Below, in pieces: positions 1 through 64,000 of a stretch of DNA of 64,000 nt. Both the position numbers and the translations under genes were made by a program. Every line of letters starts with the position of its first letter. Position 1 is the first letter of the stretch. The stretch comes from Artemia franciscana (taxonomy: Eukaryota > Arthropoda > Branchiopoda > Anostraca > Artemiidae): NCBI RefSeq assembly GCF_032884065.1, contig NC_088867.1:21892281-21956280 (forward strand), read 5' to 3'. The notes under the pieces are model-generated. The model ran no database searches and was not told the origin of the DNA. It saw only the letters and a list, made by a program, of their open reading frames with translations.

Positions 1-765
1 ACGACACTCAAAGAGAAAGCGACCAGGACAAAAGGAATGTTCGATTAGCAATCAACAAAGCACCGGGACACAGGGAGTATAAATGACGACCAGGACATAA
101 GTAAAAAAAAAAACTAACAAAACTAAAAAGAAGGTAAAAACTACAAAAAAACTAAAAAGAAAAAAACTAAAAAAAGGCAAAAACTACAAAAAAAAACTAA
201 AAACTAATAAAAAAGCTAAAAAACTAAAAAAACTAAAAAAAGGCAAAAACTACAAAAAAAAACTAAAAACTAATAAAAAAAATAAAAAAGCTAAAAAACT
301 AAAAAAACTAAAAAAACTAAAAAAAGGTAAAAAGCTAAAAAAACTAAAAACTAAAAAAAACTAAAAAAAAGGAAAAAACTGAAAAATAAGCTAAAATAAA
401 GGTAAAAACCAATAAAAAACTAAAAAAAAAACTGAAAAAACTAAAAAAAGGCAAAAACTACAAAAAAAACTAAAAACTAATAAAAAAAGTAAAAAAGCTA
501 AAAAACTAAAAAGAAAAAAAGGAAAAAACTAAAAAAAATTTTCATCTGAAAAACTAAAAAAAAACTAAAAAAGGTAAAAAACTAAAAGAACTAAAAAAGA
601 AAAAAATAAATGACGACACTCAAAGAGAAAGCGACCAGGACAAAAGGTATGTTCGATTAGCAATCAACAAAGCACCGGGACACAGGGAGTATAAATGACG
701 ACCAGGACATAAGTAAAAAAAAAAACTAACAAAACTAAAAAGAAGGTAAAAACTACAAAAAAAAA
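1..765. repeat. Partial 611-bp direct duplication of Helitron-interior sequence
   Basis: The block that opens the window (ACGACACTCAAAGAGAAAGC, then a helicase scrap, then a CTAAAAA tract) starts again at about 612 and stays alike for roughly 150 bp. The spacing is 611 bp. The same block recurs near 22,013 (+) and, reversed, near 26,460-26,600. It is part of the Helitron-derived filler of this region and encodes nothing intact. Confidence 0.7.
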
Positions 766-860
766 GAAAAAAAAACTAAAAACTAATAAAAAAACTAAAA
801 AATCTAAAAATCTAAATAAACTAAAAAAGAAAAAAAAAAGGAAAAAAATAAAGGAGGAAA
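100..860. repeat. A-rich CTAAAAA low-complexity tract
   Basis: A long run of irregular CTAAAAA, GGCAAAAACTAC and GAAAAAAAC words, almost free of C/G-rich sequence. The same kind of tract sits inside every large Helitron block of the window, always next to the CCGGGACAC minisatellite. It looks like a standard internal component of this Helitron family. Apparent reading frames across it are composition artefacts. Confidence 0.8.
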
Positions 861-863
861 ACA

Positions 864-1012
864 AAACTAAAAAACGAATGTATATACAGACCGGGACACC
901 GGGATACAAATGACGACCGGGACACAGGGAATATAAATGACGACGGGACACAGGGACACAACTACAACGGGGACACCGGGGGAAACAGGGGGATATAAAT
1001 GACGACCGGGAC
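864..1012. repeat. CCGGGACAC/AAATGACGA minisatellite (Helitron interior)
   Basis: Imperfect tandem units of about 20-40 bp built from ACCGGGACACAGGGAATATA and AAATGACGA. The same words, in either orientation, recur at 1,735-2,125, 20,740-20,835, 22,080-22,165, 24,684-24,850, 25,660-25,890, 26,010-26,150, 26,470-26,680, 27,085-27,485 and 29,485-29,560, next to helicase C-terminal fragments. It is a hallmark of this Helitron family. Confidence 0.75.
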
Positions 1013-1014
1013 AG

Positions 1015-1216
1015 GGAATGGTCGATTAGCAATCACCATCAACAAAGCTCAAGGGCAATCATTAGAATCATGAGGTATAGATCTGAATACACATTGTTTT
1101 CCCATGGACCATTATATGTTGCATGTTCAGAAGTCGGTAAACCTGACAATCTATTTATATGCAAAGACAATGGGACAGCAAAGAATGTTGTATATTCGCA
1201 AGTTTTACGTAGTTAA
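1015..1216 (+). pseudogene. Helitron helicase C-terminal fragment
   Basis: Translation gives LAITINKAQGQSLE, then, in a shifted frame, pieces equivalent to DLNTDCFSHG, the [15 protein letters not shown] block and a tail like [10 protein letters not shown]. These are the last motifs (V and VI) of the Pif1-like helicase half of a Helitron Rep/Hel protein. The frame changes within the fragment, so it is dead. Upstream it is replaced by minisatellite; downstream it runs through a TA tract into the element's 3' end at 1,515. The same scrap occurs many times in this window, which suggests that non-autonomous copies keep it as part of the 3' terminal region. Confidence 0.8.
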
Positions 1217-1217
1217 A

Positions 1218-1348
<131 letters not shown>

Positions 1349-1515
1349 ATATTCACAGGTGGGACATAGGGACACAACTACAATGGCGCGTAACTATTAT
1401 GGCGCGTAACGACTTACGCGCGCGGGGGGGCTTGGGGGGGGGGGGGGGGGGGGGGTGCGAAGCGCCCCCACCAACTAGGTGTTGGGGTGGCGCGAAGCGC
1501 CACCCCAACAGCTAG
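1349..1515 (+). mobile_element. Helitron 3' terminal region with hairpin and CTAG end
   Basis: The region starts CTATATTCACAGGTGGGACA, passes GCGCGTAACGACTTACGCGCGC and a long G run, and ends in a perfect 14-bp hairpin at 1,480-1,510 (arm TGTTGGGGTGGCGC, loop GAA). GCTAG follows at 1,511-1,515 and the next base is T. A terminal hairpin followed by CTRR and a host T is the classic Helitron 3' end. Related ends lie at 20,420 (-), 22,478 (+), 23,550 (-), 25,187 (+), 26,783 (-) and 29,970 (+). Confidence 0.88.
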
Positions 1516-1531
1516 TATATATATATATATA

Positions 1532-1735
1532 TGTTTTTAACTACGTAAAACTTGCGAATATACAACATTCTTCGCTGTCCCATTGCCTGTGCAGATAAAT
1601 AGATTGTCAGGTTTACTGACTCTTGAATATGCAACATATAATTGTCCATGGGAAAAACAATCCGTATTCAGATCTATACCTCATTATTCTAATGATTGCC
1701 CTTGAGCTTTGTTGATGGTGATTGCTAATCGAACA
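1532..1735 (-). pseudogene. Helitron helicase C-terminal fragment
   Basis: The reverse strand encodes the same tail as the + copy next to it ([47 protein letters not shown]-like) with frame breaks. It points toward the + element's 3' end, so two Helitron fragments meet tail to tail at the TA tract at 1,516-1,531. Its own 3' hairpin is missing. Confidence 0.8.
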
Positions 1736-2125
1736 TTCTCTGTGTCCCCGTCGTCATTTATATATCCCCTGTGCCCCTGGCGTCCCCGTTGTAGTTGTGT
1801 CCCTGTGTCCCGGTTGTCATTTATATTCCCAGTATCCCGGTCGTCATTTGTGTCCCAGTGTCCCAGTCTGTGATTTCTCTTTGAGCGTCCCGGTCGTCAT
1901 TTATATTCCCTGTGTCCCGTTGTCCCGGTCGTCATTAGTGTCCTGGTGTCCCGGTCTGTAATTTATCTTTGAGTGTCCCGGTCGTCATTTATGTGTCCCG
2001 GTCGTTATTTGTGTCCCGGTGTCCCAGTCTGTAATTTTTCTTTGAGTGTCCTGGTCGTCATTTATATTCCCTGTGTCCCGGTGTCCCGGTCGTCATTTGT
2101 GTCCCGGTGTCCCGGTCTGTAATTT
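1735..2125. repeat. GTCCCGGTCGTCATTT minisatellite
   Basis: About ten imperfect units containing GTCCCGGTCGTCATTTATAT, TCCCTGTGTCCCGG and CTGTAATTTCTCTTTGAGTG, the complement of the 864-1,012 repeat. It is the interior of the minus-oriented Helitron fragment. Confidence 0.8.
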
Positions 2126-2248
2126 CGTCAGTCGACAAACATGACGTCAGTCGACAAACATGATGTCAGTCGACAAACAACTTCATGACGACATACAGCT
2201 CATTCTTATACTGACGTCAGTCGACAAACATGACGTCAGTCGACACAC
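2126..2248 (-). promoter_or_regulatory. TGACGTCA/GTCGAC array at a Helitron 5' end
   Basis: GACGTCAGTCGACAAACATG is repeated about five times, giving several TGACGTCA palindromes, the core cAMP-response/ATF site. Equivalent arrays lie at 20,600-20,730, 26,670-26,720 and 28,000-28,080, always just inside the 5' end of a Helitron. In the 28-kb element the array directly precedes the Rep-type open frame. Seen: the array and its position. Inferred: promoter function. Confidence 0.55.
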
Positions 2249-2256
2249 AAAGAGAC

Positions 2257-2372
<116 letters not shown>

Positions 2373-2379
2373 TCGGTAT

Positions 2380-4000
2380 ATTTAAAAACTATCGTAGCAT
2401 AGCTAATTCAGTTTTTTCACAAAAATCATACATTTAAACAAAAATCATACACTACGACTCAGCATTAAAAATTGATCTGAAGAAAGACACAAATGAGTTG
2501 GCGTAACGATTAGTTCGTACTTTAGGAGGTAGAAGTTTATTTTGTAACCGAGTTCGGCTATTGGGAGGGGCTGGTTCGGGTAGTATTGATCGGTGGCTCT
2601 TATTGGCTAGGACGGATTTTCCAAATTGCTGAAAGGTTTACCTTTCATTTGTGCTAGCTGCAATTTCCCTTATTTAGTTCCTTAATAGAGTTCAAGTAAT
2701 CCAACTTACCTCATCATGCAATGTGCAGCAGTTATAACCCACCGCTCACTCAAGATCGTTGCTCCACATAATGTTTGCCCCATTGATTCCAAATATGCTA
2801 TCCAAGGAATTTCTCCCGGCTTTGAAGTTTGTCCGCCCACTATGCGTGCAAATTGCGTTGGCAGAAATCGTATCCCACAGGGTGAAGAAAACTGGTCAGC
2901 TAAAAAGATTAAATAGTTTAAAACAGATATGTAAGATTAAAAATAGGGGATTAAAAAAGCTAGAAAGATAGATGGGTAAAATTAAAGCTGATTCGGTAGT
3001 TAGCGGGCAGGAGCTTGCCAATTTTGGCGCCCGGTGCATTTAAAGGTATCTTAAAACATGAACTTAGGCTACTGATTTTTGCTCTCAGGAAAATCAATAA
3101 AATATTGTAGTTGACATGGTAGTGTATAGAAACATACAGTGTGCCAATTTTTACAGAAATCGTTGCACTAGAAATACAAAAGTTAATATCGTGGATAATT
3201 GAAAAGGTAGGGCAAATCTACGTAGACATATTTTCAACGCCATACCTTAAATTAGGCTCTTTTCCAAGACCACACTACCTTTATATGATAAACAAATAAA
3301 CGTTCAGATGGGGATAAGTCCATTCATTGAGACACTGAAAACAGATAAAAAGTATGGATCGTTGATGACATGAACAGTAATCGACATCAGTAGAAATACT
3401 ACAACATCAAAACTAACATATTTATACAGTACACAATAATAACTTCCGATGCACAAATGGCCTATGATGTATTTGCTAGATTTTTCTCAGAGAGTTGATT
3501 AACAGAGTTCATCCAAAGTCTCGAGTTATAAATTTTCTTCTTTAATGTTACCTAAATTTGACTTGAATTACTAATGAAGGTGGCAAAATCTCCCTCTTCT
3601 TCTAGTTGCAAAAAAAATTTATTTAATGATGTAAAGAATGTTATACTCGATAGATCACATTCCCTCATATTTACGACGTACTTTTGACGTAACAGCTTAA
3701 ATTTGGTACTTTCATTTTCAAGGCTACACTGGCTTTCTGTCTAATTTAAGGTATTACGTCGAAAATGCGTCGTGCATAGTTAACCAAACATATACGACAA
3801 AATTTATCGACAAATATATACGAAATTTGACCAAAGAGGTATATACTATAAATTCAACATGTTTTTGTTCTTGCTTGTGTTGTGCTGTGGACAGCCCTTG
3901 GACATAGGGCAAAAATATTCACTGAATTGAATGCCACTTTCTAGAGAGAAATTTTTCCTATTGTTTCTAATAGTGATTTCTATTTCTTCACTATTCAGAA
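2380..4000. other. No recognisable gene
   Basis: AT-rich single-copy-looking sequence. Short open frames at 2,716-2,971 (66 and 70 residues, overlapping in two frames) match no family I know and have no codon or splice support. Confidence 0.5.
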
Positions 4001-4335
4001 GGTAGTGGTAGCGGTAGAAGTAGTACTAGTTATAGTAGTTGGCCTACTAATAGTAGTAGAAATAATAATATTAGTAGTCACAGTCTTAATTAGCCAGTAA
4101 CAGTCCCAAGGAGTTTCTTTAGTTAGTAGTCATATGTACAGGTTGTCGTAATTGCAAGCGTTAAGAGTCTAAGTGACAAGCTAGTCACAGTCACAAATTG
4201 TTTGAGTCTTAGTTATAAGTAGCCACTATTGTTGTAGTAGTAGTTGTAAGTAGTAGCTAATAGTAGTAGCAATAGTAGTAATAGTGGGAGAGAAATAGAA
4301 GTAGAAGTAGTGTAGAAGTAGCAGTAGTATCTCTG
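4000..4335. repeat. Imperfect TAG/AGT trinucleotide-rich tract
   Basis: Loose runs of TAGTAG and AGAAGTAG words in three clusters. They are decayed trinucleotide repeats, not coding. Confidence 0.65.
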
Positions 4336-4469
4336 AAAGTATCCGCTTAATAGCATTAACTGTCCCGGCGATATTGTTGATGCCCCTTTTTGACAACCTA
4401 CACAGATTTAAAATGGGTAATGTGTGTAAGGGTGAACTTCATGCCTATTGGAGAGCGTGGGAAATATTT

Positions 4470-4723
4470 AGAGAGAAGTAGTTTGGGGGATGAGTCTTTG
4501 AATTTGTTTCAGGGGAATGCAAGGAGTTGAAGGACTTGCGCTTGGAAATATTTGGTAGAAAGGTCGGGGAGAGAGATTTGATTTTGGAAATTTTGAGAAG
4601 TAGGTGTTACCTAAATATAAATAATATTGGAAAGTTCACCCGGGTAGCTATGAGGCATCGTGATGATTTTCTGAAATAATTAGTTTTAGTGTCTTTTCAG
4701 TCTTCGTCAGTCTATATTTTGTT
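4470..4723 (+). pseudogene. LINE ORF2 C-terminal fragment and 3' tail
   Basis: One frame gives CKELKDLRLEIFGRKVGERD, ILEILRSRCYLNINNIGKF and VAMRHRDDFLK before a stop. This resembles the end of RNase H-type LINE ORF2 proteins, where a cysteine-rich FECxEL..LR segment is followed by a helix close to the stop codon. The 5' part is lost. The last ~114 bp (4,610-4,723) recur inverted at 5,025-5,138, as expected for a second, more truncated copy. The family assignment rests on motif shape only. Confidence 0.45.
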
Positions 4724-4772
4724 GCTGTATTTTTTTTGCTTGTTTTGTGAATGTCACCATGACCTGAGGCTT

Positions 4773-5310
4773 TTGTGTGAATCAATCTATTTATCTATCA
4801 TACATATAGTGGGTTTTTGATTTAGTTCAAGATCAACCTCGAAATTCCCCAACTTTTCATTTTAATCCCTTAGTCATTCCAGAGGTGTTGCAAATACACA
4901 TTTTTTTTACAACCTTTGATGCCCATAAGGTGTGTGGTACAGTTCAGCGTTCCCAACAACATATCCTGAAAGTTTCAATGTGTGTGTGAATCAATCTATC
5001 TATCTATCATACATAAAGTACCTAACAAAATATAGACTAACGAAGACTGAAAAGACACTAAAACTAATTATTTCAGAAAATCATCACGATACCTCATAGC
5101 TACCCGGGTGAACTTTTCAATATTATTTATATTTAGGTTTTTGATTTAGTCCAAGATCAACCTCGAAATTCCCCCAACGTTTCATTTTAATCCCTTAGTC
5201 ATTCCAGAGGTGTTGCAAATAAACACTTTTAACAACCTTTGATGCCCGTAATGTGTTTTGGTATAGTTAATCGTTCCCAACAACGTATCCTGAAAGTTTC
5301 AACATAATAC
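4773..5310. repeat. Two units of a degenerate satellite
   Basis: About 170 bp starting GGTTTTTGATTTAGTTCAAG at 4,809 recur directly at about 5,139, with words such as CATTCCAGAGGTGTTGCAAA and TATCCTGAAAGTTTCAA shared. A (TGTGTGAATCAATCTATC)-type segment precedes the first unit and also follows it at 4,985. The word order matches the long degraded array at 61.7-63.4 kb, so this is a dispersed satellite family. Confidence 0.7.
5025..5138 (-). mobile_element. 5'-truncated LINE tail, inverted copy of 4,610-4,723
   Basis: The reverse complement encodes LNINNIEKFTRVAMRYRDDF and the same 3' untranslated stretch as the + copy, roughly 95% alike over 114 bp. Short 3'-end-only copies are the normal product of LINE retrotransposition. 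Together the two form an inverted repeat with a ~300-bp spacer. Confidence 0.6.
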
Positions 5311-5339
5311 CCTGTGCTTTTCCTGGGATATTGCACAGA

Positions 5340-8300
5340 CGTTCTTTTGATAAATCAAAAGTATTTTTTGATTTAGTTTTATGGCAATAATAGCAAGGAG
5401 CTTAATTTTTTTTTTGAACGGTACGAGGACAACACGGAACAGCACTAATGGTAATCAATTGAATATCTGAATAAAGCAAATAAGACCTACCCAAGCTGAA
5501 TTAGTGGCAATTCTGATCTTCTTATTCACCTACCTATATAATTAAATTACATATAATTTCGTTTGGTTTTTACTTGTATAGAATATTTTTTTTCGAAATC
5601 CCGCTTGCCTCACCACAGACGTTAAAACATACAATTTTTAAAGGAGGCATCTCGAAATTACTGAAATCTGTGTTACTTTGCGTAAACTTTGACCCAGTTG
5701 CCTCCACCACAAATTAATTAAAGACCTAGCTTTAATTCTTTTAGAGAATGCAAATAAAAAAGTTTCGTATATCTCATTTTTACCTCCAATCGACTGCTTT
5801 GGATTGAATAAGATTGCCAGAATATCCGAAAAGCCAATGATTATATAGATGTAAATGATCTTCATATTAAAATGCATTGTTAACTGACTCTGATTTTGGG
5901 AATTTCCTATATTTCTAACCTAAATGTACTCGTCCTTGATCCCTTACTTGCGTCAATGTCTTTGAACTAAGACTGGAAGAAATACGGGTCTCAAGTGATA
6001 TTTCTAACTACTAATTATGTATTTAATGACAGAGTACAAATATGTTGCCAGTATGCAGGTCAAACTTTATTTATCCATTGTCATACCTTATCCATTTTAT
6101 TTTTGTATTATTTTGGGTTTTGTCTTGAACAAACGTCACAATCGTTTGAAAAAGGGATACTCAAAAGGATTTGAAGGAATATAAGCTAATTTTACTCATA
6201 ATATTTTGTATATTCATTTTTATTCTGTTTTTTCCCTTTTTTGACGATTCTTTTTATCCTGTCTTGTCTGTGATAAATAAAATGGTTAAAACTCAGTTAA
6301 ACGAAGCTGAGAATTTAAGACCTTTAGTTAAAAGCCTTTAATAGGTTTAAAAGCCTCTGTGAAGCTATTCTATAAGGTATCTGATTGTAGAAATACTCAC
6401 TTAGAGGTTATTTTTTCTTTCACCGGAAAGAGATGAAGGGCATCAGTTCGAGTTTCTAGATATTCCCTGGTTGAGTTGTTATGGTACCGTTATGAGAGTT
6501 TTCGTATTTATTTTCTACTTTTTCATGGGCAGGGGGAGGGGGGTCCATTATTGAAAAATTTTGCTTTTCTAGTGTCCCACCATTAAGTTGATTCCTGGAC
6601 TGCAGTAACAAATATCTTTTTATCCACATACACTTGGTTTATGAGGTTTTAAGCTTCCGGTTGTGAAAACATTTAAAATAATTCCTGCTAACGAACTGAT
6701 AACGAGGAACGATGATTTTTTATGGTTGCTGAAATCAACAGATTGGAATTCTATTACCATATTATTCAGAATCGTTTTGTTTGTTGCTATGACCTTTTTT
6801 TTCAATTTTGCTTAGACTTGAACTCTTCAAGACTGTTGTCATAACGACAGTTGTTTGCATGTAGCAGAACTACTTAATTAGCCTTCTTATTATGATATGT
6901 ATACTAATAAACATATAACACTCACAGAAAAAATTCTTTGACTTTTCTTGGGAAGTTCTACCACTGAAAGAACCCTAATATCATCACTTTTACCCAAACC
7001 ACTCTTTAAAGCAATAATGCCAAAAAGCATATTCTACATATCCTTATACATTCAAGCCCTCAATTCTCTTTGGCCAGTAGTTCTCAATGGGCAAATCTAA
7101 AATGTATGTTTTGTATAGAAAGGATCCGCATAAATAATAGATTTTGCTGTTTCAGACACTTTAATCAAAGCTTCGATTCTTGGAGTCAAATTGTAGAAAT
7201 CACTCATCAGCTTAAGTTTCTCCTGAAAGGGGTGTGCCATTCTTAGAGTTGCGGCAATCCTCTTTCTACATCAAGCAGCCTGATCAAAATTTTGAGAATG
7301 CTAATCTTTTTTCAGCATAGCTTAAAAACCCAATATCTCTACTTTTGAAGATAACATGACTCCCTTCAGCCCCTTGATATAGGTCTTTAAACTATAAGAA
7401 ATGCTCATCATTTACGTAGAGTGTTTGTTATTGGGAAGTATGCATACAATTTTTTTACCCCTTTAACCATACCCTCAATTTTTTAAAGGAACACTAAGCT
7501 GTTTAAAGTTATTTTGCGTGTTTGTCTGAACCCTGTAGGGGTCCTTAAAAGGACGTTTGGTTAAGAATCAATTACATAGAATTAGGGTACATAAGCTCTC
7601 TCGCCACGGATACAACGGGTAAGTTGAATATCATTGAGCATGATGGTCACTCTCTTTGTGTGAATGGTGCAAAAGCTGATGTCCTTCAAAAAGTCCAGCT
7701 AGATACGACTCACTGGCTTCTAATGGGGCCATTACAGCCGAGCTATGGAGCCTCAAGTCAGTTTTGGAATCCTGGGCGATCTCTTGCAAAAGCCTCTGAA
7801 AGGATATTTTTCTTATTTGGTGTGCAAGGACACTTTAAGGGCCAGCTCATCATTCAAAGTGGTTTGCACCAAAGGTAGCTTCGTAACCCGGTGAAATTCT
7901 GGAATGTCGGTTTTATTTAAACGATCTACTCTACCTACGTTACATAACGCAAAAACTTGAACAGCTTTCCTAAGACTTCTGGGAAAGCAAGTGGAAATGA
8001 TGCTCTAAAATAAAACCTCAATTCTAATTAGTCACAAGTGGAATGGGGCTGCCCCAACCTCGATTAACAAGGTAAGAGGGAATAAAAATTAAAATGATTG
8101 GCTAATGCAAGAAAAAGACTTCCTAAGCAAAACCAGTGAGACCCCCCCCCCCAAACAAAGGAATAATTTTGAGGCAACCTATTTTTTGGCTTTAGGAAAC
8201 AGGGTTGCCTTGCACCAACCACTTTCGGGTATAAATGACAAGACAAAAGGGAATCGTTTTAAAGTCCTAGTTTAAAGCAGTCCGTTCACCCACCATAGTT

Positions 8301-10070
8301 GTTTTTTTCTCACAGGACAGTTATATTGTTTTAGAATATTCAGGACCAAATTAAAAGTTTAATATTGTCGGGTAATATCATTTTTTTTCTCTTTGTGCAT
8401 TGGGAATTTCAGTTTGAAAATTTCAAGTCAATAGAAAAGAAAGTTTTTGGATCATCTTTGGAAAGATTGTGTCCAAATTAATTATTTTACGCTTAGTCTG
8501 CCTTGGCCGAAAGACTTGTGACTGCAAGTTTAAAACTGGTCAGGGATAACTTGATTTGAGTCCATGTCTGCCCACCCGCACTTGCCTTTCCCTTTTCCAA
8601 CGAATTTTTCGGCTCCCTTATGCTAAATGAATTGGAGAAAGGTTTTTCAGGCCCCATAGCTGGATGACCTGCGTCTCAGCTGTAATAAAACTTTTGGCAC
8701 TTTTATGGATTCTTGTTTTGGGTAGCCAAATATTCTCACCAGTTTTATTATGTAAGGTAGGTTTCCAATAACTGAAATAGGTTCAGAAGTTCCTTTTATT
8801 TGAATTTAAACTGACAAAGATTTTTTTGGCTCGTTTATATACCCCCCCCCCCACCACAAATAAGAGTTAAACAAAACAAACGCTTATTGGGAGAGAGACT
8901 TATTCCTGATACTTTCCAGCCATAAAATCTCACCTTTTCCACACCAAAACCCCTGTCAGATCAAATTTTAACTTGCATAATTAACTTCCCATACTCTAGG
9001 ACTAATTGAACTAATGTTATAACCACAGGAGTTTTTAGTTTTTTGACTACTTCAGACAAATAGACCACTTCTTTAATGTTGACCGGATGGCCTAGTAGTA
9101 AAAGTAGCCAAAAAAGCGAAGCAAAGGCCTTTCGACTCTCCAGTTAGTGAATAACTCGTTAGAATGTGCACATTTCAATAAACTAGGCCCCCCCTCTCCA
9201 GATTTTACAGTCACTCTTTGCATACAAAGCTGCTGAAAAAAATGAAAAGAAGCGATAATGAATAAACAAGCATCTTTATTTCGGCAATGCTCAATGAATA
9301 CTATTGAACATCTTGATGGTTATCTTTTCTTTTTTTTAAATACCTTGGTGGTCCTTAGTCGAAAAGAAATGTACACTTTACGTTCAGCATAAGCATACCT
9401 ATTGGCTGTGTACCTTCGTTTTTGCTAATAGCTATATATGATCAAAGCCATTCTCCTGAAAATCCTACCGTGCCTGAAAAGCTTACCATGTTTCTGAGCC
9501 GGACTAGGTCCAGTTCACGCTTTCAAGTTCATATAAGCAGGACTAAACTAGACCCTTTTAATATCACCTAGTAACTTCTGTCAAATTTACTTGAGGTTTT
9601 TGATTGAGCTCAGAGCCTTGAGAAGAGTGTTATCAAGGAAGTTGAACAGAATTTGAAGTTTTTGAATTGGAAGCAGTACCACCCACAATTAAGAGCTAAT
9701 TGATGCAGCTCAGAAAGTGATGACATACTTTTAAGCATATTTGAAATAACTGGAAGTTCAAATGGCTGACCTGGGGAAAAGAGGGCTCAACTTTTCCTTC
9801 CTCTCCCATTTTGACCCTCTGACTTCTATGAAAATCAGCCAAGGAGATGGGATGGGGAGTGACGATTCTAAAACTAATTCTGCTTGGTGAACAGATGCTA
9901 CAAACAAATTTTTGGAAAAAAAAGTGCCAACAATTTCAGATCCAGTTTAAATTCTAAATATTGTAATTTTAGAAAAGTTGCTTATTAAATTTCTCAAACC
10001 CCTGTATGTCTTTATTTGGAAACGAATCTCCAATTTCTAAAAGAAAATTGCAAAAAACAACAACTCATAA
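5340..10070. other. No recognisable gene
   Basis: AT-rich non-coding sequence with C-homopolymers (8,140, 8,845, 9,190). An 84-codon frame at 7,624-7,878 (+) has no family signature that I recognise and no supporting splice or poly(A) context. I see no RNA gene, long repeat or conserved exon here. Confidence 0.5.
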
Positions 10071-10073
10071 ACA

Positions 10074-10342
10074 AATTTTAAATTATTGCTCACTGACGAT
10101 AAATATTTTCCCTGTTTCCAGTTAAATAAAATTATTTTATATAAAATTTTCACGAAATATTTTAGTTTCAGTTGGCACATCAAATTTTTATTAAAGCGAC
10201 CCAAAAATTACTGCATTTTGTATTCTTTTTATAATAGTAAAAATTCCATTTTGATTTTTATCAATAAAAACGAAGAGAAAATTAATTTGAAAAGCTTTTT
10301 CTATATGATAAGTTCTATAAAAAAAATTAAAGAGCCCCATTA
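10074..10342 (-). repeat. Inverted partner of the actin upstream block
   Basis: The reverse complement matches 18,506-18,790, the block just upstream of actin, at close to 90% over its core; the latter has a 13-bp insertion. Shared words include TGATAAAAATCAAAATGGAA and AACTGGAAACAGGGAAAATA. No terminal inverted repeats are visible and no actin coding sequence follows on this side. It may be a dispersed repeat or a relic of a duplicated actin 5' region. Confidence 0.75.
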
Positions 10343-10889
10343 AGCCAAGAATTGGCAAAAAGAAAGTCAAACAATCTTCCAAGCGTAAAACTACAACAAA
10401 TCACTATCAATAGATAAATGAAACTCAAAACAAAAAGAAATTATAATAGAAGCATAGTGAATGTGGCTTCTGCCTCACCTAAATCTACCATTCAATTTAC
10501 ATCATGTTTAGTTTATTTTAAATCACTTTAACATCAATTATTGCACATTTTGAATATTTTTATCCATAAATTCAAAATGAAAACTAGTCCTTGGACATCA
10601 AAGTTGGTGTTATATTTATATTTTTTCACAATTTGAACACGGGTTCTAGATCCTACTTAGATCACCCCATCAATTTATCCCATTTTAAATTGAGTTCACA
10701 CCATTTTAAAAAAGAGTTCCAACATTTTTACAATTTTTGATCCCGAGCTTTAAGATCGAAACAGGTACAACAAGAGTTTATCTATTTTTCCTATTCTACC
10801 AATAAAATGTAAATAATTTGATAACTATAATTTATCTTTATAGCTTTATCTATTTATTAAAAAAAAATTTAAGATCAACGGCTTCAGAA

Positions 10890-11110
10890 TCAAAACGCTT
10901 AGAGTTTAAATATTTTTTTTTATATAGATTTAAGTTTAAACTTTTAGATAGGATTAAGTTTAAAGGGTTTTCTTTTTTAGATTTTAAGTTATAAACTCTT
11001 AGATAGAGTTAAATTTAAACTTTTCTTTTTAGAGTTATGTTTAAGTTTTTCTTTTTAGAGTCTATTTTAAACTTTTCTTTTTAAACTTTTAAACAATTTT
11101 AAACTTTCTT
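10890..11110. repeat. T-rich degenerate tandem repeat
   Basis: Five or six loose units around TTAAACTTTTCTTTTTAGAG, spaced about 30-50 bp. Non-coding. Confidence 0.6.
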
Positions 11111-11254
11111 TTGTTGGACTTACTTGCAGTATTTTATCTATATTTCAGGTAATTTTCTATTTTGAAATAAAAACTAAAAATTATTGCTGGGACAACATAA
11201 ATATTTTTGATGTTTACATAATAGCTTTAGTGGTTCTGGACTGAAAACTAAATA

Positions 11255-11545
11255 TGCTAATCAAATTGGGATTTGCAATCTTTTAAGTTGAAAAGGCAGA
11301 TCCATTGGAATCATGAGAATACGAGGAATAAGAAAAGCCTAAACCTCAAAAGGCCCTGTCAAGATTGTTGCCTCTGTTACGTTTCCCATTGTTTTTTTTT
11401 TGTATGGCAAGTTGCGTGCCGTTGCAAAGCTTTGGTGGTTTAATATTTCGTAACAGTATTATTGGTACGCCTATTTTTAGTTGTAGCACGTATTGTGGAA
11501 ACCCTGGAAGATCCTGCGAATTTAAAAACTCAGATGGATACTAAC
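11255..11545 (-). pseudogene. Isolated Helitron helicase fragment
   Basis: The sequence lines up with 24,070-24,360: shared words include GGCAGATCNATTGGAATCAT, CCTGTCAAGATTGT and TTATTGGTACGCCTATTTTT. It corresponds to the helicase segment around GVPIILLRNINPPKLCNG. It carries several substitutions and small indels, lacks Helitron termini and sits alone in otherwise non-Helitron DNA. It is therefore older than the nest at 20-28 kb. Confidence 0.8.
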
Positions 11546-11803
11546 AAAGTATAGTTAGTGGATTTTGAACAACCCAGAAAACACTACATGTCCACTTTTA
11601 ATACTACTTCTACCCTTACTGTAACCAATGACATTAAGTGAAAACTTTCTGGAAACGTTTGAGGGGAGTGTCAACTGCCCTAGGAATGATGCATGGATGG
11701 ATAATAGATAGACTTATCAATTAACAAATTAACTAACAACATTTTAGAATTCTTATATGGGAGTTAATGCCAGATTTGCATCACACTCAATCAAACTATC
11801 TGA

Positions 11804-11917
11804 ATTGGCTTTTACTACAATTAGCCATGACTTGATGCCCACAACTATTCAATTTTATTTCAAAATCAATGAATAATTTTGGGCATCAAGGCATGGCTAA
11901 TTGCAGAAAAGGCCAAT
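11804..11917. repeat. Imperfect inverted repeat (hairpin)
   Basis: The left arm (11,804-11,850) contains AATTAGCCATGACTTGATGC and the right arm (11,871-11,917) its near complement GCATCAAGGCATGGCTAATT, about 47 bp per arm with a 20-bp spacer. This could be a small MITE or a remnant of an inverted insertion. Confidence 0.7.
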
Positions 11918-12499
11918 AAAGAGACAAAAAAAAAGAGCAACAAAAAAAAACTATCCAATAGAACAGATTCGTAGTTAATGAATAACTAAAAGAATGCATT
12001 ACAACTAAGTCATATTTAATGCATAACTAATAGAATTATACAGCTAATAAAATTAAGAGAAATAGTATCGAAACCATGCATTATTATACATCCAGGCAAG
12101 AAATAAGCCAAAAAATAAATCTTTAAGTTATCTGACAGAATTATGTGAGGCTTTCAAGTGTTTGGTTGATCAGGAATAAGGTCTGCTTTCTTATACCCTA
12201 TGCAAGGTCAGGGCTACCAGTTGTAGAGCTATACAGTCCAAAAAAAACTAGAGTCTCTGATACAAGGTTGTAATTGTTTTTAGTATTTTGGGTCCTCAAA
12301 AAGTTCTGTAAGAAAAAAAAATTACAAAATTACATTTAAAATACGAAACTGTTAAATTTTGGACCAGTTCCAAAGCTTTGTTTTCAGAAGATTAGTTAAA
12401 ACACACCAAACCATCTTTCAGAAAAAGCACAATAAGTGCAGTGGTTTTGGACATAATGATAAAAGAGTAAAACAAACAAAATAGAGCAAACAAAAATAA

Positions 12500-13435
12500 T
12501 TAAAAGTGTAAAAAAAGAAAATGAATCAAAGAAACATTCCTGCCTCGCCCCAAGAGTTTTCCAAATTGACGCCCCAGGAAACACACAGAGATGGATGGCA
12601 AGTTGCAGATGCATGCACACACATAAAAACAAAGGAACATACAGATACAGTAATATCAATACATATGGGGTTGGAACCAAATAATTTAAGAGGCTGAGTA
12701 CATACATCACACAACATACAAATATAAATCAAAACAAGGTAGCAAAAAAGAGGAAAAGACACAAGCTGTTGAAAATTAGGTAAAAGTTAATACAAAAACA
12801 CACAGAGAAAGATGGCAAATCATTGATGTATGCTCACATACAAAGAAAAAGTAAAGCCCACACACATAAGTGTACATGCAGATCAGATCTATATGCTTAC
12901 AAAAGGATGAGTTCAAATATCTAATAAACAGGAGCAACTGGAAAACACAAATTTGATATGAAAAGATAAACAGCTGAACTTGTGATAATATGCTGAGTAA
13001 GCAAAGAAAAATAGGTTAAATATGGTTAAGAGCGAAAATATTCATAATTGATAATGTCAGTTGTAACTGTCACAAAGGAGTTGTAGGCTACATATCCCAA
13101 AATGCTGAATAATGAACAAATATTGTGAAAATTACCCTTAAAATAGCATGGAGAGCAAAATATTAATAGTTGAAAATGCAGGTTGGAATCCTCACAAAGG
13201 AGTAGCAAATTTTCCAAAATGATACAGGTGTAAAAAAGGGATGAATACAGCTAATATGATGATTAAACAAGATAAAAAGGCTGAGCTCATAATAAACAGA
13301 AAAAAAATAGTTAGGGAAAAATAGAAAAAGGCATTGATGCTTGAATTAATTTATTAGGGAAAAAAGAGAAAAAGTATTCATACTTGAAGATCTTGGTTGT
13401 GATTAAATAAAAAGCTTAGCCAATAATGCTAATTA
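12500..13435. repeat. Weak degenerate tandem repeats
   Basis: CACACAGAGA..GATGGCAA words recur at about 12,588 and 12,799. A unit of about 115 bp with AAAATATTCATAATTGA..AATG and CACAAAGGAGT recurs at 13,035, 13,157 and, weakly, 13,375. I see no coding sequence; the 104- and 78-codon reverse frames at 12,396-12,762 look like chance frames. Confidence 0.45.
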
Positions 13436-14191
13436 CATATAGAGCTGATTACAATTGTGACATCATACAAAAAGTCTATTTTCAATTTACTGTTGGAATT
13501 AATTGTCCCTAAAACTTTTATAAATTTAAACTTGCCTCATTGGCTGCCCAGACACAAAATGGGTTACAGTAGTTTGTATTATTAGTTTTATTGAATTGTA
13601 AAATGTATAGCTGTTGTTTTTATCTGTTGCTATCGGACTCCTGCCACGCGTTGCAGGGGCGCTGCACATCCCAGCAACACGTGTAGTTAAAGCTAGTCCC
13701 CCTACCGCCCTGAACCTCCCGCTGCCACGTGTTGCAATGGCACTGCGCACCCCAGTAATGCGTGGGTTGTCAGCTAGCCAGTTGGCACGTGGACTGACCC
13801 CTGCCATGCGTTGCTGAGGCACTGCGCACCCCAAGGTGCTAATTTTTAACTGCTTATAGTTTTTTTCTATTTCTTTATTTGTTTTCTGTTTTCTTTGGGT
13901 TGTTTTAGTTGTTGTTTTGTTTTCTTTCTTTTATGTTTTTTAATTTGTTTTTTCTTTTCTTTTTTTTTAAGTTTTTTCTTCTGTTTTCAATGTTAGAATG
14001 AACATTGATAAATTGATAAACATTGAAAAAGATAGAATGTCTGTTGCACTATCTTTTATATATAAGTTGTATGTCTGTTACACTATCTATATATATAAAA
14101 ATAAGTTGTTTGTTTGTGTTTCTGTCTGTCTGTCCGCATTTGACGTCTGAATTATTTCATCATATACCAATTCAAAAACGAATGTATTAAA

Positions 14192-14262
14192 GCCGAAGTA
14201 GCTGAGTTGGTAAAGCGTTATGTTCCAGGTTCTAGGACCGAGAGGTTCCAGGTTCGAACCTT
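14192..14262 (+). ncRNA. tRNA-Phe-like cassette (SINE-type or pseudo-tRNA)
   Basis: GCCGAAGTAGCTGAGTTGGT is close to the start of a eukaryotic tRNA-Phe gene and contains a good box A (TAGCTGAGTTGG). GGTTCGAACC matches box B about 50 bp later. The 3' acceptor strand is not complementary (TTAAAACTA) and the anticodon arm does not fold normally, so this is not a working tRNA. The boxes could still attract Pol III. It follows the Helitron-associated word ATTCAAAAACGAATGTATT. Confidence 0.6.
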
Positions 14263-14659
14263 AAAACTAAAAAAAAAAGGTAAAAACTACAAAAAAAACT
14301 AAAAAGAAAAAAACTAAAAACTAATAAAAAAAAAACTAAAAAAACTAAAAACTGAAAAAAAAATAAAAAAAAGAAAAAAACTGAAAAATAAAGCAGAAAA
14401 AGAAAACTAAAAAAAATAAAAATAAAAATAAAAAAACTAAAAAAGGTAGAAACTACAAAAAAAAAACTAAAAAGAAAAAAGAAAAAAAAAACTAAAAAAG
14501 CTAAAAAAAAAAAGGTTAAAACAAAAAAAAACTAAAAAGAAAAAAGGAAAAAAACTAAAAATTTATTTCATCATATACGAATTCAAAAACGAATGTATAT
14601 ACAGACCGGGACACAGGGAATATAAATGACGACCGGGACACTCAAAGAGAAATTACAGA

Positions 14660-14693
14660 CACGTGTTGCTGTGAGAAATCACAGCAACACGTG
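14660..14693. repeat. Perfect 15-bp hairpin with GAAA loop
   Basis: CACGTGTTGCTGTGA, loop GAAA, then TCACAGCAACACGTG, with no mismatch. The loop is of the GNRA type. It lies just after a CCGGGACAC unit, the place where a Helitron 3' hairpin would be expected, but no clear CTRR followed by T ends it. The arm shares CAGCAACACGTG with the subrepeats at 13,640. Confidence 0.85.
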
Positions 14694-15807
14694 GAGGGTC
14701 ACCACGTAGCTGGCTTCCATAGTTGGATTTTTCATTGTCGCTTGTGTCGCATTCTAACTGTTCTGACATTCTGTTCTAACTGTTCTAGCATTCTGTTATA
14801 ATATTCTGACAGCAGTGACACTTTTAACTGACCCCCCTAGCCCCCCCCCCACGTTTTCTAGATTTTTAGTTATTTTTTTCTGATACTCTTTTATGTTTTT
14901 TTCGTTAAAATTCTAATATACATTTTGCTGAAATTCGTGAGTTTTTTCGGTGTATTCAATATTCATTCCACCATGATGGTTAGTCCCAGTAGAAAAGTGA
15001 GAATGATAATTTCTATCGTTTTGGGTTATGATTGTCGGCTCTACAGTTTATATTATATAGCTGTTAGAATTTTTACGCGTTATAGTTGCTCACATTACTT
15101 TTGGTATACTACTTAGCACTATAATTTACATTATAGTTGTTAGAAGTTTGATGTGTTATAGTCGTTAGCATTTTTATGGGTTACAGTAGTTTGTATTATT
15201 AGTTTTATTGAATTGTAAAATGTATAGCTGTTGTTTTATCTGTTGCTATCAGACTCCTGCCACGCGTTGCAGGGGCGCTGCACATCCCAGCAACACGTGT
15301 AGTTAAAGCTAGTCCCCCTACCCCCCTGAACCTCCCGCTGCCACGTGTTGCAATGGCACTGCGCACCCCAGTAATGCGTGGGTTGTCAGCTAGCCCGTTG
15401 GCACGTGGACTGACCCCTGCCATGCGTTGCTGAGGCACTGCGCACCCCAAGGTGCTAATTTTTAACTGCTTATAGTTTTTTTCTATTTCTTTATTTGTTT
15501 TCTGTTTTCTTTGGGTTGTTTTAGTTGTTGTTTTGTTTTCTTTCTTTTATGTTTTTTAATTTGTTTTTTCTTTTCTTTTTTTTTAAGTTTTTTCTTCTGT
15601 TTTCAATGTTAGAATGAACATTGATAAATTGATAAACATTGAAAAAGATAGAATGTCTGTTGCACTATCTTTTATATATAAGTTGTATGTCTGTTACACT
15701 ATCTATATATATAAAAATAAGTTGTTTGTTTGTGTTTCTGTCTGTCTGTCCGCATTTGACGTCTGAATTATTTCATCATATACCAATTCAAAAACGAATG
15801 TATTCAA

Positions 15808-15878
15808 GCCGAAGTAGCTGAGTTGGTAAAGCGTTATGTTCCAGGTTCTAGGACCGAGAGGTTCCAGGTTCGAACCTT
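15808..15878 (+). ncRNA. tRNA-Phe-like cassette, copy 2
   Basis: Identical in boxes A and B to the cassette at 14,192; lies in the second 1.61-kb unit. Confidence 0.6.
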
Positions 15879-16270
15879 AAAACTAAAAAAAAAAGGTAAA
15901 AACTACAAAAAAACTAAAAAGAAAAAAACTAAAAACTAATAAAAAAAAAACTAAAAAAACTAAAAACTGAAAAAAAAAATAAAAAAAAGAAAAAAACTGA
16001 AAAATAAAGCAGAAAAAGAAAACTAAAAAAAATAAAAATAAAAATAAAAAAACTAAAAAAGGTAGAAACTACAAAAAAAAACTAAAAAGAAAAAAGAAAA
16101 AAAAACTAAAAAAGCTAAAAAAAAGGTTAAAACCAAAAAAAACTAAAAAGAAAAAAGGAAAAAAACTAAAAATTTATTTCATCATATACGAATTCAAAAA
16201 CGAATGTATATACAGACCGGGACACAGGGAATATAAATGACGACCAGGACACTCAAAGAGAAATTACAGA

Positions 16271-16304
16271 CACGTGTTGCTGTGAGAAATCACAGCAACA
16301 CGTG
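16271..16304. repeat. Perfect 15-bp hairpin, copy 2
   Basis: Same stem and GAAA loop in the second 1.61-kb unit, unchanged. Confidence 0.85.
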
Positions 16305-17419
16305 GAGGGTCACCACGTAGCTGGCTTCCATAGTTGGATTTTTCATTGTCGCTTTTGTCGCATTCTAACTGTTCTGACATTCTGTTCTAACTGTTCTAGC
16401 ATTCTGTTATAATATTCTGACAGCAGTGACACTTTTAACTGACCCCCCTAGCCCCCCCCCCACGTTTTCTAGATTTTTAGTTATTTTTTTCTGATACTCT
16501 TTTATGTTTTTTTCGTTAAAATTCTAATATACATTTTGCTGAAATTCGTGAGTTTTTTCGGTGTATTCAATATTCATTCCACCATGATGGTTAGTCCCAG
16601 TAGAAAAGTGAGAATGATAATTTCTATCGTTTTGGGTTATGATTGTCGGCTCTACAGTTTATATTATATAGCTGTTAGAATTTTTACGCGTTATAGTTGC
16701 TCACATTACTTTTGGTATACTACTTAGCACTATAATTTACATTATAGTTGTTAGAAGTTTGATGTGTTATAGTCGTTAGCATTTTTATGGGTTACAGTAG
16801 TTTGTATTATTAGTTTTATTGAATTGTAAAATGTATAGCTGTTGTTTTTATCTGTTGCTATCAGACTCCTGCCACGCGTTGCAGGGGCGCTGCACATCCC
16901 AGCAACACGTGTAGTTAAAGCTAGTCCCCCTACCCCCCTGAACCTCCCGCTGCCACGTGTTGCAATGGCACTGCGCACCCCAGTAATGCGTGGGTTGTCA
17001 GCTAGCCAGTTGGCACGTGGACTGACCCCTGCCATGCGTTGCTGAGGCACTGCGCACCCCAAGGTGCTAATTTTTAACTGCTTATAGTTTTTTTCTATTT
17101 CTTTATTTGTTTTCTGTTTTCTTTGGGTTGTTTTAGTTGTTGTTTTGTTTTCTTTCTTTTATGTTTTTTAATTTGTTTTTTCTTTTCTTTTTTTTTAAGT
17201 TTTTTCTTCTGTTTTCAATGTTAGAATGAACATTGATAAATTGATAAACATTGAAAAAGATAGAATGTCTGTTGCACTATCTTTTATATATAAGTTGTAT
17301 GTCTGTTACACTATCTATATATATAAAAATAAGTTGTTTGTTTGTGTTTCTGTCCGTCTGTCCGCATTTGACGTCTGAATTATTTCATCATATACCAATT
17401 CAAAAACGAATGTATTCAA

Positions 17420-17490
17420 GCCGAAGTAGCTGAGTTGGTAAAGCGTTATGTTCCAGGTTCTAGGACCGAGAGGTTCCAGGTTCGAACCTT
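17420..17490 (+). ncRNA. tRNA-Phe-like cassette, copy 3
   Basis: Same cassette in the third 1.61-kb unit, boxes A and B unchanged. Confidence 0.6.
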
Positions 17491-17881
17491 AAAACTAAAA
17501 AAAAAAGGTAAAAACTACAAAAAAACTAAAAAGAAAAAAACTAAAAACTAATAAAAAAAAACTAAAAAAACTAAAAACTGAAAAAAAAATAAAAAAAAGA
17601 AAAAAACTGAAAAATAAAGCAGAAAAAGAAAACTAAAAAAAATAAAAATAAAAATAAAAAAACTAAAAAAGGTAGAAACTACAAAAAAAAACTAAAAAGA
17701 AAAAAGAAAAAAAAACTAAAAAAGCTAAAAAAAAGGTTAAAACCAAAAAAAAACTAAAAAGAAAAAAGGAAAAAAACTAAAAATTTATTTCATCATATAC
17801 GAATTCAAAAACGAATGTATATACAGACCGGGACACAGGGAATATAAATGACGACCGGGACACTCAAAGAGAAATTACAGA

Positions 17882-17915
17882 CACGTGTTGCTGTGAGAAA
17901 TCACAGCAACACGTG
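17882..17915. repeat. Perfect 15-bp hairpin, copy 3
   Basis: Same stem and GAAA loop in the third 1.61-kb unit, unchanged. Confidence 0.85.
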
Positions 17916-18505
17916 GAGGGTCACCACGTAGCTGGCTTCCATAGTTGGATTTTTCATTGTCGCTTTTGTCGCATTCTAACTGTTCTGACATTCTGTTCTA
18001 ACTGTTCTAGCATTCTGTTATAATATTCTGACAGCAGTGACACTTTTAACTGACCCCCCTAGCCCCCCCCCCCACGTTTTCTAGATTATTAGTTATTTTT
18101 TCCTGATACTCTTTTATGTTTTTTTCGTTAAAATTCTAATATACATTTTGCTGAAATTCGTGAGTTTTTTCGGTGTATTCAATATTCATTCCACCATGAT
18201 GGTTAGTCCCAGTAGAAAAGTGAGAAGCAAAGTTGTCCATGAATTGCAAAGCCTCTTTTGACGTCTTTCAAGTTTCTATTCTCAGTTTAGTTTCATTGGT
18301 CAGTTGTAACTGTTCTATTCCCAAATGGAAAAAAATGCATGGCCAAAAATTAACAGTTAAAGTATTGCATTCTAATCCCAGGTCATTTCTCCATGTCAAT
18401 TGTTTGGTCGAGGCTGTGACATTTTCCCACTATTAATTAATTTTGATATGTTTTATCTTTGGTGGGCTTTTGTAATACTGGTGGAAGTAAACCAAAATCT
18501 CCAGT

Positions 18506-18790
18506 TAATTCAGCTCTTTACTTTTTTTTATGGAACCTGTCATGTGGAAAAAAAATTCTAAATTAATTTTCTGTTCTTTTTTATCGATAAAAATCAAAAT
18601 GGAATTTTTACTATTATAAAAAGAATGCAAACATAGTTATACAAAATGCAGTAATTTTTGGGTCGCTTTAACAAAAATCTGATGTGTCAACTGAAACTAA
18701 AATATTTCCTGAAAATTTTATATAACATAATTTTATTTAACTGGAAACAGGGAAAATATTTATGGTCAGTGAGCAATAATTTAAAATTTT
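18506..18790 (+). repeat. Actin upstream block shared with 10,074-10,342
   Basis: About 285 bp that match the inverted block at 10.1 kb. It ends about 55 bp before the probable splice acceptor of the actin leader, so it lies in the leader intron or promoter region. It carries a 13-bp insertion (GCAAACATAGTTA) relative to the partner. Confidence 0.75.
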
Positions 18791-18828
18791 TAATTCACAC
18801 CATAAAAATACCAGAAAATTTTAAAATT

Positions 18829-18846
18829 AGTTTTGTTTTTTCTTAG
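18829..18846 (+). promoter_or_regulatory. Probable 3' splice site of the actin leader intron
   Basis: TTTTGTTTTTTCTTAG followed by G is a good pyrimidine-rich acceptor 50 bp before the actin ATG. Animal actin genes often have an intron in the 5' leader just ahead of the start codon. The leader exon and promoter cannot be located here. Confidence 0.55.
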
Positions 18847-18896
18847 GTTCTAGCTACTCGACACGTGGATATTATTAGTATTACAAATAAGATAAA

Positions 18897-20024
18897 ATGA
18901 CAGAAGAAGTTGCTGCAATTGTTATTGATAATGGATCTGGTATTTGTAAAGCAGGATTTTCAGGAGATGATCAACCAAAAACTTTGTTTCCTGCTGTGGT
19001 TGGGTGTCCAAAACATACGGGAGTGATGATTAATTCAGGCAGCCAGGATACTTATGTAGGTGATGACGCTCAAGCAAAAAGGGGAATTTTGAGACTTAAG
19101 TATCCTGTAGAGCATGGAATTGTCACAGACTGGGACGATATGGAAAAGATCTGGCATCATACATTTTACAACGAACTTCGTGTGGCCCCGGAAGAGCACC
19201 CAGTTTTACTCACCGAAGCTCCTCTTAACCCAAAAGCCAACAGAGAAAAAATGACTCAAATAATGTTTGAGACTTTTAACACCCCTGCTATGTATGTTGC
19301 CATTCAAGCAGTCCTTTCCCTCTACGCATCTGGAAGAACCACTGGCATTGTTCTTGACTCTGGCGATGGTGTTTCACATACTGTACCCATCTACGAAGGT
19401 TATGCCATTCAACATGCGATTAAAAGATTGGATCTTGCTGGTCGAGATTTGACCGATTACTTGATGAAAATTTTAACTGAGCGAGGATATTCCTTTACCA
19501 CAACTGCCGAAAGAGAAATCGTTCGAGATATCAAAGAAAAACTCTGTTATGTTGCTTTGGATTTCGAAGAGGAGATGGCAACTGCTGCCAGCTCAACATC
19601 TCTTGAACAGAGCTATGTGCTGCCTGATGGTCAGGTCATCACTATAGGTAATGAGAGATTCAGATGCCCAGAAGCCTTATTCCAGCCATCTTTTCTCGGT
19701 ATGGAATCTTGCGGGATTCACGAAACTACGTACAATAGTATTATGAAATGTGATGTCGACATCAGAAAGGATCTCTATGCCAGCATCGTTTTGTCTGGTG
19801 GTTCTACCATGTACCCTATCATTGCTGACAGAATGCAAAAAGAAATTACTGCTCTTGCACCAGCCACCATGAAGATTAAAGTTATTGCCCCACCTGAGCG
19901 TAAATACTCCGTATGGATTGGTGGATCTATCTTAGCTTCCCTCTCAACATTCCAAGAGATGTGGATTTCTAAACAGGAATACGATGAGTCTGGACCATCT
20001 ATTGTTCACAGAAAATGCTTTTAA
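18897..20024 (+). CDS. Actin, divergent isoform, single coding exon
   Basis: A complete 375-residue actin, the normal length, with no intron in the coding part. It polymerises into cytoplasmic or muscle filaments and binds ATP. Visible motifs: [15 protein letters not shown] (phosphate loop 1, residues 11-25), [12 protein letters not shown] (phosphate loop 2, about 154-165), the intact stretch [30 protein letters not shown] (about 298-307) and the C-terminal HRKCF. The start is fixed by the conserved N-terminus MTEEVAA. Compared with the standard arthropod actin I remember, about two dozen changes lie in residues 1-80. In the D-loop these are R37C, R39K, Q41T, G46N, M47S, Q49S and K50Q. Residues about 80-165 look unchanged, then there are P172Q, L176K, K238Q, E241V and G308I. 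The core is intact, so it is probably functional and specialised, not a pseudogene. A retrocopy origin is possible. Confidence 0.97.
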
Positions 20025-20419
20025 CTTGCCTCACCCTATAGTGAACACGCCACCAAATGTGATATTAGTTAAATTAATTTTATTGAAACATAAGATCATC
20101 TTATGTTTAACCTGACTTAGATAGTGGATTAACACTGACTTAGATGGTGGTTTTCATTGCTTAATGAGCTAGGAATGACAGCTTTTTTTCGCTTTTAAGT
20201 TCTTTTTAGAGGTTTTAATTGTTTTTGCTGTTGTGTAATTGACATTGATATCCTATTTATATTATTTTTATGTAACGAAGATTTCCTATTGTTACGCTAC
20301 AACCGGTTGTAGCAGTTTGTTCTTTACTATGAAATTTTAGTTACTATAAGCCGTGGTTTGTTCTTTATTACGTTTTAGCTATATACGACGAAACTTTCAT
20401 TGTCCCTGTTTAGAATGAA

Positions 20420-20570
20420 CTAGCTGTTGGTGTGGCGCTCCGCGGCAGACCAACACGTAGTTGGTGGGGGCGCTTCGCCCCCCCCCCTCCAAGCGCCCCC
20501 GGGTGCGCAATTTGTTACGCGCCATTGTAGTTGTGTCCCTGCTTTCCACCTGTGAATATAGATAGATAGA
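20420..20570 (-). mobile_element. Helitron 3' terminal region
   Basis: Read on the minus strand it runs through CTATATTCACAGGTGG, GCGCGTAAC and a G-rich segment to an imperfect terminal hairpin and CTAG (20,420-20,423), followed by T. It lies 396 bp after the actin stop codon. The interior of the element is cut off at 20,570, where a plus-oriented Helitron 5' end begins. Confidence 0.75.
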
Positions 20571-20735
20571 TCTATTTATATATATAAAAATAAGTTGTTT
20601 GTGTGTCTGTCGACTGACATCATGTTTGTGTGTCGACTGACGTCATGTTTGTCGACTGACGTCAATATAAGGATTGAGCTGTATGTCGTCATGAAGTTGT
20701 TTGTCGTCTGACGTCATGTTTGTCGAATGACAAAA
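20571..20735 (+). mobile_element. Helitron 5' terminal region with TGACGTCA array
   Basis: Begins TCTATTTATATATATAAAAA then TAAGTTGTTTGTGTGTCTG, preceded by A. Four GTCGACTGACGTCATGTTTG-type units follow. The 5' TC and the internal array match the other 5' ends in the window. Confidence 0.75.
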
Positions 20736-20739
20736 TTGC

Positions 20740-21130
20740 AGACCGGGACACTGGGACACAAATGACGACCGGGATACAGGGACACAACTACAAGGGGGAT
20801 GCCGGGGGCACAGGGGGATATATAAATGACGATGAAATAATTCAGACGTCATATGCGGACAGACAGACAGACAGACAGACAAAAATTAAAAAAAGGGTAA
20901 AAACTAAAAACTAATAAAAAAGTAAAAAAGCTAAAAAACTAAAAAAACTAAAAAAATAAAAAAGGTAAAAAAGTAAAAAGACTAAAACTAAAAAAGAAAA
21001 AAAAAACTAAAAAAAGGAAAAAAACTGAAAAATAAAGGAGAAAAGGAAAACTAAAAAAAATAAAAATAAAAATAAAAAAAAGCTAAAAAAAGAAAAACCA
21101 AAAAAAACTAAAAAGAAAAAAAAATATTTC
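20740..21130. repeat. Minisatellite plus A-rich tract (Helitron interior)
   Basis: 20,740-20,835 holds CCGGGACAC units. An inverted 5'-end scrap follows (GACAGACAGACAGACAGAC), then a CTAAAAA tract to about 21,130. No gene. Confidence 0.7.
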
Positions 21131-21157
21131 ATCATATACCAATTCAAAAACGAATGT

Positions 21158-21179
21158 ATATATACATATATATATATAT

Positions 21180-21232
<53 letters not shown>
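21158..21232. repeat. (TA)n microsatellite
   Basis: TA run with two GATA interruptions, directly before the Helitron 5' end at 21,233. Confidence 0.9.
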
Positions 21233-21235
<3 letters not shown>

Positions 21236-21310
21236 ATATATATAAAAATAAGTTGTCTGTGTGTGGATCTGTGGATCAGGTGACGTCACCTGAAAAAACT
21301 GGATCAGGTG
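21233..21310 (+). mobile_element. Helitron 5' end with a 16-bp CRE palindrome
   Basis: TCTATATATATAAAAATAAG, then TTGTCTGTGTG. At 21,277-21,292 lies CAGGTGACGTCACCTG, a perfect palindrome centred on TGACGTCA, and a second TGACGTCA follows 25 bp on. The spacing and motif differ from the GTCGAC-type arrays of the other 5' ends. Confidence 0.65.
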
Positions 21311-22345
21311 ACGTCAAAACTGAAAAAACTAAAAAAAGGCAAAAACTAAAAAAAAAACTAAAAACTAATAAAAAAAATAAAAAAGCTAAAAAACTAAAAA
21401 AAATAAAAAAAGGCAAAAACTACAAAAAAAACTAAAAACTAATAAAAAAGCTAAAAAACTAAAAAAACTAAAAAAAGGCAAAAACTACAAAAAAAACTAA
21501 TAAAAAAAAATAAAAAAGCTAAAAAACTAAAAAAACTAAAAAAAGATAAAAAACTAAAAAAACTAAAAACTAAAAAAAACTAAAAAAAAGGAAAAAGCTG
21601 AAAAATAAGCTAAAATAAAGGTAAAAACCAATAAAAAACTAAAAAGAAAAAAAGGAAAAAAAACTAAAAAAACTAAAAACTAAAAAAAAACTTAAAAAAA
21701 AGGAAAAAACTGAAAAATAGAATAGAAAAAGAAAACTAATAAAATTAAGAATAAAAATAAAAAAAAAATAAAAAAGATAAAAACTAAAAAAAAAAGTAAA
21801 AAGAAAAAACGAAAAAAACTAAAAAAGCTAAAAAAAAAGGTAAAAACCAATAAAAAACTAAAAAGAAAAAAAAGGAAAAAAACTAAAAAAAATTTTCATC
21901 TAAAAAACTAAAAAAAACTAAAAAAGGTAAAAACTAAAAGAACTAAAAAAGAAAAAAAACTAAAAAAAGGAAAAAAACTGAAAAATAAAGGAGAAACAAT
22001 CTAAATAAATGACGACACTCAAAGAGAAAGCGACCGGGACAAAAGGAATGTTCGATTAGCAATCAACAAAGCACCGGGACACAGGGAGTATAAATGACGA
22101 CGACCGGGACACAGGGACATAACTACAAAGGGGACGCCGGTGTGCACAGGGGGATATATAAATGAATAAAATTAAGAATAAAATAAAAAAAATAAAAAAG
22201 ATAAAAACTAAAAAAAAAGTAAAAAGAAAAAACGAAAAAAACTAAAAAATCTAAAAAAAAGGTAAAAACCAATAAAAAACTAAAAAGAAAAAAAGGAAAA
22301 AAAAACTAAAAAAACTAAAAACTAAAAAAAAAACTTAAAAAAAAG
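21310..22345. repeat. A-rich CTAAAAA tract with one minisatellite island
   Basis: About 1 kb of CTAAAAA-type low complexity. An island at 22,013-22,165 repeats the sequence that opens the window (CACTCAAAGAGAAAGCGACC) with a helicase scrap and CCGGGACAC units. No gene. Confidence 0.75.
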
Positions 22346-22478
22346 GAACACAACTACAATGGCGCTTAACTAATATGGCGCGTAACGACTTACGCGCGCG
22401 GGGGGGTTTGGGGGGGGGCGCGAAGCGCCCCCACCAACTAGGTGTTGGGGTGGCGCGAAGCGCCACCCCAACAGCTAG
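22346..22478 (+). mobile_element. Helitron 3' terminal region
   Basis: GCGCGTAACGACTTACGCGCG, a G run, GCGCGAAGCGC, then the perfect TGTTGGGGTGGCGC/GAA hairpin and CTAG at 22,475-22,478 followed by TA. Almost the same sequence as the 1,515 end. Confidence 0.88.
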
Positions 22479-22499
22479 TATATATATATATATATATAT

Positions 22500-22690
22500 A
22501 TAGATATATATAAATAAGTTGTGTGTCTGTCTGTCTACTGACGCCGTGTTTTTGTCCGCATATGACGTCTGATTTATTTCATCATATACCAATTCAAAAA
22601 CGAATGTATTCAAGCCGAATTAGCTGAGTTGGTAAGGCGTTATGTTCCAGATTCTAGGTTCAAAAGGTTCTAGTTTCGAACCTTGGCCTT
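22500..22690 (+). mobile_element. Helitron 5'-type segment with tRNA-like cassette
   Basis: GATATATATAAATAAGTTGT and CTGTCTGTCTACTGACGCCGTG follow the previous element's 3' end after only about 22 bp of TA, so two elements stand head to tail. ATTCAAAAACGAATGTATTC and the tRNA-like cassette come next. The segment then runs into an inverted Rep remnant. Confidence 0.6.
22614..22687 (+). ncRNA. tRNA-Phe-like cassette, diverged copy
   Basis: GCCGAATTAGCTGAGTTGGT with box A intact; box B is altered to GTTTCGAACC. Here the 3' end TTGGC can pair with the 5' GCCGA, so the acceptor stem is better preserved than in the three copies at 14-17 kb. Confidence 0.55.
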
Positions 22691-23549
22691 AGCCGGACGG
22701 GGTACACTCACCAAAAGCAGGCGGAGAGAGATGCATTCATGGTGATTGGGGTGAATGGTGTAGAGTCTTCCTATCAGGGTATCTTTGAAGATGGTAGGTT
22801 GGCCGTCGACTGACTTACCCTGTTTTCGAAGTTCAAATGATTTATTTTTAGTATTTCACGTGTATTACGAAGGCACTTCAGAATACAGCAGTTTTTTTGC
22901 AAAAGAATCATTTTGGCATTACGAAAAGAAAGCAGTTAAAGTTGTATCTTGTGGATTCAGGGCTCTTTTTTGCACGTTGGTATCAGAAAACAAACACGTT
23001 GCCCGTTCTTTAGATGTACTGCTAAGTGAACAACAGCCGGACTTCGTTCATGTGTCAGAAACGAAAGAAATCGCCAAACAGTTTCATTACTGCTTATGTA
23101 TCTTCCAGCCTGATATTGTACAATTTCATCGATATCACTGATTTCGGACTGCAAGCCAAAAACTGGCATGTCGCTGCCTTTGTTGACGTATTTACATATG
23201 TATTTGATTGATTTTACGGAGTTACAATATTCAACGTTTATGTATGCATTAAATGTTTTTGATAATAAAGGTGAATATGGAACAGCCCACTGGTAATTTA
23301 ATTCGATGGTGGTACCGTTATGCTTATTTATTATTGCTGTTTTACCGCCATCTTCAGTAGATCTTCTTCTATATAATGGGTATCCATTATTGTCGGCAAT
23401 TGTGTTGGGTACTACAAGTCGAGGATATTGCTTTGTGGACCTTCTTTTGGCCATGCATGGTGATTTTTCATTCAGTGCACCACAAGGTCCATGTATCATA
23501 TTTTTTACCACAATATCATATAAGCCCTTATCGACATTTTTATCAGGTA
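22690..23549 (-). pseudogene. Helitron Rep-domain remnant
   Basis: The largest open part (22,957-23,549) reads YDIVVKNMIHGPCGALNEKS, GYPLYRRRSTEDGGKT, INVEYCNSVKSIKYICKYVN and YQAGRYISSNETVWRF. This is the middle of the Helitron rolling-circle replication protein, including the two-tyrosine motif YICKYVNK. Further 3' in shifted frames come FAKTLLYSEVPSYYTWN-like and GRLYTIHPNHHECISLRLLL segments, which continue the known Rep/Hel order. The histidine HUH motif, which should precede it, is absent because a small Helitron is inserted at 23,550. At least two frame breaks make it non-functional. Confidence 0.88.
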
Positions 23550-23866
23550 CTAGCTGTTGGGGTGGTGCTTCGCGCCCCCCAAACAACAAGCCCCCCCCCC
23601 CGCGCGAGTAAGTCGTTACGCGCCATATTAGTTACGTGCCATTGTAGTTGTGTCCCTGTGTCCCACCTGTGAATATAGATAGATTTATATATGTGTTTCA
23701 AACTACGTAAAAATTGCGAATATACAACATTCTTGGCTTTCCCACTTTCTGTGCATATACAAAGCTGCATTTACTAATAATGACGTCATATGCAAACGCT
23801 CTTTTTACAAACAAACAAACATGCATACACACAACTCGTTTTTATATAGATAGATAGATAGATAGA
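23550..23866 (-). mobile_element. Compact ~0.32-kb non-autonomous Helitron with both ends
   Basis: On the minus strand the element starts TC(TATC)nTATATAAAAACGAG at about 23,850-23,866. It continues through a TGACGTCA site, joins directly to the helicase C-terminal tail (TGTGCATATAC..GTAGTTTG) and ends in the G-rich 3' region and CTAG at 23,550-23,553. The bases after the end are TACCTGATAAA, which belong to the interrupted Rep coding sequence, so insertion fits the A|T rule. It carries a 75-codon frame (23,543-23,770) that is only the helicase scrap read out of context. Confidence 0.75.
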
Positions 23867-23879
23867 TACAATATAAATT

Positions 23880-24683
23880 AACTGCGTAAAACTTGCGAAT
23901 ATACAACATTCTTCGCTGTCAAATTGTCACTGCATATAAATAGATTGTCAGGTTTACCGACCCTCGAACATGCAACGTACAATTGTCCATGGGAAAAACA
24001 ATCAGTATTAAGATCTATACCACATTTTTCTAATGATTGACCTTGAGCTTTGTTAATGATGATTGCAAATGCTAATCGAATTGGGAATAGCAATCTTTTA
24101 AATTGAAAAGGCAGATCAGTTGGAATCATGGGAATGCGAGGAATATGAACAGCCTCACCCTCAAAAGACCCTGTCAAGATTGTGGCCTCTATTAGGTTTT
24201 CCATTGTTTTTTTTACGGCAAGTCGCGTGCCATTGCAAAGCTTTGGTGGGTTGATATTTCTTAAAAGTATTATTGGTACGCCTATTTTTAGTTGTAGCAC
24301 GTGTGGTGGAAACCCTGAAAGATCCACGGAATTCAAAAATTCAGATGGATAATTAACCACTTCGTTTGGTTCCAAAACTGTGTCGACTGACTTGTAAAGG
24401 ACTGCCTGGTCTCGAATCTTGGTCAAAACAATATTGTTAATTTCGTGGATGTCTATATTTTTGGGTGCGAGAATCGCTCTTTCACTTAGCCATTTATTAT
24501 TTTTATAATTTTTTAGAATATTCGGAAATACTTTTTCAATCAATTCATTTTTGGACGTCACTAAATTACAGAAATCAGCAGGTAGTTGTATACGTCCTGA
24601 AATTGAGTCTACTGGGAGCTTTCCGTTTCCAATTGCCAGCAATTGATCTGAAAATGTTTGACCAGAGTCATCGTTTTGCATCG
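23880..24683 (-). pseudogene. Helitron Pif1-like helicase, C-terminal half
   Basis: About 265 residues in one open frame: [110 protein letters not shown] and [11 protein letters not shown] at the stop. This is the C-terminal half of the SF1 (Pif1/RRM3-type) helicase of a Helitron Rep/Hel protein, with motifs V and VI intact. The Walker A half and the Rep half are missing; upstream it is replaced by CCGGGACAC minisatellite. It is the best preserved helicase piece in the window, so a related active copy may have existed recently. Confidence 0.92.
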
Positions 24684-24855
24684 TTGGGACACCGGGAAAC
24701 AGGGAATATAAATGACGACTGGGACACTGGGACACAAATGACGACCGGAATACTGGGAATATAAATGACGACCGGGACACAGGGACACAACTACAAGGGG
24801 GATGCCGGGGGCACAGGGGGATATATAAATGACGACGGGGACACAGGGAATGTTC
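24684..24855. repeat. CCGGGACAC minisatellite
   Basis: Units such as CACCGGGAAACAGGGAATATA and CAAATGACGACCGG join the helicase piece on one side and a plus-oriented helicase tail on the other. Confidence 0.75.
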
Positions 24856-25187
24856 GATTAGCAATCACCATCAACAAAGCTAAAGGGCAATCATTAGAAT
24901 AATCAGGTATAGATCTGAATACGGATTGTTTTCCCATGGACAATTATATGTTGCATGTTCAAGAGTCGGAAAACCTGACAATCTATTTATATGCACAAAC
25001 AATGGGACATCGAAGAATGTTGTATATTTGCAAGTTTTACGTAGTTAAAAACATATAAATAAATATCTTTCTATATTCACAGGTGGGACACAGGGACACA
25101 ACTACAATGGTGCGTAACGACTTACGCGCGCGGGGGGCTTGGGGGGCACGAAACACCCCCACCAACGAGGTTTCCACCAACAGCTAG
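24856..25187 (+). mobile_element. Helitron 3' part: helicase tail to CTAG
   Basis: 24,856-25,050 encodes the INKAKGQSLE to RMLYICKFYVVK-type tail in broken frames. It is followed by the CACAGGTGGGACACAGGG segment, a shortened G-rich region and CTAG at 25,184-25,187 with TA after it. The hairpin is decayed (GAGGTTTCCACC). Confidence 0.7.
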
Positions 25188-25204
25188 TATATATATTTAT
25201 GTTT

Positions 25205-25645
25205 TTAAGTACGTAAAACTTGCGAATATACAACATTCTTCGCTGTCCCATTGTCTGTGCATATAAACAGATTGTCAGGTTTACCGACTCTTGAACATGC
25301 AACATATAATTGTTCATGGGAAAAACAATCCGTATTCACATCTACACCACATTTTTCTAATGATTGCCCTTGAACTTTGTTGATGGTGATTGCTTATCGA
25401 ACATTCCCTGTGTCCGCAAAGCGCCACCCCAACACTAGTTGGTGGGGGCACCTCGCACCCCCCCCCCAAGTGGTATACAACATTCTTTGCTGTCCCATTG
25501 TCTGTGCATATAAATAGATTGTCAGGTTTACCGACTCTTGAAAATGCAACATATAATGGTCCATGGGAAAACAATCCGTATTCAGATCTATACCTCACGA
25601 TTCTAATGATTGCCCTTGAGCTTTGTTGATGGTGATTGCTAATCG
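25205..25645 (-). pseudogene. Two tandem Helitron helicase tails
   Basis: 25,205-25,400 and 25,470-25,645 each carry the CTACGTAAAACTTGCGAATA to AAGGGCAATCATTAGAA helicase C-terminal tail on the minus strand. Between them is a partial 3' hairpin (GCGCCACCCCAACACTAG, then GTTGGTGGGGGC). This is a truncated element joined head to tail with another. Confidence 0.7.
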
Positions 25646-25649
25646 ACCA

Positions 25650-26680
25650 TTCCCTGTGTTGCCGTCGTCATTTAGATATCCCCCTCTGCCCCCCGGCGTC
25701 CCCGTTGTAGTTGTGTCCCTGTGTCCCGGTCGTCATTTATATTCCCTGTGTCCCGGTCGTCATTTGTGTCCCGGTGTCCCAGTCTGTGATTTCTCTTTGG
25801 GTGTCCCGGGCGTCATTTATATTCCTTGTGTCCCGGTGTCCCGGTCGTCATTTGTGTCCCGGTGTCCCGGTCTGTATATACATTCGTTTTTGAATTGGTC
25901 TTTTTTTTAGTTTTTAGTTTTTTACCTTTTTCTTAGTTTTTTTAGTTATACCTCATGATTCTAATGATTGCCCTTGAGCTTTGTTGATGGTGATTGCTAA
26001 TCGAACATTCCCTGTGTCCCCGTCGTCATTTATATATTCCCCTGTGCCCCCCGTCGTCCCCGTTGTAGTTTTGTCCCTGTGTCCCGGTCATCATTTATAT
26101 TCCGTGTCCCGGTCGTCAATTGTATCCCGGTGTCCCGGTCTGTATATACATTCGTTTTTGGAATGGTATATGATGAAATAAATTTTTTTATTTTTCCCCT
26201 TTTTTTCTTTTTAGTTTTTTTTTTGGTTTTTACTTTTTTTTAGTTTTTTTTTAGTTTTTTTTCTTTTTTCTTTTTAGTTTTTTTCTTTTTATTTTTTTAG
26301 TTTTGTTTTTCTCCTTTATTTTTCATTTTTTTCTTTTTTTCTTTTTTTTCTTTTTTAGTTTTTTTAGTTTTTTAGCTTTTTTAGTTTTTTTATTAATTTT
26401 TAGTTTTTTTTTCTTTTTAGTTTTTTTTGTAGTTTTTACCTTTTTTTTAGTTTTTTTAGTTTTTTTTACTTATGTCCTGGTCGTCATTTATGCTCCCTGT
26501 GTCCCGGTCGTCATTTATGTCCCGGTGCTTTGTTGATGGTGATTGCAAATCGAACATTCCTTGTGTCCCGGTCGCTTTCTCTTTGAGTGTCCCGGTCGTC
26601 ATTTATATTTCCTATGTACCGGTGTCCCGGTCGCCATTTGTGTCCCGATGTCCCGGTCTGTAATTTCGTCAGTCGAAAAC
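25650..26680 (-). repeat. Helitron interior: minisatellite and T-rich blocks
   Basis: GTCCCGGTCGTCATTT units at 25,660-25,890, 26,010-26,150 and 26,470-26,680 alternate with TTTTTAGTTTTT tracts (25,890-25,950; 26,175-26,470). A short helicase scrap lies at 25,945-26,000. Together with 26,680-26,782 this is the body of one minus-oriented element or of several merged ones. Confidence 0.7.
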
Positions 26681-26747
26681 ATGACGTTAGTCGACACACA
26701 AACATGACGTCACTCGACAGACAAACACACACACACACAGACAACTA

Positions 26748-26782
<35 letters not shown>
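26680..26782 (-). mobile_element. Helitron 5' end abutting the next element
   Basis: On the minus strand: (TA)n, AAAAATTAGTTGTCTGTGTG, then GTCGAGTGACGTCATG and GTCGACTAACGTCATG. It touches the CTAG end of the 26,783 element with only TA between, so the two stand head to tail. Confidence 0.7.
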
Positions 26783-26783
<1 letters not shown>

Positions 26784-28101
26784 TAGCTGTTGGGGTGGCG
26801 CTTCGCGCCCCCCCCAAGCCCCCCGCGCGCGTAAGTCGTTACGCGCCATATTAGATACGCGCCATTGTAGTTGTGTCCCTGTGCCCCACCTGTGAATAGA
26901 GATAGATATAAATATATGTTTTTAACTACGTAAAACATGTGAATATACAACATTCTTCGCTGTCCCATTGTCTGTACATATAAATGGATTGTCAGGTTTA
27001 CTGACTCTTGAACATGCAACATATAATTGTCCATGAGAAAAACAATCCGTATTCAGATCTATACCTCATTATTCTAATGATGTGTCCCTGTGTCCCGGTC
27101 GTCATTTATATTCCCTGTGTCCCGGTCGTCATTTGTGTTGTCCCAGTTTGTAATTTCTCTTTGAGTGTCCCGGTCGTCATTTATATTCCCTGTGTCCCGG
27201 TGTCCCGGTCGTCATTTGTGTCCCGGTGTCCCGGTCTGTAATTTCTATTCGAACAATCCCTGTGTCCCGGTCGTCATTTATATATCCCGCCTGTGCCCCC
27301 GGCGTCCCCGTTGTAGTTGTGTCCCTGTGTCCCGGTCGTCATTTATATTCCCTGTGTCCCAGTCGTGATTTGTGTCCGGGTGTCCCAGTCTGTAATTTCT
27401 CTTTGAGGTTCCCGGTCGTCACTTATATTCCCTCTGTCTCGGTCGTCATTTGTGTCCCGGTCTGTAATTTCTCTTTGAGTGTTTTTTCTTTTTAGTTTTT
27501 TTTTTAGTTTTTTACCTTTTTTCTTTTTTCAGTTTTCTTTTTCTTCTTTATTTTTCAGCGTCACTATGAAGTACATATCGACGAACCTTTGTTTTTTTAA
27601 CTTAAATCTGGTAGACATTGATGACCTTATCCAAGTCAAAATCCCAAACCCAATCATCATCGCTATCATTTTCAGTTTTGATATGTTTTGACTCTCGCTG
27701 TCCAGGTGGATTTTCATCTAACTGCGCGGTTTTGCGTTCTTTAGCCGCAAGCCTGTTTTCTTGCTGTTCTTGTGATTCCCCGGCACGCTTTCTTTTCTTA
27801 CTTTCTATATCAGCTGCAAGCCTGTTTTCTTGCTGTTCTTGTGATTCCTCGGAACGCTTTCTTTTCTTACTTTCTCTATCAGCAGCAAGTTTTTTGGCAT
27901 AAACTCTTTGAGCAGCTTCCTCGGCTGTTGCCATTGTAGGTTCTTCAGTCATTTTACAATTAAACATTTTTCCGTGAACAAATGTCTTAAATACCGTTAA
28001 TGACGTCACCGTCATAGCAAAAATGACGACAACTAACTTCATGACGTCAGTCGACACAGAAACATGACGTCACCTGACAGACAGACACACAGACAGACAA
28101 C

Positions 28102-28132
<31 letters not shown>

Positions 28133-28134
28133 GA
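26783..28134 (-). mobile_element. ~1.35-kb non-autonomous Helitron with both ends
   Basis: Read on the minus strand, the 5' end is TCTATATATATAT (about 28,134; 28,140 and 28,148 are alternatives), then AAATAAGTTGTCTGTCTGTG and a TGACGTCA cluster. The Rep/Hel N-terminal open frame follows (27,602-28,057), then a CTGAAAAAA tract, CCGGGACAC minisatellite (27,485-27,085) and the helicase tail (27,075-26,925). The G-rich 3' region ends in the TGGGGTGGCGC hairpin and CTAG at 26,783-26,786. Flanks are A at the 5' side and T at the 3' side. The middle of Rep/Hel, with all catalytic residues, is replaced by repeats, so mobility would need a helper. Confidence 0.8.
27602..28057 (-). CDS. Helitron Rep/Hel N-terminal segment
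   Basis: A 151-codon frame. The likely start is an internal methionine (MTEEPTMATAEEAAQRV) because the residues before it come from the TGACGTCA leader. It holds two near-identical 23-residue repeats with the core ESKKRKR..ESQEQQENRLAA. These are basic, charged and probably helical, with nuclear-localisation-like KKRKR blocks. An acidic stretch with DDDWVWDFDLD follows before the stop. Arthropod Helitron proteins often begin with such QENRLAADRESKKRKR repeats; that comparison is from memory. The protein ends before any Rep motif, so it could at most be a short DNA-binding product. Whether it is made is unknown. Confidence 0.65.
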   Translation of the reverse strand: MSTDVMKLVVVIFAMTVTSLTVFKTFVHGKMFNCKMTEEPTMATAEEAAQRVYAKKLAADRESKKRKRSEESQEQQENRLAADIESKKRKRAGESQEQQENRLAAKERKTAQLDENPPGQRESKHIKTENDSDDDWVWDFDLDKVINVYQI

Positions 28135-28149
28135 TATAGATATATAGAT

Positions 28150-28955
28150 ATACCATTTTGAACTGTTTTTTCTTATATCTATTGTACTGAACAATTTATT
28201 TACAGTATACATTACAACATAAAACCCCTTTGGGCTTGTCAAAAGCTTGCCAGAAGGCTTTCCAAAGGGGCAGTCCAGCAAACGTAAGAAAATAAATATA
28301 CTCTCATTCGAAATTTGATTCAATCTAAATTTCAATATTCAACCCGTCAACTAACAGTAGTCCCTGAATTAACTAAAAATAAAAATAAATCAGATAATAC
28401 CAATCAATCAACATTCTCCAACTTCAAGAAAAATATTTATAGCTTAATAATTTTCTTTAATAGTAGACATACATTTAACTTTAATAACGTTTTTAGTAAT
28501 TTAGTAATACTTTAGTTTCTTTGCATGTTACCTTGATATTTCTGTTCAGCAGAATCTTTTTTGGCTACTTTACCTATTTAATGTTGAAAATACCTTTGTC
28601 TTAGAATTAAACCTTTTATTGTTTGAACTGCGTTAGTTTAGAATTATTAAGTGATCTTGAATGTATCGTAGCCATCCAAATATCTGTTAGACGACAAGAA
28701 ATAAAAAGGACAAAAATGATAAGAAAAGATAAAAAAAAGATTAAAAAAACATGAGGAGTGCATTATTTATTGGGGGTTTGGTCAATGGAAAATTTTTGCC
28801 TCCTGGGTTAAAACAACGTTTCATTAAGTTCTTGCAAATCATCCATTCCCTCGATCCCAATTTAATTTCCGCCAAAATACAAAAAAAGATATGTTAATTT
28901 CTTAAGTAAGGGCAATAACTAATCTTGTTATGAATAAAGAATAAAATAAAGAGTT
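28150..28955. other. No recognisable gene
   Basis: AT-rich sequence between the 1.35-kb Helitron and the RT remnant. Short frames (77 and 66 codons) show no family signature. Confidence 0.45.
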
Positions 28956-28959
28956 TTCA

Positions 28960-29460
28960 AAGTTGGAAGAATGTAATTATTAGTAGAATACGTAATAAAA
29001 TATATGCTAACTTAAAAAATAGTAACACTAAATCATTATTTTATAATGCTAGGATAAAACAAGCAATTGCTAATCTACAGAATGATTTTTATAATTTTGC
29101 CGGTGGATAAAACTAATAACAATTTTGCCATAATTTGTCAGAAGCTATGCACGACTAATGTTTAAGAAAAGGTGAATTTAGAGGATGCGAATTTAATTGT
29201 TAAAACTGAGGAAATACTTAAAAAAGATTTAATATTAGAATTAATGACGATGAGAAAAATTTCTCTTTCCTATATTGGACTGTAAAATTTCATAAGAATC
29301 CCCCTAAACCACGATTTATTGTTGGAATAGCTAGATGTCCAACCTGCATTGCTGCTACTGACCTCTCTTTAATTTTAAAGGAAATTATAAATAAACTTAA
29401 AACCTATTGTTCTGGTAATAAAAACTTTTCGAATTTTAATCCATATTAGAGGGTTAATAA
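28960..29460 (+). pseudogene. Reverse-transcriptase element remnant, upstream part
   Basis: Frames include AIANLQNDFYNFAGG, NNFAIICQKLCTTN and LYWTVKFHKNPPKPRFIVG. These resemble the region before the palm of Penelope-like or related RTs (pattern xKLHKxPxxxRFI). The element is broken in several places. It continues at 29,971 after a Helitron insertion. The family is tentative; no long terminal repeats are seen. Confidence 0.6.
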
Positions 29461-29479
29461 TTCACTGACGGTGATAGAC

Positions 29480-29759
29480 TCTTGAAGGGACACAGGAATA
29501 ACTACAACGGGGACGCCGGGGCACAGGGGGGATATATAAATGACAATGGGGACACAGGGAATGTTCGATTAGCAATCACCATCAACAAAGCTCAAGGGCA
29601 ATCGTTAGAAAAATGCGGTATAGATCTGAATACGGATTGTTTTTCCCATGGAAAATTATGTTGCATGTTCAAGAGTCGGTAAACCTGACAATCTATTTAT
29701 ATGCACAGACAATGGGACAGCGAAGAATGTTGTATATTTGCAAGTTTTACGTAGTTAAA

Positions 29760-29826
<67 letters not shown>

Positions 29827-29970
29827 ATCTATATTAGCAGATGGGACACAGGGACACAACTACAATGGTGCGTAACGACTTACATGCGCGGGGGAGGGCT
29901 TTGGAGGAGGTGCGAAGCGCCCCCACCAGCTAGGTGTTGGTGTGGTGCGAAGCGCCACACCAACAGCTAG
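29480..29970 (+). mobile_element. Helitron 3' half inserted in the RT remnant
   Basis: It consists of a CCGGGGCAC minisatellite scrap, the helicase tail (29,560-29,757, INKAQGQSLEKCGIDLNTD in frame), (TA)n at 29,762-29,830, the CACAACTACAATGG segment, and a 14-bp hairpin with arm GTTGGTGTGGTGCGAAGCGC or similar. CTAG ends at 29,970, followed by T. The RT reading resumes immediately, which fixes the right boundary. The left boundary is near 29,470-29,485, without a clear 5' TC. Confidence 0.8.
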
Positions 29971-30290
29971 TACTCATATAAGATTTAATGGTAATTTGTA
30001 CAAGCAAATTGTGGGAATTCCCATGGAGGGGGGGGGGAAATGCCAGCCCATTTATAGCTGACTTGTTTTTAAGTCAACTCGAATATAAATATATGATGGA
30101 TAAGAATAATCAAAATAATTTAAAACATGTTTTGTCAAATAATAAAAGATATTTAGATGATATTTTGGTTATAAATTGTAAGGAATTTATTGATATTTCT
30201 AAAAATATATATCCATCGGAGCTTACTCTTGAACCTAGTCATGGTACTGGTCAAGAAATTTTGAGTTGGCTATTTGTTGTCCTAGAAACT
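29971..30290 (+). pseudogene. Reverse-transcriptase element remnant, palm part
   Basis: Shows RFNGNLYKQIVGIPMG, SPFIADLFLSQLEYKYM and RYLDDILVINCKEF: the RT palm with its LDD catalytic motif. It is the downstream half of the element at 28,960. Broken; probably Penelope-like by motif style, with LINE as the alternative. Confidence 0.7.
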
Positions 30291-30296
30291 TAGAAA

Positions 30297-31090
30297 AAGG
30301 CTCATTGAAAATGCTAGTGCCCTTTTTAATAGTCAAAAGGGATTGAGGGCAATTAACCCCTCTCCCGCGCAAACCATTTCCCAAAACAAATCCAATCAAA
30401 ATGTTGAAATAGCCATTTTGTTCAACGTAGTTGAAAGGTCCGATAATTATCTCTTTGAGGAAATTATTCGTCCCTGCTTGCTGCATAAAAAAAAAGAAAA
30501 CAAAGATGCCATCGGTGCAGAATATCGTAGTTCAAGCAGATTTTCTTGTTTGTCAAGCAAATAGATTTTCCTCGTTATTCAAGCAAAGGGATTTTAAATT
30601 TCCTACACAAAGGTTTCGGAAAAGGTAGTTCTAATAGTGTACTTTTTGGTTTGATCCGACACTGATTTATCGGCCTGATAAATCATCTTTGATTTGATCT
30701 GAGTTATCGGCCATTACATTCTTGTATTGGATGTGGTCGTCTCTTACCAAGTTGCTAGCCACCACTGCAACCTAGATTTTTTTTTTTTGTAGTTATTGGC
30801 TATTTAATTTTTTTACTATGGGATGGGATTGTGCCCTACTAGGTTACTAGCTATTGCTGCAATTCGGATAATGAAACGTTTTAACATGTTACAAATGAAG
30901 ACATTTACACCTTACCAAGGAGTAGGGTGGTTTGGAGTCCTAAATCCTCTTAAAACCTTCTTCACTTTGAAAATTTCGCTCCTTCTTATTTCTAACTTGG
31001 GATAAATATGTTTCCCGATGAAACCAGTAATATAATCTTTGAAACAAGTACTAAGAGATTCGAGAATCCATAATTTGTGCTGACACAAGT
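30297..31090. other. Repeat-like but gene-free stretch
   Basis: 30,297-30,490 (GAAAATGCTAGTGCCCTTTT onward) has the feel of a dispersed arthropod repeat, from memory only. A short word pair (TTGCTAGCCACCACTGCAA and TTACTAGCTATTGCTGCAA) recurs about 100 bp apart at 30,750-30,860. No gene seen. Confidence 0.35.
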
Positions 31091-31094
31091 TACA

Positions 31095-31720
31095 GCTATT
31101 CTGCTTTATTCGAAGTAAATGTGAGGCAAGGATGTACCACCACCAGCCTACAAACTTTCAATGTCTTCATCGAATACGCCATGGAAAGAACCACCAATCG
31201 TCTCTATTCTTGACTGCAGATTGGTGACCGAGTCCTAAGTTTTTTCTGACTTCGCAGATGATATTGCTTTGGTATACAACTCATCAGCTGAACTCGGAGA
31301 AGCCATTACCATTCATTTGGAAGAAGTATTTAAACTGGGCCTGAAAATCAGCGGGCAAAAGACTATGCTAATGATTATTGGCCCGGCAGACGCAATCTGT
31401 ACTCATCTGTATTCAATATAGCGAAAAATACGGTTGAAGTTGTGTAACTGTTCACGTATCTTGGCCTCTTCATCAGGGACAACAGATCTATCGAAGCTGA
31501 ATGTATGTCCTGAATCGCAAAGGCGGCCTCAACAATGGTCCAACTGTCTCGCTCTGTCTGATCAAAGCCCGGCATTACGCTCAAAACAAAGATGCGTATA
31601 TGCAACACCACTGTAAACCAAGTTCTTCTCTACTGTGCTAAGACCTAACCTGCTTCTGTTTCGGTCCAAAGCACCTTAGACACTACTCAAACCAAATTCC
31701 CCAGACAAATCAAAGATATT
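31095..31720 (+). pseudogene. LINE reverse transcriptase fragment
   Basis: Frames give FEVNVRQGCTTTSLQTFNVF, IEYAMERTTNRLY, DFADDIALVYNSSAELGEAI, LGLKISGQKTMLMIIGPA, then LFTYLGLFIRDNRSIEAECM and GITLKTKMRICNTTVNQVLL. This is the RT palm (with the FADD catalytic motif) and thumb of a non-LTR retrotransposon of the endonuclease-RT type. Several in-frame stops make it dead. The left edge of the 9.38-kb tandem unit cuts through it at 31,446, and the LINE reads on across that point, so copy 1 is in its original place. Confidence 0.85.
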
Positions 31721-32065
31721 AAGTTGTAAGACTTTTTTCCAATATCCAACTGCTGTCACTTATCAGCCAGACACATAATTCACGTCAGCTCGTGGGTTTC
31801 AGACCGCCTTGTCTGAAATAGCTAAATAGGAAACTTATAGTCCCTTGACCTGAACAAGAATAAACAAAAAGACAGATAAAACTCCACAAAAAACCTCAAA
31901 CGAGACCACGGCCAGTAGAGAGGAAAGACTAAAACAACGCGGATATTTCGCCTGTATCCAAACTAGGTGTCCTCAGCACGAGATAAAAAGAAAAAACCCA
32001 CTAAACTAAAAACAAATAAAACCACCACCAATAATAATAAATACAATTGTCAATTTACAATTAGA

Positions 32066-32180
32066 GGTACAATTTAGAGGTGAATTTTACAAACAGGTGT
32101 TTGGTTTGGCTATGGGGGCATCTCTCTCCCCTTTGTTGGCCAATCTCTTCATGGAATCTATTGAAACCTCTGCTATACAA
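32066..32180 (+). pseudogene. Penelope-like RT scrap
   Basis: GEFYKQVFGLAMGASLSPLL followed by ANLFMESIETSA matches the xFYKQVFGLAMGxPLSPxLA core of Penelope-like reverse transcriptases. Only about 38 residues remain. It is a fossil and differs from the RT at 30.0 kb. Confidence 0.75.
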
Positions 32181-32515
32181 AGTTTTAGGCTCTCCCCTTG
32201 TTTCTGGGGTAGATTCATGTTTCTGGGGTAGATTTATTAGTCAATTTCTATTTTGTAATTTCTACTTTTTCTTTGTCAAAAAAGCATGCAAAATTCATTT
32301 TAAAAATGTAAAGAATTGAATGTAAAATCATATGTAATGGACAGGAGCATCTTGCTTAAGAATTAGGAAGTGGTTGTTGTCATTTTTGGGACAGGCTACT
32401 TTTTTGTGTTATGCCTTCCCCTTGTCTGTATCTATTAATATCTATTATAGATACATTTATGTATTAATGTTTGATTTTTTTATATATAAAAAGATATCAT
32501 TCTACAAGTAAAAAC

Positions 32516-32731
32516 TCTCTTAGGTCCATAGTGTCCACTGATATAGCACAAAATACACATAAAAACTCAGGAAAGATTCAGGCATTCGAACTAAATCAAA
32601 TACTACATTCTGCAATGTTTTATTGCTTTGATATTGATGTTGGCAACAAAGCACGCTCACATTATTATGACGCTCTCAATGATTTATTTTGGTCTATATC
32701 TATTAATTTTTCTTTGTTCTCTGGTTTCTAG
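32516..32731 (+). other. Exon-like open segment, unrecognised
   Basis: After CTCTCTTAG (a possible acceptor) a frame stays open for about 70 codons: SIVSTDIAQNTHKNSGKIQA, FELNQILHSAMFYCFDIDVG, NKARSHYYDALNDLF. The composition looks protein-like and the block lies 340 bp before the ITPR exon remnant on the same strand. I do not recognise the family. Copies 2 (41,900-42,115) and 3 (51,283-51,498) differ by T to K at one residue. Confidence 0.35.
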
Positions 32732-33069
32732 TGATTCTTTAGGATAAACTTGCACTGCCCTTATAAATTCTTGTCCTTGTAAATAATTTACAGGTTGGGA
32801 AGTGAAAAAAAAGTTCCACTGGAAGTCAATACATAAAGAAAATCAAATGTCTACATCTTAATCCTCTCGTAATGTGCCAGAGCAATTTGACAAATCTGGA
32901 TGAAAAGCAAATTTGAGTAAATTTGTAATTTCAAAGATTTGTTTAAGTTGTCTACTTTTTTGGGAGTGATTTTTCTAGTTTCGTTTTGTCTTTTGACAGT
33001 TTCTCTTTCTTTATTTACCTTAACTTTTTTTTTCTTTGTTTTAATGCTAATATTTATTATTAGTTTCAG

Positions 33070-33299
33070 GGATCCGTAGTAAGCCATGATAATCAGAAAT
33101 GTATAGTAATGAATGAATCAAACAGCTTAGACATAGTAGTTGAACTTTTAACAGATGATATTAGTGTACTTGTAGATCAGACAAACTTTTAAATTGAAGA
33201 ATAATGCCTGTAAGCTATTATTAGCCATTATGGAAAGCCAAACAGATACAGAGAGTGCAGAGAGGATTTTCGGCAAAATTAATTCCAGACAGATGGTAG
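33070..33299 (+). pseudogene. Inositol 1,4,5-trisphosphate receptor exon remnant
   Basis: After a pyrimidine tract and TTTCAG, the first frame reads SHDNQKCIVMNESNSLDIVV and ELLTDDISVL. A second frame continues [20 protein letters not shown] then TESAERIFGKINSRQMV, to a donor GTAATA at 33,300. In IP3 receptors the matching stretch is ENQNCIATHESNGIDII..LILNDINPL, about ten residues, then [20 protein letters not shown] and SENAERILYNMRPKEL. The match covers the RIH-associated region of this ER calcium-release channel. The linker between the two parts is 22 nt where about 30 are expected, so the frame is lost. Both splice sites look good, so this was a real exon, now disabled. No other ITPR exon is recognised in the unit. 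Confidence 0.85.
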
Positions 33300-33739
33300 G
33301 TAATATGTGATGGTACACGTCAATTTTTGCTGATCTCCTTACTAAGTCATGCAGTGACAAGTTTCAATGGCTTCTATGGGGGGAGGGGTGCTCCTCCTTC
33401 CTTTCTCCTGATTTGTATGCCCTTCCCATCTAGATTTTAAAATATATATATTCTGGGTATTGTCATTGAAAAATACCCTTTTTTGTATATTCATGGAAAA
33501 AATTAAAAACAAAATAATATTTTCCCCCTCCCCCTAATTTTTGTGAATTGACGCCACTGACAAGATTTCAGGAAAATTTTAAAGAAAGTGACTGAGTTTA
33601 ATGGATTAAGCGCCAAGTTTCAGGAATTGATATTTGAGCTGATTCCCTAAAGTTTTATCAGTCAGAGAAAAAGTTAAAGAAGAAATATCAAAGAAACATT
33701 CCAGAAAGCGATTAGTCCAAATTGTATGTCCTTTTTCAT

Positions 33740-33745
33740 ATCTAG

Positions 33746-33776
<31 letters not shown>

Positions 33777-33780
33777 TCAA
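33740..33780. repeat. (TA)n tract of differing length in the three units
   Basis: TATTTATATATATATAT is longest in copy 1 (33,752-33,775), shorter in copy 2 (43,136-43,155) and shortest in copy 3 (52,519-52,537). It is a handy marker for telling the units apart. Confidence 0.8.
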
Positions 33781-35700
33781 TTGCCGTCGAATAAAAAATT
33801 CTATCTGTCTTAGTTCTGAAGTTGTTTTTTTTTTTCCATTGGCCAACTTTCTAACGTCACCACTTAGAAAGGAGTGGAGGATAAGCTCCAATTTCTTTAG
33901 CAATGAGAGAACTTTTAAAGTTTATAAAGCACACCTGAAACCATTTCTCTACCGCAATCCCATGTCCGAAAAACCTAATGATAAAATCAGTTGAAATCAC
34001 GAACAGAAATGGGTAGCAACAATAGATGGCAGTACTTTCAGACCCGTGGGAAAATGCCGCGTTTTTGCTTCTGTCAATTTTTCTATTTATCACTCGAAGA
34101 AGATGTATTAGCTGTGGAGCCGGGTATCTGCCGCATATATTTAACACTTATAGATTTTAGTCCATCTTCCATTTGAAAGTGGTGCCTACCTGCTTGCCTG
34201 CTAGAACGGAGCTTTCCACTCGAAAGCAGAAACATGGTTTGATGAAACGAAAGCTTGCACAACTTCAGATACTTCTCTCTGATATAGGCTATATAACTCC
34301 ACTTCACTTAGCACACCATAGTCTCTGGCTCATGGACAAGCGAAAACCATCTTTTTTGTCCCTAGGCAAGAGTTCTGCGGAGCTTTCCAAAATGTAATGC
34401 CATATTCATCAATCCAGCCTGAGGTCCACACTTTCCGTAAAAACCGCACAGGTTAGACACTTACCAGTGTCCAGGAATAAGCCGAGATCGGCGGCATAGA
34501 AAAAAAAAACGGGACAAAACCAAAGTGTTGCTCTCGCAACACAATAGCCGTCGATGCCAGGACTAGATCCAGCCACTTTGGGATTTCAAGTTTTGAGAGG
34601 ATGAAAAGTAATGAATTCGACTTTGCGGCTAAGTGGACCTTAAATTACCAAAAACACTAAGAGTGGAACTTGATTTTAAGTTGGTTAAATGGAAACTTTC
34701 ACTGCCATATGTGTCTTAAAAATGAGGAAAATTCTGGAGCTCAATTTTCAATGCAAAAGATCTCCAGATGCAGTTTGGTAGATTTACCCTTAGCGGGCGT
34801 CAACTTTGAAAATAAGGAACGCCTTTGAAAAACCAGTTGAAAATGAGCGAAAAAAACCACATAGTATTGGGGCTCTTGAAGCTATAACTTTCCTGATAGC
34901 TATAGCAAAAGATAGACAATGCTATAAATCTAGAAAAGTTTTTACATTAATTAAAAGTAAAGAAATAGATGAAACATTATAGTAGTTTCATTTAAATGTA
35001 AATACAACACTATGACAACAAGCATGCCAAATATATAAAGTGCTCAAATTTGGTATTTTTTTTGTAAGTAAAACTATAAATTTGGTATTTTTTTGTAAGT
35101 AAAACTAAACTAAGTTAGACAAGCTTGAAACGCAAGTAATTAAGCAAAGCAGTTCAAAACCATAAGGTTAGAAGTAGGTTCACTAAGGTCAGTTTTGGCC
35201 CAAGATTTAATACCTTTGAATGCTTCTGCTTGATCTGCCTTCTTGGTAGTCGGGTTAATTTTAGGTATTCGTTATTTTTTTATTCCTCATCATTGATTCT
35301 TTTTATTTGTCTATTCTTTATTAGACTTTAGTTATTCTTTTTTTGAACTCTTTGCTTCAAGATTTTCATTTTTTGTTCTGTTCTTTTTCAGGTCTATTAA
35401 CTGCTTTCCGTGATTTGAGTTATAGATGGTGCTTAAACACAATCACAGGACAACAGTATAGACTACTTTAGATTCAAATCCAATCATAATGCCCCTACAG
35501 ATGCTCTATTCACAATGCTCCAGTATATTCACCATGCTCCATTACTAAAGGAAGATTTAGCTTAATGTTCGCTTCACAAGCACCCATTATCAGTACCATT
35601 TTTGTTTTAAATCTTGAATAAAATTAAATCTCTGGCTTTGTAGGAGTTTTCTCTTCTAAACTAGAGCTGTTCAATGGAAAAACTACAAATAAAGCCTTAC

Positions 35701-35895
35701 CATCACATAGGGTTTGTCATTGCTACCGAAAGCACCGCCCAACCTTCTCCCTTGGAATGTCTACGCGTACCAGTTTACATCTTGGTCTTGGCGGATAAAG
35801 ACCAACTGCAGATCAAATTGGAACCTGTTGTGTCGTCCAACGATAAAACTACACATTCAAGCCATACCTGGTTAAGGAGGGAGGCCTGGCCACAG
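35701..35895 (-). pseudogene. Possible aldehyde oxidase/xanthine dehydrogenase exon remnant
   Basis: On the minus strand a good acceptor (TTTCATTACAG) opens a 195-bp segment that closes at a donor GTAAGG. One frame reads GRHNRFQFDLQLVFIRQDQD, VNWYA, a stop, and GRRLGGAFGSNDKPYVM. In molybdenum hydroxylases a GxQxHFxMExQ..VxPxxD..YA stretch is followed about 25-30 residues later by the RRxGGAFGGK loop near the molybdopterin. Here the order is kept but the linker is nearly gone, and the frame has stops. If correct this is a dead exon. The match is short, so chance similarity is possible. Confidence 0.35.
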
Positions 35896-37309
35896 CTGTA
35901 ATGAAAGTATTGAAAAGCTTAATTTAATGATGCTCCTTGTAACGAGGAGCCAAATTTCTTTAGAATATTTAAGGCTAAAACAATTTGTTGAGGACATTTC
36001 TTGCCTCTCTGACTTACTGAATTTAAGATGCACAAATGTATTAACTGAGATACAACTTCTTTCATGATTGTTTCCCTTAAAGTTCTCGCTTTCTTTAAAT
36101 TTTCTGTTTCAGCCTTTCTTCATCTTATTAGGTTTTTGGCAGCGTTTCACAATTTTATTGTGGGGGGCCACTACAATGAGACAATTGAAGTCTCTGCAGT
36201 GTATGTATTTTAAAAAAGTAGTCGGCTTGAAAGCAGTTTGGATCTTAAAGGTGACCTGGGTTTACCAAATTTGTGTCATAAGAGCATTATCAAGATGATC
36301 AAATTTTTGTTACAGATATTACATTTGCTCGATAACCGTCTAGTGAAGGCGGCTCACAATAACTTGTTGTAATCTTTTAAAAAGGCGAGGTGGCCAAAAC
36401 AGATTAAAGCCACGCCGGAAGAAGCTGGCTTCACATGGGCATGGAATAATAACCAGGGTCCTCATTGCAAACCTAATGATTTCCTTGGCATGTTGGATTT
36501 GGCTCTTTACCACCAGTAGATTAAAGCAGCCTATGATTTTATAACCAGATTAAAGTAATGTTTTGAGAGGAATTTCAGTTTATACTGAAACTACCGTACA
36601 GCGTCCCAAGGCATTGACGGTAGGTGTTTGCAAATTTTGTGCCATAGCGTAGGGCACACTTGGATTCTTATGATGAAAATGGCCGGGAGGCTGGTCTACT
36701 TGCACCCTTTGTTGAGAATATAGGAGAGACGCAGAACATTTTATGAGTAATTGTCAAAGTTTGGAGAATTTATAGAATTGCTTTTTTTTGGGGGGGGGGG
36801 ATAGGATGCATCATGGCTCCAATTTATCTTCGAGACATTTTATAGGAAGCTAATTATTATGGTGGAGAGTTTTATAGAGAATTTTTTAGAGTGGGCTACC
36901 CCTCCTCAATATCTTACTCTTTACGCTGAAGTTTGACTTTTTGCTCCAATTGCTTAAAAATGACTCCTGAAACACATGTTTTGTTAATTAGAACAATACG
37001 CTTTTTAATAACTCAAAAACTTTAGCATAAATGGCGAGGGATTGAGGTGGGGCGACCCCTTGTAAACGGTACAATTTCTGTTCGATTTAAGTTTTAATGT
37101 TACTCCTTGATTTCAGTTCAAAGGAAATATTGTTTTTCATTTTATTGTTTATAAGTCCGCATCCCTCAATGACGATTTTGTAGACATTTATATCTCAAGG
37201 CCAGTGGTGAAATTTTAGGCGCTTTATAAAACAAATTCTTAAGATTTGAGTCATATATGTAATTGCTGAGAATCTCTTGTTTTCATAAGAAAGCATTAAG
37301 TAGAGCCAG

Positions 37310-37760
37310 CCTTTGGGGATGGCAAGTGGTATAACCCCACCTGGCCTTCTCATAATACCCCATTGACCCTAACTTACGAACGAGTGGTCGGATCTCAATG
37401 AAATTTGATATTTAGAAGGACCTCGTAGCTAAGATCTCTTATTTTAAAATCCAACTCACATTTTAAATCCAACTGGATCCAGAGACATTGGAGGGAGTTG
37501 GAGGGGGAACTGAAAATCTTGGAAAACGCTCAGAGTGTAGAGATCGAGATGAAACTTGGTGGGAAGAATAAGAACATGTCCTAGATAAGTTGTTGACATT
37601 AAACGGACTGATTCTGCTCTCATTGGGGGAATTGCGTGGGTGTTAATTCGGAAAAATTAGACAAATTACGGTATTTTTATCTTACAAATGGGTAGCCAGA
37701 TCTTAACGCAACTGCTAAATACTTCATATTAAGCATTATATTTCACAAAATAAATATATA
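37310..37760 (-). repeat. Dispersed repeat, probably a LINE 3' untranslated segment
   Basis: ACTTACGAACGAGTGGTCGG, ATCTCAATGAAATTTGATAT and ATTGGAGGGAGTTGG also occur, diverged, at 60,390-60,515, where they adjoin a LINE C-terminus on the minus strand. The simplest reading is a 5'-truncated copy of that LINE's tail. It recurs in copies 2 (46,690-47,140) and 3 (56,070-56,520) of the unit. Confidence 0.5.
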
Positions 37761-37904
37761 TGCCAAATATCACGATCATAGAAGCAGAGCTAATCATTGG
37801 CTGTTTTCAATACTTTTCAATTGCAATCCAAATATTATTTCAATTTCTCTAATAACTTTCAAGGTTCTCTCGGAATAGGACAAATTGACTATACTTATGC
37901 AAAG

Positions 37905-38062
37905 AAGGGAATAATCTATCGATTGAATTTATTTTGTTGGTTGAATACTGTAGATGATTAGTATTTTTGGTTGAATATATCGATAGTATCGATATTGATG
38001 GTTGAATATTGTAGATTATCAATGTTGGCGGTTGAATATAAGTAGAGTTTATCGACAATTCA
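37905..38062 (+). promoter_or_regulatory. CGATA/GGTTGAATA repeat leader, copy 1
   Basis: Four GGTTGAATA words lie about 30 bp apart, interleaved with CTATCGATTG (37,916), ATATCGATAGTATCGATAT (about 37,977-37,995) and TTATCGAC (38,049). TATCGATA is the DREF-type element and clustered CGATA is the BEAF-type element of insect promoters. A TATAAG word at about 38,038 lies close before the 38,076 start codon. Seen: motifs and position. Inferred: promoter role. Confidence 0.45.
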
Positions 38063-38075
38063 CAGTACTGAGAAA

Positions 38076-38228
38076 ATGAGACAATGGGTTAAACAAGTTG
38101 TTTCACTTTTGCTTTTACTGATTTTAGGACTAACGAATGGCATTTTCGACGGAAATATAATCGGGTACAATAATAACAATAATTTTATTATTCTAAAATC
38201 CCTAGGGTCTTTAAAATACAAAGTTTAA
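38076..38228 (+). CDS. Candidate secreted 50-residue peptide, copy 1
   Basis: The frame begins MRQWVKQVVSLLLLLILGLT: a charged N-terminus, a leucine-rich core of about 11 residues and small residues (TNG) at about 20-22. This is a textbook signal peptide. The remainder is IFDGNIIGYNNNNNFIILKS then LGSLKYKV and a stop, with no cysteines and a short Asn run. The predicted mature peptide is about 28 residues. The start lies 10-20 bp after a plausible initiator and close behind a TATAAG word in a CGATA-rich leader. I know no matching family. It could also be the first exon of a longer secreted protein (GTACAA within codons 30-32 is a weak donor). The ORF is short, so chance is a real alternative. 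Confidence 0.4.
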   Translation: MRQWVKQVVSLLLLLILGLTNGIFDGNIIGYNNNNNFIILKSLGSLKYKV

Positions 38229-40452
38229 CAATTTATCCCAATTAATTTGCATAGTGCAAATAAAAACACTATATAAATTCTCTATAATTCTTATAGGTTT
38301 TAGAACTTTAAAGCTTAAGTTTAAAACATAAGTTTTAATTGGTACTTAGGTTTTATTTTGACAAATAAAGAAGCAATCCTTTAACTTCGCAAAACTTGAC
38401 GCGAAATATTGTAAATTTGAGTAACCAATTTGATTGGGGTTATTCAGCAGGTGTTACTTCACATTCATACTGTTCAATCAGTTAGACTAAGTGTCTTCAA
38501 TCAGTTTTTTCAATCAGCTTTTTGAATTTTAATATAGACGCAAGATGAACAGAGGTTTGTGTTTTGTTTTTCTCGAAGAAAGGGTACAATTCCTTTGCTC
38601 AAGAAAAGAAACTGTTAGTGCTTTCTGATGTAAAGATTATTTCTAATTAAAGAGATTCTTATATCAAAGCTATTTTTCCTTGTCTTCAAATTCGAAAAAA
38701 GAACTGTTCGTTGATTCCAATCAAAATTCTATAAGTTTAAACAAGGAATTCATTACGTTTCTATTTTTGAGTTGATTACTTGTTTTTGTTTTTTTGTTGT
38801 TGTTTTTTTTCAAATTACGCTAAAGCTGCTTTCCTGAAAGAAGAAAAAATTGGGATTTAAAATTTGTAATATTAAAACTTGCTTTCTTATCTTTTAAGTA
38901 TGATAAAAAATAACCTTTAATTAACAATAATAAAAATTCTTGAACTTCTGTCATTTAATTCTATAAACCTTCTTGTGTTTTGCTTGGTCCTGAATTAAGA
39001 AAAGGTATTTTCCGGAAATATTACTTTTTCGGGTAAATTTTTGTATTCACTGTTTGAGATACCTAAGAAATAGACATACCTTTAGAAGCGAAGTTTTATT
39101 CCAAATCAAAATATAACATTCATTTTGTTTGGAAAGTTAAATAACCCACACCCTACCCCCAAATGGTTAAATATATACCTTGAATTGTATATTTAAGGTG
39201 AGTTTCCTAATTGTCACTCTTTTTTTAAAACTAATTTAACGATTTGTCAAAACAATGGCAATCCCTTTCTTTATATTATTTTGGGTATATATTTGTCTGT
39301 TAGTCGGGGGGGGGGGAAGTCAAAGAGTAACATTACAACTGAAATTAATGCAAAATTTTGCTGCAGGATAAAATTCTGATTCTAAAGGTACAGTATTGGT
39401 CATAGAGCTATCTCAATGCCCAGAGAATCGCAACACTGACCCTGTTTGGTGTCATAACTCTTTTTCTCCAAAGAACAACTTGGTTGAATAATGGAGCAGT
39501 TAATATTAAAATTGTTTTTTCTTATCTTTAAGTTAGTAAAAAAGAAAATCGCCAGCAACAATATAAATTACAATTTTGGCTGTTAGAGCCCTACAGAATT
39601 AAAAACATTGAAACTTGACCCATAATTTTAAGGGGGCAAGAAAAGGGCTGCCAAAATTGAAACCTAAAACCTGACTAAGTCTTTTCAAATATAATTGGGA
39701 AATTTAGGCCTATGCAGAAATTTCAAGTTCCTATCTAAAAAAATACGGAATTTTGTATTTTTGGCCAGAAGGCAAATCACGAATGCGTGTTCTTTTTTTC
39801 CAGGGGTGATCGTATCGGCCCAGTGGTCCTAGAATGTCTTTTACGCTTCTCCTCCACCCCACTCTGTTCGAAACGCCACCTCTTACTACTACTGTGACCA
39901 ATACTACAATTAAGGCTAAGGGTGTGAAGGTGAAAACCTTCTTATCCTTAACCTTCAAATATTCAACCCTCAAACCTTGAAATATGCAGGGGGTTTCGGA
40001 AAAAAAATCAAATGACGTTGTTTGCATGCAAGTTGTCAATTCAAGCAAATTTCTCCAGCGTAAAATTCTCATTGAAAAACTAAATTCCTGGAACCTTCCC
40101 TTATCATCGAAAATTATCCCCGTGGAAAATCCTGCCAGCAGATAACTCCACTTCATCTCCCGAGAAATATGTGCATACTTCCCAATAACAAATACTATAT
40201 GTAAACAATGGGCAAATTTTGTAGTAGTTTTTGACAGAAATAATATTTAGGTGGCGACACTGACACCGATAGAACTATTCCAGAGTCACTATTATTCCTC
40301 AGCTTCCTATGTCGCTTCTTACCTGCAGTTCAAAAGCTTGATATTTTTATTTAAATAAAAATAAACTCGAGCGACGATCAGTCACAAAGTGTGATATACA
40401 GATACCTTTATTTTTGAGGCGGTCACATAGGACATATAAGAGTCAGTGATCA

Positions 40453-40785
40453 TTATACCTCATAATTTTCAATTACTTCCTTCGCTTTTCTAGAACATAC
40501 CTTCGAAAGCTTGGCTTTCAAATCCCGGAATTTTTCAACCAATAAAGACACTTCAGTGGCTCTATCTAACTGCTCCCTTGCCAATGCACTTGCAAGTCTC
40601 TTATAGTGTAAAATTACAGTTTGAATGAAATTCTTAAAATTTGAATGTGTTAAATTAAAGAAAAAACAGAAAATCAATAGGACTGGAAACAGTAACAGAA
40701 ATCTTAATTTTTCATCGGTTCTAGTTTCTTTCATGTTTTCTTTTCTTTTATATACATAGATATTTTTTATTTTCATCCAAAACAT
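40453..40785 (-). CDS. Unrecognised 110-residue membrane/coiled-coil ORF, copy 1
   Basis: MFWMKIKN... with a second, better placed methionine at residue 18 (MKETRTDEK, AAAACATGA context). RFLLLFPVLLIFCFFFNL (about 28-45) is a likely membrane segment. The rest is charged and probably helical: ALAREQLDRATEVSLLVEKF then RDLKAKLSKVCSRKAKEVIE. An AATAAA signal lies 40 nt past the stop (40,407-40,412), consistent with a small single-exon gene. Alternatively, AAG|GTATGT after codon LSK (donor at 40,499-40,500) and TTTCCAG before the membrane segment would make it an internal exon. I do not recognise a family. The unit boundary lies 45 bp upstream of the first ATG. Confidence 0.35.
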   Translation of the reverse strand: MFWMKIKNIYVYKRKENMKETRTDEKLRFLLLFPVLLIFCFFFNLTHSNFKNFIQTVILHYKRLASALAREQLDRATEVSLLVEKFRDLKAKLSKVCSRKAKEVIENYEV

Positions 40786-40829
40786 ATAAATTAAACAAAG
40801 AATTTACCATTAACGGCCACTCTTAAGAC

Positions 40830-41104
40830 AACTGTTCACGTATCTTGGCCTCTTCATCAGGGACAACAGATCTATCGAAGCTGAATGTATGTCCTGAATC
40901 GCAAAGGCGGCCTCAACAATGGTCCAACTGTCTCGCTCTGTCTGATCAAAGCCCGGCATTACGCTCAAAACAAAGATGCGTATATGCAACACCACTGTAA
41001 ACCAAGTTCTTCTCTACTGTGCTAAGACCTAACCTGCTTCTGTTTCGGTCCAAAGCACCTTAGACACTACTCAAACCAAATTCCCCAGACAAATCAAAGA
41101 TATT
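40830..41104 (+). pseudogene. LINE RT tail in copy 2, cut at the duplication junction
   Basis: Starts at FTYLGLFIRDN; the upstream RT palm is absent because the unit boundary removed it. Confidence 0.8.
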
Positions 41105-41449
41105 AAGTTGTAAGACTTTTTTCCAATATCCAACTGCTGTCACTTATCAGCCAGACACATAATTCACGTCAGCTCGTGGGTTTCAGACCGCCTTGTCTGA
41201 AATAGCTAAATAGGAAACTTATAGTCCCTTGACCTGAACAAGAATAAACAAAAAGACAGATAAAACTCCACAAAAAACCTCAAACGAGACCACGGCCAGT
41301 AGAGAGGAAAGACTAAAACAACGCGGATATTTCGCCTGTATCCAAACTAGGTGTCCTCAGCACGAGATAAAAAGAAAAAACCCACTAAACTAAAAACAAA
41401 TAAAACCACCACCAATAATAATAAATACAATTGTCAATTTACAATTAGA

Positions 41450-41564
41450 GGTACAATTTAGAGGTGAATTTTACAAACAGGTGTTTGGTTTGGCTATGGG
41501 GGCATCTCTCTCCCCTTTGTTGGCCAATCTCTTCATGGAATCTATTGAAACCTCTGCTATACAA
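41450..41564 (+). pseudogene. Penelope-like RT scrap, copy 2
   Basis: Same fragment in the second 9.38-kb unit. Confidence 0.75.
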
Positions 41565-42453
41565 AGTTTTAGGCTCTCCCCTTGTTTCTGGGGTAGATTC
41601 ATGTTTCTGGGGTAGATTTATTAGTCAATTTCTATTTTGTAATTTCTACTTTTTCTTTGTCAAAAAAGCATGCAAAATTCATTTTAAAAATGTAAAGAAT
41701 TGAATGTAAAATCATATGTAATGGACAGGAGCATCTTGCTTAAGAATTAGGAAGTGGTTGTTGTCATTTCTGGGACAGGCTACTTTTTTGTGTTATGCCT
41801 TCCCCTTGTCTGTATCTATTAATATCTATTATAGATACATTTATGTATTAATGTTTGATTTTTTTATATATAAAAAGATATCATTCTACAAGTAAAAACT
41901 CTCTTAGGTCCATAGTGTCCACTGATATAGCACAAAATAAACATAAAAACTCAGGAAAGATTCAGGCATTCGAACTAAATCAAATACTACATTCTGCAAT
42001 GTTTTATTGCTTTGATATTGATGTTGGCAACAAAGCACGCTCACATTATTATGACGCTCTCAATGATTTATTTTGGTCTATATCTATTAATTTTTCTTTG
42101 TTCTCTGGTTTCTAGTGATTCTTTAGGATAAACTTGCACTGCCCTTATAAATTCTTGTCCTTGTAAATAATTTACAGGTTGGGAAGTGAAAAAAAAGTTC
42201 CACTGGAAGTCAATACATAAAGAAAATCAAATGTCTACATCTTAATCCTCTCGTAATGTGCCAGAGCAATTTGACAAATCTGGATGAAAAGCAAATTTGA
42301 GTAAATTTGTAATTTCAAAGATTTGTTTAAGTTGTCTACTTTTTTGGGAGTGATTTTTCTAGTTTCGTTTTGTCTTTTGACAGTTTCTCTTTCTTTATTT
42401 ACCTTAACTTTTTTTTTCTTTGTTTTAATGCTAATAGTTATTATTAGTTTCAG

Positions 42454-42683
42454 GGATCCGTAGTAAGCCATGATAATCAGAAATGTATAGTAATGAATGA
42501 ATCAAACAGCTTAGACATAGTAGTTGAACTTTTAACAGATGATATTAGTGTACTTGTAGATCAGACAAACTTTTAAATTGAAGAATAATGCCTGTAAGCT
42601 ATTATTAGCCATTATGGAAAGCCAAACAGATACAGAGAGTGCAGAGAGGATTTTCGGCAAAATTAATTCCAGACAGATGGTAG
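42454..42683 (+). pseudogene. ITPR exon remnant, copy 2
   Basis: Same exon, same frame loss and same splice sites as in copy 1. The amplification therefore came after the gene fragment was disabled. Confidence 0.85.
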
Positions 42684-45080
42684 GTAATATGTGATGGTAC
42701 ACGTCAATTTTTGCTGATCTCCTTACTAAGTCATGCAGTGACAAGTTTCAATGGCTTCTATGGGGGGAGGGGTGCTCCTCCTTCCTTTCTCCTGATTTGT
42801 ATGCCCTTCCCATCTAGATTTTAAAATATATATATTCTGGGTATTGTCATTGAAAAATACCCTTTTTTGTATATTCATGGAAAAAATTAAAAACAAAATA
42901 ATATTTTCCCCCTCCCCCTAATTTTTGTGAATTGACGCCACTGACAAGATTTCAGGAAAATTTTAAAGAAAGTGACTGAGTTTAATGGATTAAGCGCCAA
43001 GTTTCAGGAATTGATATTTGAGCTGATTCCCTAAAGTTTTATCAGTCAGAGAAAAAGTTAAAGAAGAAATATCAAAGAAACATTCCAGAAAGCGATTAGT
43101 CCAAATTGTATGTCCTTTTTCATATCTAGTATTTATTTATATATATATATATATATTCAATTGCCGTCGAATAAAAAATTCTATCTGTCTTAGTTCTGAA
43201 GTTGTTTTTTTTTTTCCATTGGCCAACTTTCTAACGTCACCACTTAGAAAGGAGTGGAGGATAAGCTCCAATTTCTTTAGCAATGAGAGAACTTTTAAAG
43301 TTTATAAAGCACACCTGAAACCATTTCTCTACCGCAATCCCATGTCCGAAAAACCTAATGATAAAATCAGTTGAAATCACGAACAGAAATGGGTAGCAAC
43401 AATAGATGGCAGTACTTTCAGACCCGTGGGAAAATGCCGCGTTTTTGCTTCTGTCAATTTTTCTATTTATCACTCGAAGAAGATGTATTAGCTGTGGAGC
43501 CGGGTATCTGCCGCATATATTTAACACTTATAGATTTTAGTCCATCTTCCATTTGAAAGTGGTGCCTACCTGCTTGCCTGCTAGAACGGAGCTTTCCACT
43601 CGAAAGCAGAAACATGGTTTGATGAAACGAAAGCTTGCACAACTTCAGATACTTCTCTCTGATATAGGCTATATAACTCCACTTCACTTAGCACACCATA
43701 GTCTCTGGCTCATGGACAAGCGAAAACCATCTTTTTTGTCCCTAGGCAAGAGTTCTGCGGAGCTTTCCAAAATGTAATGCCATATTCATCAATCCAGCCT
43801 AAGGTCCACACTTTCCGTAAAAACCGCACAGGTTAGACACTTACCAGTGTCCAGGAATAAGCCGAGATCGGCGGCATAGAAAAAAAAAACGGGACAAAAC
43901 CAAAGTGTTGCTCTCGCAACACAATAACCGTCGATGCCAGGACTAGATCCAGCCACTTTGGGATTTCAAGTTTTGAGAGGATGAAAAGTAATGAATTCGA
44001 CTTTGCGGCTAAGTGGACCTTAAATTACCAAAAACACTAAGAGTGGAACTTGATTTTAAGTTGGTTAAATGGAAACTTTCACTGCCATATGTGTCTTAAA
44101 AATGAGGAAAATTCTGGAGCTCAATTTTCAATGCAAAAGATCTCCAGATGCAGTTTGGTAGATTTACCCTTAGCGGGCGTCAACTTTGAAAATAAGGAAC
44201 GCCTTTGAAAAACCAGTTGAAAATGAGCGAAAAAAACCACATAGTATTGGGGCTCTTGAAGCTATAACTTTCCTGATAGCTATAGCAAAAGATAGACAAT
44301 GCTATAAATCTAGAAAAGTTTTTACATTAATTAAAAGTAAAGAAATAGATGAAACATTATAGTAGTTTCATTTAAATGTAAATACAACACTATGACAACA
44401 AGCATGCCAAATATATAAAGTGCTCGAATTTGGTATTTTTTTTGTAAGTAAAACTATAAATTTGGTATTTTTTTGTAAGTAAAACTAAACTAAGTTAGAC
44501 AAGCTTGAAACGCAAGTAATTAAGCAAAGCAGTTCAAAACCATAAGGTTAGAAGTAGGTTCACTAAGGTCAGTTTTGGCCCAAGATTTAATACCTTTGAA
44601 TGCTTCTGCTTGATCTGCCTTCTTGGTAGTCGGGTTAATTTTAGGTATTCGTTATTTTTTTATTCCTCATCATTGATTCTTTTTATTTGTCTATTCTTTA
44701 TTAGACTTTAGTTATTCTTTTTTTGAACTCTTTGCTTCAAGATTTTCATTTTTTGTTCTGTTCTTTTTCAGGTCTATTGACTGCTTTCCGTGATTTGAGT
44801 TATAGATGGTGCTTAAACACAATCACAGGACAACAGTATAGACTACTTTAGATTCAAATCCAATCATAATGCCCCTACAGATGCTCTATTCACAATGCTC
44901 CAGTATATTCACCATGCTCCATTACTAAAGGAAGATTTAGCTTAATGTTCGCTTCACAAGCACCCATTATCAGTACCATTTTTGTTTTAAATCTTGAATA
45001 AAATTAAATCTCTGGCTTTGTAGGAGTTTTCTCTTCTAAACTAGAGCTGTTCAATGGAAAAACTACAAATAAAGCCTTAC

Positions 45081-45275
45081 CATCACATAGGGTTTGTCAT
45101 TGCTACCGAAAGCACCGCCCAACCTTCTCCCTTGGAATGTCTACGCGTACCAGTTTACATCTTGGTCTTGGCGGATAAAGACCAACTGCAGATCAAATTG
45201 GAACCTGTTGTGTCGTCCAACGATAAAACTACACATTCAAGCCATACCTGGTTAAGGAGGGAGGCCTGGCCACAG
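45081..45275 (-). pseudogene. Possible AO/XDH exon remnant, copy 2
   Basis: Identical segment in the second unit. Confidence 0.33.
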
Positions 45276-47286
45276 CTGTAATGAAAGTATTGAAAAGCTT
45301 AATTTAATGATGCTCCTTGTAACGAGGAGCCAAATTTCTTTAGAATATTTAAGGCTAAAACAATTTGTTGAGGACATTTCTTGCCTCTCTGACTTACTGA
45401 ATTTAAGATGCACAAATGTATTAACTGAGATACAACTTCTTTCATGATTGTTTCCCTTAAAGTTCTCGCTTTCTTTAAATTTTCTGTTTCAGCCTTTCTT
45501 CATCTTATTAGGTTTTTGGCAGCGTTTCACAATTTTATTGTGGGGGGCCACTACAATGAGACAATTGAAGTCTCTGCAGTGTATGTATTTTAAAAAAGTA
45601 GTCGGCTTGAAAGCAGTTTGGATCTTAAAGGTGACCTGGGTTTACCAAATTTGTGTCATAAGAGCATTATCAAGATGATCAAATTTTTGTTACAGATATT
45701 ACATTTGCTCGATAACCGTCTAGTGAAGGCGGCTCACAATAACTTGTTGTAATCTTTTAAAAAGGCGAGGTGGCCAAAACAGATTAAAGCCACGCCGGAA
45801 GAAGCTGGCTTCACATGGGCATGGAATAATAACCAGGGTCCTCATTGCAAACCTAATGATTTCCTTGGCATGTTGGATTTGGCTCTTTACCACCAGTAGA
45901 TTAAAGCAGCCTATGATTTTATAACCAGATTAAAGTAATGTTTTGAGAGGAATTTCAGTTTATACTGAAACTACCGTACAGCGTCCCAAGGCATTGACGG
46001 TAGGTGTTTGCAAATTTTGTGCCATAGCGTAGGGCACACTTGGATTCTTATGATGAAAATGGCCGGGAGGCTGGTCTACTTGCACCCTTTGTTGAGAATA
46101 TAGGAGAGACGCAGAACATTTTATGAGTAATTGTCAAAGTTTGGAGAATTTATAGAATTGCTTTTTTTTTGGGGGGGGGGGAATAGGATGCATCATGGCT
46201 CCAATTTATCTTCGAGACATTTTATAGGAAGCTAATTATTATGGTGGAGAGTTTTATAGAGAATTTTTTAGAGTGGGCTACCCCTCCTCAATATCTTACT
46301 CTTTACGCTGAAGTTTGACTTTTTGCTCCAATTGCTTAAAAATGACTCCTGAAACACATGTTTTGTTAATTAGAACAATACGCTTTTTAATAACTCAAAA
46401 ACTTTAGCATAAATGGCGAGGGATTGAGGTGGGGCGACCCCTTGTAAACGGTACAATTTCTGTTCGATTTAAGTTTTAATGTTACTCCTTGATTTCAGTT
46501 CAAAGGAAATATTGTTTTTCATTTTATTGTTTATAAGTCCGCATCCCTCAATGACGATTTTGTAGACATTTATATCTCAAGGCCAGTGGTGAAATTTTAG
46601 GCGCTTTATAAAACAAATTCTTAAGATTTGAGTCATATATGTAATTGCTGAGAATCTCTTGTTTTCATAAGAAAGCATTAAGTAGAGCCAGCCTTTGGGG
46701 ATGGCAAGTGGTATAACCCCACCTGGCCTTCTCATAATACCCCATTGACCCTAACTTACGAACGAGTGGTCGGATCTCAATGAAATTTGATATTTAGAAG
46801 GACCTCGTAGCTAAGATCTCTTATTTTAAAATCCAACTCACATTTTAAATCCAACTGGATCCAGAGACATTGGAGGGAGTTGGAGGGGGAACTGAAAATC
46901 TTGGAAAACGCTCAGAGTGTAGAGATCGAGATGAAACTTGGTGGGAAGAATAAGAACATGTCCTAGATAAGTTGTTGACATTAAACGGACTGATTCTGCT
47001 CTCATTGGGGGAATTGCGTGGGTGTTAATTCGGAAAAATTAGACAAATTACGGTATTTTTATCTTACAAATGGGTAGCCAGATCTTAACGCAACTGCTAA
47101 ATACTTCATATTAAGCATTATATTTCACAAAATAAATATATATGCCAAATATCACGATCATAGAAGCAGAGCTAATCATTGGCTGTTTTCAATACTTTTC
47201 AATTGCAATCCAAATATTATTTCAATTTCTCTAATAACTTTCAAGGTTCTCTCGGAATAGGACAAATTGACTATACTTATGCAAAG

Positions 47287-47444
47287 AAGGGAATAATCTA
47301 TCGATTGAATTTATTTTGTTGGTTGAATACTGTAGATGATTAGTATTTTTGGTTGAATATATCGATAGTATCGATATTGATGGTTGAATATTGTAGATTA
47401 TCAATGTTGGCGGTTGAATATAAGTAGAGTTTATCGACAATTCA
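47287..47444 (+). promoter_or_regulatory. CGATA/GGTTGAATA repeat leader, copy 2
   Basis: Unchanged copy ahead of the second peptide ORF. Confidence 0.45.
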
Positions 47445-47457
47445 CAGTACTGAGAAA

Positions 47458-47610
47458 ATGAGACAATGGGTTAAACAAGTTGTTTCACTTTTGCTTTTAC
47501 TGATTTTAGGACTAACGAATGGCATTTTCGACGGAAATATAATCGGGTACAATAATAACAATAATTTTATTATTCTAAAATCCCTAGGGTCTTTAAAATA
47601 CAAAGTTTAA
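47458..47610 (+). CDS. Candidate secreted 50-residue peptide, copy 2
   Basis: Same coding sequence as copy 1. I see no base difference within the frame. Confidence 0.4.
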   Translation: MRQWVKQVVSLLLLLILGLTNGIFDGNIIGYNNNNNFIILKSLGSLKYKV

Positions 47611-49835
47611 CAATTTATCCCAATTAATTTGCATAGTGCAAATAAAAACACTATATAAATTCTCTATAATTCTTATAGGTTTTAGAACTTTAAAGCTTAA
47701 GTTTAAAACATAAGTTTTAATTGGTACTTAGGTTTTATTTTGACAAATAAAGAAGCAATCCTTTAACTTCGCAAAACTTGACGCGAAATATTGTAAATTT
47801 GAGTAACCAATTTGATTGGGGTTATTCAGCAGGTGTTACTTCACATTCATACTGTTCAATCAGTTAGACTAAGTGTCTTCAATCAGTTTTTTCAATCAGC
47901 TTTTTGAATTTTAATATAGACGCAAGATGAACAGAGGTTTGTGTTTTGTTTTTCTCGAAGAAAGGGTACAATTCCTTTGCTCAAGAAAAGAAACTGTTAG
48001 TGCTTTCTGATGTAAAGATTATTTCTAATTAAAGAGATTCTTATATCAAAGCTATTTTTCCTTGTCTTCAAATTCGAAAAAAGAACTGTTCGTTGATTCC
48101 AATCAAAATTCTATAAGTTTAAACAAGGAATTCATTACGTTTCTATTTTTGAGTTGATTACTTGTTTTTGTTTTTTTGTTGTTTTTTTTTTTTCAAATTA
48201 CGCTAAAGCTGCTTTCCTGAAAGAAGAAAAAATTGGGATTTAAAATTTGTAATATTAAAACTTGCTTTCTTATCTTTTAAGTATGATAAAAAATAACCTT
48301 TAATTAACAATAATAAAAATTCTTGAACTTCTGTCATTTAATTCTATAAACCTTCTTGTGTTTTGCTTGGTCCTGAATTAAGAAAAGGTATTTTCCGGAA
48401 ATATTACTTTTTCGGGTAAATTTTTGTATTCACTGTTTGAGATACCTAAGAAATAGACATACCTTTAGAAGCGAAGTTTTATTCCAAATCAAAATATAAC
48501 ATTCATTTTGTTTGGAAAGTTAAATAACCCACACCCTACCCCCAAATGGTTAAATATATACCTTGAATTGTATATTTAAGGTGAGTTTCCTAATTGTCAC
48601 TCTTTTTTTAAAACTAATTTAACGATTTGTCAAAACAATGGCAATCCCTTTCTTTATATTATTTTGGGTATATATTTGTCTGTTAGTCGGGGGGGGGGGA
48701 AGTCAAAGAGTAACATTACAACTGAAATTAATGCAAAATTTTGCTGCAGGATAAAATTCTGATTCTAAAGGTACAGTATTGGTCATAGAGCTATCTCAAT
48801 GCCCAGAGAATCGCAACACTGACCCTGTTTGGTGTCATAACTCTTTTTCTCCAAAGAACAACTTGGTTGAATAATGGAGCAGTTAATATTAAAATTGTTT
48901 TTTCTTATCTTTAAGTTAGTAAAAAAGAAAATCGCCAGCAACAATATAAATTACAATTTTGGCTGTTAGAGCCCTACAGAATTAAAAACATTGAAACTTG
49001 ACCCATAATTTTAAGGGGGCAAGAAAAGGGCTGCCAAAATTGAAACCTAAAACCTGACTAAGTCTTTTCAAATATAATTGGGAAATTTAGGCCTATGCAG
49101 AAATTTCAAGTTCCTATCTAAAAAAATACGGAATTTTGTATTTTTGGCCAGAAGGCAAATCACGAATGCGTGTTCTTTTTTTCCAGGGGTGATCGTATCG
49201 GCCCAGTGGTCCTAGAATGTCTTTTACGCTTCTCCTCCACCCCACTCTGTTCGAAACGCCACCTCTTACTACTACTGTGACCAATACTACAATTAAGGCT
49301 AAGGGTGTGAAGGTGAAAACCTTCTTATCCTTAACCTTCAAATATTCAACCCTCAAACCTTGAAATATGCAGGGGGTTTCGGAAAAAAAATCAAATGACG
49401 TTGTTTGCATGCAAGTTGTCAATTCAAGCAAATTTCTCCAGCGTAAAATTCTCATTGAAAAACTAAATTCCTGGAACCTTCCCTTATCATCGAAAATTAT
49501 CCCCGTGGAAAATCCTGCCAGCAGATAACTCCACTTCATCTCCCGAGAAATATGTGCATACTTCCCAATAACAAATACTATATGTAAACAATGGGCAAAT
49601 TTTGTAGTAGTTTTTGACAGAAATAATATTTAGGTGGCGACACTGACACCGATAGAACTATTCCAGAGTCACTATTATTCCTCAGCTTCCTATGTCGCTT
49701 CTTACCTGCAGTTCAAAAGCTTGATATTTTTATTTAAATAAAAATAAACTCGAGCGACGATCAGTCACAAAGTGTGATATACAGATACCTTTATTTTTGA
49801 GGCGGTCACATAGGACATATAAGAGTCAGTGATCA

Positions 49836-50168
49836 TTATACCTCATAATTTTCAATTACTTCCTTCGCTTTTCTAGAACATACCTTCGAAAGCTTGGCTT
49901 TCAAATCCCGGAATTTTTCAACCAATAAAGACACTTCAGTGGCTCTATCTAACTGCTCCCTTGCCAATGCACTTGCAAGTCTCTTATAGTGTAAAATTAC
50001 AGTTTGAATGAAATTCTTAAAATTTGAATGTGTTAAATTAAAGAAAAAACAGAAAATCAATAGGACTGGAAACAGTAACAGAAATCTTAATTTTTCATCG
50101 GTTCTAGTTTCTTTCATGTTTTCTTTTCTTTTATATACATAGATATTTTTTATTTTCATCCAAAACAT
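49836..50168 (-). CDS. Unrecognised 110-residue ORF, copy 2
   Basis: Same protein as copy 1. Upstream lies the LINE tail of copy 3, so any promoter beyond the unit edge is missing. Confidence 0.33.
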   Translation of the reverse strand: MFWMKIKNIYVYKRKENMKETRTDEKLRFLLLFPVLLIFCFFFNLTHSNFKNFIQTVILHYKRLASALAREQLDRATEVSLLVEKFRDLKAKLSKVCSRKAKEVIENYEV

Positions 50169-50212
50169 ATAAATTAAACAAAGAATTTACCATTAACGGC
50201 CACTCTTAAGAC

Positions 50213-50487
50213 AACTGTTCACGTATCTTGGCCTCTTCATCAGGGACAACAGATCTATCGAAGCTGAATGTATGTCCTGAATCGCAAAGGCGGCCTCAAC
50301 AATGGTCCAACTGTCTCGCTCTGTCTGATCAAAGCCCGGCATTACGCTCAAAACAAAGATGCGTATATGCAACACCACTGTAAACCAAGTTCTTCTCTAC
50401 TGTGCTAAGACCTAACCTGCTTCTGTTTCGGTCCAAAGCACCTTAGACACTACTCAAACCAAATTCCCCAGACAAATCAAAGATATT
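50213..50487 (+). pseudogene. LINE RT tail in copy 3, cut at the duplication junction
   Basis: Same truncated start as in copy 2. Confidence 0.8.
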
Positions 50488-50832
50488 AAGTTGTAAGACT
50501 TTTTTCCAATATCCAACTGCTGTCACTTATCAGCCAGACACATAATTCACGTCAGCTCGTGGGTTTCAGACCGCCTTGTCTGAAATAGCTAAATAGGAAA
50601 CTTATAGTCCCTTGACCTGAACAAGAATAAACAAAAAGACAGATAAAACTCCACAAAAAACCTCAAACGAGACCACGGCCAGTAGAGAGGAAAGACTAAA
50701 ACAACGCGGATATTTCGCCTGTATCCAAACTAGGTGTCCTCAGCACGAGATAAAAAGAAAAAACCCACTAAACTAAAAACAAATAAAACCACCACCAATA
50801 ATAATAAATACAATTGTCAATTTACAATTAGA

Positions 50833-50947
50833 GGTACAATTTAGAGGTGAATTTTACAAACAGGTGTTTGGTTTGGCTATGGGGGCATCTCTCTCCCCTT
50901 TGTTGGCCAATCTCTTCATGGAATCTATTGAAACCTCTGCTATACAA
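50833..50947 (+). pseudogene. Penelope-like RT scrap, copy 3
   Basis: Same fragment in the third 9.38-kb unit. Confidence 0.75.
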
Positions 50948-51836
50948 AGTTTTAGGCTCTCCCCTTGTTTCTGGGGTAGATTCATGTTTCTGGGGTAGAT
51001 TTATTAGTCAATTTCTATTTTGTAATTTCTACTTTTTCTTTGTCAAAAAAGCATGCAAAATTCATTTTAAAAATGTAAAGAATTGAATGTAAAATCATAT
51101 GTAATGGACAGGAGCATCTTGCTTAAGAATTAGGAAGTGGTTGTTGTCATTTCTGGGACAGGCTACTTTTTTGTGTTATGCCTTCCCCTTGTCTGTATCT
51201 ATTAATATCTATTATAGATACATTTATGTATTAATGTTTGATTTTTTTATATATAAAAAGATATCATTCTACAAGTAAAAACTCTCTTAGGTCCATAGTG
51301 TCCACTGATATAGCACAAAATAAACATAAAAACTCAGGAAAGATTCAGGCATTCGAACTAAATCAAATACTACATTCTGCAATGTTTTATTGCTTTGATA
51401 TTGATGTTGGCAACAAAGCACGCTCACATTATTATGACGCTCTCAATGATTTATTTTGGTCTATATCTATTAATTTTTCTTTGTTCTCTGGTTTCTAGTG
51501 ATTCTTTAGGATAAACTTGCACTGCCCTTATAAATTCTTGTCCTTGTAAATAATTTACAGGTTGGGAAGTGAAAAAAAAGTTCCACTGGAAGTCAATACA
51601 TAAAGAAAATCAAATGTCTACATCTTAATCCTCTCGTAATGTGCCAGAGCAATTTGACAAATCTGGATGAAAAGCAAATTTGAGTAAATTTGTAATTTCA
51701 AAGATTTGTTTAAGTTGTCTACTTTTTTGGGAGTGATTTTTCTAGTTTCGTTTTGTCTTTTGACAGTTTCTCTTTCTTTATTTACCTTAACTTTTTTTTT
51801 CTTTGTTTTAATGCTAATATTTATTATTAGTTTCAG

Positions 51837-52066
51837 GGATCCGTAGTAAGCCATGATAATCAGAAATGTATAGTAATGAATGAATCAAACAGCTTAGACA
51901 TAGTAGTTGAACTTTTAACAGATGATATTAGTGTACTTGTAGATCAGACAAACTTTTAAATTGAAGAATAATGCCTGTAAGCTATTATTAGCCATTATGG
52001 AAAGCCAAACAGATACAGAGAGTGCAGAGAGGATTTTCGGCAAAATTAATTCCAGACAGATGGTAG
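51837..52066 (+). pseudogene. ITPR exon remnant, copy 3
   Basis: Same exon, frame loss and splice sites as in copies 1 and 2. Confidence 0.85.
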
Positions 52067-54460
52067 GTAATATGTGATGGTACACGTCAATTTTTGCTGA
52101 TCTCCTTACTAAGTCATGCAGTGACAAGTTTCAATGGCTTCTATGGGGGGAGGGGTGCTCCTCCTTCCTTTCTCCTGATTTGTATGCCCTTCCCATCTAG
52201 ATTTTAAAATATATATATTCTGGGTATTGTCATTGAAAAATACCCTTTTTTGTATATTCATGGAAAAAATTAAAAACAAAATAATATTTTCCCCCTCCCC
52301 CTAATTTTTGTGAATTGACGCCACTGACAAGATTTCAGGAAAATTTTAAAGAAAGTGACTGAGTTTAATGGATTAAGCGCCAAGTTTCAGGAATTGATAT
52401 TTGAGCTGATTCCCTAAAGTTTTATCAGTCAGAGAAAAAGTTAAAGAAGAAATATCAAAGAAACATTCCAGAAAGCGATTAGTCCAAATTGTATGTCCTT
52501 TTTCATATCTAGTATTTATTTATATATATATATATATCAATTGCCGTCGAATAAAAAATTCTATCTGTCTTAGTTCTGAAGTTGTTTTTTTTTTTCCATT
52601 GGCCAACTTTCTAACGTCACCACTTAGAAAGGAGTGGAGGATAAGCTCCAATTTCTTTAGCAATGAGAGAACTTTTAAAGTTTATAAAGCACACCTGAAA
52701 CCATTTCTCTACCGCAATCCCATGTCCGAAAAACCTAATGATAAAATCAGTTGAAATCACGAACAGAAATGGGTAGCAACAATAGATGGCAGTACTTTCA
52801 GACCCGTGGGAAAATGCCGCGTTTTTGCTTCTGTCAATTTTTCTATTTATCACTCGAAGAAGATGTATTAGCTGTGGAGCCGGGTATCTGCCGCATATAT
52901 TTAACACTTATAGATTTTAGTCCATCTTCCATTTGAAAGTGGTGCCTACCTGCTTGCCTGCTAGAACGGAGCTTTCCACTCGAAAGCAGAAACATGGTTT
53001 GATGAAACGAAAGCTTGCACAACTTCAGATACTTCTCTCTGATATAGGCTATATAACTCCACTTCACTTAGCACACCATAGTCTCTGGCTCATGGACAAG
53101 CGAAAACCATCTTTTTTGTCCCTAGGCAAGAGTTCTGCGGAGCTTTCCAAAATGTAATGCCATATTCATCAATCCAGCCTGAGGTCCACACTTTCCGTAA
53201 AAACCGCACAGGTTAGACACTTACCAGTGTCCAGGAATAAGCCGAGATCGGCGGCATAGAAAAAAAAAACGGGACAAAACCAAAGTGTTGCTCTCGCAAC
53301 ACAATAACCGTCGATGCCAGGACTAGATCCAGCCACTTTGGGATTTCAAGTTTTGAGAGGATGAAAAGTAATGAATTCGACTTTGCGGCTAAGTGGACCT
53401 TAAATTACCAAAAACACTAAGAGTGGAACTTGATTTTAAGTTGGTTAAATGGAAACTTTCACTGCCATATGTGTCTTAAAAATGAGGAAAATTCTGGAGC
53501 TCAATTTTCAATGCAAAAGATCTCCAGATGCAGTTTGGTAGATTTACCCTTAGCGGGCGTCAACTTTGAAAATAAGGAACGCCTTTGAAAAACCAGTTGA
53601 AAATGAGCGAAAAAAACCACATAGTATTGGGGCTCTTGAAGCTATAACTTTCCTGATAGCTATAGCAAAAGATAGACAATGCTATAAATCTAGAAAAGTT
53701 TTTACATTAATTAAAAGTAAAGAAATAGATGAAACATTATAGTAGTTTCATTTAAATGTAAATACAACACTATGACAACAAGCATGCCAAATATATAAAG
53801 TGCTCAAATTTGGTATTTTTTTTGTAAGTAAAACTATAAATTTGGTATTTTTTTGTAAGTAAAACTAAACTAAGTTAGACAAGCTTGAAACGCAAGTAAT
53901 TAAGCAAAGCAGTTCAAAACCATAAGGTTAGAAGTAGGTTCACTAAGGTCAGTTTTGGCCCAAGATTTAATACCTTTGAATGCTTCTGCTTGATCTGCCT
54001 TCTTGGTAGTCGGGTTAATTTTAGGTATTCGTTATTTTTTTATTCCTCATCATTGATTCTTTTTATTTGTCTATTCTTTATTAGACTTTAGTTATTCTTT
54101 TTTTGAACTCTTTGCTTCAAGATTTTCATTTTTTGTTCTGTTCTTTTTCAGGTCTATTAACTGCTTTCCGTGATTTGAGTTATAGATGGTGCTTAAACAC
54201 AATCACAGGACAACAGTATAGACTACTTTAGATTCAAATCCAATCATAATGCCCCTACAGATGCTCTATTCACAATGCTCCAGTATATTCACCATGCTCC
54301 ATTACTAAAGGAAGATTTAGCTTAATGTTCGCTTCACAAGCACCCATTATCAGTACCATTTTTGTTTTAAATCTTGAATAAAATTAAATCTCTGGCTTTG
54401 TAGGAGTTTTCTCTTCTAAACTAGAGCTGTTCAATGGAAAAACTACAAATAAAGCCTTAC

Positions 54461-54655
54461 CATCACATAGGGTTTGTCATTGCTACCGAAAGCACCGCCC
54501 AACCTTCTCCCTTGGAATGTCTACGCGTACCAGTTTACATCTTGGTCTTGGCGGATAAAGACCAACTGCAGATCAAATTGGAACCTGTTGTGTCGTCCAA
54601 CGATAAAACTACACATTCAAGCCATACCTGGTTAAGGAGGGAGGCCTGGCCACAG
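54461..54655 (-). pseudogene. Possible AO/XDH exon remnant, copy 3
   Basis: Identical segment in the third unit. Confidence 0.33.
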
Positions 54656-56666
54656 CTGTAATGAAAGTATTGAAAAGCTTAATTTAATGATGCTCCTTGT
54701 AACGAGGAGCCAAATTTCTTTAGAATATTTAAGGCTAAAACAATTTGTTGAGGACATTTCTTGCCTCTCTGACTTACTGAATTTAAGATGCACAAATGTA
54801 TTAACTGAGATACAACTTCTTTCATGATTGTTTCCCTTAAAGTTCTCGCTTTCTTTAAATTTTCTGTTTCAGCCTTTCTTCATCTTATTAGGTTTTTGGC
54901 AGCGTTTCACGATTTTATTGTGGGGGGCCACTACAATGAGACAATTGAAGTCTCTGCAGTGTATGTATTTTAAAAAAGTAGTCGGCTTGAAAGCAGTTTG
55001 GATCTTAAAGGTGACCTGGGTTTACCAAATTTGTGTCATAAGAGCATTATCAAGATGATCAAATTTTTGTTACAGATATTACATTTGCTCGATAACCGTC
55101 TAGTGAAGGCGGCTCACAATAACTTGTTGTAATCTTTTAAAAAGGCGAGGTGGCCAAAACAGATTAAAGCCACGCCGGAAGAAGCTGGCTTCACATGGGC
55201 ATGGAATAATAACCAGGGTCCTCATTGCAAACCTAATGATTTCCTTGGCATGTTGGATTTGGCTCTTTACCACCAGTAGATTAAAGCAGCCTATGATTTT
55301 ATAACCAGATTAAAGTAATGTTTTGAGAGGAATTTCAGTTTATACTGAAACTACCGTACAGCGTCCCAAGGCATTGACGGTAGGTGTTTGCAAATTTTGT
55401 GCCATAGCGTAGGGCACACTTGGATTCTTATGATGAAAATGGCCGGGAGGCTGGTCTACTTGCACCCTTTGTTGAGAATATAGGAGAGACGCAGAACATT
55501 TTATGAGTAATTGTCAAAGTTTGGAGAATTTATAGAATTGCTTTTTTTTTGGGGGGGGGGGAATAGGATGCATCATGGCTCCAATTTATCTTCGAGACAT
55601 TTTATAGGAAGCTAATTATTATGGTGGAGAGTTTTATAGAGAATTTTTTAGAGTGGGCTACCCCTCCTCAATATCTTACTCTTTACGCTGAAGTTTGACT
55701 TTTTGCTCCAATTGCTTAAAAATGACTCCTGAAACACATGTTTTGTTAATTAGAACAATACGCTTTTTAATAACTCAAAAACTTTAGCATAAATGGCGAG
55801 GGATTGAGGTGGGGCGACCCCTTGTAAACGGTACAATTTCTGTTCGATTTAAGTTTTAATGTTACTCCTTGATTTCAGTTCAAAGGAAATATTGTTTTTC
55901 ATTTTATTGTTTATAAGTCCGCATCCCTCAATGACGATTTTGTAGACATTTATATCTCAAGGCCAGTGGTGAAATTTTAGGCGCTTTATAAAACAAATTC
56001 TTAAGATTTGAGTCATATATGTAATTGCTGAGAATCTCTTGTTTTCATAAGAAAGCATTAAGTAGAGCCAGCCTTTGGGGATGGCAAGTGGTATAACCCC
56101 ACCTGGCCTTCTCATAATACCCCATTGACCCTAACTTACGAACGAGTGGTCGGATCTCAATGAAATTTGATATTTAGAAGGACCTCGTAGCTAAGATCTC
56201 TTATTTTAAAATCCAACTCACATTTTAAATCCAACTGGATCCAGAGACATTGGAGGGAGTTGGAGGGGGAACTGAAAATCTTGGAAAACGCTCAGAGTGT
56301 AGAGATCGAGATGAAACTTGGTGGGAAGAATAAGAACATGTCCTAGATAAGTTGTTGACATTAAACGGACTGATTCTGCTCTCATTGGGGGAATTGCGTG
56401 GGTGTTAATTCGGAAAAATTAGACAAATTACGGTATTTTTATCTTACAAATGGGTAGCCAGATCTTAACGCAACTGCTAAATACTTCATATTAAGCATTA
56501 TATTTCACAAAATAAATATATATGCCAAATATCACGATCATAGAAGCAGAGCTAATCATTGGCTGTTTTCAATACTTTTCAATTGCAATCCAAATATTAT
56601 TTCAATTTCTCTAATAACTTTCAAGGTTCTCTCGGAATAGGACAAATTGACTATACTTATGCAAAG

Positions 56667-56824
56667 AAGGGAATAATCTATCGATTGAATTTATTTTGTT
56701 GGTTGAATACTGTAGATGATTAGTATTTTTGGTTGAATATATCGATAGTATCGATATTGATGGTTGAATATTGTAGATTATCAATGTTGGCGGTTGAATA
56801 TAAGTAGAGTTTATCGACAATTCA
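56667..56824 (+). promoter_or_regulatory. CGATA/GGTTGAATA repeat leader, copy 3
   Basis: Unchanged copy ahead of the third peptide ORF. Confidence 0.45.
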
Positions 56825-56837
56825 CAGTACTGAGAAA

Positions 56838-56990
56838 ATGAGACAATGGGTTAAACAAGTTGTTTCACTTTTGCTTTTACTGATTTTAGGACTAACGAAT
56901 GGCATTTTCGACGGAAATATAATCGGGTACAATAATAACAATAATTTTATTATTCTAAAATCCCTAGGGTCTTTAAAATACAAAGTTTAA
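56838..56990 (+). CDS. Candidate secreted 50-residue peptide, copy 3
   Basis: Same coding sequence as copies 1 and 2. Confidence 0.4.
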   Translation: MRQWVKQVVSLLLLLILGLTNGIFDGNIIGYNNNNNFIILKSLGSLKYKV

Positions 56991-59216
56991 CAATTTATCC
57001 CAATTAATTTGCATAGTGCAAATAAAAACACTATATAAATTCTCTATAATTCTTATAGGTTTTAGAACTTTAAAGCTTAAGTTTAAAACATAAGTTTTAA
57101 TTGGTACTTAGGTTTTATTTTGACAAATAAAGAAGCAATCCTTTAACTTCGCAAAACTTGACGCGAAATATTGTAAATTTGAGTAACCAATTTGATTGGG
57201 GTTATTCAGCAGGTGTTACTTCACATTCATACTGTTCAATCAGTTAGACTAAGTGTCTTCAATCAGTTTTTTCAATCAGCTTTTTGAATTTTAATATAGA
57301 CGCAAGATGAACAGAGGTTTGTGTTTTGTTTTTCTCGAAGAAAGGGTACAATTCCTTTGCTCAAGAAAAGAAACTGTTAGTGCTTTCTGATGTAAAGATT
57401 ATTTCTAATTAAAGAGATTCTTATATCAAAGCTATTTTTCCTTGTCTTCAAATTCGAAAAAAGAACTGTTCGTTGATTCCAATCAAAATTCTATAAGTTT
57501 AAACAAGGAATTCATTACGTTTCTATTTTTGAGTTGATTACTTGTTTTTGTTTTTTTGTTGTTTTTTTTTTTTCAAATTACGCTAAAGCTGCTTTCCTGA
57601 AAGAAGAAAAAATTGGGATTTAAAATTTGTAATATTAAAACTTGCTTTCTTATCTTTTAAGTATGATAAAAAATAACCTTTAATTAACAATAATAAAAAT
57701 TCTTGAACTTCTGTCATTTAATTCTATAAACCTTCTTGTGTTTTGCTTGGTCCTGAATTAAGAAAAGGTATTTTCCGGAAATATTACTTTTTCGGGTAAA
57801 TTTTTGTATTCACTGTTTGAGATACCTAAGAAATAGACATACCTTTAGAAGCGAAGTTTTATTCCAAATCAAAATATAACATTCATTTTGTTTGGAAAGT
57901 TAAATAACCCACACCCTACCCCCAAATGGTTAAATATATACCTTGAATTGTATATTTAAGGTGAGTTTCCTAATTGTCACTCTTTTTTTAAAACTAATTT
58001 AACGATTTGTCAAAACAATGGCAATCCCTTTCTTTATATTATTTTGGGTATATATTTGTCTGTTAGTCGGGGGGGGGGGAAGTCAAAGAGTAACATTACA
58101 ACTGAAATTAATGCAAAATTTTGCTGCAGGATAAAATTCTGATTCTAAAGGTACAGTATTGGTCATAGAGCTATCTCAATGCCCAGAGAATCGCAACACT
58201 GACCCTGTTTGGTGTCATAACTCTTTTTCTCCAAAGAACAACTTGGTTGAATAATGGAGCAGTTAATATTAAAATTGTTTTTTCTTATCTTTAAGTTAGT
58301 AAAAAAGAAAATCGCCAGCAACAATATAAATTACAATTTTGGCTGTTAGAGCCCTACAGAATTAAAAACATTGAAACTTGACCCATAATTTTAAGGGGGC
58401 AAGAAAAGGGCTGCCAAAATTGAAACCTAAAACCTGACTAAGTCTTTTCAAATATAATTGGGAAATTTAGGCCTATGCAGAAATTTCAAGTTCCTATCTA
58501 AAAAAATACGGAATTTTGTATTTTTGGCCAGAAGGCAAATCACGAATGCGTGTTCTTTTTTTCCAGGGGTGATCGTATCGGCCCAGTGGTCCTAGAATGT
58601 CTTTTACGCTTCTCCTCCACCCCACTCTGTTCGAAACGCCACCTCTTACTACTACTGTGACCAATACTACAATTAAGGCTAAGGGTGTGAAGGTGAAAAC
58701 CTTCTTATCCTTAACCTTCAAATATTCAACCCTCAAACCTTGAAATATGCAGGGGGTTTCGGAAAAAAAAATCAAATGACGTTGTTTGCATGCAAGTTGT
58801 CAATTCAAGCAAATTTCTCCAGCGTAAAATTCTCATTGAAAAACTAAATTCCTGGAAGCTTCCCTTATCATCGAAAATTATCCCCGTGGAAAATCCTGCC
58901 AGCAGATAACTCCACTTCATCTCCCGAGAAATATGTGCATACTTCCCAATAACAAATACTATATGTAAACAATGGGCAAATTTTGTAGTAGTTTTTGACA
59001 GAAATAATATTTAGGTGGCGACACTGACACCGATAGAACTATTCCAGAGTCACTATTATTCCTCAGCTTCCTATGTCGCTTCTTACCTGCAGTTCAAAAG
59101 CTTGATATTTTTATTTAAATAAAAATAAACTCGAGCGACGATCAGTCACAAAGTGTGATATACAGATACCTTTATTTTTGAGGCGGTCACATAGGATATA
59201 TAAGAGTCAGTGATCA

Positions 59217-59549
59217 TTATACCTCATAATTTTCAATTACTTCCTTCGCTTTTCTAGAACATACCTTCGAAAGCTTGGCTTTCAAATCCCGGAATTTTTC
59301 AACCAATAAAGACACTTCAGTGGCTCTATCTAACTGCTCCCTTGCCAATGCACTTGCAAGTCTCTTATAGTGTAAAATTACAGTTTGAATGAAATTCTTA
59401 AAATTTGAATGTGTTAAATTAAAGAAAAAACAGAAAATCAATAGGACTGGAAACAGTAACAGAAATCTTAATTTTTCATCGGTTCTAGTTTCTTTCATGT
59501 TTTCTTTTCTTTTATATACATAGATATTTTTTATTTTCATCCAAAACAT
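59217..59549 (-). CDS. Unrecognised 110-residue ORF, copy 3 (original flank)
   Basis: Same protein. Only this copy keeps what should be the original upstream DNA (beyond 59,594), so if the ORF belongs to a gene, this is the one most likely to be expressed. Confidence 0.35.
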   Translation of the reverse strand: MFWMKIKNIYVYKRKENMKETRTDEKLRFLLLFPVLLIFCFFFNLTHSNFKNFIQTVILHYKRLASALAREQLDRATEVSLLVEKFRDLKAKLSKVCSRKAKEVIENYEV

Positions 59550-59729
59550 ATAAATTAAACAAAGAATTTACCATTAACGGCCACTCTTAAGACAAAAGAG
59601 TCCTGACTGTGGCCGCAATTCTAACCACCATGAATCTGCTAAATCATTTCTTCAAATGATTTTGAAGAAAGAAAAAAAAATCTTTGGGGGGGGGGGGTAA
59701 AAAAACAAAATAATTAATATTAAATAATA

Positions 59730-60130
59730 AATAAATAAATACCCTTTCCTCTTATGACACTTCTCTCCTTTTTAAAAAATGGAGTTTAACCAAACTCTTG
59801 AATGATGCCAGACTTACTGCCGCTCTGACCGATACTGGAAGGTCATTCCAGACGCTAACACCTATGTTCCTGAGAACAAATCCTGCTCTCGTTGTATTTC
59901 TTCTCTCGTGAGTCAAATCCTCCAAATTTCGGGCAAAATAAGGGTGATAAAACGAGTTAGTTTTAAAAAAAAATCATAAAAGTACTCAGGGGTTACCTTA
60001 TTCACACTTTGAAAAACAAAATCAATATATCGAAGCAATATGACTTGGCTTCGGTATATAAAAGTCAATATGACTATGCTTTCGTAATAAACTTTCACGT
60101 TCAAAGGAAGCAGTCAGTGTCACCCATTTC
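59730..60130 (-). pseudogene. LINE ORF2 C-terminal fragment
   Basis: On the minus strand: ILLRYIDFVFQSVNKVTPEY, then in another frame NTTRAGFVLRNIGVSVWNDL, PVSVRAAVSLASFKSLVKLH and a stop. The VWNDLPVSVRAAVSLASFKS motif is the standard end of CR1/Jockey-type LINE proteins. At least one frame change separates the two parts. An (AAAT)n-like stretch and a G run (59,685-59,745) follow as the 3' tail. Confidence 0.85.
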
Positions 60131-60209
60131 ACTATTTTAAAGCCTGAACTTCATAGAGGACCTTTGGTTTTTTATGGCACTTGGTATTAACCAAGTGACA
60201 TATAGCAAT

Positions 60210-60890
60210 CGCCAATTCTGTCGGTCCCGGTTTTACTACTTTAGGCACTTCCAGGTAAGCTAGGACGATGAAATTTGGCAAGCGTATCAGGGACCGGACC
60301 AGATTAAATTAGAAATAGTCGTTTTCCCGATTTGACCATCTGGGGGGGGGGGGAACCGGTTAATTCGCAAAAAATAGAAAAAAGGAAGTATTTTTAACTT
60401 ATGAGCGGGTGATTGGATCTTAATGAAATTTGATGTTTGGAATGATATTGTGTCTCAGAAATCTTATTTTAAATCCCAACCGGATCTGACGACATTGGGG
60501 GGGAGTTGGGGGGAAACCCCCTCCACTCTCTTTACTACTACTACTATGAAGAACTCACCGCAGCACCAAGCCACTGGAGTCCAACACAGCTACGCACGCT
60601 CCTCTATCCCAATTTATTCAGAGCCTCCCTATTTACACCCTCCCAGGAAGTTTCTATTCCCTTTAAATCTTTCTTTATGACATCCTCCCACCTCAACTGC
60701 GGACAACCTGCTTTCTGTTTAGCCCTAGACAGTTGGCTGAAAAGGACAATTTTTGGTAATCTGTCATCCTTTATCCGCAGATTGTGCCCCAGCTATATCT
60801 ACCTTTCTCTCATTACAGCCCTACAAAGCGGTATTTACCTACGATATTTGCACCACCTACTGTTTGAAATACGGTCTGTCAGAGGGTTTC
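60210..60890 (-). pseudogene. LINE C-terminus and 3' tail, endonuclease-RT type
   Basis: The minus strand at 60,540-60,890 reads, with breaks, pieces like RERWLGHNLRIKDDRLPKIV, LFSQLSRAKQKAGCPQLRWE and DVIKKDLKGIETSWEGVNRE. This follows the RLRWLGHVLRMxDDRLPK..GRPxxRWxDxVKxDL pattern that ends many LINE RT proteins. The adjoining 60,210-60,535 is the repeat also seen at 37,310-37,760. Forward frames here (129 and 85 codons) are shadows. Confidence 0.7.
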
Positions 60891-60899
60891 ATTAGTTTA

Positions 60900-61730
60900 T
60901 TTAGAATGATTTATTTACGTTTTAAGCATGACTTTTTTTTCACTACAACTACTCCCCTTTGGTTTAAATTAGTTCTGTACTTATTTTAAAAAACTTCTTT
61001 TGTTGAAACAGCTTCTGTTTGTTAAGTTAAAAAAATTAATTTCTGTAAGTTTTGTTGATATTTTTTTTATTGATGAATAAAAGCAAAAAGATTTTGGGTT
61101 GCTCTTCATATTCTGGACAAAATTTTGCTAGGAATTCTAAAAACAGCTATATTATAGAACTACAAATGGTTGGGTACGGGTACTAGTATTTTAAAAAATG
61201 TGAACAATTTTGGGAATTTTTGGGGGGTGAAGCTGTTCCGTCGAATCTACTGTTACAACCTTTGATATAGACGAATAATGATCAAACACTTCGTTGGAGG
61301 AATTTTTTTGTGTGTGTTATATTTTGCTTTAATAGCTAGTTTGTTTACATTTATGCATTTTGAGCTAGTATATTAGCTAATATAGTTCCAATTTGTTGTA
61401 AAAAAAAAAAAAAAAGGAGATGAAGAATCCCTGTCAAGATTTGTTTCCAGTTGCGATTCCCTTGGATCTGAAACTTTTATTGAGGTGTCTTCATGGCCTG
61501 AAATTTTAATGAGATCACACTAAGAATATAACACACTAATAACACACACTATAACACACACTTTCAAACTAAGAATCAATACAACCATTTGTTTTTCAAA
61601 CATTCTTTGTCGCTGATGAGCTCCCTTTGATCAACAAATCAAAATTTAGTATCTACTTGTCCTTTCCGTCCAATATTTCCTCACAGTTTCAGCTAGGTCG
61701 CTTAAGGCGTTAATCTATACCATTAACCGT
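60900..61730. other. No recognisable gene
   Basis: AT-rich, with a 17-A run near 61,400 and a local duplication of AACACAC words at 61,525-61,560. Nothing else is supported. Confidence 0.45.
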
Positions 61731-61732
61731 AT

Positions 61733-63400
61733 ATGAACTATTGAAGACGTCTCATTCTGATATCCTGGATGGAGATAGTGTCAATTGATTTAGCTCAACA
61801 TCACCTTCAATATTTACAGAAAGTTTCAAATATCTTAGCCCTTCCTGCCGTATTGCAGATGAACCATTTTGACACCCTGGATGCATACAGTTCACCGATT
61901 TAGTTCAATATCCCCATGGGCCTTCCCTCAAGACAGATTGTTTTTTGATTTAGTTTAACATTTCTCTCAACTTTCGGTGAAAGTTCCCACTTGATACTCT
62001 TAAATGTTCCCGAGTTATTGCATATATGCCATATTGACATTCATAATGCACTTAATGTCTCCTGAATTAGTTCAATATACCTCTCGATATTCACTCGAAA
62101 TTTTTACTTAATACTGTTAGTTGTTCCTGAAATATTATAAATGCGCCCTTTTTTTTACCTTTATGTTGACAGTTGCTTTTGACTTTGTTGAACAATGTTT
62201 GTTTATTCCCTGAAAGTTTCTACTGTGGTCCATGGAACTTCCTGAGATACTGTCAATATGTCTTTTTGGCAACTTTGATGCACATAGTGCGTTTTGATCA
62301 GTACCATCTGTACAATTATCTGAAAGTCGCCTTATTACCCAAAGAAGCTGCTGAGATATTTTTGATATGCCCTTTTTTCAACCTGAATGCATGTAGTATC
62401 TTATCGTTGAATTCAATTTGCTCTCTGATCATTCCTTGAAAGTTAAACTTGATATCAACAGCTGTTCGTGACATGTTTGTGGACACTGTCTTTTGACTAT
62501 TTCTTCGGGATTTATCTCAACATGCACCGAAGATTTCAGCTTTATACTTTAAGCAATTCTTGTTATATTATATCAACTTTAAGCGATTCTTGTTATATTA
62601 TAGGTTCATCATTTTGACGAAATGGATGCACATCGTGTCTTTCGATTTAGTTTAGAATCCTCCCCCAGAATCCTCTGAAAGCGTCTACTAAATACTCTTA
62701 GCCGCTCTTGATATTTTGCAGACGCGCCCTTTCGACTTCTTAGGTGTACATAGTATACTTTGATTTTGTTCGACACCCTCCTCACCAATGATTGAAGGTT
62801 ACAACTTAATACCCTTAGAAATTACTAAGATATTGGAGATGTGCTCTTTTGACTACTTGGATGCACATATATTCTTATGATTCAGTTCGATTTTCTTCTC
62901 AACCTTCTCCTTAAAGTTTAAACTTAAAACCCCTAGCTGCTCAGTTATTGTATACTAGCCATTTTGACAATCATGATATTAGTCTACTTTTAGTCTACTT
63001 TCATGTTTAATTCCTGGTGTGACATGTTGAGAGCCAAAATAATTGGACAATATCAACGCGGTAGCTCCCGAAAATGTCTGGGACAGCACTGCAACGCAAC
63101 TGTGACCATGACTGGGGTCTCATTCGGAACCGGTTTTTGACTGATTGGAAACCAGTCACATCTGGATTGCCTCGTGGGTTGGACCTCACTTCCTCAAGGC
63201 CATGGTCACACAACAATTGCATGCGCAATCAGTTAGCAATTCTAGTCTCCAAACAGTTGCCCTGTGGCCGCTGGGCCTTAGTCGCTCCTGTGCCGTTCTT
63301 GATAGTGCAAATGCGTCTTTCTTACGACCTTGTTACACGTAGTACACCTTCCTGACTCTCATACAGTTCACCACCCTTCTCACCATCCCCGAAGACCTTA
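61733..63400. repeat. Highly degenerate ~115-bp satellite array
   Basis: Eleven or more units share the order GATTTAGTTCAAYAT, then CTGAAAGTTT, CTTAGCTGTTCCTGA, ATATTGCAGATG, CCTTTTGAC and GATGCACATAGTGT. Starts of the first word fall near 61,785, 61,895, 61,955, 62,072, 62,640, 62,763 and 62,879. A GC-richer insert at about 63,010-63,290 splits the last units. The same family supplies the two units at 4.8-5.3 kb. The units are old, each differing from the others at perhaps a third of positions by eye. Confidence 0.75.
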
Positions 63401-63459
63401 CTCAATTGGATTTCACTAAAAGGGGTACCAGAATTGATACTAAGTAAAATACGCTTAGC

Positions 63460-63462
<3 letters not shown>

Positions 63463-63554
<92 letters not shown>
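63463..63554. repeat. (TA)n microsatellite
   Basis: About 46 uninterrupted TA units. Confidence 0.95.
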
Positions 63555-63556
<2 letters not shown>

Positions 63557-63559
63557 CCA

Positions 63560-64000
63560 AAAACTAATCCATGCTACCCCCGCCCCTCCTTAGGTAGTGC
63601 TCATTTTCACATTTAGCATTTATCTTGTATTGACTAATTCAGTTTTAAGGAACACATTTGTATCTGTGCTTTTCCTATATCACAAAATGTTCCAGGAAAG
63701 TCTAAAAGGATTTGTTAATAGTAAGCATAATTACATGTGAAGAAAAAAGGTTTTCTTCATATGGTCTTGAGGTTTTCGCTCTTGTAATGTATTTAGCCAG
63801 TATTCAAAATTTATCCTTTTATACATTTTTTAGTTCGGAAATATTTATTGTCTATTGTCTGCAAATGATTGACTTTTCTTTTCTTTTCTAGATAATGAAG
63901 TAGCTGGGCAGTAAATTTCGGACAGTAAATTTTTCTGTACAAGCCTGTTCTCTGTTGCATTCGTCTTTTTGTGTATAGACGCTTATATTTACATAAAAAG
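63560..64000. other. No recognisable gene
   Basis: AT-rich sequence to the window edge. TTTTCTTTTCTTTTCTAG at 63,875-63,891 is a good-looking splice acceptor, but the downstream frames close quickly. Confidence 0.4.

Follow-up and report, generated by a model that had tools for sequence, protein, structure and literature searches.

Copy gain through mispairing of a tandem duplication is known from the Bar/double-Bar system of Drosophila, which has a phenotype, whereas none is known for the array described here. In sticklebacks, according to a preprint (PMC12776057), the copy-number cluster of the myosin gene MYH3C was founded by a duplication at a microhomology and then expanded by NAHR, and an intermediate copy with last-copy sequence on its 5' side and first-copy sequence on its 3' side was both predicted and found. 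The same diagnostic is used here for the middle copy of our array, although MYH3C is a gene cluster with 4 to 8 bp of microhomology and several haplotypes, while we are dealing with 2 bp, one assembly and no recognized host gene. In cucumber, the copy number of the 30.2-kb tandem repeat at the Femaleness (F) locus was ascribed to unequal crossing over (PMC7072070). There, too, the repeats are direct and in tandem and share a novel junction; however, that locus carries sex-expression genes, and the work on it drew on lines and populations, in contrast to the single assembly, with neither phenotype nor pedigree, considered here.

The window, i.e., the whole 64-kb stretch of DNA that was analyzed, comprises bases 21892281 to 21956280 of a 60.9-Mb contig (C5) in a 1.27-Gb assembly of 6468 contigs. 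The size of the genome, its base composition and its retrotransposons suggest a eukaryote, probably an invertebrate animal. Directly in the assembly, it contains three head-to-tail units of 9.38 kb, joined by two identical junctions (unit positions below are counted from the start of copy 1, and a slash marks a join):

31446..40829, plus strand: copy 1 (c1), 9384 bp
40830..50212, plus strand: copy 2 (c2), 9383 bp
50213..59594, plus strand: copy 3 (c3), 9382 bp
40820..40839, plus strand: junction c1/c2, AAGAC/AACTG, with 2-bp microhomology AA
50203..50222, plus strand: junction c2/c3, same sequence as junction c1/c2

The three copies and their lengths had been proposed in an earlier, sequence-only reading and, by self-BLAST and alignment, proved right to the base; the description as a young head-to-tail triplication holds as well. 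Self-BLAST gave 99.86% identity for 31446-50214 against 40830-59595 and 99.81% for 31446-40831 against 50213-59595, and with 28 kb at ~99.8% identity, chance likeness among the copies is of no concern. The joins are free of spacer, as had been stated, but the sequence given for them (AAGACA/AACTG) needs a small correction: at the coordinates above, c1 and c2 end in AAGAC and c3 in AAGACA. The outer edges of the array read TTGTGT/AACTG on the left and AAGACA/AAAGAG on the right, and the AA common to both constitutes the 2-bp microhomology, because of which the A at the internal joins (AAGAC/AACTG) can be assigned to either side. Across the whole assembly, a 23-mer spanning the junction has two occurrences, which are the expected joins of the array (reversed control, 0 occurrences). 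The junction is thus identical in all head-to-tail joins and absent from the single-copy relatives, the pattern looked for in NAHR expansion.

These relatives came from a genome search that used the unit's initial 1555 bases as the query (46 matches listed; 40 of 2411 candidates scored). Among the matches listed, five covered the full query, namely, c1, c2, c3 and two single copies, A and C, all on the same contig; relative to the start of c1, A begins ~55 kb earlier and C ~95 kb later. The matches listed also included partial relatives (89 to 90% over ~0.7 to 0.77 kb of the query) at another six places on this contig, in the interval from 21.99 to 22.20 Mb. Copy A (21868336-21877729) is uninterrupted and 99.18% identical to the unit (BLAST on a 250-kb region), and lies across an assembly gap, a run of 100 N directly before the window start and the sole gap in the assembled 250-kb region. 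Copy C (22018459-22032840) is near-complete, 99.57 to 99.90% identical to the unit and located in the same gap-free stretch as the array; it is interrupted by a ~4.8-kb retrotransposon whose 123-bp target-site duplication is exact, and a 152-bp segment is missing from it. Both A and C, directly observed as single copies, extend beyond the unit on either side into flanking sequence that they have in common with the array:

24686..31445, plus strand: flank to the left of the array, 98.9% like that of C
59595..63554, plus strand: flank to the right of the array, 99.7% like that of C; its first 1.7 kb are also 99.0% like that of A

Since A and C are single and continuous with the array's flanks, the single copy was taken as the ancestral state.

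Outside simple-sequence tracts, alignment of c1, c2 and c3 reproduced the ten substitutions reported previously, together with their 3/4/3 split and the accompanying length changes. The odd one out is c1 at unit positions 941, 1111 and 3102, c2 at 1608, 2976, 3601 and 3954, and c3 at 4706, 8649 and 8988; the tracts that vary in length consist of TA (near 2325), T/G/A (near 5344-5355), T/G (near 7354-7357, where c1 also has G instead of T) and A (at 8554). Raw pairwise distances, simple tracts excluded, are nearly equal, at 6 to 7 substitutions per pair. Such values are what a one-step triplication would give, by rolling-circle replication or repeated template switching, with three identical copies later taking up private mutations, and the sequence-only reading had indeed concluded from them that divergence was equal and that the copies arose close together. 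That conclusion did not survive polarization, for which A and C served as outgroups. Eight of the ten substitutions could be polarized, and in four of these eight, the derived base, seen directly in the assembly, is common to two copies: to c2 and c3 at unit 941 and to c1 and c2 at 4706, 8649 and 8988, with none shared by c1 and c3. The private derived substitutions belong to c1 (1111), which also has changes of its own in T/G runs, and c2 (2976, 3601 and 3954). No private polarized substitution was found in c3, and the three changes formerly listed as unique to it are ancestral bases (4706, 8649 and 8988), none newly arisen. Four repeated changes or conversions would be needed to reconcile these bases with a star-like origin, which we consider very improbable. 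The equal distances are better read, on the polarized bases, as pointing to a mosaic middle copy rather than to simultaneous origin. We considered that A might be an allelic (haplotig) version of the locus across the gap; such an origin would leave the polarization unchanged, since C has the same base as A at each of the eight polarized positions.

The suggested mosaic can be followed along the unit. From unit 1 to 3400, c2 and c3 differ at 2 columns, c1 and c3 at 3, and c1 and c2 at 5; from 3401 to 4300, c1 equals c3 and c2 differs from both at 2 columns (private c2 sites); and from 4301 to 9384, c1 and c2 differ at 2 columns (both in simple tracts, 5355 and 7357), c2 and c3 at 3, and c1 and c3 at 5. 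All four polarized shared-derived substitutions, just one of them on the left, fit a middle copy that equals the last copy on the left and the first copy on the right. The length of a T9 homopolymer near unit 5344, for which c2 equals c3 on the right side, does not fit such a switch, though it adjoins a further change in c1.

From this pattern, we infer a two-step order of events, a tandem duplication followed by unequal crossing-over that added a hybrid middle copy, and regard this history as probable. Within segment B, which belongs to a recent segmental duplication, a 9.38-kb piece would have been duplicated head to tail, giving X-Y, with a founding join that used the 2 bp of microhomology, either in end joining or in a microhomology-primed replication switch. 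X and Y would then have accumulated a few substitutions apart, until a Y and an X located on different chromatids or homologues mispaired, whereupon a single crossover inside the repeat produced X-(Y-left/X-right)-Y, i.e., the present c1-c2-c3. Accordingly placed, c1 would be the descendant of the left founder X, and c2 would be the hybrid, c3-like at 941 and c1-like at 4706-8988, an orientation that is the one required for copy gain. The breakpoint would most parsimoniously lie between unit 941 and 4706, and the later private changes would amount to at least three in c2 and at least one in c1. At assumed rates of 1e-8 to 1e-9, the six substitutions by which c1 and c3 differ would represent ~3e4-3e5 generations.

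As far as the aligned bases go, the left side of the putative mosaic rests on one polarized site (941) and the right side on three, and a simple ((c1,c2),c3) tree in which the change at 941 happened twice costs just one extra step. The two remaining substitutions, at unit 1608 and 3102, were assigned no polarity, as A and C disagree there; c2 has G as in copy A at the former and c1 has G as in copy A at the latter. This homoplasy points to conversion or old polymorphism, which could mimic a switch. As a sign of some exchange, or of old polymorphism, it is also what speaks for a different scenario, in which the copies formed in another order and short-tract gene conversion, mutually and with A and C, took the place of a crossover creating the third copy. 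That scenario requires more events than one crossover, and c1 lacks the private bases that A has at 983 and 1815, two positions within the interval 941 to 3102, so that no long tract came from A; we consider this scenario unlikely.

The two-step history presupposes that three copies are really there. Repeats of ~9 kb are a known assembly difficulty, and two real copies or alleles might have been chained into three; a walk through the assembly graph could also yield a middle copy switching from Y to X; moreover, a 100-N gap immediately precedes the window. However, c2 has three private substitutions plus the G at 1608 and is therefore not merely c1 joined to c3, in line with the earlier argument, which we accept, that copy-private bases speak against a pure assembly stutter. 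In addition, the founding junction is a novel join, there is no N inside the array or between the array and copy C, and none of the scored matches was a near-identical copy on another contig. An assembly error thus appears quite improbable.

A second, separate tandem array is located in the same window, ~13 kb from the first; both lie in segment B:

13559..18226, plus strand: tandem array with a 1.61-kb unit; a copy truncated by 170 bp at its start, followed by two full copies

About three copies (t1, t2 and t3) are present here, and one each in A and C. The founding breakpoints of both arrays are without long homology, with AA at the 9.38-kb array and a 2-nucleotide filler, TG, at the junctions of the 1.61-kb array. 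Just two sites in the smaller unit are both polarized and shared: a derived base is common to t2 and t3 at unit 1350 and to t1 and t2 at unit 1485, again a hybrid-middle pattern, left then right. Sites 246 (t2 with t3) and 1471 (t1 with t2) fall on the expected sides, but A and C differ there; the comparison leaves out an A-rich tract (unit ~900-1130) in which t1 is misaligned. Computed post hoc, the probability that both arrays show a perfect switch in the predicted order is ~0.004 if pair types are random and ~0.02 if no-switch patterns are also allowed. It is conceivable, if rather unlikely, that segment B is still a hot spot of amplification in which a local factor promotes copy gain; each array would then have gone from one to about three copies by a duplication of the end-joining type plus unequal crossing-over, A and C having stayed single.

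Regarding the content of the 9.38-kb unit, the following elements were found:

32010..32231, plus strand: reverse-transcriptase-like fragment (RVT_1, E of 4.5e-4 when scanned alone, below the Pfam cut-off)
33777..34545, no strand assigned: dispersed repeat of ~770 bp; of the 43 matches listed (40 of 4442 candidates scored), 34 are other places with 90 to 92% identity
unit 414-606: dispersed repeat of ~190 bp, from the genome search

The RVT_1-like fragment is read, on its similarity, as a probable transposon remnant. Scanning the entire unit against Pfam in six frames (X at stops) yielded nothing at E up to 1 but was too insensitive, as it missed the reverse-transcriptase fragment, which is seen when scanned alone. 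A six-frame rescan of copy 1 in overlapping pieces of 1.6 to 1.8 kb yielded no family at its cut-off and seven sub-cut-off families at E up to 0.5 (RVT_1, 0.009; DUF6451, 0.023; 2-oxoacid_dh, 0.048; MASE8, 0.05; TrkH, 0.089; DUF4519, 0.18; RnaseA, 0.35). For a 116-amino-acid open frame (40453-40803, minus strand), there were no PDB matches below E 0.58, and its TrkH match was sub-cut-off; a 171-amino-acid open frame (39731-40246, minus strand) had no Pfam matches at E up to 1. On its right side (38000-40829), the unit has matches of 74 to 97% elsewhere (60 listed; 40 of 6232 candidates scored) and, since five fetched relatives contain no open frame over 112 amino acids, this side was read as a repeat, not a gene. 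No Rfam family at gathering score and no tRNA was found in the unit. A functional multicopy gene array (rDNA, tRNA, histone, etc.) was rejected, with no RNA or protein gene per unit recognizable by Rfam, tRNA or Pfam searches. Helitrons begin with TC, end with CTRR and are inserted between A and T; a Helitron tandem array was likewise rejected, as the unit starts with AACTG and ends with AAGACA. Nor is the unit an inserted element, because loci A and C run on through both boundaries. A helicase-domain remnant is present outside the array. Since no host gene was recognized in the unit, we infer no function and provisionally take the array to be neutral, though it may contain an unrecognized gene.

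Judged from its sequence, the array looks real and seems to represent an ordinary event of a known type, a case of genome turnover in a transposon-rich, duplication-prone region; the triplication implies no new biology, and the locus adds a further example, one without a recognized host gene. What it does illustrate is how misleading it can be when three tandem copies are equally distant from one another: here, outgroup copies favor a two-step history with a recombinant middle. If verified by reads, the array would provide a compact example of the passage from duplication to triplication, with few confusing mutations, and a useful test case for dating and assembly checking.

Copy C, the single near-complete copy of the 9.38-kb unit in segment C of contig NC_088867.1 (hereafter C5), is interrupted by a retrotransposon with two long open frames (542 and 1104 aa) and an exact target-site duplication of 123 bp, which seems long; the insertion is evidently recent. 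The same copy lacks 152 bp of the unit (positions 3730 to 3881), and at that site it carries about 216 bp (C5:22027122-22027337) identical to unit positions 2482 to 2697, a swap that is possibly a templated patch. Segment A, with the other single copy, lies across a 100-N gap from the window and could therefore be an allelic or misplaced piece.

C5:22021274-22026083, minus strand (long open frames), retrotransposon in copy C
C5:21892181-21892280, assembly gap directly preceding the window

Within the window, a second tandem array, distinct from the 9.38-kb one, has junctions with a 2-nucleotide filler, TG; its unit is single in segments A and C. Long (AAAAAAACT)n-type arrays occur elsewhere in the window. 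No Pfam family matched at cut-off in 22960-23631 (minus strand), which, together with the helicase-domain stretch listed below, we take to be a possible Helitron remnant.

13559-18226, 1.61-kb unit, about 2.9 copies
889-2125 and 24691-27451, both orientations, GC-richer 26- to 27-bp satellite of the TCCCGGTGTCCCGGTCGTCATTTATAT type
23881-24864, minus strand, Pif1 helicase 2B domain (E 5.5e-19)

Finally, an actin-family frame of about 375 aa, without introns or interruption, was found in four duplicated places.

18891-20021, plus strand, window copy (Pfam Actin, E 2.3e-146)
C5:21861889-21863019, plus strand
C5:22001110-22002240, plus strand
C5:21855209-21856339, minus strand

When the four copies were compared, non-synonymous differences equaled or exceeded synonymous ones in all six pairs (e.g., 7 versus 6 in one pair). 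This is unusual for actin, and the substitution pattern suggests that constraint on the duplicated frames is relaxed.
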